Source: Zopfochytrium polystomum (Eukaryota > Chytridiomycota > Chytridiomycetes > Chytridiales > Chytridiaceae). From it: a DNA stretch of 64,000 nt. The notes beneath the pieces were generated by a model. That model did not search any database. It was not told the DNA's origin and worked only from the letters and a program-made list of their open reading frames with translations. A program made the translations under genes and the position numbers. Of the stretch, positions 1 to 64,000 are shown one piece after another. The stretch is taken from the NCBI GenBank assembly GCA_025765615.1, contig JAIVFJ010000063.1, positions 62,001 through 126,000 on the forward strand. Reading direction: 5' to 3'. The first letter of the stretch is position 1. Every line of letters begins with the position of its first letter.

Positions 1-3000
1 CTGGTGCATCTCCTGGCCAGTGGATACATTCCAAATCCTGACTGTGCAGTCCCAACTTCCAGACACAACAGACTGTCCATCAGGACTGAATGCTGCAGAG
101 GTGACCTCATAGTTGTGTCCCACCAGCTCATGCATCTCCTGGCCAGTGGATGCATTCCAAATTCTGGCTGTCCTGTCATTACTTCCAGACACAACCAACT
201 GCCCATCAGAACTGAATGCTGCAGAGTTGATCCCTTTTGAGTGTCCCACCAGCTTGTGCATCTCCTGGCCAGTGGATGCATTCCAAATCCTGACTGTCTT
301 GTCTTCACTTCCAGACACAACAAACTGCCCATCAGGACTGAATGCTACGGACTTGACGCTCTTGGTGTGTCCCAGCAGCCTGTGCATCTCCTGGCCAGTC
401 GATGCATTCCAAATTCTGACTGTCCTGTCTGAACTTCCAGACACAACAAACTGTCCATCAGGACTGAACACTGCAGAAGTGACAGTAGCATAGTGTCCCT
501 CAAGCACGTTCATGCAAGCAGGCCAATCTGTTGGTTGCCCCTTCACAAATTGCAGGCATGGCAAACCAGGTGGCACCTTCTCAACAAATATTTTGTGAAA
601 TTCAGAACCACTTGGAGAGAATGGAACAGCAGTGAAATAAACCTGCAATGCTGATGCCTTGAGTGGAATGAGAAACCTTTGCAAAACTCTTTTCATGTCT
701 GTCATCAATGTTTCCAAGGTTTTCTTTCCAGAACCATTCAGCAAAGTCTGAAGTTTCGTCATGGCCGGAATCACCAGATTCAGTGAGTCCAACAAGCTGC
801 AGACCTCCAGGAAGTGATGTCCGTGATTTTCAAGAAAATCTTGCAACTCCCCCAAGAGACTGTTTGAGATTGTTTGATTCTCCACAGAAAATATCTTTGG
901 GGAGTGATCCTTTGAGGCTTCGAAGCAGTGCTCCCAGAAGTGCTTCACTGCATATCTGACATGCTCAGGGACCCCTTTTGCAACTTTTTCATTGAAATCA
1001 GGGACTTCATTGTGAAACTCATCAAATGGCAGATTGCACATGTTGAACTTCAGGTTCTTGTTCAGTGCACTGATGCACAGGCTTGCAAATTGTGTCTGAC
1101 CATCATTCAACTCGATCCCGACAGGCAGTTCACACCGTGTTGGATCTGTCAGGTAATCCTTCACAGACTTGTGGAAAATCCTGATCTCCTTGGTTGATCT
1201 GTCGAGTACCAGGATTGGGTGAAGTATGTGGACGCAACTCATCACATTTTCAGGATTTTCCCAATGCAGCAGCGACACAATGGCGGCTGCAGTGAGGGGC
1301 TCATAGGCAAGAACAATGATGGAAAGCAGAGAATGAAGCAAGGTTTCCAACTGCTTTGACTTGGCGGAGTCCAAAATGCCAGCAAAGATCCTGTCATACA
1401 TCTTATCAATGCGGCCATTCATCTTGTCTCCCTCTGGCAGAGCATTGATTTCATCAAGAGTAATGAACTCAGTGTGGGAATCCCTCAGGTAGGTGCAAGC
1501 AGTCACAAGCCAGACAAAAATCCCAGACGACTTTGACACGAGAAGCTTGGATCCATCATCCACCACAGATTGCTCAGCATTCAATGTAATCAGGAAATTC
1601 CGTGTGTACTCAATCTGATCCGTAATGTTCTCCTCAGCAGTCGGCTCAATTTCAGTTACAGGAATTGTCTCAAAGGCCTTTGAAATGTCTTCTTCAGGAC
1701 GTCCAGTCACCAGCAACTTCACATTGGGAGGAAGCAGCCTGTTCAACTCCTGAAACACTGCCAGGATTTCAACTCGCTTTCCAATGGCACCGCACTCATC
1801 CAGGGCATCCACAACCAGTACCACAGGGTCATTCAGCTTCTTGGCATCAACAACACTCTTCAATGGCTCAACAAGCAGCAGTTTCATCATCTCAAACACA
1901 GATTTGGACAGAATATCTGGATTGTCTTGCTTGACTTGAAGCAGAATCTTTCCAAAGTGAATACTGAACTTTGCAAGACCACACACCAGGGTCAGCACCA
2001 GATTGTGTGCACTGTTTCGACGCTTGTCGTCATGCTTGCAGAAGAACAAGCCGCCAAGCATGCCACGTTCCTGGAGCTTCCTTGAGACCATGGCAGCCAT
2101 CACAGATTTGCCCACTCCAGCCACACCCTTCAACCACATCACCCTGTTGGTGCTGGCTGCAGAGGGGTTGTCTGGTGACAAGAACTCAAACACTCTAGTG
2201 AGCAGCCACTGCCTGGAGCCAAGAAGCACTTCTTTCAGGAGAGCCTGCCTCTCATCCTCCATGAGCTGTGACAGAGGACTCAACCACTTCTCCAATTCAG
2301 CCAAGTTGGCTCTGGAAAGAGAAATATCTGAACTTGGGCTTGCAGTTTTCAACTCAGCTTGGCGGCGACTGAGCACTTCACAGGCCACAGTCACAAGCCT
2401 GCCATGTTTTAGAACAAACGCAAAGAGATCAGGAGGAATTGAATGAGGCAGAAATTTTCCAAGGGACAGCACCATACCACTTCACATCACTACTGGGGTT
2501 CACTCTTGGCCCATCCATCGCCATGATCATCTCAACAGTTTTGGCTACAGTTTGCTGACGAGGGCTCAGAGGGTGTGCATGAAATTTGTCTGGAAACCCT
2601 GGGGGTGTGGTATGAAAAGAGCTGAAGTCCACTGTCACCAGCTCCCTTTTCCCATTGTCACGGGTGACTTGCTCCTGGCTTGAAAGCAGAACAGGAAGAA
2701 TATCATGGCCTTTCTCTTTCTTCATTTGAAGAGCCAGCTCCCACTAAAGGCTTTTTAGAAAAGGCTCAGGTGAAATCAACCTCAATTTCACCTCCAACAA
2801 ACAGTTGTCAGGATACTTGTCCGCCTCACGCATTCTTTGCATGTCTGCGTCAGAGCAAAGCAGAATGATGACTGATGAATGATACAAGCCAGACATGAAG
2901 TTGACTCCCCATTCCTGCGCGTAGGTAAGGCGTTCTGCATCCCAAAAAGCGTGTCTTCCATCCATCATGTGGTCAGGCGGATATTCTCCACTTAAAGTTA

Positions 3001-3933
3001 CCCCCAAGAACTGTTTCCTCATTTGGTCAAAAAGATTTTTTGCAAAGTCTGCCTCTGAAGCTTGGTGGTAGCTTGGAGGGAATTCAGGATGCAATGAAGA
3101 AGCGCAGTGATGAACTTTACCTTATAAAGAAGGGGTGTTTTTGGACTTTGGTTTCACACTTCCACTGCTCTGGTACCATTTCCATCCACTTATCTGATGG
3201 AAAAAAAAAAGAAAAGAGCATTGCATTAGCTTCTGATGATACACGCATTTTGATTTAAGAAGCATAAACACACCCTTGTGGGGCACAAGCTTCTCGTCAT
3301 AAGCATCATGTTCAGCAGCAGCAGGTGCAGCATTGCCATCCAACACAGTGGCCACAACAGGAGTATTCTCAACTGGAGCAGCAGCAGCAGCAGCAGCACT
3401 TGAACTAGGGACAGGGGTCAAAGTAACACCCACCTTGAATATTGTCAGAACAAAATACTCAAGTTCCAAGACAGCAGGCTTACCACGTTGTCTCCCATGG
3501 CAGAAACAGTGGTGGCATTGCCAATAGATGCAATTGGAGTGACAGCTGCAGGTACATTTGCAACTTCAGTGGGAGCAGCATGGGCAGACTCAGAACTGTT
3601 TGCGCCATTGGAGGAAGCAGCAGTGATATAAATCTTTCCTTTGGTCAGAAGGGAAGGAAGCAACAGAAACCCTGATTGAGGAAGCAGACCTACCTTCCAC
3701 ATAAAGTTCTGAGGAAGCATGCTCAGCAAGTCATCCTCCTTGTCAAGGATCATTTGTGCACCAGTAGCAGAGTCCACAAATACTAACTCAAAGGTGACTT
3801 CACTTCCAAATTTCCACTCCTTGGCAACAAGCTTGTGCAAATCAACAAAGTTGATGGACACAGGCACGTGGATCCTCCTTCTGATTCCATTATGCTCAAA
3901 GGTGAGTGTATATGAATTTCCTTTGCTGGCCAT
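1..3933 (-). CDS. PB1-like / TIR / NACHT / WD40 NLR-like protein, 3' end outside window
   Basis: Seven exons can be joined in phase: 3933-3694, 3633-3484, 3433-3274, 3193-3121, 3071-2792, 2743-2478 and 2398 to the window edge (introns 48-80 bp, all GT-AG). The start is the ATG opening the conserved N-terminal block. Residues about 8-75 look like a PB1-type fold (FEHNGIRRRI, then FVDLHKLV and KEDDLLSML). An Ala/Ser-rich linker follows. Splicing then creates a TIR domain from about residue 203: FISYHQASE, SSVIILLCSD and CLLEWELAL, the last made only by removing intron 2744-2791 and holding the glutamate expected of NADase-type TIRs. NACHT: Walker A GVAGVGKS near 477, Walker B VVLVVDALDEC near 580. 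WD40 repeats (VVSGSEDKTVRIWNASTG type) fill bases 530-1. TIR-NACHT-WD40 proteins are STAND switches in which the WD40 part usually senses and the TIR signals; that role here is inferred. Domain calls are by eye; NACHT and WD40 are firm, PB1 is weaker. Confidence 0.88.
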
Positions 3934-4371
3934 TATTTTTCAAAGCGCTCTTGACAGTCAATCCTGCAGAAAGGAATTTGAAGATTAGATGAAGAAAACA
4001 CTGCTGAGAAAGTGTTGAGAAGAGCAGAGTTTGGAGGAGTGGGCAGGGTTAAGTGAAGTTTGGTCAGCTTCAGAGACAGACAAGAAAATTTGATTAGTAC
4101 AATTTAGAATGTTAAAGTGCACAAGTTATTTCTGGTTGTTGAGGCAGTCTTCCCCAAAGCTGGCCTTCGGATCTCGGAAAGTTGCGACAAAACCTCAAAC
4201 TCTCAGTCAATAATGAAAAAAAAAAATTAGTTGACGCAAAAATTTGGTTACTTGCCAGAACAGAGTACGCTCTGCTGCGGAATCCAAGAAAGTTTCAGCG
4301 GAGTTGGTGGGTTTCTCGATTTTTGAAGAGTCAACGTCTGCACTAACACAACAGCAGAAAGTTGATTTGCG
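3934..4371. other. Upstream region of the TIR-NACHT gene
   Basis: No convincing coding sequence. It should hold the promoter and 5' UTR of the minus-strand TIR-NACHT gene; no clear TATA box or operator-like motif was identified. Confidence 0.3.
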
Positions 4372-4985
4372 TCAGCTGGCTCCATCTCCCTGCGCCAAAT
4401 TCCTCTCCTGAATTGGTCTTGCACTAGCTGACTGATTATTGTGAATCGCAGTCTTTACTGTGACACGAACTTCAGGTCCTCTGCCCGAAGCGTCCAGCCT
4501 GGAGCACCTGAGCTGCCAGAACCTTGACCACTGAAACAGGAGCGTGAAGTTGAGATTGACGTTCAATTGGTCACTCAGCTTGGAAGCATTCCTCACCACA
4601 TCCTGGTGAGGATCCATGAAGCACTTGCATCCATGTTCGCAGAGCTTGTACAAGACCGCAATCAGGTTGTCCATGAACTCATAATCGTGAATTCCACTGG
4701 GACAGGATCGCAGATGGCAGACGATCAGCTTTTTGAAGTACAAAGGATTGCACTCACGGGCCCATGTGCTCCAGCGCCTCTCACGTAAACACCATCCTCA
4801 GGAAATTGAATCCACAGCTCTTCAGCCGCTTGAGGTGCGTATCGGCCTGGATGATCGACTAGTTGGATCATTGACGGCCTCACCATCACCGAAGGGCGTA
4901 GCATCAGTCCTCCGATCGATTCCTCCGAGCTCTCTCGGGCACTCGCCATCGTCACACCGCTCCGGGAATCGATCGACGGGTCCAC
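4372..4985 (-). other. Unrecognised coding remnant in two frames
   Basis: Two overlapping minus-strand open stretches (4985-4725 and 4743-4372) look protein-like rather than random. The second contains a helical stretch (FMDNLIAVLYKLCEHG followed by MDPHQDVVRNASKLSDQL) reminiscent of a HEAT-type repeat. No family is recognised. The frames do not join by an obvious GT-AG intron, so this may be a degenerate gene fragment or an unmodelled gene. Confidence 0.25.
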
Positions 4986-5123
4986 AGGAGGTCAAGGCCG
5001 CCCCATCGTTCTTCGTTTCGTTGGCCTGATGATCCAGTCCGAGTACTCGATCGATGCGTCCACGGTCTTGCCCCTGCGCCTGCGCCTGCGAAGTGGGATG
5101 GTAGGGGGGCTGGAGGAAGGGGG

Positions 5124-5161
5124 GTGGATGGATGGATGGATGGATGGATGGATGGATGGAT
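5124..5161. repeat. ATGG tetranucleotide microsatellite
   Basis: About nine tandem copies of ATGG/GGAT. The surrounding 4986-5389 is GC-rich and holds no supported gene. Confidence 0.9.
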
Positions 5162-5389
5162 TGGCCTGGCCCGTATGGCCCCCGCGGGCAGGGAAGCGGG
5201 CTTCGCCGCTCTCCGCTCTTGCGCTCGATTCTCACCTCCTCGTCGAAGAAGAAATTCTTCCTCTTCTTTGTCGTTTTTCCCTTTGGTTTTCCTCTGCCGC
5301 CATTTTTTGTCTTTTTCCTCCAAAATTTTGATACGTGGCCCCCGCAACCGCGATGTTCCAGTCTGGTTTCGTATTCGAAGAAGACAACA

Positions 5390-6360
5390 TAAAACAAGAT
5401 GGCCAATGCACTTTGCCCGCACTGCTTTCCGGCACAACCGGCACGGTAAATTTCCTCCGACTTTGTGTTGATCCCCAACCCAGAACTGGTGTTCACGCTC
5501 AACATTTAGGTGTTTTCCATCGAGGTCGCTTTCTCCAATACGTCGTTGAACTTGGATCCATCATCCTCGGAAATTGATCCCGAAAGCAATGTTTCTTCGC
5601 TTGACCAACAGGGAAGATTGCTTTATTGCTGCATTCCCCTGCTCACACGGACGAGCCCGCTGAATTTTTGACTGCCAAAGGGCGATCTCGCCATCTACGT
5701 TCAACGAGGAGAATTCTACGAACTTTTTGAGCGTCCCGAGAAGCGACGGGGGCAAACTAATTCATCCAAACACCAAGGGTCTCCGCAACGATCGAAGACA
5801 GTGCGAACAATTCGACGCACAGAAAAGGCTCGAGTTCTGTAAATTTGTCGCAGACTCAAACGCCAAGACATTCCAAGTGCGCATGTTATTTCGCGAAAAT
5901 GATTGGGAGCTTTCCTCGGCTGTCGCAGGCAAATGTAGCGAAAGGAGGCTTAGGACTGGAAGCTGCATTGAAATCGACAGTGATGACCACCTCTCTTACG
6001 TAACCAACAAATGGAATATGAGCACGGGAATATCGCACCTATACGCCAAAACAAGTCGATCGACGGAAGATTTGGGACAAAGACGGTTATACTTGGCAAT
6101 AACGTATACTTCAGTCTGGTGCGCCCTCCTTACAACAGCGTCCCATTCAAACAAGCAACTGGGTCTCTGAAAACGCTGGCGGTGAAGCAATCGGCGAAAA
6201 CGAAAAAAAAGATATAGTCGGATTGTTCCCCAAGAAATCTCGTACATTGGTGCAGTCTTGTATAGTCGGTATAGATTTCATTGCTCCAGCCTTCTTAGTT
6301 GGTACAGAGCGAATTTTGAAAGTATTTTGGGGCGTGCTGTGCGGCTGCCCACCCGCCAAC
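5390..6360 (+). pseudogene. Degenerate C-terminal relic of the EF-hand/NACHT family
   Basis: Shares with copy B (14097-20460) the end of the penultimate exon, the donor and start of the last intron (GTAAATTTCCTCCG at about 5448) and then the conserved C-terminal landmarks. These are scattered over frames: a Cys-containing LLYCC block near 5620, VQRGEFYELFE near 5700, DDHLSYVTNKW near 5985, and a YFSLV block near 6105. Frameshifts and stops separate them, so no product is expected. It lies just upstream of, and in the same orientation as, copy A, suggesting a former tandem copy of which only the 3' end survives. Confidence 0.75.
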
Positions 6361-6700
6361 GATGGTGCATGAGACTTCGTTTTTGCCTTGTCGCATCGAA
6401 ATCAGTTTGACCAAGTTTCATTCCTCCCGATATTAGGTGCCACCTTGACTTTTTTTGAATGGCCAAAACAAGCGAATGATCGCGAAAGGAAGAAGAAAGA
6501 ATTGAAAAAGAAGAAAAAGGGGACCCGGAAAAAAAAATTTTGCGTTCCAAAGAAGTTTCCTTCTGCACCATGCGCGATCTCGTCGACAACGATTTACAAC
6601 AGTAATATTTAAATGCCTGGCTGTTCGATTGTTTTTTTTTTTTTTTTTTTGTTTTTTTTTTTTTGCCAGCCGCGGCAGCCACCGCCACCAACGCCCCGAT
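6361..6700. other. Gap between relic and copy A, poly(T)-rich
   Basis: No gene is supported. It contains A-rich stretches near 6490-6540 and a long interrupted T tract at about 6631-6664, immediately upstream of the first exon of copy A. Confidence 0.4.
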
Positions 6701-7188
6701 ATGATCAAGCGCGTCGTTTGGCAAGACCCCGCCGCCATCGCAGAGAAGACGACGGCGACGGCGACGGCGAAGCAAGACGAGAAGGCCATCCGCGTCAGTT
6801 GGATTGGTGGCTCCATCGTGATCTTGCAAAAAGGTGAGTGAGTGGCCCCCGCCCGGACGCCGCTGTGGAGGGCGGAAGAGCCTGAACTGAGTGATTGAGT
6901 GGATGGGTGGGTGGTAGCCGAATTGGGGGGTCCAGCCGGGGCGTGCTGAGTCAGTTATGGGATAGAGCGGACTGGCGGCGTTCGCCATCGCAAGTGTGGC
7001 GTTCTGGTCGTCACGGTGACCAACGGATGAAGCAACGAGCACGGAAGGCGCCACCGAGAGGGGCACACCTCGCTTTCTTTGTCTTCTTACCAACTCTTTC
7101 ACAAGACTTGGCCGCGCCGCGTGCCGCTTCCGAGGCAGGTAGGAGCAGCCCCGTTGCTTCTCTCATACCCGCCCTCTCTCCCGCCGCA

Positions 7189-7227
<39 letters not shown>

Positions 7228-10200
7228 GAGAAGCAAGGCCACAGTCCGAGCTTTCGGCGCAGTGTAGCCCGCGCCTATTCCATTCCTCGACGCAGGTAGC
7301 TGTGAAGCCACAACCGATCACGTCATGAACATTCAGCTGCTGACGCTCCCTCTCTCCGTCACTGTCCTCCCTGTAACGCCAAGTATTTCCCCAGATTCTC
7401 GCAAAAGTCCTCGCATGGCAAGCAGGAGTCGACCAGTGTTGCAACGGCAACGTTGGCGATGGTTCGCGAGTGTGTCGAGGCAACCGAAAGCAAGATGTCG
7501 CTCTTTTTGTTCGTCCATCCCCGCGTCCTCGGCCTCCCCGGCGGCCGTGAAATCATTTGCATGAAGGATGAGCCGGGCATCTGCGTCAAGGACATTCTGA
7601 AAAGTGACGACGGCTTTTACGAGCTCACCCTGCAACAGCCCGACGTCTACGTGCACGTCAAGATTCAGCAGGAGGGGCAAGAAGATGTGAACCGCATTCT
7701 CCCCGTCGTCTGGAGCGAGATGCTTTCGAATATCCCTGAATACCTCAATATGGGTAAGCTCCTACACACTTAGTCCCTGGGCAAAGCTAAGGCGGATGCA
7801 ATCGTCAGGTGATCCAATAAACAATACATCGAGCGGCAGCAACGTTGGTTGTTTCGGACAAGCTTCTCAATCTGGAGCAGAGTGCGTGGGAAGACTGGTA
7901 TCAATCGTCATTCACAGCGAGGGCAAAGCTGACAAACAAATCAGGATGAACTTCTTGACCGGCCCAAATGGCAGTTTCGATCTCGGGGCAGACGGGGCAG
8001 ACTGTTGAAGTCGCCGTACACGAAAGTCTGGACTTACGTTGACGAAGTATCCGGTGGCCAGTTCCCCAGAGACAGCCGTGGTGTTGATTTTCATTTGACT
8101 TTGACTTTGGACAAGAACGATGGGACTGCCAACATTTATCCCACGGAGCCAGCCGAAAATTAGCGGATCCACCCTCCGACCGAAAGAACTGGTACTATTT
8201 GGTTGCCAATTGGGAGTCGGTGGAAGAAAACTTCACCGCCACCTCTGACAAGCTGACCAATCTCGGCACGGCATCGCATTTGGCATTTATCAACAACTTT
8301 GTGGATTTCGTCAAATCAGCAAAGGACATCGCAGCCAGTGTGCCCTTCGTCGGACTCGCGTTCTCTTGCTTAAATTTCATCTGCCATCGCATTAAAAGCT
8401 ATGTCGACGCTGAAGAGACCGCAAAAGGTTTATTAATGGTATGCAAGGCGCACCAAACTTTCTAAAACTTGCCGTACAAACTCCCCAGATCCTCTAAACC
8501 TTAATTATTTTTAGCGATGTGATGTACTGCAAGGTATTATCGAGAACAAGTTTTCGGCATACTTTCGGCCTGATAGCCACCTCGTGGTGGACGAACAGCA
8601 AGTCATAGCATTCTATTTCAAACTGACCAGCAGCGCTGTTCAGGCGTTGCATAGATGTGAAAGGGCCTTGGAAGAGAGGAAGAATGCCAATAAGATCACA
8701 AAATTTGTAAGCATGGTCGGTAGTCTGTTTGCGTTCACAGTCTGACCACTTCTCCGCATATCCTTCAAAGCTTCTTTCCAAAGGCGCATCTCAACTCAGG
8801 GGCGCCGAAGTCGAAATCGAGTTCTATGCAAATGCGTTAGACCGCGCCGATCCATCCAACCTTGCCTTTGACATAAGCAGGACGCTGGCTGTGTTGCCCC
8901 ACGACGAAGCGCGACGATTTTGGCAGCTGAACAAATTTCGGGCCGTGGTACAAAAAGAAGTTTTCCAAGAACGGCTGTTTGGTCACTTTGACCACTTCAA
9001 AAGCCCCGAGAGGAAGAATGTAGTCTGCAGAGAGCCGACAGTCCCGGAGGAAGTCCAAAAGCAGGTCGTGAATTCTATCAATCTGAACGACGATCAATTC
9101 GTTGGAGTGGACGAGTTCAGCGCGTGGCTGGGAACGGAGTCTATAATTGAAAAGATGAAAGAGAAAATTAAAACTTTGGAAGCAACTCCAGCCGTTGGGG
9201 CAGACGGGGGAGGAAACAAGACATTTAGTCAACAGTCTGACGAGTACGAGCTCTTAAGGGAACTGTTTCGTCCCGTGGATTTCGTCGAGGAACGGCGCAC
9301 CCTACTGGGCCAGCAGTTGAACGTGGCTTGGAGAAACACCGCGACGGTTCTCCGGCGTTGTCCGCGATGTAGAGTTTCGGCTTGTTCTTTGTTTCTTACT
9401 TACGTCCTCTCTGACCTGTTCCATTGCAGACGGAATTGCGATTTTGGAGGCGGAGCCTGGGTTCGGGAAGAGCTCGTTGTGTGCAAAGCTTGTGACGAAG
9501 AAGTCCTTGCACTATTTCTTCAAATACGACGAAAGAGACCGGTCCGATATGCAGACGGTTCTGGGCACCCTCTTGTTTCAACTTTTTCGGATCTGCGAAG
9601 TACCGGACGCTGTGTGGAGAGATGACACAACATTGAATGACTTATTGGACGCGTATGCCTACACCCAGAACATATCCGCTCAAGGCAATCTTCAATCGTG
9701 CTTCTCTCTTGTCCGCCACTTAGTCGAGGAAAAATTGAAAAACAAGTTGAGTTACGAGACCGAAGTTGTCGATATGCTAGTTTTGGACGGGTTGGATGAG
9801 TGTCCCGAAGAGATGCAGATAAACGTGTTGACTTTTGTCGATTTATGCCACAAAGCCATGAACGAGTTGAAAATGCACATGCCCATCATTGTGGCGTCTC
9901 GTCCGCTGCCGCCACCTTTAATTAGCACAATCGCGGTGGAGAGCTACACAAGATTTAACCTGTCCTTCTTGCCTTCCCACAGTTCGAAATTTTCGGACAG
10001 CAGCTATAAGAGTGCTGGCGTCGCCAATGCGGACAAATTTCGTGAGGAAGTTGTTCCAGAACACGAAAAATGGTGTTGTGCTGTGACGGAAGCCATCCGG
10101 GAGGAGGTCAAGGAGAACTTGCAGTTTTACGTCCGCTTTTCGTTTCCCGAGGTTGACCATGTCATGACCAACCACCTTGTAAAGCTCTGCTCCGGCAACA

Positions 10201-13200
10201 TCCTCCGCCTTAAGCTCCTGATCGCACTCGTTCGAGACGAAGCCCAAAGCATTGGCAACATTGATGTGGTTATCAGAACGATGCTGGCGGACGACGTGGA
10301 GGATATTGGCAACCTTTACTTGAGATTGTTCAAGAAATCGATAAACTACATTCTCGGGGAGTCAAAAGACAACGCGAAGAGGAAAACTACGTTCGGTTTC
10401 TGTATCAGTCTTACGCTCGCAATGTTTGAACCGATAAACGCGGACTCGCTGTACAAACTAGTGGAAAAGCACATGCAGCCCAAGAAGCAGGAGCTTGCGA
10501 GCGCTGAACAAGCGGGAATTCCCATGCAGAGTGAGGAGCAGGAGCTCGCGAGCGCCGTGACTAGTTTCGACTCCGAAAAAAAGTCTCAACTGAAAGTACA
10601 GCTGAACTGCGACCTGTCTTTGGCAGCCACGCGACTGTTGTTGCGCATGAACAGCCGTGGCGGCATTATTCCGGGCCACAAGTCGCTACGAGACCTAGTA
10701 TCCAAAGACGATATTTCCAAAGCGATAGCAGACAATTTGCAAGTGAAGGAGGCAAAGATATTCCTATATAAGAAGTGCTGCGAGGCAATCGAAGAGTATA
10801 CCGCAAACTCCAACCCAGCCAATGATAAAAATAAGGCAGCCTTTCCTTTGGCATTTTGCAAGTACGCTCTGTTGAACGTGCACAAGCACTTTTGGGATGT
10901 TCAATCCACCAAGACTGACGAAAACCTGGAAGAGTACTCAAAATCATGGATGAATGTGAAGTGGCTGAAAGTCCTGGCGAAGAACGGATTAGACAAGGGC
11001 GAGAAGGAGCAACCCAAAAACACACCGAAAATAGTGAAAACCCAAAACAGGGCACGCCAAATGCGATACCAAAAGAATATGAATATCGCAGCCGAAGCAG
11101 TGCAAACCGTCTTCTCCAGTACAAAAGAAAACCAAGAGGCCTTCAAGCACAAGGAAGAAGTCTTGAAATTGCTCCGTTGTATTCATTCCGCAACTGTCGA
11201 CGTCCCAACGATCCTGGACGCAAAGAATTACGCAAGTCCAGATGGTGATGATGCCAATTGGAATATTTTCTGGAATGGACCCTCTCTGGACATATCGGTC
11301 CCTGGAGTCTTCACGGTGCACGAGCTCGAGGAGAACGGGAGTCCCTGGCTGCTCGCTGAATTTCGTGAATCGAAGCAAACTCTGTTCATCACAGTCAACG
11401 AGTACTCAAATGCACTAAGAACGTTCACGATGAGAGAAATGTCTGACCTCTTGCCTGGTCTGCTCAACAAAGAAGTTGCTTCCTTCACCGTGGAAGAAAA
11501 CTCTTCGAAACTTGTCACATGTGGCTCCTATCCAATACGATTGCATTTGGTCGCAGTGACTGTCATCGTAACTCCGACCACGGAGACGACGCCGACGACG
11601 TCGTCGTCTGCTCCGCTTGAGCATCAAAACCACTCTCAGCAGCAGGAGCAGCAGCAGCACCGTCCTCGTTCTCCTAATCCGGCTCCCAGGTCGCCGTTAA
11701 CCTCCCCCTCTCAGGTCCCATTTTTCCCCGCGGCCGTCGCACCCGAGGCCCCGTCGAAAAAAGAGAAAAAGATTTTGATACTGCTGGACGCGTCCAATTT
11801 TAAAGTGGTGCAGCATTTCCTTTCGCCCAAGTCGGTGGGAAACGACGATGGAGTCGTCTACGTGCAAACGGAGAGCGGATTCTTTAGAATGGATGCCAGC
11901 CTGAAAGCTGTTCCCATCCCACCTCTCGCAGCGCAGTACCCATACAAAGCAAAAGTTATTAAACAAAAACTGCGATGCATTTTGCAAAGGTCTCTTCCCG
12001 GCAAGGTAAATTCCCATGACTTTCTATCTCTCCACCAAACCACGACTTGCGTTTCACGTACGACATTTAGGAGTGTTCCACGACAAATGGAGGCACAACA
12101 ACAACGGGCAGGACAGCCCCAACCGGCTCCACGACGACCACGGCCACAACAACAGAGCCAGGCGGCGGGACGGCGACCACCATAACCATCAAAATCGCTC
12201 ATTCTTTCTCGAGGGCCGCTGACTGGTGTTCGCTAAAGCCAAAGTCGGAACCGTCAAGCACTGCGAGTGTGTCCCCACCAGAGAGGATGCCGGCGCAATC
12301 AACCTCAGCGAATGCCTCAGGACCAAACGGTCCTCAGAAGAGGGTGGTTTATTACTGCGAGTCCCCCGCTCATACTCCCAATACTGTTCAATTTTTGACG
12401 GCCAAAGGGCGATCTCGGCGCATTAAATTCCACGTTGAACGTGGAGAATTGTACAACCTTTCTGAGGGTCTCGTAGACTGGTCCCTGCCGCCGACAAATG
12501 CGCCTAAAGCCCAACCGTCGATCGCGACGAACGAACACGATGCTGAGGATTCCCCCGTGTACGATGGCAAATGGTTTGTGAAGAGGTTCAACAATCGGCA
12601 GGGCGGAAACTGCCTTCAAATTTATCTTGGTGACCGGTTCACGTACGTGCGCAACGATTTGGGCACAAACTTGAAAATTTCAGAGGAAATCAGGGCCGCC
12701 AGGACTTACAGGGTCGAGGGAATTTTAGGAGCACAGCGGGCCATAGTTGGCGACAAAGTACTCTTCAGTCGGGTACTCCCTTCCAAAGCTAACGACACCA
12801 GCTCTGAAGCTACGGAGAACCAAGCTATTGTTGAAAGCGACGAGAGCGAAGCGGAGATCTGGGTCTTCGACGCCAGCTCTGACAAAGAACCGCGGTCGCT
12901 GGCGACCGCCGTGTGGTGGACGGTCGTGGGACAAACGGATTTGCTCTTGCTGACCAGCACCTGGGTCTTTCGAAAACTCAACATGATGACGGACCTGGAA
13001 GACGGGCTTTCGGGCCCGAAGATGGACGCCGTTTTCGCAATACCTCCCACCCTGGTTCCGCACTCGCCGGACTCTCTGGAGGCATCTGCGGGACGGAGTG
13101 CCACGGCAAATGGCACCACTGTAACAGTGACGTGGGTGGTGGGGTCCCTTCAAGTAAAACTTGAAATTGACCCTGAGGAACAGATACGCAACCAGCCGTG

Positions 13201-13228
13201 CGATACACTGACTTCCGCGGCCCACTGA
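6701..13228 (+). CDS. EF-hand/NACHT NLR-like protein, copy A (frame break in exon 5)
   Basis: Nine exons, fixed by comparison with copies B and C: 6701-6833, 7231-7295, 7408-7753, 7809-7897, 7945-8438, 8515-8706, 8771-9368, 9430-12005, 12071-13228. All intron phases match the paralogues. Exon order: short N-terminal module (VSWIGG block); conserved LFVHPR...VVWSEMLSNIPEYL region; helical region with SVPFVGLAFSCLNFIC; an EF-hand loop NLNDDQFVGVDE at 9080-9115; NACHT Walker A GFGKSS at about 9465 and Walker B LVLDGLDEC at about 9780; a long helical/novel C-terminal part. Exon 5 is not a multiple of three: one base is missing around 8130-8163 relative to B and C, which also exposes a TAG at 8161. 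Exon 3 uses an acceptor (CAAAAG) shifted downstream. Either a recent pseudogene or an assembly indel. Function beyond an NLR-like NTPase switch is unknown. Confidence 0.8.
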
Positions 13229-14096
13229 CTGCGAGAGCAGAATTCCCATTTTGTGCATTTCTAGAAGGCCGACCGCGGTTCATCGCTCTCCTTGCTGAGT
13301 GATTCCGACTCTGTAACTCCTTCGGTCAAACCTTCGTTGTTTCACTCTCCCTTTCTCTACATCAAGTTACCCCTCGGCCGCTGGCTCGGCTGGCCGTGCG
13401 AGCCATTCTATCGCTTCAGACATTCATTTTGCTTTCATCCTTGCCCTCTTCACAGGGATTCGAACACTTTTGACGCGCGTTTTTCATATTCTGGGTTTGC
13501 CAGCATCGTGATCTGGCAATCGTACGTGTGTTCTTAGGAATACACTACTCTCTATGTGCAGATTGAGAAGTAGCGATCATGGAATTTGAAGAAAAGGAAA
13601 ATATTCACAGCGATTTCGCGTAACGTTGGCGGACTGCATCGTATGGAGATTTAACTCAATTGCCTCAAAGAGCAAGAATAGGTGTGACAAAGAAAGAGCG
13701 GAAAATATACATAAGTGATGTGTGCCTCTTGTTTCTTCGCTGAACTCTCGTTATTGGCTTTGGAAGAAAAAAATTCCCGCCCCTCACAATTTAACACCCA
13801 GCCCAGATGACACCCCCATAGAAACGAGTAGCAGCATTCACTTTGGACAAGTAAGAACAGGCAAAAAGAAGGTTTCAACGTATCCTGTGCCAAAAGGAAA
13901 CGTCATTCAGAAAATGATCAGAGTTCAAAATATCAAAAATATGTGAAATTTTAAATCGAATGAAAAGTTTCAAACGGTCAGCGGAGACCGCCGCACAAAA
14001 ACAACTTGGAGTAGGGAAATACAGAGCGAGGGAACAACCGCGGCCCTATGGCAACGCACGAAATGCCGGGCAACCCAATTTTGGTGTCTTTTAAAA
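13229..14096. other. Convergent intergenic region between copies A and B
   Basis: The 3' ends of copies A and B face each other across about 870 bp. Only short unsupported ORFs and AT-rich sequence are seen; it should hold both 3' UTRs. Confidence 0.5.
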
Positions 14097-17000
14097 TCAG
14101 TTGCTCACTGAAGTAACTACATCGCAACGGCCTGGCGCACCGATTCTTATTTGAACTTGGAGGTCGCCCACCATCCACGACAACTGCACACACGAGTCCA
14201 ATTTCTGGGCGCTCAGTCCTGGAGTTTCGTCCAGACGGTCCAAAGGGTACGGAACCAGGGAGGGAGGGATCGCGAAAACGGGAACCGGTTCCGGGCGCGA
14301 AGTCCAGTCCACGGCCTTCTTCAAGTCAAGTTTCCCGAGGATCCCGGAGCTGCTCAGCGTCCACAACGTTTCACCCAGGATGTTCCAGAACGACGCCTGC
14401 GCCACCATCTGCGGCGCGGACGTTTCCAAGCTCCCGTTGACGCCGACTGCCCAGACCTGAGCTTCCCTTTCTTCGGCTTCGCTGGTACCTTGGGTTTCAG
14501 TCGTTTCAGAGGTCCCGCTGTCCTGTTCGCCTCGGCCGCTGGTGTCGCTAGTTTTACGAGATGGTATCAGACTGAAGAATAGCTTGTCGCCAAATATTTT
14601 CGTCTGCGCTCCTATCATTCCGTCCACCGGCCAAGTCGTTTCGTTGTCCCCCCTATGAGTAAATTTGAACTTCAAAATGTTCCAACGAACGACGCTCGTA
14701 TGTGGATCCAGTTTGTTGGTAACGTAGGAGAGCCGGTTTTGATAAGTAATTCGGATGCGATTTCCGGACTTGAACCTCTTTACGAAACAATCTTCGCCTC
14801 CGATCCGCCAGGAAGTCTCCGAACCGTTTTCGTCTGCGATGGTGGACGCTGCGATTTCTGACGTCTGAATCTGCCGCTGCGGCGACTCTGTAGACGACCT
14901 TTCGTCTTCGGGCGCCGTTGTTGGACTCTCATCGCCGTTTTCGTAGGTGAAAGTCTCAGAAAGTTGATAGGTTTCTCCTCGTTGAACGTGGAATTTAATG
15001 TGCTGCAATCGCCCCTTGGCGGTATCAAATTGGGCGTCCGTGGAGGGGTGAGCAGGCGACTTGCAGTAATAAACTAGAAGCCCCTCCTGCTCAGTTTGTG
15101 TATCATTACTGTCACGCGCATTTGCAGAAGTTGACGGCACCGAGCTCGGCTCCTCCCGTGAGGAGGTGTTCGAATTCACATCAGCGATTTCGATGGCAAA
15201 CTAAAAAAGGTTTAAACGTGAACACGCAGGTTCTGGGGAAGCACAAAGGCGGAGGAAATTTACCGAGTCGGACGCGGGAGAACGCGGTGCCGGCAAAGCG
15301 CATCGCCCACCATCAATCAGATGGCTGTCTACGATGTGTGAGGAGCCAGGCAGACGAGGAGGGCAAGAAACAGCTTTCAGACTGGCATCCATCTTGACCC
15401 ATCCATCATCAATTTGCACGTAGACGACGCCATTGACGTTTTCCACTGACTTGGGCGAAAAGAAATGCTGTACCAGTTTGAGATTGAAGGCGTCCAACAA
15501 CATCAAAATTTCTTCTGTTGGCAATTCTCCTTTCGATGGGGTAGCGGTTACCGTCACTGCGACCAAATACAAAGGCGTTGGATAGGAGCCACATCTAAGG
15601 AGGTTCGCAGATTTTTCTTTCACGTCGAAGGTAGCATCTTCGCCTTTGGGCGGATCAGACCCTACTTTTTCCGAACGTTTGTCTTTCGCAGCTTCGTGAC
15701 CTTTGGATGATGATTTTTCTTTTTCGCTGGTCGAAGCATATTTGCTTTTGAGGATGTCACTTGCTAGAAGAGACATTTCCCTCTTTGTGAATGTCCGAAG
15801 CTCGTTTGAGTACCAGTTGACCGTAATGAGCAGAGTTTCCTTCAAACGGTTGAATTTAGCGAGAAGCCAGGGACTCCCATTCTCCTTGATGCGGCTCAAC
15901 GTGAAGTCGCCAGGGACCGGAAAATCTAAAGAAGGGCCGTCCCAGAAATTTTTCCAACTAGTGTTACTTTGCCCTGGATTTGTGTAGTTCTTCGCATCGA
16001 GAATGGTTGGGACGTCTACGGTTGCGGAATAGATGCACCGAAGCAATTTCAGAACCTCTTCCTTGTGCTCGAAGGCCTTTTGGCTCTCTTCTGTGCTGGA
16101 GAAGACAACTTGAATTGCTTCAGCCGCGATGTTCATGTTTTTTTGGTATCGCATTTGACGCGCCCTATTTTGGGTCTCCGCTATTTTTTTAGGTTGCGCC
16201 TTCTGCTCCTCCGACAACCCGTTTTTTGCAAGAAGTTTCAGCCATTTGACGTTCATCCACGCGCCCGCGCACTTGGCCATATCTATTCTCTGCGTTTTTT
16301 CCTCCTTGGATTGAGCAACTTCCTCTTGCTTTCCACCGAGCTTGGATTGAACATCCCAAAAGTGCTTGTGCACGTTCAGCAGAGCGTAATTGTGAACGTC
16401 ATTTCCAAAAATATTTTTCTTCTCGCTGGGAGCACCGCTGTTTTGGATGGGTTTCGGCGGATACTCTCGGATCGCCTCGCAGCATTTTTCATACAGAAAT
16501 ATCTTTGCCTGCTCGACGTGCAGGTCGTCTGCGATAGCTTTGGAAATGTCGTCTTTCGAGACCAGGTCGCGTAGCGATTTGTGGCCAGGAATGATGTCGC
16601 CGCGGCTGTTCATGCGCAGCAAAAGTCGCGTGGCCGCCAGAGATAGGTCGCATTTTAGCTGTGATTCCAGTGGAGACACTCTTTTCGGTTTGGCTTCCTT
16701 TTTGGAGTCGGTTTGGGCGCTCCCTTGAGGCTCTCTCATCTGGGTGAGACCGGTCTCGGCGCCCGCGGGTCCCGCTTTCTTCCCGATCGATTCCTGCCAA
16801 TACAGTTCCACCAGTTTGTACAGCGAGTCGGCCTTTATCGGTTCAAACATTGCGAGCGTAAGACTGATACAGAACCCGAACACGATTCTCCTCATCTGGT
16901 TGTTTTTCGACTCCTCCAGAATGTAGTTTAGAGACTTCTTGAACAGTTTCAAGTAAAGGCTCCCGATATCTTCCACGTCGTCCGACAGCATTGACATTAT

Positions 17001-20000
17001 AACCACATCAATGTTGCCAATGCGTCGGAAATCGTCCCGAACGAGGGCGATCAGGAGCTTGAGGCGGAGAATGTTACCGTAACAGAGCTTTACAAGGTGG
17101 TTGGTCATCACAGAGTCGACCTTGGGAAGCGAAAAGCGAACGTAAAACTGCAAGTTCTCCTTGACCTCCTCTCGGATAGCCTCCGTCACAGCAGAACACC
17201 ACTTGTCGTGTTCTGATATACCTTGCGCACGAGATTTGTCTGCGTCTACGCCAGCACTCTCTTGGCGAGGTTTCGACAGAGTGTGGGAAGGCTGGAAGGA
17301 CATGTTGAATCTTGTATAGGCTTCCGACGTAATTTTGCTGATCAAAGATGACGGCAGTGGCCGAGACGCCACAATGATCGGAATATACAACTCCAAATCC
17401 TCCATGGCCTTGTGACACGAATCGACAAAAGCCATAACGTTTATCTGCAAGTCCTCGGGACACTCGTCCAAACCATCCAAAACTAGAAGGTCCACAACTT
17501 CAGTCTCGTACTTCAACCTGCTTTGCAATTTTTACTTCACCAAATGGCGGACGACAGAGAAGCACGATTCAAGATTGCCTCTTCCGGATATGTTCTGGGT
17601 GTAGGCGTAGGAGTTCAAAACGTCGTCCAAGGTTGTGTCACTTTGGCGCGCTAGGTCCGGCACTTCACAGATCTGAAAAAGTTGAAACAAGAGGGTGCCC
17701 AGAACTGTTTGCATATCCAAGCGGTCTCTTTCGTCGTATCTGAAGAAAAAATGCAAGGACTTCTTCGTCACGAGCTTTGCGCATAACGAGCTCTTCCCGA
17801 ACCCAGCCTCGGCCTCCAAGATCGCAATGCCGTCTGTAAATGAAGACGGTCAGAGGGAGTCCAAGGAAAAGAAAAGAAAAAAAAATAATATGTAAATATA
17901 AAGAGTAAGACCCGAAACTCAACTTCGCGGACAACGCCTGAGAACCGTCGCGGTGTTTCGCCAGGCCACATTCAACTGCTGGCCCAGAAGGATTCGCCGT
18001 TCCTCGACGAAATCCACAGGACGAAACAACTCCCTCAGGAGCTCATACTCGTCAGTCTTCTGACTGCTTCCAACCGTGCTTTTTTGTTTCATTTCCTGAA
18101 TCTTCTTGTCCATCTTCTCAATTATAGACCGAGTTCCGCCGAGCCACGCGCTGAACTCGTCCACTCCGATCCAGTCATCGCCGTTTATATTGATGGTCTT
18201 CACGAGCTCCTCTTGGTCTGTTTCCTCGACCAACTTGGCACTCTCGGCACTCTTTGAATTCTTTGAATGGTAATAAAAGTGACCAAACAGCCGTTCTTGG
18301 AACACTTTCGTTTGCACAACGGCCCGAAATTTGTTCAGTCGCCAAAACTGTCGGGCTTCCTCGTAGGGCAACACAGCCAGCGTGCTGCTAATGTCGAAGG
18401 CAAGGTTGGATGGATCGGCACGGTCTAACGCACTCGCGTAGTACTCAATCTCCTCTTCGGCCCCCTTGAATTGAGATGCGCCTTTAGAAAGAACCTTGAA
18501 AGAAAATATTGAGAGTGGGCCAGACTGTGAGCGCAAAAGGCAAGCCGACCAAACTTACAACTACAGCGACTTTATTAGCAGCCTTCCTTGCAGCCAAAGC
18601 TCTTTCGCATTTGTGCAACGCCTCAACAGCGTTACGGGTCAGATCGGAATAAAACACAATGACTTGCTGTTCGTCCACCACGAGGTGGCTGTCGGGCCGA
18701 AAATACGCCGCAAACTTGTTCTGTATTATACCTTGTAGTAGTTCACATTTCTGTAAAAAAAAGACAGCGTCAGAAGATCTGGGGAGTTTCGACGGCGAGT
18801 TTTGAGAAAGTTCGCTGCGCCTTGCATACCCTTTTGAGACCTTTCGCGGCCTCTTCAGTCTCCACGTAGATTTTAATAAGATGGCAGATATAGTTGATGC
18901 AGGAGAATGCGAGCCCGATCACTGGCACGCTGGAGACAATGTTGGTGGCCGTTTCGATGTAATTCACAAAGTTGGAGACTAATGGATAATGCGACTTTGC
19001 GCCCAGCTTCATGACCTTGTCTGAGGCAGTGGTGAATTGTTCTTCCACCGTCTCCCACTTTGCAAACAGACAGTACCCGCTGTTTATGGAGAGGTTGATC
19101 CGCGAATTTTCATCGTGTTCTCTCGGGTATATCTTGAAAGTAGCCCCCTCCCTCTCACAAGTCAGATAAAAATCAACGCCTCGGTCATCTCTGTCGAGCT
19201 GGCCGCCAGACATTTCGTCCACGTAAGACCAGACTATAGTATATGGCGACTTCAACAGCCTATCCCGTGATCGAAAATACCAATTAGGCCGGTCGACTAG
19301 TGCTTCCTGATTTGTTGGTGAGCCTTGTGCTCGCTGTGAACCAAGTTTAATACCAATCTTCCCTTGCACTCTGCGCCGGCGTCGGAAGGCAGTCTGAAGC
19401 AACCAACATCGCTCTCGATCGGTTGAGGGTCCACGGCTTCGCCTAATGATTGCCTTTGCCTTCAGCTTTGCTCGGACTATTAGCACGCGGGGGCGCTTAC
19501 CCAATTTGAGGTACTCGGGGATGTTTGACAACATTTCGTTCCAGAGAACAGGGAGAACGACATCTTCGTCTTCGACACCCGCACCCACGAACTTGACGTG
19601 TATGTAGACGTCCGGCGGGTGCAGGGTGAGCACGAAATTACCTTGTTCAATTTTCCCAATGTCCTTGACGCAAGTCTGCCGCTCATCCTTTTTGCAAATC
19701 AACTCATCGCCGTGGAGGCCGCGCGGACGGACAAACAAACAGTGTGCCAGCTTTCTTTCCTGTTCTACGGCCGCCTCGCGAATACGATCCAGCGTTGCCG
19801 TTGCAGCCTTGTTCTGCTCCAGCTTGCCATGCGAGGCCTTGAGGATATGCTGAGGTTGGGAAGACGAGCGAGCAAAGAGAGAGTGAGGGTGCAACGTGAC
19901 ATGATTGGGTGCACATCAGCTACCTGAAAACGGCGCTGGCTCCTGCCCTGCACCGAAGTGTTGTCGTGTGTTGGCCTTCCTGCTCCGGAAGAGGGGTTCG

Positions 20001-20460
20001 TTAGGCAACAACACATGGGGGTTGTTGGGCAAAAGGGGGGGTCCGCTTCGTAAATACGTATTAGTCACATACCATTCTCGGAACCTTTGCGCTCGAAGGG
20101 AATTTCTTGTGGGTTGCGGTGGAAAGGGAAAGACAAAAAGCCGACAATACATTGGTTACGGTCACGTGCTGGGTTGTCTATCGGCGCCGCGCGGTGCCGC
20201 TTCGGTCGCGTCTGGCGCGCTCCGCCCCCACCAGGCCCCAACTCAAACACCTCCCCACTCATCGACTCGCTCACTCACTCACTCACTCACTCGGCTCCAC
20301 ACTCACCTCCTTCAGTGATCGTCGTCGCGCCGCCGATCCACCTGACAACGACGGTGGCCTCATTCTCCTCCTTCTTTTTGGCGGCTGCGGCTTCGCCCGC
20401 GGGGTCGGTCCACTGCACGGAGGGGGCTGCCGCCTGAGAGCGCCTCGACAAAAAAGACAT
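14097..20460 (-). CDS. EF-hand/NACHT NLR-like protein, copy B (one in-frame TAA)
   Basis: Nine exons: 20460-20307, 19979-19924, 19849-19501, 19442-19354, 19306-18830, 18750-18559, 18494-17924, 17833-15264, 15200-14097, about 1853 codons. Lengths of exons 4 (89 nt) and 6 (192 nt) equal those in copy A. N-terminal module with VVVRWIGG; LFVRPRGLHGDELICKK; YFRPDSHLVVDEQQV helical block; EF-hand-like loop NINGDDWIGVDE near 18190-18155 (position 6 is Asp, not Gly); NACHT Walker A GFGKSS near 17790, Walker B LVLDGLDEC near 17475. The sole lesion is a TAA at 17534-17532 between Walker A and B, where copy A has GAA and copy C has AAA. The last exon carries the conserved YYCKSPAH...HIKFHVQRGETYQLSE block. 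Start chosen at the ATG before FLSRRS; an in-frame ATG lies 12 bp upstream. Confidence 0.8.
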
Positions 20461-20786
20461 GGAAAAAGACAAGGTGAACTTTGGCGGTTCTGTCGACGAA
20501 ATCGCGCGCAGACAGAAATTCTCGCCACCGAAAGAGACGTCATATAAAGGTGGGGAAAAAAGAAAAAAAAAAACAAAAAACATGCCATCCATTACCTTCC
20601 CTCTGTTTCTACAATGTGCTCCCAAGGCTATCAAGGAAAGACCAGAGTGATTCCTTGGTATGACCAGAGTTGATTTAGCGGTAGACCGAAAACTTTGGGA
20701 AGCCAACTGAAAATCTAACCGTAATTTTGATTCAGCAATTTCTGCAGTTGAAGCTGTCTCCTCAGACAATCTTCCTTGAATGTAAG

Positions 20787-20835
20787 GAACAGGGAAGGAC
20801 AGGGCGGGCAGACAAGGAACTGAGAGGAGTGATGA
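20787..20835 (-). repeat. Relic of Ty3 LTR 3' end
   Basis: Matches, on the minus strand and with several mismatches, the last 50 or so bases of the intact LTRs (GTTCCTTGTCTGCC block). No element body is attached. Confidence 0.65.
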
Positions 20836-21022
20836 TCAACCCACTAAAAAATCAACCCACTAGAAAAATCAAGTGTTTGCAGGTAAACCCCTTTTCTAAT
20901 TGCAAAAAGAAAACCTCTCTAATTTTTTGTCTTTGGTGCCCAATCAAAACTGGGCAGAAAAAATCCGAAAAGGAAGGAAGTCAATGCTCTGTCTCTCATT
21001 ATCTGTCTGCCATCCATCTCTA

Positions 21023-21025
<3 letters not shown>

Positions 21026-21103
<78 letters not shown>
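21026..21103. repeat. (CT)n microsatellite
   Basis: Nearly uninterrupted CT dinucleotide array of about 78 bp. Confidence 0.95.
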
Positions 21104-21113
<10 letters not shown>

Positions 21114-21176
21114 TTCAGGCAGGGAAAACATTTTTGCCCTCTGTCTCTCTGACTCTTCTCTATCTCTCGATCTGTT

Positions 21177-21215
<39 letters not shown>

Positions 21216-21909
21216 CTCTCTCTCTGCAGTCCTTGGCTGCTGTCGGGGGTGGCAACTCAGACCATCGCATCTGAGGCCTCTGACAACTCAACGAAAGGAC
21301 AAGACACTCTCTATTTCTCTGCTCTCTTTCTCTATCTCTCTTGATCGATCAAGGGAGGGGTGGAGGAGCAGGAGCCCCCTGACTCAAAAAAACAACCCAG
21401 CCTCTCTCTCTATCTCTTTCACTCTCACTCTGTTCACTCTGTAAACCCATTTTCTAATTGCCATCGTGGAGTAGAGGGGGCTGGGTCGGTTTAATGTTTT
21501 TTCTTTAGGGCCCAATCAAAACGCAGTGGCAAAATTCAAAAGGAAGTCAACAGGCTGTCTGTTTATCTGAGTGGAAGTCAACAGGTTGTCTGACTTGCTC
21601 TTTGTCTCTGACTCTGTATGTTGGCCGTTGAAGAAAAGTAATAAAATTGTCTGCAATCTCTCACTCTCAGTCTGTCTCTTTCAAGCCGGGGGGGTGGAGG
21701 GGGAAGCAGCCCCCACCGGGGGGCTCAGGGGGCAGGAAGCCCTGACTCAATAAAAAGTTTTCTTCTCCCTCTCTCTCCCCTCTCTGTTTCCCTGACTCTC
21801 CGTTTACTTTCTTTCATCTCTTGGCTATCTTATTCACCCTCTGCTCTTTATCTGTCTGTCTCTCTGTCTGTCTGTCACTCTGTTGGTCTTTCAGCTTTTC
21901 ACTGCCAGC

Positions 21910-21929
21910 GGGGGGGGGGGGGGGGGGTT

Positions 21930-21963
<34 letters not shown>

Positions 21964-21972
21964 CTCTCTCGC
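21910..21972. repeat. Poly(G) followed by (CA)n microsatellite
   Basis: A run of about 17 G, then TTGA, then about 15 CA units passing into CT repeats. Confidence 0.9.
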
Positions 21973-22235
21973 TCTCTCCCTCTCTCTTTTTTTTTGTGTA
22001 ACAAAACTGCTGTGTTCCACTCAAGTGAACCAAAGTGGGCATCAGTGTCCCAAACACAGTGTGAATGTCACCACCAACCCATACAGAGAAGCGTGGGGTT
22101 TCTGAAGCGAACTAAAATACTATTTCTGCTTATGATTTTGCAAAATCAACTGAGTTGTTGTTTCTATCAATCAATGATTTGTCCCTCTCTGAAAGGGGCA
22201 GCAAAATTCAAAAAGCAAGGAAGTCAACAGTGTTC

Positions 22236-22674
22236 AGATTTGAGCCTAGGAAGCCAGCTTCCTATGTTGACAGCAGCCTCGTTGCCACCACTGATGTGAC
22301 TTACACTAAGTCCGGTAAGCCAAAAGGCCTAATCTGAATCCAATGAAAACAGCTAGGTGAAGACAGCGGTGATTCTAGCTTTGCTTTCCTAGGTTTCACC
22401 AGTGAGGACAATGCAATTAGAATCACACTCAACGGGTTCAGAGAAATGTTGAACCAGGGCAGAGAAATGTTGAACCAGGGCAGCGCACAGCAGCTCCAGG
22501 TCAGCTGACTGTTGTCTGAACCAATGTTGAACCAGGGACTGGTTGATTTGAAATGCCCCTGATGATTTCAAATCATTTTCCCTCTCTGTGGGGAGACAAG
22601 TTGCTTGCACACAGGGCTCGACACAGAGCTTGGTTGATTTGAAGTGCTCTGAATATTTCAAATCACCGTGTCCT
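22236..22674. repeat. Dispersed hairpin repeat, first copy (left part)
   Basis: Shares segments with 46870-47580: the GATTTGAGCCTAG block at 22236 and two hairpin units (TGATTTGAAAT ... ATTTCAAATCA) at about 22544-22575 and 22633-22667. A solo LTR is inserted immediately after the second hairpin. No coding capacity; probably part of a non-autonomous element or satellite-like unit. Confidence 0.65.
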
Positions 22675-23027
22675 TGTTATGAATCACCCTCTGGAAACCT
22701 CTGGAACCTTCTAGAACATTCCTTCATGGAACCTTCTGGAACCTTCTGGAACCTTCTAGAACATTCCTTCATGGAACCTTGTGGAACCTTCTGGAACCTT
22801 CTTTGCTTTCCTGACTTGTCTTGTTGTCATTGGTATCATTGGTATCATTGTATTACTAATTGCTCTTTCTGGAACTTTCTTGGAGTCTTGACAAGGAACA
22901 CTCTCAAAAGGTATAAAAGGGGGATGGGGGACCTGTCCCATCCCTCAAGTGAATTATTGTTTCCAATACAATCATCACTCCTCTCAGTTCCTTGTCTGCC
23001 TTGTCCTGTCCTGCCCTGTTCCTGACA
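22675..23027 (+). repeat. Solo LTR of the Ty3 family (353-bp type)
   Basis: Begins TGTTATGAATC and ends CCTGACA, like the LTRs of the full elements, and is flanked by a perfect 5-bp target duplication GTCCT (22670-22674 and 23028-23032). Contains the heat-shock-element array (22703-22812), TATAAAA and the self-primer sequence. Formed by LTR-LTR recombination that removed the internal region. Confidence 0.95.
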
Positions 23028-23199
23028 GTCCTGTTTTTTTTTTTGGCTGATGAGATTGATGGTGGATCTCATTCTGTTGAGATGATTGAGGGAACATTGG
23101 AACTGTGCTTGTCAATACTGATCAGTTTGAGAGTATCATTGCTCAACTCCTTGCAGCGGGTGAGCAGCGTACAACCAGCTCAACTTAGTGGGATGCATT

Positions 23200-23640
23200 A
23201 GTGACGAAAGTGTTTGGTGGAACTGACTGATTAGCAGCAAGAGGCACAAGACAGACCTGAACCCTATTGTGACTGTCAGTTATTGTTCTCACAATGCGCA
23301 TGGGGAGAGCAAGCCACCGCCAATGGAGACGTGGGTACTGGCTTGCACTGTTGACAAATACTCTGAGTATTAAGTGGAACAGAAACCCAGTGTTACCAGT
23401 TTTCCTGCTCCTCTGCTCAAGCAGATAATATAGGAGAGGTTTTTACCCTGTGCCAGTCACGCTTGCCTAGCAACTATTACAGTGTGCATATCATCATTAT
23501 GTATCAATTATTCATAACAGTGTTTTTTCTTTTTCTCTCTAAGTTGGGGAGAAGGACCACCCACAAACACACAACTTCATTCACTCCTTCCACTCACTCA
23601 CTCAGAGTAGACTGTTTACAACTCGAAGTCTGGTGGTGAA
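23200..23640. repeat. Dispersed repeat block shared with 46920-47330
   Basis: Long near-identical stretches with 46920-47330 (GCAAGAGGCACAAGAC, CTGCTCAAGCAGATAATATA, CACTCACTCACTCAGAGTAG). No open reading frame is conserved between the copies, so it is probably non-coding repeat DNA. The order of this block and the hairpin block is swapped between the two loci. Confidence 0.65.
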
Positions 23641-24133
23641 GCACAATTCACAGAGGAGGGGTTTTCCCAGGTTCATGAGCCTTCTGACCTGGAATGACCT
23701 CAGCCTGTCAGATGAGTCTGACTGGAAGCCCATCCTATTCTTAGTTGCAAGTCGACACACTAGGGAGATTTCCAGAGCTCCTTTCAGAACATTCTATGGT
23801 ATTTGCACTGCCAATATCCAGCCTCTCCTGCCTGCACTGCAAAACCTACACAGTGGATGAGCTGTTGAATGCTGTTGGCAAGTGCTTTAAAGTCTCTATG
23901 AGCTTGGTCCAAATTCTTCAATTGATGAGACCAGCTAATAAAATTCCCCCCAAACAAGCCCGTGAAGTGGTGAGGGGCAGCATCAAGATATTTGGGCGTT
24001 GGCTGCAATATGCATGTACAGTGTACGTGTATGATCCAGACATTTAGCAGGTACAAGAGAACGAAAACAAAAACAAAAACAAAAGCAAAAACAAAAAAGC
24101 GATAAGCTAAAAAAAAAATAAAAAAAATAAAAA
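23641..24133. other. Region upstream of the UBR7-type gene
   Basis: Two overlapping plus-strand ORFs of 75 and 100 codons (23633-23860, 23745-24047) have no recognisable family and no conserved copy in the window. An A-rich tract (AAAACA repeats, about 24063-24133) precedes the UBR7 start codon. Regarded as intergenic/promoter. Confidence 0.35.
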
Positions 24134-24202
24134 ATGACGGGCGACGGCGACAGCGACCACCACCCTCCCGTCAGCGAAGCGGCCGTTGCCGTCGGGACGC
24201 CT

Positions 24203-24244
<42 letters not shown>

Positions 24245-25638
24245 AAGGCAAAGGCAATCGCCACCGCCGTCGACGGCTCCTCCTCCTCCTCCTCCCTCTC
24301 GCCGGCAGCTGCTGCACCAGCAAATAATCCACCACCACCAACAGCGCCGCCGCAACAGCAACAAAATCAACAATCCGCCACCAACCGCGCCGCAGCCGCC
24401 GCTCAGCACAACCACAACCACAACCACAACCACAACCACCTCCACCAACAACAACAACTACAAGAACAGCAGCATCGCTACAACGACATTGACGAGGACG
24501 AAATTATCACGGCCGTCGAATTCCTGGCGAACCAGGAGGAACTCGAGCGAGAGGCCGCCGAGGTGCGTGACGAACCGGACTGAAATGGGAACCCCCGGTT
24601 TTGTCCGAGATGTCCAGCATGCATCGATCCACCCACGCACCTCACACTCACACTCACACACACTCTCTCAAACACACACACCCACCACACACACACACAC
24701 ACATGCGCGCACCCGCACTTACTCATGCTCCTCCAATCACCCACTCTACCCAAATTTCAGGCCCTCCCGCGCTCCATCGACATTTGCTCGTACGCAAAGG
24801 GCAGCATCCTCCAGCCAATCTACTCGTGCCTGACGTGCGCGCGCGCCAACCCGTCCGGCGAGGAGCCGCTCGGCATCTGCTACGCCTGCCACGTGCAATG
24901 CCACACGTCGCACGAGATCGTCGAACTGTCTTGCCGCCGCGCGTTCCGCTGCGACTGCGGGACGACGCGGATGCCGCCGATACCGTCGACGGGGTCGGCG
25001 GCCACGTCCGGCGGCGGCGCGTGCCTGCTGCAACGCGGGAAGCGCGGCGCGCCGCCCGAGCCGCGAAACGTGTACGACCCGATGCCGTTCGCCGGGCGCT
25101 TCTGCTGGTGCCGCGTGCAGTACGACCACGCCGTGGAGGCAAAGTACGCGGACGGGAAGGGCACGACCATGTACCAGTGCGTGCGGTGCGAGGACTGGTT
25201 CCACGACCGGTGCATTGCGGGGCTCCCGCCAAAGCCCGCTGCGGTCGCTGCGGCGGCGGCGGCGTCGGCTGCGAAAGGCCAAGGAGAAGACGGCTGTGGG
25301 GACGGAAAGAAGCGGAAAAAGAGCGGCGGCGATCAAGAGGGCCAACAGCAAGAGGACGAGGAGGACGACGACGACGAGGACGGGCAAGACGAAGACGAGG
25401 ACGCGTTTGACGAATTTTTTTGCTGGGGCTGCGTGGACGCGCTTCCGTTCTTGCGCGGGTACGAAGGGTCGCCGCTGTTTATATTTGGCGATGTCGATGT
25501 CGATGTCGATGTCAATGGCGACGACGCCAGCGGCGACGGGACGCGAATTGAGGAGGAGGGGGTGGATAGCCACAAGCGACGCAAAATCGACAATGACGGC
25601 GACAACCGCGGTTCGACCAGGAGCTCGGCGACGGGCAC

Positions 25639-25671
<33 letters not shown>

Positions 25672-26185
25672 GTCGTCCTCAGCGCCAACTCTGCCGTTTG
25701 CGCTCGCGTCGCATCCACCCACTCACCCCACCGCAGACGAAGCAAAAGATCCGCACCGGCGCCGACGCAGCAGCAACCTCTTTTGCGTGAGCGGGTGGCG
25801 CGACGCGCTCTGCCGGTGCGCGGCGTGCAGCGCGGCGTACGCGTCGCACGGCGCGGCAAGCTACCTCGGCGCGCGCACGGCGCCGGCGTCCGAGGCCGAG
25901 CTGCTCCGCAGCGTGTTCCCGCCGGACGCCGACGTTGAATCGCGAGTGCCGACGGACGGGCTGGCGTTGCGGGCGCTGGCGCGCAGCGTGGACCGGGTGG
26001 CGGCGCTGGAGGGGGTGCAGGCGTTCCGCGAGTTTGCGGAGCGGGTCAAGGCGTTCCTGGGCGGGTTTGCGCGCGACGGGCGGGTGGTGACGCGCGAGGA
26101 CGTGCAGCGGCTGTTTGGGGCGTTGGCGGAGGAGAGCGGGGCGGCGAGGCGCGAGCGCGAGGAGGACGAGGCGGAGGATTTGTGA
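24134..26185 (+). CDS. UBR7: UBR7-type E3 ubiquitin-protein ligase (UBR box + PHD finger)
   Basis: Two exons, 24134-24562 and 24761-26185, joined in phase 0 (GAG|GTGCGT ... TTTCAG|GCC), about 617 aa. Exon 1 is low complexity (Thr, Ala, Pro, Gln and His-Asn runs) ending in an acidic helix DEDEIITAVEFL. Exon 2 opens with a UBR-type zinc finger: CSYAKG, YSCLTCA, GICYACHVQCHTSHEI and FRCDCG. A PHD-like finger follows (FCWCRVQYD ... QCVRCEDWFHDRC ... FFCWGCVD), split by an acidic/Ser-rich insert. The C-terminal SGWRDALCRCAACSAAY block matches the UBR7 family, as does the domain order. UBR7 proteins recognise substrates for ubiquitination and bind histones; S. pombe Mlo2 is the known fungal relative. 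The intron carries CA microsatellites. Confidence 0.9.
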
Positions 26186-26857
26186 GATGTGAAGGTTTTT
26201 TGTGTGTGTGTGTGTGTGTGAGTGTGTGTGTGTGTGTGTGTGTTTGGCCCTCTCTCTCACTCTGCGTCTCTCTGTCTCTCGTGTTGCATATTTGTTTACG
26301 GTGCTGGTCAAAACACCCCTTGAGTTCCAAAAAAAAAAGAGAAAAAGAGAAAAGAAAACGCTTAGAACTTTTTTTTTTATTTTGCCGATTTCCACAAAAC
26401 ATGGACAGTTTTGTCGCTGAAAAAAAAAGAAAAAAAAAAAAAGAAAAAAAAAAGAGACATGAAACCAAACACAGCGTGCCATATTCATGTACACGGCACA
26501 GGGGCGTGCTGGCGTGTTGCACTTTACCAACAACAAAGGACAGAAATCCAATTACAGTAGACACACACAGGCCCCGGAGGAAGCCTTTTGCACCTCTCGC
26601 AAGGCTCTGATTGGTGGATGCTGGTTTCGGACTCCAGGTATTCTGCTGTTTGACCACGAATTACTCTGAGTGAATTCTCGCTCTGCTTTTCACTTCACAG
26701 AGCAGACTTCAGAGATTTTTGGGATGCTGTCTTCCGCCCCATAAACTGCTGCTGCAGCGGCGTTTTGACACTGCAATCTGGCCATTTTTGCGTGTTCCAA
26801 AGTGGAAAAACTCCACAAGAGGGCTGCTAGGCGGCTTATTCATCTCCTCCTGGAGCT
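26186..26857. other. UBR7 downstream region with (GT)n array
   Basis: A (GT)n microsatellite spans about 26200-26244, and A-rich tracts lie near 26328-26350 and 26419-26455. No gene is supported. Confidence 0.5.
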
Positions 26858-27079
26858 TGTTATGAATCACCCTCTGGAAACCTCTGGAACCTTCTAGAAC
26901 ATTCCTTCATGGAACCTTGTGGAACCTTCTGGAACCTTCTTTGCTTTCCTGTTTGTCTTGTTGTCATTGGTATCATTGGTATCATTGTATTACTAATTGC
27001 TCTTTCTGGAACTTTCTTTGAGTCTTGACAAGGAACACTCTCAAAAGGTATAAAAGGGGAATGGGGGACCTGTCCCATC
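26858..27079 (+). repeat. Truncated Ty3 LTR fragment
   Basis: Matches the first about 222 bp of the LTR (TGTTATGAATC to the CCTGTCCCATC hairpin) and then breaks off, so it lacks the R-U5 end. It lies 22 bp from an inverted solo LTR. Confidence 0.9.
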
Positions 27080-27159
27080 AAAGAGTTCAGGGAGTGCACT
27101 CTGTCAGGAACAGGGCAGGACAGGACAAGGCAGACAAGGAACTGAGAGGAGTGATGATT

Positions 27160-27467
27160 TGTTATGAATCACCCTCTGGAAACCTCTGGAACCTTCTAGA
27201 ACATTCCTTCATGGAACCTTGTGGAACCTTCTGGAACCTTCTTTGCTTTCCTGACTTGTCTTGTTGTCATTGGTATCATTGGTATCATTGTATTACTAAT
27301 TGCTCTTTCTGGAACTTTCTTGGAGTCTTGACAAGGAACACTCTCAAAAGGTATAAAAGGGGGATGGGGGACCTGTCCCATCCCTCAAGTGAATTATTGT
27401 TTCCAATACAATCATCACTCCTCTCAGTTCCTTGTCTGCCTTGTCCTGTCCTGCCCTGTTCCTGACA
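27160..27467 (+). repeat. 5' LTR of element 1
   Basis: Carries a heat-shock-element-like array at about 27188-27243, TATAAAA at 27352-27358, an 8-bp stem GGGATGGG/CCCATCCC at 27361-27384, and the predicted transcript start at 27387, 35 nt after the TATA box. Confidence 0.95.
27352..27397 (+). promoter_or_regulatory. LTR core promoter and self-primer
   Basis: TATAAAA at 27352 is followed 35 nt later by AAGTGAATTAT (27387-27397), the exact reverse complement of the PBS at 27470-27480. This is the arrangement in Tf1-type elements, in which the first 11 nt of the mRNA prime reverse transcription. The start site itself is inferred. Confidence 0.7.
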
Positions 27468-27469
27468 TC

Positions 27470-27480
27470 ATAATTCACTT
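27470..27480 (+). other. Primer binding site (self-priming type)
   Basis: ATAATTCACTT lies 2 nt inside the 5' LTR and is complementary over all 11 nt to the predicted mRNA 5' end. Also present in elements 2 (49587-49597) and 3 (62398-62408). Confidence 0.75.
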
Positions 27481-27507
27481 CACCCTCTCCCACTACTCTC
27501 TGCCATC

Positions 27508-28431
27508 ATGTCTGACCCAAACAACACCTTCCCTGATGCAACTGCCTTCCAAGCCTTGATGGACCAATTACAAGCCCTCTCAAGACAGACACACCAACTT
27601 CAAGAACAAGTCCTTCACCAGCAGCACCAGCTTCAACAACAACTTCACCAACAAGAACATCAAGCTCTTCCCCTGCCTCAAGCCAACCAAGCAAGAGAGC
27701 CCAAGGTTCCCAGCCCTGACAAGTTCACTGGGCTGGCCAAAGACCTTAGGAACTTCATGGCCACTGTGGAGAATGTCATCCTTCTCCAACCTTCAAGATT
27801 TCCCAGTGAGCAAGTCAAGGTTCTTTTCACAAGCACCCTCCTGTCTGGTCAAGCTCAATCATGGTACAGATCTCTCCCAAGCACACCCACCACCCTGCAA
27901 GAGCTCTGGGAGGGGCTGGAAGCTACCTTTGGTGACCCCTACGCATCTTGGACAGCAAGATCCAAGCTCAAGCATATCAAGCAAGGAAAGCAATCTTGTG
28001 TGGCCTACACCAACCAATTCAAGCAACTAGCCAGAGACTCTGGATACAATGATGCAGCTCTGATGGAGCTGTACCATGATGGTCTCCATGAGTCTATCCA
28101 AGACATGCTCTCCCAGTCTCTGCACATCCCTGAGACCTTGGAAGAGTACATTCTCCTTGCCATCAAGATTGACAACAGACTCTACTCCAAGAGGCTGAAG
28201 CAAAGAGAAGTAGGAACTACATCAAGACCTACCCCAGTTCCTCAAGCTCTCACAGTTCCTGAACCCATGCAAGTGGATGCAGTTGAGACACTTCCTAAGG
28301 GTCCTCTGAGCCAAGAGGAGAAAACAAGGAGGGCCCAGCAGGGACTGTGTTTTTACTGTGGCTCCAAGGAGCATGCTGTCAAGGACTGCCCAAGGAAGAA
28401 GCACCCAAACTCCCAGGTCCAGGCTCACTGA
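27508..28431 (+). CDS. gag: Gag polyprotein of element 1
   Basis: 307 aa. Gln-rich N-terminal coiled-coil-like segment, a retrotransposon Gag capsid region (SGQAQSWYRSL, WEGLEATFGDPY) and a C-terminal CCHC zinc knuckle CFYCGSKEHAVKDC. It packages the element RNA into virus-like particles in the cytoplasm. The ATG lies 40 nt after the LTR. The last 85 nt overlap pol in the -1 frame and include a slippery heptamer. Confidence 0.95.
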   Translation: MSDPNNTFPDATAFQALMDQLQALSRQTHQLQEQVLHQQHQLQQQLHQQEHQALPLPQANQAREPKVPSPDKFTGLAKDLRNFMATVENVILLQPSRFPSEQVKVLFTSTLLSGQAQSWYRSLPSTPTTLQELWEGLEATFGDPYASWTARSKLKHIKQGKQSCVAYTNQFKQLARDSGYNDAALMELYHDGLHESIQDMLSQSLHIPETLEEYILLAIKIDNRLYSKRLKQREVGTTSRPTPVPQALTVPEPMQVDAVETLPKGPLSQEEKTRRAQQGLCFYCGSKEHAVKDCPRKKHPNSQVQAH

Positions 28432-31400
28432 GGGGCAATTCCCTGGACCCTCCTCCAAGCTGCCCCTGTTTCATCACCACCACCAGCACCACAAACACCT
28501 CAGATTCCAAGCCCCACCAACTCACCATGGATGTCAAGATTCAACTCTCACCCAAGTCAACCATCACAACCAAGGCCCTTATAGACTCTGGATCATCCTG
28601 CAACATCATTGATGCCATCCTTGCCAAGTCTTGTGCCATTCCTACGATCAAGAAATCCACACCCCTCAAGGTCCACTTTGCCAATCATGCTCTGTTCAAG
28701 GAAATCAGCCATGAAACCAAGCTAAACCTCCACATCCAAGACTTTCCACCATCCATGGTCAATCTGGAAGTATTGGATCTTGGCTCACCCACATTCTCTG
28801 TCATCCTGGGATTACCATGGCTGCAAGCCCAGAACCCTGCCATTGATTGGGTCACTGGTCAAGTCCAACCTCCACCAATTGGAACAGTCACCCAAAACTC
28901 AAGTCAAGCCTCCAAGTCTCATGCTCTCAAGCCCTTGATTCAAGATTCACAGCCAGCCAAGACTCAAGTTCCACAGTTCACAGTTCACAGTCAAGATTCA
29001 AGTAGAGCTCATAGAGCTCACAGTCATGGCCATGACTCTTGTTCACAGAACCCACAGTCAAAGATTCAAGTACCACAGTTCACAGTCCACATTCAAGATT
29101 CAAGTTCCACAGCTCACAGTCTTTGCCAAGAACAGAACTCTCAGTCAAAGATTCAAGAATCACAGTTCCCAGTCAAGAATTCAAGCCCCACTGCTGAGGA
29201 GCACGACAACCTGGACCCATCAGACCTTTTGCTGGCATCCAAGCTACCAAAAGAATATCTCCCTTATGCTGATGTGTTTTCCAAGACCAAGGCAGACCTG
29301 CTACCAGCTCAGAGGCCTTATGACTGTGAAATCCCACTCAAGGATGAAACTTGCAGCCCACCTTTCAAGCCACTGTACCACCTCTCTCCACCAGAAGCCA
29401 AGGCCCTCCAAGAATACATTGAAGAAATGCTGAACAAGGGATTCATCCAACCTTCCAAGTCACCAGCTGGAGCTCCCATCTTTTTTGTCAAGAAGAAGGA
29501 TGGGGGACTGAGACCCTGTGTGGACTACAGAGATCTCAATGAGATGACAGTCAAGAACCGCTATCCACTGCCTCTCATCTCTGAATTACTGGACAAACTG
29601 AGCCATGCAAGGATATTTTCCAAGATTGACCTCAGAGGTGCCTACAATTTGGTCAGAATTAAGCCCCAGGATCAATGGAAGACTGCCTTCAGATGCAAAT
29701 ACGGTCACTTTGAGTACTTGGTTATGCCCTTTGGACTTACCAATGCTCCAGCTATTTTCCAAGGCATGATGAATGACATCTTCAGGGATATTCTGGACCT
29801 TTTTGTCATTGTCTACCTGGATGATATCCTGGTATTTTCATCTGACACTGCAAGCCATATGGGACATGTCAAGACTGTCTTGGAGAGACTCAGACAGCAT
29901 CACCTCTATGCAAAGCTGGAGAAGTGTGAATTCCACAAGACCTCCATTGAGTTTTTGGGGTTCATTGTGTCTGACAAAGGGATCTCCATGGCACCAGACA
30001 AGATCCAAACTATTCTTGAATGGAAGGCTCCAAATTCCATCAAGGATGTTCAAAGCTTCCTTGGATTTTGCAACTTCTACAGAACCTTCATTGCCAACTA
30101 TTCTGCCATAGCCAAGCCTCTCACTGATCTCACCAAGAAGACCACCAAGTTTGAATGGACCCCAGCAGCAGAGCAAGCCTGGCTAGCTCTTAAGACAGCA
30201 ACCACAAGTGCACCACTCCTTAAGCATGTGGATCCCTTGCTTCCCTTCACCTTGGAAACTGATGCCTCAGACTATGCCCTTGGCGCTGTTCTGTCCCAGC
30301 CAAGCTCTCAGGAACCCTCTGCTCCTCTGCATCCAGTGGCATATTACTCCAGGAAGCTGAACAGTGCTGAGTGTAACTACACAGTCCATGACAAGGAGTT
30401 GCTTGCAATTGTGGAAGCATTCAAATTCTGGAGACACTACTTGGCTGGTTCTAAAGGCATCTCTGTCTATTCTGATCACAAGAACCTCACCTTCTTCAGG
30501 GCAAGGAGGTTGCTCAAGCAGAGGCATGCCAGGTGGGCTGAACTGCTCTCTGAGTATGACTTTAAGCTGTGCTATTCTCCTGGCCACCTTAACACTGTGG
30601 CTGATGCCCTGTCAAGAAGAACAGACCTTGCACCTGAAGGGGGAGATGGTTTCACCCCACCATCCAAGACACACCTTTCATTGCTTCCTGACAGTGTGTG
30701 GGCCCATGCTATTTCCAAGGACCCCAAGCGTCACAAGATTCAAATCAGCCAAGAAGAGGAAAAACTTGAGATACTCAAGACAAGGCATGATGCAGCAACA
30801 GCTGGACACCCAGGAGAGCACAAGACATATGAGCTTGTTTCCAGAGACTTCTACTGGCCAGGCATGAGGAAGTACATCAAGAACTATGTCAGCAGCTGTG
30901 AAACCTGTCAAAGAAACAAATCCAGCAGACACAAGCCCTATGGACTTCTGGAGCCCCTCCCAATTGCCATCAGCCCTTGGTCATCAATATCCATGGACTT
31001 CATTGTGAAACTGCCCCCATCCCATGGATTTGACTCTATCCTTGTTGTCATCTGCAGAAGGACAAAGTTGGCCCATTTCATCCCCTGCACTGAGAATATA
31101 GATGCACAAGGAACAGCAGACCTGTTTTTGCAGCACATATTCAGGCTCCATGGGCTGCCTCAGTCAATCGTCAGTGACAGAGGACCACAGTTCAGATCTC
31201 AATTTTGGAAAGCACTCACAGCAGCCCTTGGAATCAAGTCTCAACTGTCAACTGCTTATCACCCTCAGACTGATGGACAAACAGAAAGAACAAACCAGAC
31301 TCTGGAGCAGTATTTGAGGTGCTATGTCAGCTATCAACAGGATGATTGGCCCACCCTCCTTCCACTGGCAGAATTTGCTCTCAACAATTCTCTCCACTCA

Positions 31401-32066
31401 AGCACCCAGCTATCTCCTTTCTTTGCAACCTATGGCTTCAATCCAAGAGGAGATCTTCTAGGACAAGAGACCCTATCCAATGTCCAAGCTCCTGCTGCGG
31501 CTTCACACTTACATAAGCTCAAGATCATCAGCACCTTCCTGGACTCCACCCTGAAGCAAGCCCAAGAAGATGCCTCAAGATTTGCCAACACTCACAGAAT
31601 GGACCATGACCTTGCTGTGGGTCAGCAAGTTTGGCTTCTGAGGAAGAACTTGCAGACCAAAAGACCAAGTCCCAAGCTAGACAACCTCAAGTTGGGTCCT
31701 TTCAAGATCTTGGAGCAAATCAATCCAGTCACCTTCAAGCTGGATCTCCCTGCATCCATGAAGATCCACCCAGTTTTCCATGTCAGCCTTTTAGAGAAGT
31801 TTGTGGCCAATTCCATTCCAGGCAGAGTTGTTCCTCCTCCTCCTCCAGTTGAGGTAGAAGGTGAAGAGGAATTTGAGGTTGAACAAATCTTGGATGCCAA
31901 GTGGTTTGGAAGAACACTCAAGTTCCTTGTTAAGTGGAAAGGTTACTCAGATGCTGACAACACCTGGGAGCCTGAGTCAAACCTCACTCACTGCCAAGAC
32001 CTTCTGCTCGAGTTCAAGACCAGGTACCCCACCAAGTTGCAGAAGAGGCCTAAAAGGGGGAGATGA
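28347..32066 (+). CDS. pol: Pol polyprotein of element 1 (PR-RT-RNase H-IN-chromodomain)
   Basis: Open for 1239 codons in the -1 frame relative to gag; the true N-terminus probably comes from frameshifting at 28404 rather than from the ATG. Protease: ALIDSGSSCNIID near residue 80. Reverse transcriptase: LRPCVDYRDLN, MPFGLTNAPA and YLDD near residue 490. RNase H: ETDASDYALGAVLS and HDKELLAIVEAF. Integrase: HHCC finger (TAGHPGEHKT ... CETCQRNK), then the catalytic triad in SMDFIVKLPP, SDRGPQF and a downstream Glu in TERTNQTLE. C-terminal chromodomain: EVEQILDAKW, FLVKWKGYSDADNTWEP. Chromodomains direct integration to particular chromatin. No internal stop is seen. Confidence 0.97.
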   Translation: MFLLWLQGACCQGLPKEEAPKLPGPGSLRGNSLDPPPSCPCFITTTSTTNTSDSKPHQLTMDVKIQLSPKSTITTKALIDSGSSCNIIDAILAKSCAIPTIKKSTPLKVHFANHALFKEISHETKLNLHIQDFPPSMVNLEVLDLGSPTFSVILGLPWLQAQNPAIDWVTGQVQPPPIGTVTQNSSQASKSHALKPLIQDSQPAKTQVPQFTVHSQDSSRAHRAHSHGHDSCSQNPQSKIQVPQFTVHIQDSSSTAHSLCQEQNSQSKIQESQFPVKNSSPTAEEHDNLDPSDLLLASKLPKEYLPYADVFSKTKADLLPAQRPYDCEIPLKDETCSPPFKPLYHLSPPEAKALQEYIEEMLNKGFIQPSKSPAGAPIFFVKKKDGGLRPCVDYRDLNEMTVKNRYPLPLISELLDKLSHARIFSKIDLRGAYNLVRIKPQDQWKTAFRCKYGHFEYLVMPFGLTNAPAIFQGMMNDIFRDILDLFVIVYLDDILVFSSDTASHMGHVKTVLERLRQHHLYAKLEKCEFHKTSIEFLGFIVSDKGISMAPDKIQTILEWKAPNSIKDVQSFLGFCNFYRTFIANYSAIAKPLTDLTKKTTKFEWTPAAEQAWLALKTATTSAPLLKHVDPLLPFTLETDASDYALGAVLSQPSSQEPSAPLHPVAYYSRKLNSAECNYTVHDKELLAIVEAFKFWRHYLAGSKGISVYSDHKNLTFFRARRLLKQRHARWAELLSEYDFKLCYSPGHLNTVADALSRRTDLAPEGGDGFTPPSKTHLSLLPDSVWAHAISKDPKRHKIQISQEEEKLEILKTRHDAATAGHPGEHKTYELVSRDFYWPGMRKYIKNYVSSCETCQRNKSSRHKPYGLLEPLPIAISPWSSISMDFIVKLPPSHGFDSILVVICRRTKLAHFIPCTENIDAQGTADLFLQHIFRLHGLPQSIVSDRGPQFRSQFWKALTAALGIKSQLSTAYHPQTDGQTERTNQTLEQYLRCYVSYQQDDWPTLLPLAEFALNNSLHSSTQLSPFFATYGFNPRGDLLGQETLSNVQAPAAASHLHKLKIISTFLDSTLKQAQEDASRFANTHRMDHDLAVGQQVWLLRKNLQTKRPSPKLDNLKLGPFKILEQINPVTFKLDLPASMKIHPVFHVSLLEKFVANSIPGRVVPPPPPVEVEGEEEFEVEQILDAKWFGRTLKFLVKWKGYSDADNTWEPESNLTHCQDLLLEFKTRYPTKLQKRPKRGR
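28404..28449 (+). promoter_or_regulatory. Probable -1 ribosomal frameshift signal, gag-pol
   Basis: Slippery heptamer C_CCA_AAC (28404-28410), in the gag reading frame, is followed by a 5-nt spacer and a perfect 8-bp stem GGTCCAGG/CCTGGACC (28416-28423 and 28442-28449) whose loop contains the gag stop codon. Slippage here moves ribosomes into the pol frame. The same cassette is unchanged in elements 2 and 3. Confidence 0.7.
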
Positions 32067-32374
32067 TGTTATGAATCACCCTCTGGAAACCTCTGGAACC
32101 TTCTAGAACATTCCTTCATGGAACCTTGTGGAACCTTCTGGAACCTTCTTTGCTTTCCTGACTTGTCTTGTTGTCATTGGTATCATTGGTATCATTGCAT
32201 TACTAATTGCTCTTTCTGGAACTTTCTTGGAGTCTTGACAAGGAACACTCTCAAAAGGTATAAAAGGGGGATGGGGGACCTGTCCCATCCCTCAAGTGAA
32301 TTATTGTTTCCAATACAATCATCACTCCTCTCAGTTCCTTGTCTGCCTTGTCCTGTCCTGCCCTGTTCCTGACA
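32067..32374 (+). repeat. 3' LTR of element 1
   Basis: 308 bp, same as the 5' LTR except C instead of T at 32198. Preceded by the polypurine tract at 32052-32066. Confidence 0.95.
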
Positions 32375-32629
32375 TGATTGTATTGGAAACAATAATTCAC
32401 TTGAGGGATGGGACAGGTCCCCCATCCCCCTTTTATACCTTTTGAGAGTCTTCCTTGTCAAGATGCAAAGAAAGTTCCAGAAAGAGCAATTAGTAATACA
32501 ATCATACCAATGATACCAATGACAACAAGACAAGTCAGGAAAGCAAAGAAGGTTCCAGAAGGTTCCACAAGGTTCCATGAAGGAATATTCTAGAAGGTTC
32601 CAGAGGTTTCCAGAGGGTGATTCATAACA

Positions 32630-34111
32630 CTGTGCGTTGTAGCAGAGATGAGATCAAGATCAGGGCAAATGGTGTGGTCTGGAGTGGCGGCAAGGGGGTA
32701 ATTTACTTATCTCTCAGTTGGTTTGTGTTTTTGGTGCGCAGTACTGGGAGAATAGGGAAATGACCAGTTTGATCGGGAAAACCAGTTTTGTTCGGGTTGA
32801 TACTGATTTGGCACTTATTGGGTACAAACAACAGACAGACAGTCGATAGACAGACAGACAGACAGAGAGACAGACAGAACGCAGGATGGATTGTAGACGA
32901 CAAACAATACACAGACAAGGAGACAAGCAGACAGACGGAAAAGTGAAATGGATCACTTGGACACAGACAGACAGATGGGAAATACGACAGAGAGCAGTAA
33001 TAAGATGGAATGCAGGGGTTACAATCACAATGAAGGGGAAGCAGGCACAGGATCAGACACAGCCGCTCGCTGGGCGCCTTGCAGGTTCCTATTTCGGTTC
33101 CTCCACCTGGTCCTCCCTGTCAAGACGGGATTCGGCCCAATTAACTGGCGGATGCGATCCTTTGCGTCCCAAATCCGCTGACGGCGCAATTTGATCTGTG
33201 TCATGCACGCCACCGCTTGGAAGAAAGTTTCATGCTGAGTTCGGCTGTGGTGGAACGGTCCCTTCAAAACGCTGTAAACACGGAGAAGACCATTTACGTT
33301 CTCGTGTCGCGACTGGAGGAGTGAGAGAGCGCGGTTGACCACTCGCTGGGGAAGGCTGGATGGGTTGGGATGTTTCAACTCAGCTTTGGCGCAACCACAG
33401 AACCCTGAGTCAGCTCCGAAGGTTTCAGCAGATGTTGGGCAACAAGAGCACTTGTCAGTTTTTTTCCTCTTTTTACTATCACTGACTTTTTTCTCTCCTT
33501 CTTTTCTCATTTTTCTAATTGAAAATTGTCAAATCCGAAAAGTTGGTGCTTCCTCCGGGCCCTGAGACACATATAGCCACCTGTCCCAGGAGAAAAAAGA
33601 GGAGTGATATCGATTTTTCCACTAATTGGAGGAGTGCCAATTCCTGCTGGCTCAATTAGTGTGACATGGTCGCCACTGGCTAACTGCATCCACGTCTAAC
33701 TCTGGCTGACCACGTTGACAGTGACGGTTTGCCTCCAGGGAAAGCTTGGAGACGCCGTAGAACGTGCAGAGAGCTCTCAGTTAATTTTACGGTTTATTTT
33801 TGGTGGCGCGGACTGTGGTAGATTCTGTAAGTCTGATGTCTCGAAGGACTGCTCACACTTCAATGCACCGCTCGCTTGACATGACACGCCCATGAAGTGA
33901 TTTCATGAAAGACCACTGGAGACTGGAGTGCACTTGAGAATAACACATGCACTTGGGAATTGCACTTTCACTTCAGTGGTGCAATTCCCAAGTGCAGGTG
34001 CAATTCTGTAGATAAATAGGGACTGTCACTCCACACCAACTACAACCACACAACCCAACAACTGCCGTTTAGAATATTCTCTCAACACAACCGCCGACAT
34101 TTTGTTGCTGG
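32630..34111. other. Intergenic region with CAGA repeats, upstream of the lipase-GTPase gene
   Basis: Contains a degenerate CAGA/GACA tetranucleotide array (32832-32878). Two minus-strand ORFs (33689-33507, 33510-33025) have no recognised homology and could at most be a small hypothetical gene. Nearest the lipase-GTPase ATG are a 17-bp inverted repeat (33949-33995) and a TATA-like AGATAAATAGG at about 34011. Confidence 0.4.
33949..33995. promoter_or_regulatory. 17-bp perfect inverted repeat upstream of lipase-GTPase gene
   Basis: GCACTTGGGAATTGCAC (33949-33965) and its exact reverse complement (33979-33995) enclose a 13-nt loop; half-site relatives (GTGCACTTGAGAA, GTGCAATTCTG) flank it. It lies about 115-165 bp before the start codon, so it could be a dimeric factor site or RNA/DNA hairpin. 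Function unknown. Confidence 0.6.
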
Positions 34112-37100
34112 ATGGACCACCAGCGGAGCGTCACAATTCAGCTCGTTCCGGACGAGGACTCTCAAGTGCCCGACCAGCTATGCAGCAGCCCCAGCGGCGA
34201 CGTCCAATTCGTCCACGACGGGAATCGCTTGAAGGTCTACTGGGACGACATGATTCGCGCGCTCATGCTCGCGCCTGAGCTGCACACCACCGCCATTTAC
34301 CCCGACGCGTCTCTCACGCCGGTCAATGGCCCAAACGGCGATAGCATCAGTTTGCAAGAAGGCGGCGGCGGCCGTCCTCATTTCCGGCTGCCAAAGTTCG
34401 TTCCGTCCAAGACCCGTTTGCTCTATCTCCGCCTTCGCGACCCCGAGCCAATGGAGCAAGAAGAAGCTCGTCTTCGCATGGCTCAAGCCGTGCCAGAGCG
34501 ACCACGGCTGAACCCCGACAAAGGCTTCAAGTTCACTTCGGACGATGTGCGAATCGCCTGCCTTCTTTCCGCAGCCGCCAACAAGGACGACCCCAGAGCG
34601 TGGCTCCTTGAAAAAAGCGGACAGTGGCCGAGCAAAGTACAGTCGCGTCCGCTGTTCGTTCGAAGAGGCGATCGATCGCGCGATTCTCCTTTGACTCCGT
34701 ATCTTCTGGTCATGACACGCGCCGTGGGCGAAAGCCACTCGCAACTCCCGGGCAGTCTTGATGCTTTTGAAAAGCACGAGGAACGAACTCTTTGGGTCGC
34801 TTTCCGCGGCACCGACAACGTGGAGGACGTCATCGCGGATTTGAACTTTTTGCAAACAGGGACCCCTCTGGGCAGAGTTCACAGTGGCTTCTGGGGCAAG
34901 ATTTGCAAGCTAGCCAAGCATCTCGGTCACATAAGCAGAGAAATGCGAGAAACAAACGACAAACTACAACCGGGACGCCCACTCATGCGAGTCATCTTCA
35001 CCGGTCACAGCTCGGGAGGTGCACTCGCGCAAGTATCCTTCCTCCATGAAATCGCCAATGACGACCTCAAGGGCCAACTGAACGAGCACATTGGGGCCAT
35101 TGCATTTGGCAGCCCTTGGGTGGCGAACCAAGAGATTTCCGATGCTCTCGTTGCGAAAGGCCTGTCCGGCCGCCTCTTGACGGTGGTCAACGACGCAGAC
35201 CTTGTGCCCAGCCTGCTCGACTATGTTGAAACTGCCAAATCCGTAGCTGGAACGGTTGACCGCGTCACTTCTGACGCAGCCACCATCTGCACTACCATTC
35301 GCCGGTGTCTCGGAAATGACAGGGCTGTGCTGGCAGAAACCTTTTTCAAAGCCGTAACCTATATGACAGAAATTGTCGACTCTTTCGGAACGAAAACAAC
35401 TCCCCTACCAGCATACGCACCTTTGGGGCGCCTTTTGATTATAAAGGAAGCGGACCGTGAAAATAATATTGTTTCCAGTATGCTTTCCGATACCGAGAAG
35501 ATAAGAGAGTGGGTCGCTGAAAAGTTGAAAAACTTCGACCAGAGGGCCGAAGAGCGAGAGGTACTCTCCAGAGGCATACGCGCTCACCACTGGAAGTTGT
35601 ACTTGGACTCGGTGAGACAGTGCGCAACCCTCGGAGACTTGAACGCTGCTGAAGCGGCGTCGCAAAGCGAGTCGCAAACCGAAGAAAAGGACTTCGCACC
35701 AGAAAATATCCCCGAGGACTACCTTCTGCCCGCAATAGGCAGCTGCAAAGTGGAGGTATTGGCCAATTCTATTGGAGTAACCGTTACAGGCAAAAACCTT
35801 CATTTCCTCAATGTGGATGCCCCTGCCTTTTTTAAATGGGGCTTCACAACTCTGGAACCGACAGCATGGGAGACGCTGGAAACGCAAAGCGATCGGATAC
35901 TCCTGAAGATCAGAATTGATGGCCATCAAGCACGTGAGGACCATACTCAGCCACACTTTGAAATTTGTTTGCGCAAGTATTTCTGCGACGCTCCCAGGGG
36001 CCGATCGTACCTGGCTCGCCGTGTTGACAAGAAGAACCCTGATGAATTCGACGATTCTCGCATTGATTCGGCGGTGGACGACGATTTGCGGGCAAAGCTT
36101 TCAGCCGATTTTTTCCTGGCGGCAGTGCGGCGCCTGTTCTTTCGACTCTCTCTCGATCTTATCGTCGCTGGTGTTACCAAAGCAAATGCGATCGATCGTG
36201 TCAACCGTGTCTTGACAAATTCCCCCGCTGTGACCCCTTTCCTGGAACTGTGCGCTGACCTCCCAAAACCCCGACCACCCGAAAAGGAGTGGGTCGTCGT
36301 ATTCAAAGACGCGCTGCGCGACGCCTTGATCGCACAAGTCAAGGAGGGAGAATATGCACCTGACATTAAGGAGGACCGTAACCGTGTAATACTTTTCAGC
36401 GCGACGAATCGAGAGAATTTGACCAACGAGATTACTCCTGTCCTCGAAGCATTAGTGGAACACCTCAGCCAGCCCCGCTATTATACGTACAAATCTACTT
36501 TGAAGAATGGAGCTATAGTTCTTGCCGTTCTCTGTATCGGCGTTTTCGTTGGAGTGATGCTCACGGAAGAAATTGTAAGTGCTCCAGTTGCCGAGTTGAC
36601 TACCGTGTTCGCACCAAGCTCTGTCACGGTCAGCGGTGCTGTGGCTGGTGTGGCTGGTATCGCCAAATGGATGTCTACGTGGTCCCCAGCGACGGATGCA
36701 ATGGAGCCAGAAAGACGGTACCGCAGTCAGTTGGAGCTCTTTCTCAATAGTCTTGGCTCCAACATTGGCGTACTAGACTCCTGCCGGCAGTTGGAAAATA
36801 TGCTGTATACTCGTCTAATGAAATGCAACTTTGGAGATGTCGCGCAAGCAAACCAGCGGGCTCCAGACTGGCTTGCCGACGACGCCAAGTTAAAAACAAA
36901 GCTGGAGTGGGATCGGGAATCGCGTGAAATGTTTGAGACACCAGCAACGACGAAGAGGCCTAGTCTGAAAGGCTGCACACTTCAGGCAAAGCTCCAGGCA
37001 CTTCGCTTCCTTCGCTTGATCATGTGCGTGAGAGAAACTCGGAAGCTGATGGACCGAATTTTCGTTGCGTTTGTTGGCGAATCAGCGGTCGGCAAAAGCT

Positions 37101-37771
37101 CCCTTCTCAAGGCGCTCTTCCAGCTAAATATCACTGCGGGCTTCACTAAACAACATCGCACGCAATCTATCTCACTCTATCCTCTTCAAGGAGGAAGTCA
37201 AGCTCCAATCAGCGTTCTTGATTTTCCAGGCACAACTGACCTGAACGACAACGCATCTGCTACCTTTTATGATGCGTACGGAATTACGAGTATGAGCGTT
37301 ATCGTGGCCCCCCCAAAAGGCGGCGGCCTGAATCTTCGACAGATTGCCAGAAGGCTTCGTGGCCGTAAATTGCGCCCATCGGAGGAGGTTCGACGCGATT
37401 TTGCAGCCCAAGGATTTCTCCTGCCTGCCACCAGCAACGATGATGCCTCCAAGATCAAGTCGCCGGTGTGCGTGTTGGTGTCCCAGCTCGACACCATGAA
37501 CATCGACCCTGCAGAGGCGGAGAAAGGCATGGAAGCAATCAAGGCGGAGGTTGCGGAGTCCGCCTGTGTGAAGATCAGCCAGGTCCACTTGTATTGGAAC
37601 GACGTGGACGTGAAACAACCGCCGGATTCGAAACCGTATCTTGTGGGCCGCGGTGTCGAGTCGGTGCGACAGTTCCTTTATGAGCAGATGGAGGAACAGC
37701 TGGATATCAGTGAGTACAAAGAGGAGGTAAGGGCCCAGCTGAAACTGGAGGCTCGTCGTCCCGAACAATGA
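34112..37771 (+). CDS. Class 3 lipase - dynamin/GIMAP-like GTPase fusion protein
   Basis: Intronless ORF of 1219 aa. Residues 1-110 are unassigned. A class 3 (alpha/beta-hydrolase) lipase domain spans about 225-370: WVAFRGTDN near 230, nucleophile elbow GHSSGG near 297, and the expected Asp in VNDADLVP near 360. A middle region of about 430 aa is unrecognised and ends at a hydrophobic segment (IVLAVLCIGVFVGVML, about 800-816), with a second weakly hydrophobic stretch near 845, so membrane association is likely. A P-loop GTPase follows: G1 GESAVGKSS near 988, G3 DFPGT near 1036, and a G4-like SQLD near 1123. The order lipase-membrane-GTPase suggests GTP-controlled lipid hydrolysis or membrane action; this is inference. 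Start chosen as the first ATG; upstream sequence is clearly non-coding. Confidence 0.85.
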   Translation: MDHQRSVTIQLVPDEDSQVPDQLCSSPSGDVQFVHDGNRLKVYWDDMIRALMLAPELHTTAIYPDASLTPVNGPNGDSISLQEGGGGRPHFRLPKFVPSKTRLLYLRLRDPEPMEQEEARLRMAQAVPERPRLNPDKGFKFTSDDVRIACLLSAAANKDDPRAWLLEKSGQWPSKVQSRPLFVRRGDRSRDSPLTPYLLVMTRAVGESHSQLPGSLDAFEKHEERTLWVAFRGTDNVEDVIADLNFLQTGTPLGRVHSGFWGKICKLAKHLGHISREMRETNDKLQPGRPLMRVIFTGHSSGGALAQVSFLHEIANDDLKGQLNEHIGAIAFGSPWVANQEISDALVAKGLSGRLLTVVNDADLVPSLLDYVETAKSVAGTVDRVTSDAATICTTIRRCLGNDRAVLAETFFKAVTYMTEIVDSFGTKTTPLPAYAPLGRLLIIKEADRENNIVSSMLSDTEKIREWVAEKLKNFDQRAEEREVLSRGIRAHHWKLYLDSVRQCATLGDLNAAEAASQSESQTEEKDFAPENIPEDYLLPAIGSCKVEVLANSIGVTVTGKNLHFLNVDAPAFFKWGFTTLEPTAWETLETQSDRILLKIRIDGHQAREDHTQPHFEICLRKYFCDAPRGRSYLARRVDKKNPDEFDDSRIDSAVDDDLRAKLSADFFLAAVRRLFFRLSLDLIVAGVTKANAIDRVNRVLTNSPAVTPFLELCADLPKPRPPEKEWVVVFKDALRDALIAQVKEGEYAPDIKEDRNRVILFSATNRENLTNEITPVLEALVEHLSQPRYYTYKSTLKNGAIVLAVLCIGVFVGVMLTEEIVSAPVAELTTVFAPSSVTVSGAVAGVAGIAKWMSTWSPATDAMEPERRYRSQLELFLNSLGSNIGVLDSCRQLENMLYTRLMKCNFGDVAQANQRAPDWLADDAKLKTKLEWDRESREMFETPATTKRPSLKGCTLQAKLQALRFLRLIMCVRETRKLMDRIFVAFVGESAVGKSSLLKALFQLNITAGFTKQHRTQSISLYPLQGGSQAPISVLDFPGTTDLNDNASATFYDAYGITSMSVIVAPPKGGGLNLRQIARRLRGRKLRPSEEVRRDFAAQGFLLPATSNDDASKIKSPVCVLVSQLDTMNIDPAEAEKGMEAIKAEVAESACVKISQVHLYWNDVDVKQPPDSKPYLVGRGVESVRQFLYEQMEEQLDISEYKEEVRAQLKLEARRPEQ

Positions 37772-39983
37772 CATCATGAATGTTGTATGGCGCTCCACTT
37801 CGTCGTTGCCGTATCTGTTTCTTAGTGAGCTGCCTGTATGGCTCATTACCCATCCAACATCATCCGTTTATTGTCTGTGTCTACTCCGTCAATCATTCTT
37901 AGTTTGATAATTTCTATGGTCGGTGTCGTCGGTTTGGTTCGAAATTCCAATGGCGACTATCGTGAAAGCGTTTCTCCTTTGAAATGAAACCTTACGTCTG
38001 CTCGCTTTTCTGCACTTGCGGCTCTACTTTCATTTATCTCCCACCCTTCCTCCCTATCCCGTGTCGCTTTGCCATATCAGTCACATCAATGAACTTGACA
38101 TCCTTCGGTGAATGGAGCATCAGAATTTTGGGAAAAGGCTATTGGTGATTGCACCTGGCACCCAGACTTTGGATCAGCGAGAAATCTTAATTTGAGTGTG
38201 AGCCCCTATCTTTGTTGCCAAAGTAGATGGAGAGCCAGTGCTCTCATCTTGAAAGAGCAAAGCGCCCTGTCACACTGCGAAGGAGGGATCAAACGGTGGT
38301 AGAGCTTGCAGAGCTTGTAGAGGATATAGTGACTCAGGTACCAGTAATGGTTTTGATTTGTTCTAAAGTGAGATAGAGCAGGCAGAAGTGATCAGGATCT
38401 GGGATGATGCTTCTGCTACTGGAGTTTCCCCTTTATTCTGTAGGAGACCTCAGGAATTAGGCTTTGGTGATTGCCTTTTAGTTCTGAGAGATTGAGTTGG
38501 ACTTTTGAATGGGCATGAGGCAGGCATCACATCATTGCTGCATCGTGCTGATTCGGCCAGAACTTCCATAGAGTTAGATTTGACGAGAACTTCCATGGAG
38601 TCATGTGCAAAGAAGAAAGTCAGGCTCCCTGTGAAGCTCCCATAATCATTCCTATCAAATTGCTGAGTGAAGCACACTGATTTGGTCAACTGGGCATGAT
38701 ACCTGTCATAACCTTCTTGGTCTGATCTGGCAAAACGACTTTGCTGGTTGAAGCAACTTGCGGAGGTGAGTGTGGTGGGCAGAGCCCATCAGGGATGACC
38801 ACCTAAAGACTGACTACAAAGGAGAAAATTCAATTTAGTGTTATAGATTATAATATTATAGACACATAATAAATTGTAGTTGGTTGTGAGGAACCTACCT
38901 GTAGCCGCAAGTGTCCATACGCATGGCCTTGCTAACTGAGCTGGCCTCGTGAGATTCTATCAGTCCACTGCCATTTCAGACGGAGGTCGCAGCTTGTTGA
39001 TTAGCGAGTCGGGGCGATCCGGCGAGTCGCGACGGGGTTGGTGCGGCGGCGGCGGCACGTAATTGGCTGGGAACTTGCTATCAGTGTAAAACAGTATCTG
39101 AAAATATGAACTGACACAGAACTCGTGCATGTTTCCGCGTCCAACGTTGCTTCTTCCTCGACCTGCACGACAGAAGTTGGCCATGCTTCAGTAGTGGCAG
39201 CCAAATCCGAGGACGCCGCATGGAGGGCGGTGATTAATTCCTGGGCTCAACAAACGCTCTCTTTGGTTTGAGCGCGAACGCTAAACGTCCAAAAAAAAAA
39301 AAAAAAAAAAAAAAAACAAGCAAGAGTTTCGGAGCGAAGGTCTGCACTTGAGCAATCATCTGTTGGTGCGCGCAGCGAGAGGACCCGTTCAGCTTGCCCG
39401 ATTAACGACACGCTCTGGACGGCGCTAGTGCACGAGATTTGCTTCAAAACGACATCTGGTTGGTTTGGACGGGAAGGATGTTCTACTTTGTGCGGCGCAG
39501 TGGTACGGTGGGTACCCGTGTTTCGAGACAGTTGTCCGTAGATCAAAAAAGGAGGCGTCAAAGGGCAAGTTTCGTTTCGACATAAAACATAAACTTCGAA
39601 TTTGGACGGGAAAGAAGAGGACGAGAATTGGCGAGTGCGGGATATTGCGGTGGGCGGGACGGCGTTGCTTTATTCTTGGCCAAAGACTTTTTTTATTTTT
39701 TCAAAAAGTCCTAGAGAGTTCTTTCCTTTGTTTCTTCTTGATACGAGTGGTCTTCCGCATTGGGCCATGCCGAAGTATTGCACAATAATTTGGGGCAGCA
39801 CTTGCGAGCTCCCAATGCAGGCTCAGTAAGTTTGAGAAAGTCTCCAAAATGCACTTATTGTATTAAATGGCATATCCTTCGCCCAGCACCACCATCTGAC
39901 TTAGATTAAAAACTCTTGAATGACTTCAATGAAAAACTCTGGAATTGATCTCATGATGAAGCTCCCGTTTTCTTCGTCTTCTG
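37772..39983. other. Intergenic region between lipase-GTPase gene and copy C
   Basis: No firm gene. An AT-rich patch lies near 38835-38880 and a 27-nt A tract near 39290-39316. Short ORFs around 39465-39830 in two frames show only a faint resemblance to the C-terminal region of the EF-hand/NACHT family and are not claimed. Confidence 0.35.
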
Positions 39984-42900
39984 TTATGTCGTCACTGCCG
40001 TCGGTGCAACAATTTGAAGTTCGACGAGGAGGGACGACCGGGCTTTCCACTTGAGGATAACAGAGGAGTCAGAGTCAATTGCCTCGGCAATCAGTATTGG
40101 AGGTTCGTGCAGAGAGTTTGACGAGTACGGAATCAGGATGGGAGGGACCGCGAACACGGCATCCATTTCTGGTCCTGAAATTACGGCTCCCAGTTTTTCT
40201 GGTTCGACGCATTTGCGAAGAACCCCGTTGGTGCTCAGCATGAAGAGCAAATCCGCCGTCGTCCCCCTAACAATTGTCCACGATAAGGAGCACGCCGTCG
40301 CCAGCAAACGGAGCTCCGCCGCTTGATTTTTGACAAGGTCGACAACCCAGATCTCCGCTTCGTTCTCTGGAGGTAAAACGCTGAAGAATATTTTGTCGCG
40401 AGCCATAGCAATCGTTGTTCCCATTATTCCATTGACCTCCGGCCAAGTTGTTCCGTCGGCCTGCGGAAATTTCCTCGTCCTGCCCCAAGACGTGATTTGA
40501 ATGCAATTCCCGCGCTCAGTCTTGAGCATCTGTACACTACATGATTTTCCTTTGATCGGCGCCGCAACATCTCCATTCGTCACTTCCAATGAATCGGAAT
40601 TTGGCGAGTCAGTCTGTTCAGAAAGACTGTAGGTTTCTCCTCGTTGGACGTGGTATTGAATATGCTGAGATCGCCCTTTGGCGGTCAAAAATACTGCGGG
40701 CGAGTTCGGGTGAGCAGGGGACTGGCAGCAATAAAACAGCCTCTCCTGTTGCTCATTTTCGGTTACTGCAGGGGCAAATGTTTGTGGCTCTTCTGTGGTG
40801 GTTGATGTCTCCAAGCTATTCTCTCCCGAGGACGTATCCGGGTCCCCGTCTGCGGATGGCTGGGACTTCACATTGGTACTGAAAAGAGTGTGAGCGATTT
40901 TGATGGTAAACGCCTCAATGTTCTGCGTGAGCACAAATCCTGGTTAGTTATGAATGAAAACAAAGTCGCTGGAAGCCTACCTTGACGGAAGTGCAAGAAC
41001 TTTGCGGTTGCGAAGTGCATCGCTCTATATTGATCTCTTCGTATGGGGAACTTTTGTCGGGAGGTGGACAGGGAACAGCTTTCAGACTGGCATCCATTTT
41101 ATAAAATCCGTCATCCATTTCCAAATAGACAACCCCGTTTGCGTTCTTCACCGATCTGGGCGAAATGAAATGCTGTATCATTTTTTTGGGAGTGAATGCG
41201 TCCAGCATTATCAAAATCTCCAGTGGAGGCAAGTCTTTTGAGGACGAGGTTGCCAGCACAGTCAGTGCGACCAAGTACAATCGATTTGGATAAAAGCCAC
41301 AAATGACAAGTTTGGAGGATTTTTCTTTCACGGTGATCGAAGTATATTCACTCTTAGGCGAGCCAGTCGTGAGTGTCGAAGACTTTTTGTTTTCGGACTC
41401 TTCTTCACTTTTGAGTTCCGAAAGTTTTTCGTTCCCGCTCGAGACAGCATCTTCGCTTTTGGGTTCGAAAGATTTTTCTCTGGAGCCGAGGGAAGGATTT
41501 ACACTTCTCAGAACATAAGGCTTGAGGTCAGACATTTCCTCCGTTGTGAATGTTCTTAGTTCGTTTGTGTACGAGTTTACTGTGATGAACAGGGTTTCCT
41601 TCGAATCAAACTCAGTAAGTAGCCAGGGACACCCATTCTCCTCGAGCCGGTGCATAGAGAATGCAGCAGGCTTCAATATGTCCAGGGAAGGCCTGTTCCA
41701 GAAAATATTCCAATTTTCATCTTTATCTGGACCCGCATAGTTCTCTGCGTCGAGAATAGTCGGAACGTCGGCGGTTGCGGAATAAATACACCGAAGCAAT
41801 TTCAGGATTTCTTCCCTATGTCCGAAGGCCTCTTGGTTTTTTTTGGTGCTGGAGAAGACGATTTGCACTGCTTCTGCCGCGATATTCATGTTCTTTTGAT
41901 ATCGCGTTTGATGTGTGGCCTTCGGGGACTCTGGGAACCCGTTCTTCGCCAATTTTTTTAGCCACTCGACATTCATCCACGCCTTCGCCCACTTGCCCAT
42001 TGGGTCTATCTGCTGTTCAACCACCTTGGATTGAACTTCCCAAAAGTGCTTGTGCACATTCACCAGAGCGTACTTGTAAAAGGCCTTGATCTGCTTTAGA
42101 TTGAAGTTCGCTGTGGAAGTGGGACTCTCCGGATATTTTTGGATCGCCTCGCAGCACATCTCATAGAGAAACATCTTTGTCTCGTTTACTTGCAAATCAT
42201 CTGCGATGGCTTTGGAAATATCGTCTTTTGATACGAGGTCACGCAACGACTTGTGGCCCGGAATCATGCCGCCTCGGCTGTTTGTGCGCAGCAAAAGTCG
42301 CGTCGCTGCCAGAGACAGATCGCTTTCCAGCTGCGCAATCAGTGGAGACACTGTTTCCTGGTTGGATCCAGTATGGGCGGTTGGAGGATCTGGTTGTTTG
42401 TACAGTTTAACTAGTTTGTACAGCACGTCCGCGTCTAGGGGTTCAAAAATTGCGAGCGTAAGAGCAATGCATGAGGCGAACATGGTTTTCCGCGTCGTAT
42501 TGTCTTTCGACTCCTCCAGAATGTAGATGATCGATTTCCTGAACAGCCTCAAGTAAAGATTGCCGATATCTTCCACGTCGTCCGTCAGCATTGACCTGAT
42601 AACCACGTCATAGTTCCCGATGCGTAGATAGTCGTCCCGAACAAGTGTGATCAGTAGCTTAAGACGAAGAATGTTGCCGAAACAGAGCTTTACAAGGTGG
42701 TTGGTCATCACGCTGTCGACCTTGGGAAGCGAGAACCTCACGTAAAATTGCAAGTTCTCCTTAACCTCCTCTCGGATGGTTTCGGTCACATTGGAACACC
42801 ATTTTGCATGGTCGGGAACGACCTCCGCACGGAAGTTGTCCGCGTCAACGCCAGCACTCTCATGGCTGAATTTCGTAAATCTCGTAATGTGGGAAGGTTG

Positions 42901-45900
42901 GAACGACATATTGAATCTTGTATAGTTTTCTAACGTCATTGTGCTCATTAAACTTGACGGCAGAGGACGAGAAGCCACAATGATGGGCACATGCATCTTC
43001 AAATTGCCCATGGCTTTGTGACATAAATCGACAAACATCATGACGTTTTTCTGCATCTCTTCGGGGCACTCATCTAAACCGTCCAGAACAATAAGGTCCA
43101 CAATTTCAGTCTCGTACTTCAACCTATTTTGCAATTTTTTCTCGACTAAATAGCGGACGATAGAGAAGCACGATTCAAGATTGCCTTGAGCAGATGTGTT
43201 CTGGGTGAAGGCGTACGAGTCCAACAATTCGTTCAATGTTGTGTCACTTGTGCACACCTTGTCCGGCACTTCACAGATCTGAAAAAATTGAAACAAAAGG
43301 GTGCCCAGAACTGTCTGCATATCCAAGCGCTCTCTTTCATCGTACTTGAAGAAATAGTGCAAGGACTTCTTCGTCACAAGCATCGCGCACAACGAGCTCT
43401 TTCCGAATCCAGCCTCGGCCTCCAAAATTGCAATGCCGTCTGCAATGGGACAGGTAAGAGAGGCAACCACATTCCAATACAAAAAAACTCGAAACTCAAC
43501 ATCGCGGACAACGCCGGATGACCGTCGCGGTGTTTCGCCAGGCTACATTCAACTGCTCGCCCAGAAGTGTCCGGCGGTCCTCGACGAAACTCGCGGGACG
43601 AAATAATTTCCTTAAGGCCTCGAAGTCGTCAGCGCTCCGACTGACTTTCGCATCACTCGATTGTAGCGCTTTCACCTCTTTAATTTTCTCTCTCATTTTG
43701 TCAAAGATAGGCCGGCGTCCCAGCCACGTGCTGAATTCGTCGACTCCGATCAACCCATCGCCGTTGAAATTGATGGAACTTACGACCTGCTTTTGGGTTT
43801 CAGGCGGGACGGGGTTGCGATCGAATTCATCCGAGTCTGGGCCAGTACGTTGGGGATCGTGTGCTTTCTTCTACTTCCTCTTGAGCTCGGCTTCCGTCAG
43901 CTTGTTGAAGTGATCAAACAGCTGTTTTTGGAAAGCATCCTTTCGGACAACCGCTCGAAACCTGTTGCGGCGCCAAAATTGGCGCGCTTCGTCGTGGGGC
44001 AATACAGCGAGCGTGCTGCTAATGTCGAACGCTAGGTTGGACGGATCGGCCCGGTCCAGTGCATTCACGTAGGACTCGATTTCCTCCTTGGCGCTCTTCA
44101 GCTTAGATGCGTCTTGCGACAAACCGGCACGAATCTTTGAAGAAAACATGACGGGGCGGGTCAGATGGTGACGCGAAAGTAATGCTGGCAAAGCTTACAA
44201 TTCCAGTAAGATTATTACGTGCCTTCCTGGCAACCAAAAATTGTTCCCATGTGCGCAACGACGCGATAGCGCTGCGGGCCAGTTTTGCGTAGTTCTCTAG
44301 AACATGTTTCTCGTCCACCACGAGGTGGCTGTCGGGCCGAAAGTACGCCAAAAACTTCATCTGTATAACATTTTCCAATACCTCACATTGCTGAAAAAAT
44401 TTCAGAGGATCTGGCGAAAGTTTGGTGCTCCTTGCGTACCACTTTAAGGCTTTTTGCCGCCTCGTCATCCTCCAAGTAACTAAGGATAACACGGCACATA
44501 TAGTTGATGCTAGAGAACGCGAGCCCGACCAAGGGTACGCTACTTAGGGCGTCGGTAGCTTTTTGGATGATCATGGTGGCTGCTTCGGCGAATTCCGCCA
44601 CTTGACGCACCTTGAGGTCCGATTTCGAGACTTTCTTCGTCAGCAGATAGGCTCTGCCAAAGCGTTCATCCGCGATCTCCCAATTAGCAACGAGTTCGTC
44701 AAAGTTATCTGGTTTGAAAACACGTTTATGCGTATCTTCATCCCGTTCGTGCAGAGTTAACACGACAGGTGTGTTTCGCTTGTCACAATCCAACTCAAAA
44801 TGAACACCTTTTTGGTCGCGGCTGTACCCGCCACAATAGAGTGCATTAACGTAAGCCCAGACTGTAGAATTTTGCGATTTGAGCACTTTTTCCTGGGGAG
44901 GAATCAGCCATCCAGGACGGTCAACACGTGCATCCTGATTGTTAGGTGAGCTTTGCACCCGCTGTGAATCAATGTTGATACCAATTTTACTAAACTGTCA
45001 GAAGCTTGCCAGATGCAACTATTGTCCCTCTCGCGCGATGAAGTGTCCGCAGCTTGGTATTGCAATTGCTTTTGCTTCAGATTCGCCCGGAGCCAAGTGT
45101 TAAAGATCTTACCCAATCCAAGGTACTCTGGGAAGTTCGACAAAAACTCGCTCCAGGCAACGGGGAGAGTTGCTTCCTCGGCATCTCCCTCGCTCTTCAA
45201 AATATTGACATGCATGTACACGTCAGGCTCTTCCATCCGTAGCAAAAAGTGGTTTTCGTCCTCAATATTCTCAGGTTGGATGTCTTTGACTCGAAAGCGC
45301 TGCTCATGCTTTTTGCATATTATCTCATCCCCAAGGGGGCCTCGGGCGGGACGGACGAACAAAAGGAGCGCCAGCTTGCTTTCTTTTTTTTCGATCTTTT
45401 TTCGAATCGTATTCAGCGTAGACGTTGCGAGGCTGTTCAGATCCTGCTTGGACAATCCAGTAAAATGCTGGGGGGGGGGGGGGGGAAGGAGAGGAGAGTG
45501 AGATGAAGGGTGAGGCGAGCGCCACCGCAAGTAGCAGAATGCCGATGACGTGGTATTATTTGTGTCCACAGCTACCTGCATCACGGAAAGACGACGCAAG
45601 CTCCTTTTGGTGCAGGGTCGATTTTCTTCTCGAAAGTGAGAGCATCCCACCCAGGAGTAGTGAGGGTTAGGCGGTTAAGTATTTAACGCAATGGTGGGGA
45701 GGACGGGCGAGCCCCACCTGAATCGAATCCCTTGCGGGGGAAATCTGAAAGAAGTCGAGTATGACGTGTGATAAACGGTACAGCAGAGACAGAAAAAAGA
45801 AAGAAAAAAAGAAAGAAAAGATAAATATTAAATAGGAGGCGGCGTGCTTCGCTATTCAGTCCACTCAACCTCCCACCCCTCCCCCGCCTCGCTCGCACAT

Positions 45901-46177
45901 TCAACAGTGTCTCTCGTGCATACTTACCCGGCCCATCTTCATCATCATTATCATCAGTGATCTTCATCGAGCCGTCCCTCCAGGTGACTTGGATGGTCGC
46001 ACGGGGACCGGCGGTGCCTTCGGCGGGGAATTCGGCGGCGGCGGCGGGGGCTTCGGCGGTGGCGACGGGGGCGGCGTCGGCGACGTCGTCGACATCTTCC
46101 TCAACGTCGTCGTCGGTTGCTTTTGGCTGGAGTCTATTCCAACCGACGCCGGGGGCAGGGTGAGTCAAGCCGTTCAT
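39984..46177 (-). CDS. EF-hand/NACHT NLR-like protein, copy C (one in-frame TAG)
   Basis: Nine exons: 46177-45928, 45628-45576, 45467-45113, 45052-44982, 44934-44443, 44390-44199, 44134-43501, 43439-40981, 40922-39984, about 1814 codons, phases identical to copies A and B. This copy has the best EF-hand of the three: loop NFNGDGLIGVDE (about 43774-43739), with Asn/Asn/Asp at 1/3/5, Gly at 6, Ile at 8 and Glu at 12. NACHT Walker A GFGKSS near 43400 and Walker B IVLDGLDEC near 43085. Helical block with SVPLVGLAFSSINYMC in exon 5. The only lesion is TAG at 43873-43871, in a variable Lys-rich linker before the EF-hand. The last exon has the YCCQSPAH ... HIQYHVQRGETYSLSE block. No known family was recognised for the N- and C-terminal parts. 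Predicted role: Ca2+-modulated STAND switch (inference). Confidence 0.82.
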
Positions 46178-46869
46178 GGGTTGCTAGAACAAAATAACAA
46201 GCTGTCCCTTTCACAGGGCTTTTTGTCGACGAAATGCTGGGATGGTGAAAACCCAAAAAAAAAAAAAAAAAAAAAAAAAAAGGAGGAAAAAAAAAAAGAA
46301 GAAGAAGAAAGGCGCACGCCGCAGGCAGCGCCGCACAAAAACCAAATCCTTTCCATTCTTTGTCACCCACCAACATTATTTCCCGCCAACAGAAAATAAG
46401 AACCAGGCGGCAAAATTTTCCTTTTGATCCAAAAATTCCTGTTTTCATTTGGTTTCGGTTTGTCCTTTTGCTCGATTTGAAAATTCTTTGTTTTGTCGAA
46501 GCGGATATCAGTTGGGGCACACAATCCTGTGCACAGAAAAAAAATTTTGGCAAGGGACCGAGCGCCATCCCAAAACAGGCAAAAAAAAAAACAGAAAAAA
46601 AAAAAAAAAAAAAAAAAGCGCCACTGGGACCAGGAAGCTGGTTTATTCCGCTAAAGGGTTTGGAGAGGTTTGAAGAAATCGGACTTCGGTCAAGACGGGG
46701 ATAGGATAAGGTTAGGAAAATCTCTACCCTGGAGGCTCAGTTTAACCTGGTTCTAACCGTTACCCTATAATTAAAATGGGTTAGGTTAGGTCAGAAACTG
46801 GGTTAGAAGGTCAGAGTTTGTAGGTTTTGCAGATTCCTTGGTTGGGAATGGGATAAGGTTACGGGATTT
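46178..46869. other. Upstream region of copy C with poly(A) tracts
   Basis: Contains A tracts at about 46254-46280 and 46592-46617. Around 46700-46800 GGTTAG-like motifs recur without forming a regular array. No gene. Confidence 0.4.
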
Positions 46870-47580
46870 GTTGAGATTTGAGCCTAGAAAGCCAGCTTCT
46901 TATGTCTATGGCAGCCTTGTTGTTAGGCGGAACTGAATGGTTAGCAGCAAGAGGCACAAGACGGACCTGAACCTATTGTGACTGTCAGTTATAGTTCTCA
47001 CAATGCCCATGGGAGAGCAAGCCACCACCAATGCAGACCTGGGCACTGGCTTGCGTTGATGACAAATACTCCAAGTATTAAGTGGAACAGAAACCCTGTG
47101 TTAACAGTTTTCCTCCTCCTCTGCTCAAGCAGATAATATAGGGGAGATTTTTACCCTGTGCCAGTCGCGCTTGCCTAGCAACTATTACAGCGTGTATATC
47201 ATCATTATGTATCAATAATTCATAACAGAGTTTTTCTCTTTTCTCTCCAAGTTGGGGAGAAGGACCACCCACCAACACACATCTCCACTTCATTCACTCC
47301 TTCCACTCACTCACTCAGAGTAGACTGTTCACAGTCTGAACCAATGTTGAACCAGGGACTGGTTGATTTGAAATGCCCTGATGATTTCAAATTATCTCTC
47401 CTCTGAGGGAAGACTGGTCACTGCACACAGACCTCTGGACAGACCTTGGTTGATTTGAAATGCTCCTGAAGATTTCAAATCATTTCCCTCTCTGTGGGGA
47501 GATCAGCTGTCTCCACACATAGCTTAGTTGATTTGAAATGCTCTGAATATTTCAAATCACCCTCCCTCTATGGGAAGGGT
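46870..47580. repeat. Dispersed hairpin repeat, second copy (contiguous)
   Basis: Corresponds to pieces at 22236-22674 and 23200-23640. Ends with three tandem units of about 80-88 bp (starting near 47361, 47449 and 47524), each carrying the inverted repeat TGATTTGAAAT ... ATTTCAAAT. No ORF is conserved. Confidence 0.7.
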
Positions 47581-47876
47581 TTACAACACTTCCCCAGAGC
47601 AATAACCCTAACAAAATCAGGATAAGGGTGCCTCTAACCGTACCTTACCAAACCACCGAGCCTTACCCTCAAAAATGGCCCACTGTTCAAAACATGTAAA
47701 AAAAATAATTAAAGAAGTAAAGTTCTGAGCTGCTCAAAAGTTGGCCATTTGATTGGTCACTGCCGATTACTCCCTTCCAAAAACGGAAAAGACGAAAGAG
47801 ACAAAATGCTGCTCCCTCTTGCAAGTGTGATGTTTGAGGTTGAAGTTGAAGGAAAGGGCACTGTGACAAATGTGGT

Positions 47877-47910
<34 letters not shown>

Positions 47911-49231
47911 GTTTCCCACGCATATGAGACTATCTCCCACGCAACAGTCACAGACATAACTGGTATCGTCAAATTGTTACCTAATGCATTGGGTCCTGGG
48001 GCGTCCACTGGTGTCCAAAGCAGTAAGCCCACATTCCTTGTAGGCCAAGTAAACGCTCCAACCAAATTGCTTTACCTCAGCCCTGGCACCGTCGCCGTGC
48101 GCCAACACCCTGGCGTTCTGAGCTCCAGGTTACACGCTTAGTAGATCAGGGAGGGTTCATCGGCAGGCGACCACTTTCAGAGTGAGTTTTTTGGTGAACC
48201 GGGACGGCGTGCGGGCGACCTGCTCTAAATCTCCCGAGCCAATCTGTGTGTGATGGAAACGAATATACCTACTCCGTCTGCGTAGAGACAACGTATTAAA
48301 TTAACCGACGTGGAAATATCGATGTTGCTGGTCTATTCACAGAGCGAGGATGAGTAGCAAGAGCCTGTCCTTTTGGGATGGATGATGTAGAGCATCATTC
48401 CTTCCTTGGGCTGCCGAGAAAGAAGAAATGAGAACAAGGGAGAAAGAACAAAAGGAGAAAATGAAAAGAAAGAACAACATTGATGAATCGCACTTTCAGC
48501 CACACAGAACCCCTCGACTCCGTGTTTGAGGCTTTGAGGCCACATCAGTGCAGGAACAGTGGCTTGAAAGTGTGAGATCTTTGGTCGAATCTAGCTGTAG
48601 CATCTAGTGGCAGGGAACTACAGCATAGATGCAACTATTGGACTCACACATTCGAGATTACACTCCTGTCAGGGGCAACCACCAATGTGGAATAACTCAA
48701 CTCAGTCGCACCTCTGGTCCATTCTGTCAACACAAAGTCATCAACATTCAATCTTCATTCCGTTGATGCTAGGCGGTGGTGGCGTTCTAAGTGAATGCAT
48801 GTAAACCGGACAGTCAAACGTTCTCCATGAACCTTTTACACGTTGGTGGTTAATCTGTGTGATTCAGAATTTCAGTACCTAGCCTGCGACAGCTGGGTTG
48901 GAGAGGCCTACACAGTCTTCCATTATAAAGGGGAAAGAAAGGTTCATTCTCAGAGATGGGATTTATTGAAGGTTAAATTACATTTTGTTATGAGAGTTGA
49001 GAGATGAATGCGGCTCCTTCTCCCAGGGCAGCCATTTATAGGGAGAGTGGCATAAAGAGAAGAGAAAAAGAAAGAAAAAGAAAGGAAGAAACATGTTTGA
49101 AGTAAAATGAGAGGAAGGAAGAATGAAAAATTAATGACAAGGCAATACTGACAAGAGAGAAATGGTAAGAGATAAGCATGCACAAGATTATGTACAGAGT
49201 ACACACACAAACAATGAAGAGGGGAGTCCAG
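47581..49231. other. Gene-poor region before Ty3 element 2
   Basis: A 30-nt T tract at about 47880-47909; otherwise only short ORFs without recognised homology (for example 47749-48141). No gene is supported. Confidence 0.4.
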
Positions 49232-49584
49232 TGTTATGAATCACCCTCTGGAAACCTCTGGAACCTTCTAGAACATTCCTTCATGGAACCTTCTGGAACC
49301 TTCTGGAACCTTCTAGAACATTCCTTCATGGAACCTTGTGGAACCTTCTGGAACCTTCTTTGCTTTCCTGACTTGTCTTGTTGTCATTGGTATCATTGGT
49401 ATCATTGTATTACTAATTGCTCTTTCTGGAACTTTCTTGGAGTCTTGACAAGGAACACTCTCAAAAGGTATAAAAGGGGGATGGGGGACCTGTCCCATCC
49501 CTCAAGCGAATTATTGTTTCCAATACAATCATCACTCCTCTCAGTTCCTTGCCTGCCTTGTCCTGTCCTGCCCTGTTCCTGACA
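49232..49584 (+). repeat. 5' LTR of element 2
   Basis: 353-bp LTR type. The self-primer position reads AAGCGAATTAT (49504-49514), one mismatch against the PBS at 49587-49597. Confidence 0.95.
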
Positions 49585-49624
49585 TCATAATTCACTTCAC
49601 CATCTCCCACTACTCTCTGCCATC

Positions 49625-50548
49625 ATGTCTGACCCAAACAACACCTTCCCTGATGCAACTGCCTTCCAAGCCTTGATGGACCAATTACAAGCCCTTTCAA
49701 GACAGACACACCAACTTCAAGAACAAGTCCTTCACCAGCAGCACCAGCTTCAACAACAACTTCACCAACAAGAACATCAAGCTCTTCCCCTGCCTCAAGC
49801 CAACCAAGCAAGAGAGCCCAAGGTTCCCAGCCCTGACAAGTTCACTGGGCTGGCCAAAGACCTTAGGAACTTCATGGCCACTGTGGAGAATGTCATCCTT
49901 CTCCAACCTTCAAGATTTCCCAGTGAGCAAGTCAAGGTTCTTTTCACAAGCACCCTCCTGTCTGGTCAAGCTCAATCATGGTACAGATCTCTCCCAAGCA
50001 CACCCACCACCCTGCAAGAGCTCTGGGAGGGGCTGGAAGCTACCTTTGGTGACCCCTACGCATCTTGGACAGCAAGATCCAAGCTCAAGCATATCAAGCA
50101 AGGAAAGCAATCTTGTGTGGCCTACACCAACCAATTCAAGCAACTAGCCAGAGACTCTGGATACAATGATGCAGCTCTGATGGAGCTGTACCATGATGGT
50201 CTCCATGAGTCCATCCAAGACATGCTCTCCCAGTCTCTGCACATCCCTGAGACCTTGGAAGAGTACATTCTCCTTGCCATCAAGATTGACAACAGACTCT
50301 ACTCCAAGAGGCTGAAGCAAAGACAAGTAGGAACTACATCAAGACCTACCCCAGTCCCTCAAGCTCTTACAGTTCCTGAACCCATGCAAGTGGATGCAGT
50401 TGAGACACTTCCTAAAGGTCCTCTGAGCCAAGAGGAGAAAACAAGGAGGGCCCAGCAGGGACTGTGTTTCTACTGTGGCTCCAAGGAGCAGGCTGTCAAG
50501 GACTGCCCAAGGAAGAAGCACCCAAACTCCCAGGTCCAGGCTCACTGA
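49625..50548 (+). CDS. gag: Gag of element 2, zinc knuckle His replaced by Gln
   Basis: 307 aa, almost identical to Gag of element 1. The CCHC knuckle reads CFYCGSKEQAVKDC: codon 289 is CAG (50489-50491) instead of CAT. Loss of the zinc-binding His should impair RNA packaging, as known for retroelement nucleocapsids. The slippery heptamer and stem (50521-50566) are intact. Confidence 0.93.
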   Translation: MSDPNNTFPDATAFQALMDQLQALSRQTHQLQEQVLHQQHQLQQQLHQQEHQALPLPQANQAREPKVPSPDKFTGLAKDLRNFMATVENVILLQPSRFPSEQVKVLFTSTLLSGQAQSWYRSLPSTPTTLQELWEGLEATFGDPYASWTARSKLKHIKQGKQSCVAYTNQFKQLARDSGYNDAALMELYHDGLHESIQDMLSQSLHIPETLEEYILLAIKIDNRLYSKRLKQRQVGTTSRPTPVPQALTVPEPMQVDAVETLPKGPLSQEEKTRRAQQGLCFYCGSKEQAVKDCPRKKHPNSQVQAH

Positions 50549-53500
50549 GGGGCAATTCCCTGGACCCTCCTCCAAGCTGCCCCTGTTTCATCACCACCAC
50601 CAGCACCACAAACACCTCAGATTCCAAGCCCCACCAACTCACCATGGATGTCAAGATTCAACTCTCACCCAAGTCAACCATCACAACCAAGGCCCTTATA
50701 GACTCTGGATCATCCTGCAACATCATTGATGCCACCCTTGCCAAGTCTTGTGCCATTCCTACGATCAAGAAATCCACACCCCTCAAGGTCCACTTTGCCA
50801 ATCATGCTCTGTTCAAGGAAATCAGCCATGAAACCAAGCTAAACCTCCACATCCAAGACTTTCCACCATCCATGGTCAATCTGGAAGTATTGGATCTTGG
50901 CTCACCCACATTCTCTGTCATCCTGGGATTACCATGGCTGCAAGCCCAGAACCCTGCCATTGATTGGGTCACTGGTCAAGTCCAACCTCCACCAATCGGA
51001 ACAGTCACCCAAAACTCAAGTCAAGCCTCCAAGTCTCATGCTCTCAAGCCCTTGATTCAAGATTCACAGCCAGCCAAGACTCAAGTTCCACAGTTCACAG
51101 TTCACAGTCAAGATTCAAGTAGAGCTCATAGAGCTCACAGTCATGGCCATGACTCTTGTTCACAGAACCCACAGTCAAAGATTCAAGTACCACAGTTCAC
51201 AGTCCACATTCAAGATTCAAGTTCCACAGCTCACAGTCTTTGCCAAGAACAGAACTCTCAGTCAAAGATTCAAGAATCACAGTTCCCAGTCAAGAATTCA
51301 AGCCCCACTGCTGAGGAGCACGACAACCTGGACCCATCAGACCTTTTGCTGGCATCCAAGCTACCAAAAGAATATCTCCCTTATGCTGATGTGTTTTCCA
51401 AGACCAAGGCAGACCTGCTACCAGCTCAGAGGCCTTATGACTGTGAAATCCCACTCAAGGATGAAACTTGCAGCCCACCTTTCAAGCCACTGTACCACCT
51501 CTCTCCACCAGAAGCCAAGGCCCTCCAAGAATACATTGAAGAAATGCTGAACAAGGGATTCATCCAACCTTCCAAGTCACCAGCTGGAGCTCCCATCTTT
51601 TTTGTCAAGAAGAAGGATGGGGGACTGAGACCCTGTGTGGACTACAGAGATCTCAATGAGATGACAGTCAAGAACCGCTATCCACTGCCTCTCATCTCTG
51701 AATTACTGGACAAACTGAGCCATGCAAGGATATTTTCCAAGATTGACCTCAGAGGTGCCTACAATTTGGTCAGAATTAAGCCCCAGGATCAATGGAAGAC
51801 TGCCTTCAGATGCAAATACGGTCACTTTGAGTACTTGGTTATGCCCTTTGGACTTACCAATGCTCCAGCTATTTTCCAAGGCATGATGAATGACATCTTC
51901 AGGGATATTCTGGACCTTTTTGTCATTGTCTACCTGGATGATATCCTGGTATTTTCATCTGACACTGCAAGCCATATGGGACATGTCAAGACTGTCTTGG
52001 AGAGACTCAGACAGCATCACCTCTATGCAAAGCTGGAGAAGTGTGAATTCCACAAGACCTCCATTGAGTTTTTGGGGTTCATTGTGTCTGACAAAGGGAT
52101 CTCCATGGCACCAGACAAGATCCAAACTATTCTTGAATGGAAGGCTCCAAATTCCATCAAGGATGTTCAAAGCTTCCTTGGATTTTGCAACTTCTACAGA
52201 ACCTTCATTGCCAACTATTCTGCCATAGCCAAGCCTCTCACTGATCTCACCAAGAAGACCACCAAGTTTGAATGGACCCCAGCAGCAGAGCAAGCCTGGC
52301 TAGCTCTTAAGACAGCAACCACAAGTGCACCACTCCTTAAGCATGTGGATCCCTTGCTTCCCTTCACCTTGGAAACTGATGCCTCAGACTATGCCCTTGG
52401 CGCTGTTCTGTCCCCAGCCAAGCTCTCAGGAACCCTCTGCTCCTCTGCATCCAGTGGCATATTACTCCAGGAAGCTGAACAGTGCTGAGTGTAACTACAC
52501 AGTCCATGACAAGGAGTTGCTTGCAATTGTGGAAGCATTCAAATTCTGGAGACACTACTTGGCTGGTTCTAAAGGCATCTCTGTCTATTCTGATCACAAG
52601 AACCTCACCTTCTTCAGGGCAAGGAGGTTGCTCAAGCAGAGGCATGCCAGGTGGGCTGAACTGCTCTCTGAGTATGACTTTAAGCTGTGCTATTCTCCTG
52701 GCCACCTTAACACTGTGGCTGATGCCCTGTCAAGAAGAACAGACCTTGCACCTGAAGGGGGAGATGGTTTCACCCCACCATCCAAGACACACCTTTCATT
52801 GCTTCCTGACAGTGTGTGGGCCCATGCTATTTCCAAGGACCCCAAGCCTCACAAGATTCAAATCAGCCAAGAAGAGGAAAAACTTGAGATACTCAAGACA
52901 AGGCATGATGCAGCAACAGCTGGACACCCAGGAGAGCACAAGACATATGAGCTTGTTTCCAGAGACTTCTACTGGCCAGGCATGAGGAAGTACATCAAGA
53001 ACTATGTCAGCAGCTGTGAAACCTGTCAAAGAAACAAATCCAGCAGACACAAGCCCTATGGACTTCTGGAGCCCCTCCCAATTGCCATCAGCCCTTGGTC
53101 ATCAATATCCATGGACTTCATTGTGAAACTGCCCCCATCCCATGGATTTGACTCTATCCTTGTTGTCATCTGCAGAAGGACAAAGTTGGCCCATTTCATC
53201 CCCTGCACTGAGAATATAGATGCACAAGGAACAGCAGACCTGTTTTTGCAGCACATATTCAGGCTCCATGGGCTGCCTCAGTCAATCGTCAGTGACAGAG
53301 GACCACAGTTCAGATCTCAATTTTGGAAAGCACTCACAGCAGCCCTTGGAATCAAGTCTCAACTGTCAACTGCTTATCACCCTCAGACTGATGGACAAAC
53401 AGAAAGAACAAATCAGACTCTGGAGCATTATTTGAGGTGCTATGTCAGCTATCAACAGGATGATTGGCCCACCCTCCTTCCACTGGCAGAATTTGCTCTC

Positions 53501-54184
53501 AACAATTCTCTCCACTCAAGCACCCAGCTATCTCCTTTCTTTGCAACCTATGGCTTCAATCCAAGAGGAGATCTTCTGGGACAAGAGACCCTATCCAATG
53601 TCCAAGCCCCTGCTGCGGCTTCACACTTACATAAGCTCAAGATCATCAACTCCTTCCTGGACTCCACCCTGAAGCAAGCCCAAGAAGATGCCTCAAGATT
53701 TGCCAACACTCACAGAATGGACCATGACCTTGCTGTGGGTCAGCAAGTTTGGCTTCTGAGGAAGAACTTGCAGACCAAAAGACCAAGTCCCAAGCTAGAC
53801 AACCTCAAGTTGGGACCTTTCAAGATCTTGGAGCAAATCAATCCAGTCACCTTCAAGCTGGATCTCCCTGCATCCATGAAGATCCACCCAGTTTTCCATG
53901 TCAGCCTTTTAGAGAAGTTTGTGGCCAATTCCATTCCAGGCAGAGTTGTTCCTCCTCCTCCTCCAGTTGAGGTAGAAGGTGAAGAGGAATTTGAGGTTGA
54001 ACAAATCTTGGATGCCAAGTGGTTTGGAAGAACACTCAAGTTCCTTGTTAAGTGGAGAGGTTACTCAGATGCTGACAACACCTGGGAGCCTGAGTCAAAC
54101 CTCACTCACTGCCAAGACCTTCTGCTCGAGTTAAGACCAGGTACCCCCACCAAGTTGCAGAAGAGGCCTAAAAGGGGGAGATGA
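50464..54184 (+). pseudogene. pol: Pol of element 2, frameshifted in RNase H
   Basis: Collinear with pol of element 1, but the C run at 52412-52415 has four C where element 1 has three. The first frame therefore ends at 52488 and the rest (RNase H C-terminal part, integrase, chromodomain) continues in another frame to 54184. Two further compensating indels near 54130-54150 alter a few residues after the chromodomain. Protease, RT and integrase motifs are otherwise preserved. Confidence 0.93.
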
Positions 54185-54537
54185 TGTTATGAATCACCCT
54201 CTGGAAACCTCTGGAACCTTCTAGAACATTCCTTCATGGAACCTTCTGGAACCTTCTGGAACCTTCTAGAACATTCCTTCATGGAACCTTGTGGAACCTT
54301 CTGGAACCTTCTTTGCTTTCCTGACTTGTCTTGTTGTCATTGGTATCATTGGTATCATTGTATTACTAATTGCTCTTTCTGGAACTTTCTTGGAGTCTTG
54401 ACAAGGAACACTCTCAAAAGGTATAAAAGGGGGATGGGGGACCTGTCCCATCCCTCAAGCGAATTATTGTTTCCAATACAATCATCACTCCTCTCAGTTC
54501 CTTGCCTGCCTTGTCCTGTCCTGCCCTGTTCCTGACA
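54185..54537 (+). repeat. 3' LTR of element 2
   Basis: 353 bp, matching the 5' LTR throughout by eye, including the C in the self-primer. Confidence 0.95.
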
Positions 54538-56261
54538 TCCAGGGCTTAAGATTTCAAATCGAGGCTGAAATCTTAGCGCAGTCTGAAACTTACAGAGAAA
54601 CTGGTTCTAAGCCAGTTAGCCTAGCCTTTACCGAGGACGCAAAAAATACCGTGCCTAACTTAAAAAAAAAAAAAAAAAAAAAGAGGTGGTCAAAGGTGAC
54701 CTTTTATTTTTTCTTCTTCTTATTGCTTCTGTCGGCCAGTTCCGGGCTAAAACCGACATAAAACCGGTGCAAACTGAGCCCCGCTTTGGGGCAAATCCCA
54801 AAACTTTCTTAATGGTCAACTTCAACCAAGGAGCCAAATAGCTCTTTCATTGTCATGATAATGATTCTTATTGAGCTAGTGAGTGGTTTGTTACAAGACC
54901 AAAAATAGGTCTAAATAGTGGAAAAAATTACAAAAACCATGGAAACGACCAGAATAGATTCCTCTTTCTGATAGGTCATACTTTCATATAAAACTATTCA
55001 ATGTGTTATACCAAATATTCGTGAAGTAAGAGCTGAAGAAGCTAAACATTAAACAATGCCCAACACCTTATGTGAGATACTTGAGAACCTCATAATGTCC
55101 CGCAGACAGTATACATTTTGTACGAACTATATTAAAAATAATAAAAAGCAGAAGTCACACCTTTTCTGATTGTTGCAGGAGACGATTGCCCAACGGTTGT
55201 TCTCTCATCGGCGGGGTCGCCAGGGGGATGGCACAAGAGGGGGGGTTGTTCATCTGTTCAGGTATTTCTGCCACAGGGTGTGTGTCCTTTTTCGCGCTCT
55301 GGATGTGATGAGATTGTTGCCATTGATTGGAGAAGGCCGGGCGAGGCATTACACAGGTTGGGTGTGCCACATAATTTTTTTTTTTTTTTTTTTTTGTTCT
55401 ATCACTAATTTTTGAGGAACGACGGTTCCTTTTATTGGAGGCGTCGTTCCTCAAATCGCAGAACAGAACTTCGCTCGACCGTGACATCAGAAGCTTTTTT
55501 TTATTTTTATTTTTTTTATTTTGTTCCAGCCCTAAAGGGGCTGACGGGAAGGGAAAGAGCCATCAACAGTGAATCGTTATAGACTACGTCCAGGTATCAC
55601 CTCAGCGAACCCACCCCTTGCACTACGAACTTACAGGGTCATCAGGCATCTCCACCACACCACTCCTTGTGATTCAAGGCCATACTCTTTCAACAGCTGG
55701 TGTCGTGACTTGAAACCTGGGCCCATGAGTGACAGATACCCAGACCCTCCATGCTTGCTCGGCAAGGCTCTTGTGGGGGCGACATAGGAGCCATTGGTCA
55801 ATTTTGAGGAACCCATCCCACCGCGTAATCCGATGAATGAAAAAGGGCTAAAACAGAGAATTTTGATGGCAACCCGTTTCGTTTGCAAACATTTGTGTGC
55901 GTGCAGGATACTGGTTGGACCGGGTTACTTTCATCGTGCGCACCCACCCTGGCACCGCACCTCAACCAATTCATCCAAAAGCCTGCTCTCTGTTTTGCCG
56001 CTAGATGGCCCACTCGGCCAATTCATCCTTGTCGCACGGGTAGTTGTGCGAAAGCGGTGGGAAGAAAAGGTAGAAGTAGTAGAAAAACACGAACATGAAA
56101 AAGAAGTTGAGGAAAGGAAAAAGAAAAAACGAGAGGAGAAACGTTGAGTATCAGAGAGGAGTGTGATAGTTGGGAATCCTGCTCCTCCGCCAGTCAGTCG
56201 TCGACCCAGGCTCGTCTTCCTCTTGTTCCTCCTCAACAATAACATCCTCCCTATCATCTCA
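54538..56261. other. Gene-poor region with poly(A/T) tracts and a strong hairpin
   Basis: A 22-nt A tract (about 54661-54682), a T tract (about 55375-55395) and a 14-bp perfect hairpin (55411-55455). An ORF at 55569-55787 has no recognised family. The last few hundred bases should be the 3' UTR of eIF3c. Confidence 0.4.
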
Positions 56262-59200
56262 TCACTCCTGGTTGCTCCGGCCGCCACCGCGCCCTCCACG
56301 AGAACCGCCGCGTCCTCCCCTCCGGTCGCCGCCGTACCTGCCGCCCCGCTGCCCGCCCTGTCCACCGCCCCGTCCGCCGCCGCCCTGCCCTCCTTGCCCG
56401 CCTTGGCCGCCGCCGCCCTGGATCGCGGCCTGCTGCTGGATCTGCTGCTGCAGGCCTAGCATGATCGACCGCGCCTCGAGCAGCCGCTCGTTGCCGTCCA
56501 CGAACCCGTTGACCTTGTCCGCGTACGCAGACGCCAAAAACTCGAGCCGCGACATGTCCACCGCGGGCGCGCCAGAACCTTGGCCAGACCCGGAGCCGCC
56601 GCCGCCGACCCCGCGGTGCAGCAGCAGCGTCTGCGTGGGTTCGTCCAGCGACGCGTGGATCTCCTCGTTGATGATCATGCGGGAAATGTGCGCGTGCACC
56701 TTGGACTGCGTCAGCGAAAACATGCTCGCCAGCTGCGCAAGTCCGAGCGAGTCGTAGTGCGGCGCGTACTGGAAAATGTACGTGTCCAGCGCCGATTCCT
56801 TGATTTTGCTAGAAGATGTTTGTGTGGTGAGCGCGAGTGTCCGGAAGACGCAAAAATGGAACAGAACAAGGCGAAGAAAAAGCACCTTTCCAAAAGGGTC
56901 TTGATGGTCGCAGAGTCCTGCATCAGATCCCAAATCTTGATCGAGCTGATCAGGTCGCGGCACTGCTCCCACTCGCCCTGGGAGAGCGCTTTGGATGCTG
57001 CCATGATATAGTCACGAGTGTTCTCGGGTGGTCCTGTAGAGAACAAATACAACGGAGTGTAAGAAAAAGACGTTTAAGTTTAGGACGATGGCGATGAGCA
57101 CTCGTTAAAACGGCCGAGACGCGCGAAACATTGATCTGACAGGCGAAGTACTAACCAGTGAAGACCTGGCGCTCGTTGAAGTCCAGGATCCTCCGGAACG
57201 GCTTGTTGATAATTTTGCGCCTAGCGTCATGGGCGTGCTTGGCCATGTTGGGTACTTCCAGCAGCATCGCGCAAGTGAGGTACACGCACTCCAGCAGCTC
57301 GAGATTAATGTGCATGTGGAATGGAAGCATGCGCTGTCGCTCGATGCGCTCCTGCTCCGGGGCGCGGCTGTCACCGAAGCGAGACAGCTGGAACCCTTGA
57401 GCGAGCAGCTCTTTGACGCGGCCCGACGACGAGAGCTCCTGCAGCGAGGAGGCGGCCTCCCGAATGAGTCCGTTCCTGAAGGCACAGAGGCCGAGAGCGA
57501 CGAGCGTGCGGTTGAAAAGGATCTGGGTGGAAATGTCCGTCAAGCTCGTCTGCTCCTGAAGGTGGGACATCAAGAGCATATCGCGCGCGCGGTAGTACTG
57601 GTTGTGGAGGGCCAGGTGGTAGACGTGGCAGAGAAGAGCACGCGCACGGATGCGAACATTCGGGGTTTGGTAGAGCCTGACGCAGAGCTCGTGAACTAGC
57701 TCGGACGGGTTCGAAGTGACTGAACCGGGAACCGCATTCTCGATAACCGTAATGACATTGTCAGGCTGGATGCAAAACACTCATAAGTTAGGTTTGATCC
57801 CGCGAATGACGAGAGGAAGGGAAAACGGGCACAGCTCAAGTACAAACCTTGTAGTACAAGTGCTCAGCCCTCTTCATGATGCAAGCGTCGATCGCTGGCT
57901 GATTCGAAGTTTTCTCGTAGTAGTGCTGGCAGCGGACGACCAGGACATACAATGCGGTTTCGTCCTTCAGACGTTCGACATACTCGGTGGTGTGGGGGTC
58001 GATACTTTGCAGTGACTTTGTAAATTCATCGTCCAAGCGGTCGAGGAAGGAGCTAATATTTCCTCGGAGCTCGACCAGCTCCTTGTTCTTGGATCGCAAT
58101 TCATTTTCGGCGAAAGGGAGCTCATCTTTCTCAAAGTCCGAAACAACGATGTGGGGATTTGCCTCCAACAAGGAGAGGAGTTGGTCGATATTGGAGCGCG
58201 TGCTGTCAGATACATGTGTTAGTAACGCTAGAGGTGGAAGAAGCGAACATGGCTCAAACGAACCTTTTCCACATTTCGATGGGCATGTAGCCGGAAGATC
58301 CGAGGTTGAAGTCGAACTGGGAGGCAATCAAGGCCAGAAGTACGAGAACTTTCTGGTAGGGGGGTAACTGAAACCTCCAGCAGACGCTTGAAGTTGTCGA
58401 TCTGGCCAAGCTTGTCGGTGCCTTTCTTTCCACGAGCCTGCAAAAATTCGCCGAGGCGCTTGAACAAGTTCTCCTGGTTGATCTCGATAGTTTTGCCGCC
58501 TTTCGCCACGGTCTGGAAGCCGGCCGAGCCACCTTCCTCGTCCTTGTCCTTTTCTTCCTGCGCCGCTGGCCGCCTGACCTCTGGCCCCGGCTTTGGTGGC
58601 TTGGGTCCCGGCGGTTTTGGAGGTTTGTCCGACGACGTCTTCTTCTCTCGTTTACCGAACTTCTTCAGAACACGCTCGCGAGCGGTGAGGTGGGAAAGGT
58701 CTTCTTGCGAGTCGAAGGACGAGTCGGACGAGTTTGATGAATCGGATGCGAACATGTCGGAGTCGGATTCATCGGCAGGAACGTCGACCTTTGCGTTTGC
58801 AATCGTCTCTTCCTCAGAGGCGGCCTCTTCGATGGGGTTCTGCGGACAGTGTGGATTGTAGGAGACCGCAAGTCAGTGGGCATTGACAACAGAAGCAGGG
58901 GGGGGAAAATGAGGAGAAAAAAAAATCATCGCAAAAATTGATTGGGCGACGCACTTACCGCTTTCCAAGCCTCGATCTCGGCCTCGAAGCCCTTGTTGTA
59001 CTTGCGCAGCTTCTGCTTCATTGCGACGAGTGCCTTGGCGTTAAGCTGGCTCATCTTCTTGACCTGTTCCTTCTTCTCCGATGCCTCCTTGACGAGATCC
59101 TCGAGCTGCGCAAGCGCGCGCACAAAGAACCGGGGCGCCGTCGTGACACTGCCGGAAATCTTGGCATATGCCTTGTTCAGCTTCTCGAATTCTGTGCAGG

Positions 59201-60099
59201 TGTGAAGGAGAGGGAGCGAGCGAGCGAGCGAGCGAGCGAATGGATGAGCGAATGAATGAATGAAGGAATGTCCAGCATGGTGGAAAGATCAGAGTTGCCT
59301 TAGATCACCAAGGAAAGATCACCAAGGAAACAAACGCTCCACTACAGCAAAACCGGGGATAGTCCTAAAGAAAGCGAGAGAGAAGAGGGATGACTCACCG
59401 TTCTGGATTGCAGACCAGTCATTGATCTTCTTCCCGTTGTTGATGAGCCTGATGATGTTACGCATGTCCTCAAACTTCTTGTCGCGGGCCAGGCGCAGGA
59501 TCTTCCTTCGGTTCTCGTCCTCGGAGTCCTGCTCATCGTCCGAGTCGGCCAGCTTCTGGGCTGCGGGTCCCTTGCCAAACTTTGCGACCGCGGCGGCGCG
59601 GCCAGTCGGGCGCCTGGGAGCGTCCGAGTCGGCGCCGTCGTCCGAGTCGGCGGCGGCCGGGCCGCGACGACGGCCGCCAAAGGTGTCGTCGTCGTCGTCC
59701 GCGTCAGAGTCGCTGCCACCGCGCCCGAAGCGGGAGCTGCCCTTTGCGGCGGCGGCAGTCTTCTTCTTGGATGACGACGGGGCGGCCTTGCGGAACATGC
59801 CGTCGCCTCCGTCCGAGTCGTCGTCGTCGTCGTCGTCATCGTTGGCGCCGTCGTCATCGTCGTCGTCATCGTCGGCGCCGAGGGTGTAGCGCCGATCGCG
59901 CGCGCTCTTCTTCGCCTGCTGCTGTTTTGGCTGCGGCTGCTTCTTCTTCTTCTTGCTGATGTCGTAGTCGCTGTCGCTGCTGTCGTCGTAGTCGAACCTC
60001 GATCGCGTGGGCTGCTTGGATGTGGAGGGTCGCGACGGCTTCGTCGTCGCTGCTATCGTCGTCAGAGCTGGCGTCGCCTCGTCTGAAGAAGCGCGACAT
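56262..60099 (-). CDS. eIF3c: Eukaryotic translation initiation factor 3 subunit C (two apparent frame breaks)
   Basis: Exons 60099-59399, 59191-58959, 58839-58264, 58202-57848, 57765-57156, 57033-56886, 56808-56262. Begins MSRFF, the family signature, followed by a long acidic Ser/Asp-rich tract, then the conserved eIF3c N-terminal region ([17 protein letters not shown]), a middle domain ([21 protein letters not shown]) and the C-terminal PCI domain ([36 protein letters not shown]), ending in an RGG-rich tail and TGA. eIF3c scaffolds the 43S pre-initiation complex in the cytoplasm. Two single-base excesses are needed to keep frame: one in exon 1 near 60040 and one in a C6 run at about 58357-58362. 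In an essential single-copy-type gene these look more like assembly errors than true mutations. Donors GTTCGT and GTTTGT are non-consensus. Confidence 0.92.
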
Positions 60100-60121
60100 G
60101 GTGTGTGTGTGAGAAAGTTTT

Positions 60122-60169
60122 TTTTTTTTCTCTCTCTTTCTCTCTCTCTCACAATCTCTCTCTCTCTCA

Positions 60170-60208
<39 letters not shown>
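60122..60208. repeat. CT-rich tract at the eIF3c 5' end
   Basis: Poly(T) followed by several (CT)n runs directly upstream of the minus-strand eIF3c start codon, that is GA-rich in the sense of the gene. It may lie in the 5' UTR or promoter. Confidence 0.8.
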
Positions 60209-60449
60209 CTCCTTGTCTCACCCACTCAAATGGCTCTGTCTGTTCCCCAATCCGGTTTTCTCCGTCCCCGCACAACGCCCACCCTCCTCCCTTCTCCTTT
60301 CTTTCTTTCTTTCTTTCCATCCGAAATTCAGCGACTTACCCCCCCTCTCCGTCCGCCTGCTAATTTTACTGAAACTGAAAACTATACATTATATATTTTA
60401 TGTCGCGACTCTTTCATCCCCCCCCCCCGCCCAAACGTCCCAAACACAA

Positions 60450-61484
60450 CTAGTAACCTCCACTGGCACCCTCTTCGGCTTTATCAACAGCAGACGAACC
60501 TTCTCCAACTCCTCCTTCGCCGCCGCCGCCCCCGCTGACCCGCGCAAACTCCTCCAAGATGGCGACCGTCGCCGACGTCCCGACGCGCGAGCAGCCGGCG
60601 TCGATGGCGTCGAGGGCGGCGCGCAGCGTGCGGATGCCGCCCGACGCCTTGATGCGGACGCCCCTGTCGCCGACGGCGGCGCGCATGCGGAGGAGGTCGG
60701 GCACGTTGGCGCCGGCGTGCGCGAACCCAGTCGACGTCTTGACAAAGTCGGCGCCGGCGCGCTCGGCCGCCGCGCAGGCCGCGGCGATCTGCTCAGGGTT
60801 CAGGAACGCCGTCTCGAGGATCACCTTGACGATCGCGGGCGGCGAAGCCTCGCGCGCAACCTTGACGACCGCTTCAATGTCGGATTGTACGTACGCGAGG
60901 TCGCCCGCGAGAAGGCGGCCTGCGGTTGTTTTGTGGTTGTTGTTGTTGTTGTTGTTGCAAAAACAGAAAAAAGGGATAGGTGTGGTGAACGCGCATGAAC
61001 TGCGGCAGGAAAATACACGAAATCTTCTGGACGACCACACTACACCCTGGACGCACGTGATATGCACGCACGTGATACGCACATACGCACACACACATCA
61101 CTCTCTCTCGTCTCAACATCATCATCATCGTCATCACAAACATCAACGACACCACACCCAATCCGCACCAATGTTCAGAACCATGTCCAGCTCGGTGGCG
61201 CCGTTGTCGATCGCGTCCTTTGCCTCAAAGGCCTTGACGGCGGACGTGGCGGCGCCGTGCGGGAAGCCGACGACGGTGCCGCAGGCGACGGACGACCCTC
61301 GCAGGGCTGCGGCGGCGCGGGCCACGTCGCACGGGCGCACGCAGACGGAGGCGACGTTCCAGTGGCGCGCGACGCGGGTGGCCTCGTCGACCTGGGCGGG
61401 CGTGGCGTCCGGCTTGAGGGTGGGCGAGTGGTCGAGCGTCTTTGCCAGCTGCGCCAGCGTGAGGGTCGTCGGACGCGAGGCCAT
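60450..61484 (-). CDS. deoC: Deoxyribose-phosphate aldolase (DERA)
   Basis: Two exons, 61484-61169 and 60919-60450, joined in phase 1 (ATTG|GTGCGG ... CGCAG|GCCGC), 261 aa, a normal length for the family. Class I aldolase that splits 2-deoxyribose-5-phosphate into glyceraldehyde-3-phosphate and acetaldehyde in deoxynucleoside catabolism. Motifs: LDHSPTLKPDAT near the N-terminus, VVGFPHGA, ELDMVLNIG, the Schiff-base lysine in FVKTSTGF, and the second active-site lysine in RIKASGGIR. The Gly-rich C-terminal tail is low complexity. It lies about 350 bp upstream of eIF3c on the same strand. Confidence 0.95.
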
Positions 61485-61743
61485 GACTTGACGACTCTTG
61501 GTCTTTTCCTTTCCTTTTCTTTTTTTTTTTTTTTTTCCTTTTTTTACTTTTTTTTTCTTTGCTTTTTCTTTTTCTTTTTCCTTTTCTTTTTCCTTTCTTT
61601 TTCTTTTTTCTTCATTTGTGTTGGTGGTTGATGATGTCTCACCGCCGTGTCACTTTCTGTCACGAGAGGCCCACCACGCTCATGCAAGCTGCGAGATTAG
61701 ATAAACCTGTGTAGACGGGAGAAGCCTTACACCTCAGAGGAAA
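61485..61743. other. Upstream region of deoC, pyrimidine-rich
   Basis: A T-rich/CTTTT tract (61500-61615) lies directly upstream of the deoC start. No gene. Confidence 0.5.
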
Positions 61744-62042
61744 TGCGAGCGGAATTCAAGGATTGTCATCTTTGAGCATGATGGAATTGAAAGAAAGATT
61801 GACGTTTCCTGCCTCAACCAGGTTTCTTGACCTACATCAGCTTGTAGCTTCGTGTTGCAATATCATTGTTCCCATTGAGTTGATATATGTGAACCCTGCA
61901 ACTGGGGTTCTGTCGACTCTTGATGGAAACGACAACCTGCCAAATCTAATTTCTCAGACTTTCAAATGGAAAGTGAGTTCATCGCATCCATCATTCTGTT
62001 TGTTCTCTTTTCTGACCGTTCTTAAGGTGCTTGCTTCTGCAG
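61744..62042 (+). pseudogene. Relic of the PB1-like first exon of a TIR-NACHT-type gene
   Basis: Parallels the first exon at 3933-3694 but in two frames: FEHDGIERKIDV (61771 onward), then after a frame break RFLDLHQLV, IELIYVNPATG and FKWKV, ending at a GTGAGT donor-like site near 61972. A Ty3 element is inserted at 62043. The rest of the gene, if any, lies beyond that element and outside the window. Confidence 0.75.
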
Positions 62043-62395
62043 TGTTATGAATCACCCTCTGGAAACCTCTGGAACCTTCTAGAACATTCCTTCATGGAAC
62101 CTTCTGGAACCTTCTGGAACCTTCTAGAACATTCCTTCATGGAACCTTGTGGAACCTTCTGGAACCTTCTTTGCTTTCCTGACTTGTCTTGTTGTCATTG
62201 GTATCATTGGTATCATTGTATTACTAATTGCTCTTTCTGGAACTTTCTTGGAGTCTTGACAAGGAACACTCTCAAAAGGTATAAAAGGGGGATGGGGGAC
62301 CTGTCCCATCCCTCAAGTGAATTATTGTTTCCAATACAATCACCACTCCTCTCAGTTCCTTGTCTGCCTTGCCTTGTCCTGCCATGTTCCTGACA
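62043..62395 (+). repeat. 5' LTR of element 3
   Basis: 353-bp LTR with heat-shock-element array at about 62071-62170 and TATAAAA at 62280. Confidence 0.95.
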
Positions 62396-62435
62396 TCATA
62401 ATTCACTTCACCCTCTCCCACTACTCTCTGCCATC

Positions 62436-63359
62436 ATGTCTGACCCAAACAACACCTTCCCTGATGCAACTGCCTTCCAAGCCTTGATGGACCAATTACA
62501 AGCCCTTTCAAGACAGACACACCAACTTCAAGAACAAGTCCTTCACCAGCAGCACCAGCTTCAACAACAACTTCACCAACAAGAACATCAAGCTCTTCCC
62601 CTGCCTCAAGCCAACCAAGCAAGAGAGCCCAAGGTTCCCAGCCCTGACAAGTTCACTGGGCTGGCCAAAGACCTTAGGAACTTCATGGCCACTGTGGAGA
62701 ATGTCATCCTTCTCCAACCTTCAAGATTTCCCAGTGAGCAAGTCAAGGTTCTTTTCACAAGCACCCTCCTGTCTGGTCAAGCTCAATCATGGTACAGATC
62801 TCTCCCAAGCACACCCACCACCCTGCAAGAGCTCTGGGAGGGGCTGGAAGCTACCTTTGGTGACCCCTACGCATCTTGGACAGCAAGATCCAAGCTCAAG
62901 CATATCAAGCAAGGAAAGCAATCTTGTGTGGCCTACACCAACCAATTCAAGCAACTAGCCAGAGACTCTGGATACAATGATGCAGCTCTGATGGAGCTGT
63001 ACCATGATGGTCTCCATGAGTCTATCCAAGACATGCTCTCCCAGTCTCTGCACATCCCTGAGACCTTGGAAGAGTACATTCTCCTTGCCATCAAGATTGA
63101 CAACAGACTCTACTCCAAGAGGCTGAAGCAAAGACAAGTAGGAACTACATCAAGACCTACCCCAGTTCCTCAAGCTCTTACAGTTCCTGAACCCATGCAA
63201 GTGGATGCAGTTGAGACACTTCCTAAGGGTCCTCTGAGCCAAGAGGAGAAAACAAGGAGGGCCCAGCAGGGACTGTGTTTTTACTGTGGCTCCAAGGAGC
63301 ATGCTGTCAAGGACTGCCCAAGGAAGAAGCACCCAAACTCCCAGGTCCAGGCTCACTGA
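62436..63359 (+). CDS. gag: Gag of element 3
   Basis: 307 aa, intact zinc knuckle (CFYCGSKEHAVKDC). The slippery heptamer CCCAAAC at 63332-63338 and the stem at 63344-63377 are conserved. Differs from Gag of element 1 at very few positions. Confidence 0.95.
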   Translation: MSDPNNTFPDATAFQALMDQLQALSRQTHQLQEQVLHQQHQLQQQLHQQEHQALPLPQANQAREPKVPSPDKFTGLAKDLRNFMATVENVILLQPSRFPSEQVKVLFTSTLLSGQAQSWYRSLPSTPTTLQELWEGLEATFGDPYASWTARSKLKHIKQGKQSCVAYTNQFKQLARDSGYNDAALMELYHDGLHESIQDMLSQSLHIPETLEEYILLAIKIDNRLYSKRLKQRQVGTTSRPTPVPQALTVPEPMQVDAVETLPKGPLSQEEKTRRAQQGLCFYCGSKEHAVKDCPRKKHPNSQVQAH

Positions 63360-64000
63360 GGGGCAATTCCCTGGACCCTCCTCCAAGCTGCCCCTGTTTC
63401 ATCACCACCACCAGCACCACAAACACCTCACATTCCAAGCCCCACCAACTCACCATGGATGTCAAGATTCAACTCTCACCCAAGTCAACCATCACAACCA
63501 AGGCCCTTATAGACTCTGGATCATCCTGCAACATCATTGATGCCACCCTTGCCAAGTCTTGTGCCATTCCTACGATCAAGAAATCCACACCCCTCAAGGT
63601 CCACTTTGCCAATCATGCTCTGTTCAAGGAAATCAGCCATGAAACCAAGCTAAACCTCCACATCCAAGACTTTCCACCATCCATGGTCAATCTGGAAGTA
63701 TTGGATCTTGGCTCACCCACATTCTCTGTCATCCTGGGATTACCATGGCTGCAAGCCCAGAACCCTGCCATTGATTGGGTCACTGGTCAAGTCCAACCTC
63801 CACCAATCGGAACAGTCACCCAAAACTCAAGTCAAGCCCCCAAGTCTCATGCTCTCAAGCCCTTGATTCAAGATTCACAGCCAGCCAAGACTCAAGTTCC
63901 ACAGTTCACAGTTCACAGTCAAGATTCAAGTAGAGCTCATAGAGCTCACAGTCATGGCCATGACTCTTGTTCACAGAACCCACAGTCAAAGATTCAAGTA
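63275..64000 (+). CDS. pol: Pol of element 3, N-terminal part (window edge)
   Basis: Collinear with pol of element 1 from the gag overlap through the protease (ALIDSGSSCNIID) and the Ser/Gln-rich spacer; no stop is seen before the window ends. Confidence 0.9.
   Translation, partial: MFLLWLQGACCQGLPKEEAPKLPGPGSLRGNSLDPPPSCPCFITTTSTTNTSHSKPHQLTMDVKIQLSPKSTITTKALIDSGSSCNIIDATLAKSCAIPTIKKSTPLKVHFANHALFKEISHETKLNLHIQDFPPSMVNLEVLDLGSPTFSVILGLPWLQAQNPAIDWVTGQVQPPPIGTVTQNSSQAPKSHALKPLIQDSQPAKTQVPQFTVHSQDSSRAHRAHSHGHDSCSQNPQSKIQV

Follow-up and report, generated by a model that had tools for sequence, protein, structure and literature searches.

A predicted Cbl-type EF-hand pair directly before the NACHT ATPase in an NLR-like family of chytrid fungi

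The question raised by this locus is whether its three gene copies truly join an EF-hand to a NACHT ATPase, as the initial annotation claimed, and what such a module might do there. The window, meaning the whole 64-kb stretch of DNA analysed, comes from Zopfochytrium polystomum (Chytridiales; contig C63:62001-126000), the assembly of which comprises 80.16 Mb in 761 contigs. Coding-strand alignment and matches within the same genome bear out the placement of copy A on the forward strand, and copies B and C on the reverse strand, as homologous genes. A paralogue outside the window (C95) is 100% identical, over the 460 residues searched, to the Z. polystomum protein DFJ73DRAFT_587077 (P0001), and the genes of the A/B/C family are therefore fungal. 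Their features are as follows, with the interruptions given separately below.

6701-13228, + strand: copy A gene; EF-hand and NACHT exons open, exon 3 interrupted; 72% identity to copy C in an own-genome match
8515-8706, + strand: copy A exon for the latter half of the N-terminal helical region; it aligns collinearly with P0001 and P0003
8771-9368, + strand: copy A EF-hand exon, from the alignment of copies
9080-9115, + strand: copy A EF loop, NLNDDQFVGVDE, with Gln at position 6
9430-12005, + strand: copy A NACHT exon (NPHP3_N, E 2.5e-13, 51.0 bits, cut-off 24.8)
9450-9473, + strand: copy A Walker A motif (AEPGFGKS), read from the sequence
12071-13228, + strand: copy A C-terminal exon, from the gene-structure comparison of copies
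14097-20460, - strand: copy B gene
18084-18392, - strand: copy B Cbl-type EF-hand pair as predicted (model residues 35-137 of the exon)
18156-18191, - strand: copy B EF loop, NINGDDWIGVDE, with Asp at position 6
15264-17833, - strand: copy B NACHT exon, interrupted, with 13.4 bits for NPHP3_N in the piece downstream of the stop
17790-17813, - strand: copy B Walker A motif (AEAGFGKS), read from the sequence
39984-46177, - strand: copy C gene
43501-44134, - strand: copy C EF-hand exon, which carries an in-frame TAG
43736-43771, - strand: copy C EF loop, NFNGDGLIGVDE
40981-43439, - strand: copy C NACHT exon, open (NPHP3_N, E 1.6e-11, 45.2 bits, cut-off 24.8)
43396-43419, - strand: copy C Walker A motif (AEAGFGKS), read from the sequence

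Exon plan of the window copies

The three copies share an exon of 192 nt, followed by EF-hand exons of 598, 571 and 634 nt, and NACHT exons of 2576, 2570 and 2459 nt, in A, B and C respectively. The introns are of phase 0 on either side of the 192-nt exon, and of phase 1 between the EF-hand and NACHT exons, in all three copies; the last junction is also of phase 0 throughout, as a product of the splice sites chosen. Hence the identical phases described in the initial annotation hold around these exons; its count of nine exons was not confirmed, the joins between 5' exons giving stop-containing frames. In each copy, the EF-hand exon ends at a GT-AG intron and is followed by the exon that opens with Walker A, with the phase-1 junction keeping the frame open into this motif. 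The EF loop and the succeeding DEFS(A/T)WLG are present, as described, in the exon preceding Walker A in all three copies, with A and B deviating at position 6 of the loop, and C retaining glycine.

The remainder of the window contains a Ty3/gypsy retrotransposon at 27466-32066 on the + strand, which has gag and pol frames as well as a chromodomain (RVT_1 1.6e-39 and Chromo 3.5e-16 in this, the sole copy scanned), a second copy at 49583-54184, and the start of a third at 62394-63359. A 300-nt repeat occurs at six sites (about 22.7, 27.2, 32.1, 49.3, 54.2 and 62.1 kb) that are 98-100% alike. Other frames match a UBR-box zinc finger (24584-26185, + strand; 1.5e-10) and the eIF3c N-terminus (59319-60335, - strand; 1.1e-7), while a 1232-residue frame at 34073-37771 (+ strand) displays the odd pairing of a class 3 lipase (5.8e-17) with a GTPase-like MMR_HSR1 match (1.8e-5).

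The EF-hand and its relatives outside the window

The EF loop recurs in three further lineages, consisting of two related C95 genes (C95a, DHNLDGLVHIRE; C95b, DKNSDGFVHIRE), one C7 gene (DFNHDGFVHISE) and one gene of Physocladia obscura (DKNRDGLIHVEE), and all four of these loops are fully canonical. EF-hand and NACHT lie in one open frame in the C95 genes, with 1545 open codons spanning the EF-hand, NACHT and C-terminus of C95a; the C95b frame has a break or intron near its 3' end, and C7 has a frame change or intron between the EF part and the NACHT. NPHP3_N matches exceed the cut-off of 24.8 bits in C95a (70.7), in L010, the second of the C95 pair (60.6), and in Physocladia P0003 (82.5). 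By their sequences, with NPHP3_N NACHT matches above the cut-off and both Walker A and Walker B motifs, these proteins class as fungal NLR-like STAND ATPases. The EF-hand adjoins the NACHT in one protein, and the claim that the two are joined is sustained by the NPHP3_N matches of A and C, the recurrence of the loop in relatives, and the predicted EF-hand pair.

Domain identity between the four lineages is 18-34%, and at this divergence all seven members have D or N at position 1 of the loop, N at 3, D at 5, V or I at 8 and E at 12. The invariance of positions 3, 5 and 12 therefore points to conservation of the loop beyond chance. Gly6 is found in five of the seven (C, C95a, C95b, C7 and Physocladia), and the window loops compare as derived, with Asn at position 1 and, in A and B, a residue other than glycine at position 6. 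The predicted calcium binding is likely to be ancestral.

That the loop is instead a chance match within an unrelated helical linker seems very improbable. The confident Pfam EF-hand match envisaged in the initial annotation was not obtained, as the best match with a cut-off shown scored 17.8 bits against a gathering score of 25.4 (P0003), with the best fragment at E 0.00023; moreover, 200 shuffles of 40 retrieved proteins contained the loose pattern 0.545 times on average and three times at most, versus three observed. However, all three observed matches fall in the EF-NACHT family, with the loop starting 94 (P0001), 100 (P0002) and 95 (P0003) residues ahead of the P-loop, and the loop recurs in divergent relatives. 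Furthermore, when a profile of six members was run on every chain sequence in the PDB, EF-hand proteins took the first 42 of the 60 matches listed, out of 79 overall, with a best E of 6.1e-5, and AlphaFold predicts an EF-hand pair. The helix-loop-helix proposed to precede Walker A emerges as two hands with short strands in the model of the copy B exon, made from seven rows, in which ten-residue blocks across residues 41-130 have pLDDT values of 78-90, save one at 60, with 65.1 for the whole model; paired helix-loop-helix structures are likewise predicted for a fragment of C95a. One hand of the pair is degenerate, and the other has a calcium-type loop.

A structure search with the copy B exon model returned Cbl-family TKB domains, so named, as 37 of the top 38 matches, with a clear gap below. 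Hence the module is, on the strength of the predicted fold, a Cbl-type EF-hand pair, a relation absent from the initial annotation. This link is carried by the fold, and not by sequence searches: Cbl was absent among the matches listed from the PDB sequence searches, and the Cbl_N2 profile reached E 0.02-0.04 in two members. The Cbl loop is not known to have Gly6 either, and Asp6 in copy B would then not by itself exclude calcium.

Within the Z. polystomum genome, the Physocladia stretch, used as query, matched 32 places at E up to 1; six of these cover the EF part (two in C95, one in C7, and A, B and C), and the other 26 only the NACHT start. At least 150 NPHP3_N matches were found in this genome from 231 first-look candidates, all 150 scoring above the cut-off. 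When the sequence upstream of other NACHT loci was checked, the P-loop was located in 16 of the 30 fetched, one of these 16, L014, having a loose EF pattern (SPSTDTRLTGTE) that was judged to be chance, and the rest none. Loci with the EF-hand module seem to be a minority among the many NACHTs of this genome. The protein searches were not exhaustive, in that P0002, itself a query row, was missing from one result, and the absence of more relatives therefore proves little. L011 (C223:74500-84400), another decayed relative of the family in the window, has a NACHT-part match with two TGA codons and one TAG, and the own-genome searches found no EF-hand match there.

In-frame stops and an open paralogue

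Each of the three window copies contains one in-frame stop, a feature absent from the initial annotation.

8161-8163, + strand: copy A, TAG in exon 3, then a 2-nt length difference from copy B
17532-17534, - strand: copy B, TAA inside the NACHT exon
43871-43873, - strand: copy C, TAG in the EF pair, between its two hands

A variant code reading TAG as sense was rejected, as the stop in B is TAA, and long frames in the window (1255, 1232, 954 and 864 aa) have no internal TAG.

Since every copy is interrupted, A, B and C may be pseudogenes, in which case the three-copy family as such would do nothing, and its EF-hand would be a relic; we regard this as fairly probable. Introns that would remove the stops and keep the frame were enumerated (GT or GC donors, AG acceptor, 25-260 nt), and all of those listed (40 of 94 for C, 40 of 97 for B, and 20 of 44 for A) would also delete sequence that is retained in the other copies, with those listed for B, from 30 nt up, all cutting NACHT sequence. 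Neither are the window proteins among the protein-database matches, although two of the searches scored only about 8,000 candidates each, and all had length and word limits. Yet there is a single stop in each copy, copy-specific introns are possible (83 or 86 nt in A, 96 nt in C), as are assembly errors, and the Nei-Gojobori dN/dS ratios between the window copies are 0.32-0.39 for the EF exon, 0.28-0.31 for the NACHT exon, 0.22-0.53 for exon 4, which precedes the EF exon, and 0.486 for exon 7 (B versus C only). As these are below one, the constraint on the copies persists or ended recently.

Jointly with the mechanism set out below, and with moderate confidence in the whole, we consider the window copies to be relatives of the open C95a gene that are decaying, or at any rate interrupted. 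As the window copies look damaged, C95a is more likely to be the working gene than A, B or C. NLR families turn over fast, a pattern with which a single intact gene among damaged paralogues would agree.

A putative hinge and its known counterparts

The order of parts would be an N-terminal region and helical bundle, the Cbl-type EF-hand pair, the NPHP3_N NACHT, a possible winged helix, and a C-terminal region, the possible sensor. The helical region before the EF-hand is predicted at low confidence, with designed bundles as its best structural matches, and the 185-aa N-terminal piece of C95a had no Pfam match at E up to 5. No HeLo, SesA, Goodbye or MLKL profile matched exon 3 of copy C at E up to 1, or the C95a piece at E up to 5, thresholds that distant relatives may escape; the bundle contains an S-V-P-x-[IV]-G stretch that may resemble fungal HeLo-like N-termini. 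Beyond the NACHT, matches to a TANC1-type lid (E 0.059 in C95a), a winged helix (0.038 in C95a, 0.021 in P0003) and a beta-propeller (0.02 in C95a) were all below their cut-offs, and the C-terminal exon of copy C matched no Pfam family.

The explanation we favour, as somewhat more probable than not, is a subfamily of fungal NLR-like STAND ATPases, seen so far in two chytrid species, in which the EF-hand pair would be a metal-braced hinge, holding the helical part, a candidate effector, against the NACHT module. Such a hinge is modelled on Cbl, where the EF-hand lies between a four-helix bundle and an SH2 domain. Calcium binding would stabilise or shift the hinge, and such a shift would bias the ATP switch between its resting and assembled states; calcium would then be the signal, a putative calcium-gated switch being possible, and the proteins may have a role in defence or cell death. 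Our confidence is marginally lower than it would otherwise be because the Cbl link is one of fold, and not of sequence.

Alternatively, with a probability somewhat short of even, the pair is a permanent scaffold with constitutive or absent metal and no signalling role, as may hold in Cbl, such that the conservation reflects packing. The invariance of ligand positions 3, 5 and 12, in a domain with few further invariant columns, and the retention of canonical loops in four of the seven members, run counter to this scaffold, whereas it would accommodate the calcium-type loop being confined to one hand of two, the changes at position 6 in A and B, and the nearest structural relative being the Cbl EF-hand, with one Cbl structure given as apo in the available part of a comparative study (PMC4196763).

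Returning to the hinge, calcium would become a candidate input in two chytrid families, given an EF-hand placed immediately ahead of the NACHT P-loop. NLR activation is usually described as nucleotide exchange set off by a ligand, calcium being an output further down the line; the ZAR1 resistosome is reportedly a calcium-permeable channel. A fuller claim, which we consider unlikely, is that of a chytrid NLR lineage with a putative Cbl-type helical bundle and EF-hand fused to the NACHT, in which ATPase activation is directly calcium-dependent, as a counterpart of the plant Cbl-N NLRs. If true, this would be an NLR reading calcium, rather than only causing calcium flux.

A Cbl-type EF-hand pair, as predicted, directly before a fungal NACHT is a real and unusual arrangement. 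Its novelty, as suggested in the initial annotation, would hold for the placement, on which no paper was found by title among the literature matches listed, but less so for the domain, which has relatives in the Cbl-type EF-hand pair and in the plant Cbl-N NLRs. With the fungal NLR and STAND proteins of three surveys (PMC4986451, PMC9815663, PMC12258605), the chytrid family shares the NPHP3_N NACHT, the predicted N-terminal helical region and a large repertoire; it differs in the EF-hand, detected here at only six loci, and the survey main texts, as available, lack the term "EF-hand". The accessible part of the 2014 survey reports no NLRs found in chytrids (PMC4986451), as against the at least 150 NPHP3_N NACHT matches in this one chytrid genome.

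The Cbl TKB EF-hand (PF02761 Cbl_N2; PDB 3pfv, 2cbl, 6bk5) has the same paired fold and, among the structural matches, is far ahead of the rest. In Cbl, according to the available part of PMC4356231, a helical bundle precedes the EF-hand, as is predicted for the chytrid proteins. However, SH2 and RING domains follow the EF-hand in Cbl, and neither gave a Pfam match in P0001 or P0003 at E up to 5, the NACHT ATPase following there instead. The available portions of PMC11218826 and PMC12512272 describe NLRs of non-flowering plants that have a Cbl-N four-helix bundle; the main texts of both, to that extent, do not contain the term "EF-hand". Both these plant proteins and the chytrid proteins are NLRs sharing a part with Cbl, which in plants is the N-terminus, but the plant proteins combine the four-helix bundle with NB-ARC, whereas the chytrid proteins combine the EF-hand pair with NACHT. 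An early-diverging fungal lineage would thereby join the NLRs that have a part in common with Cbl.
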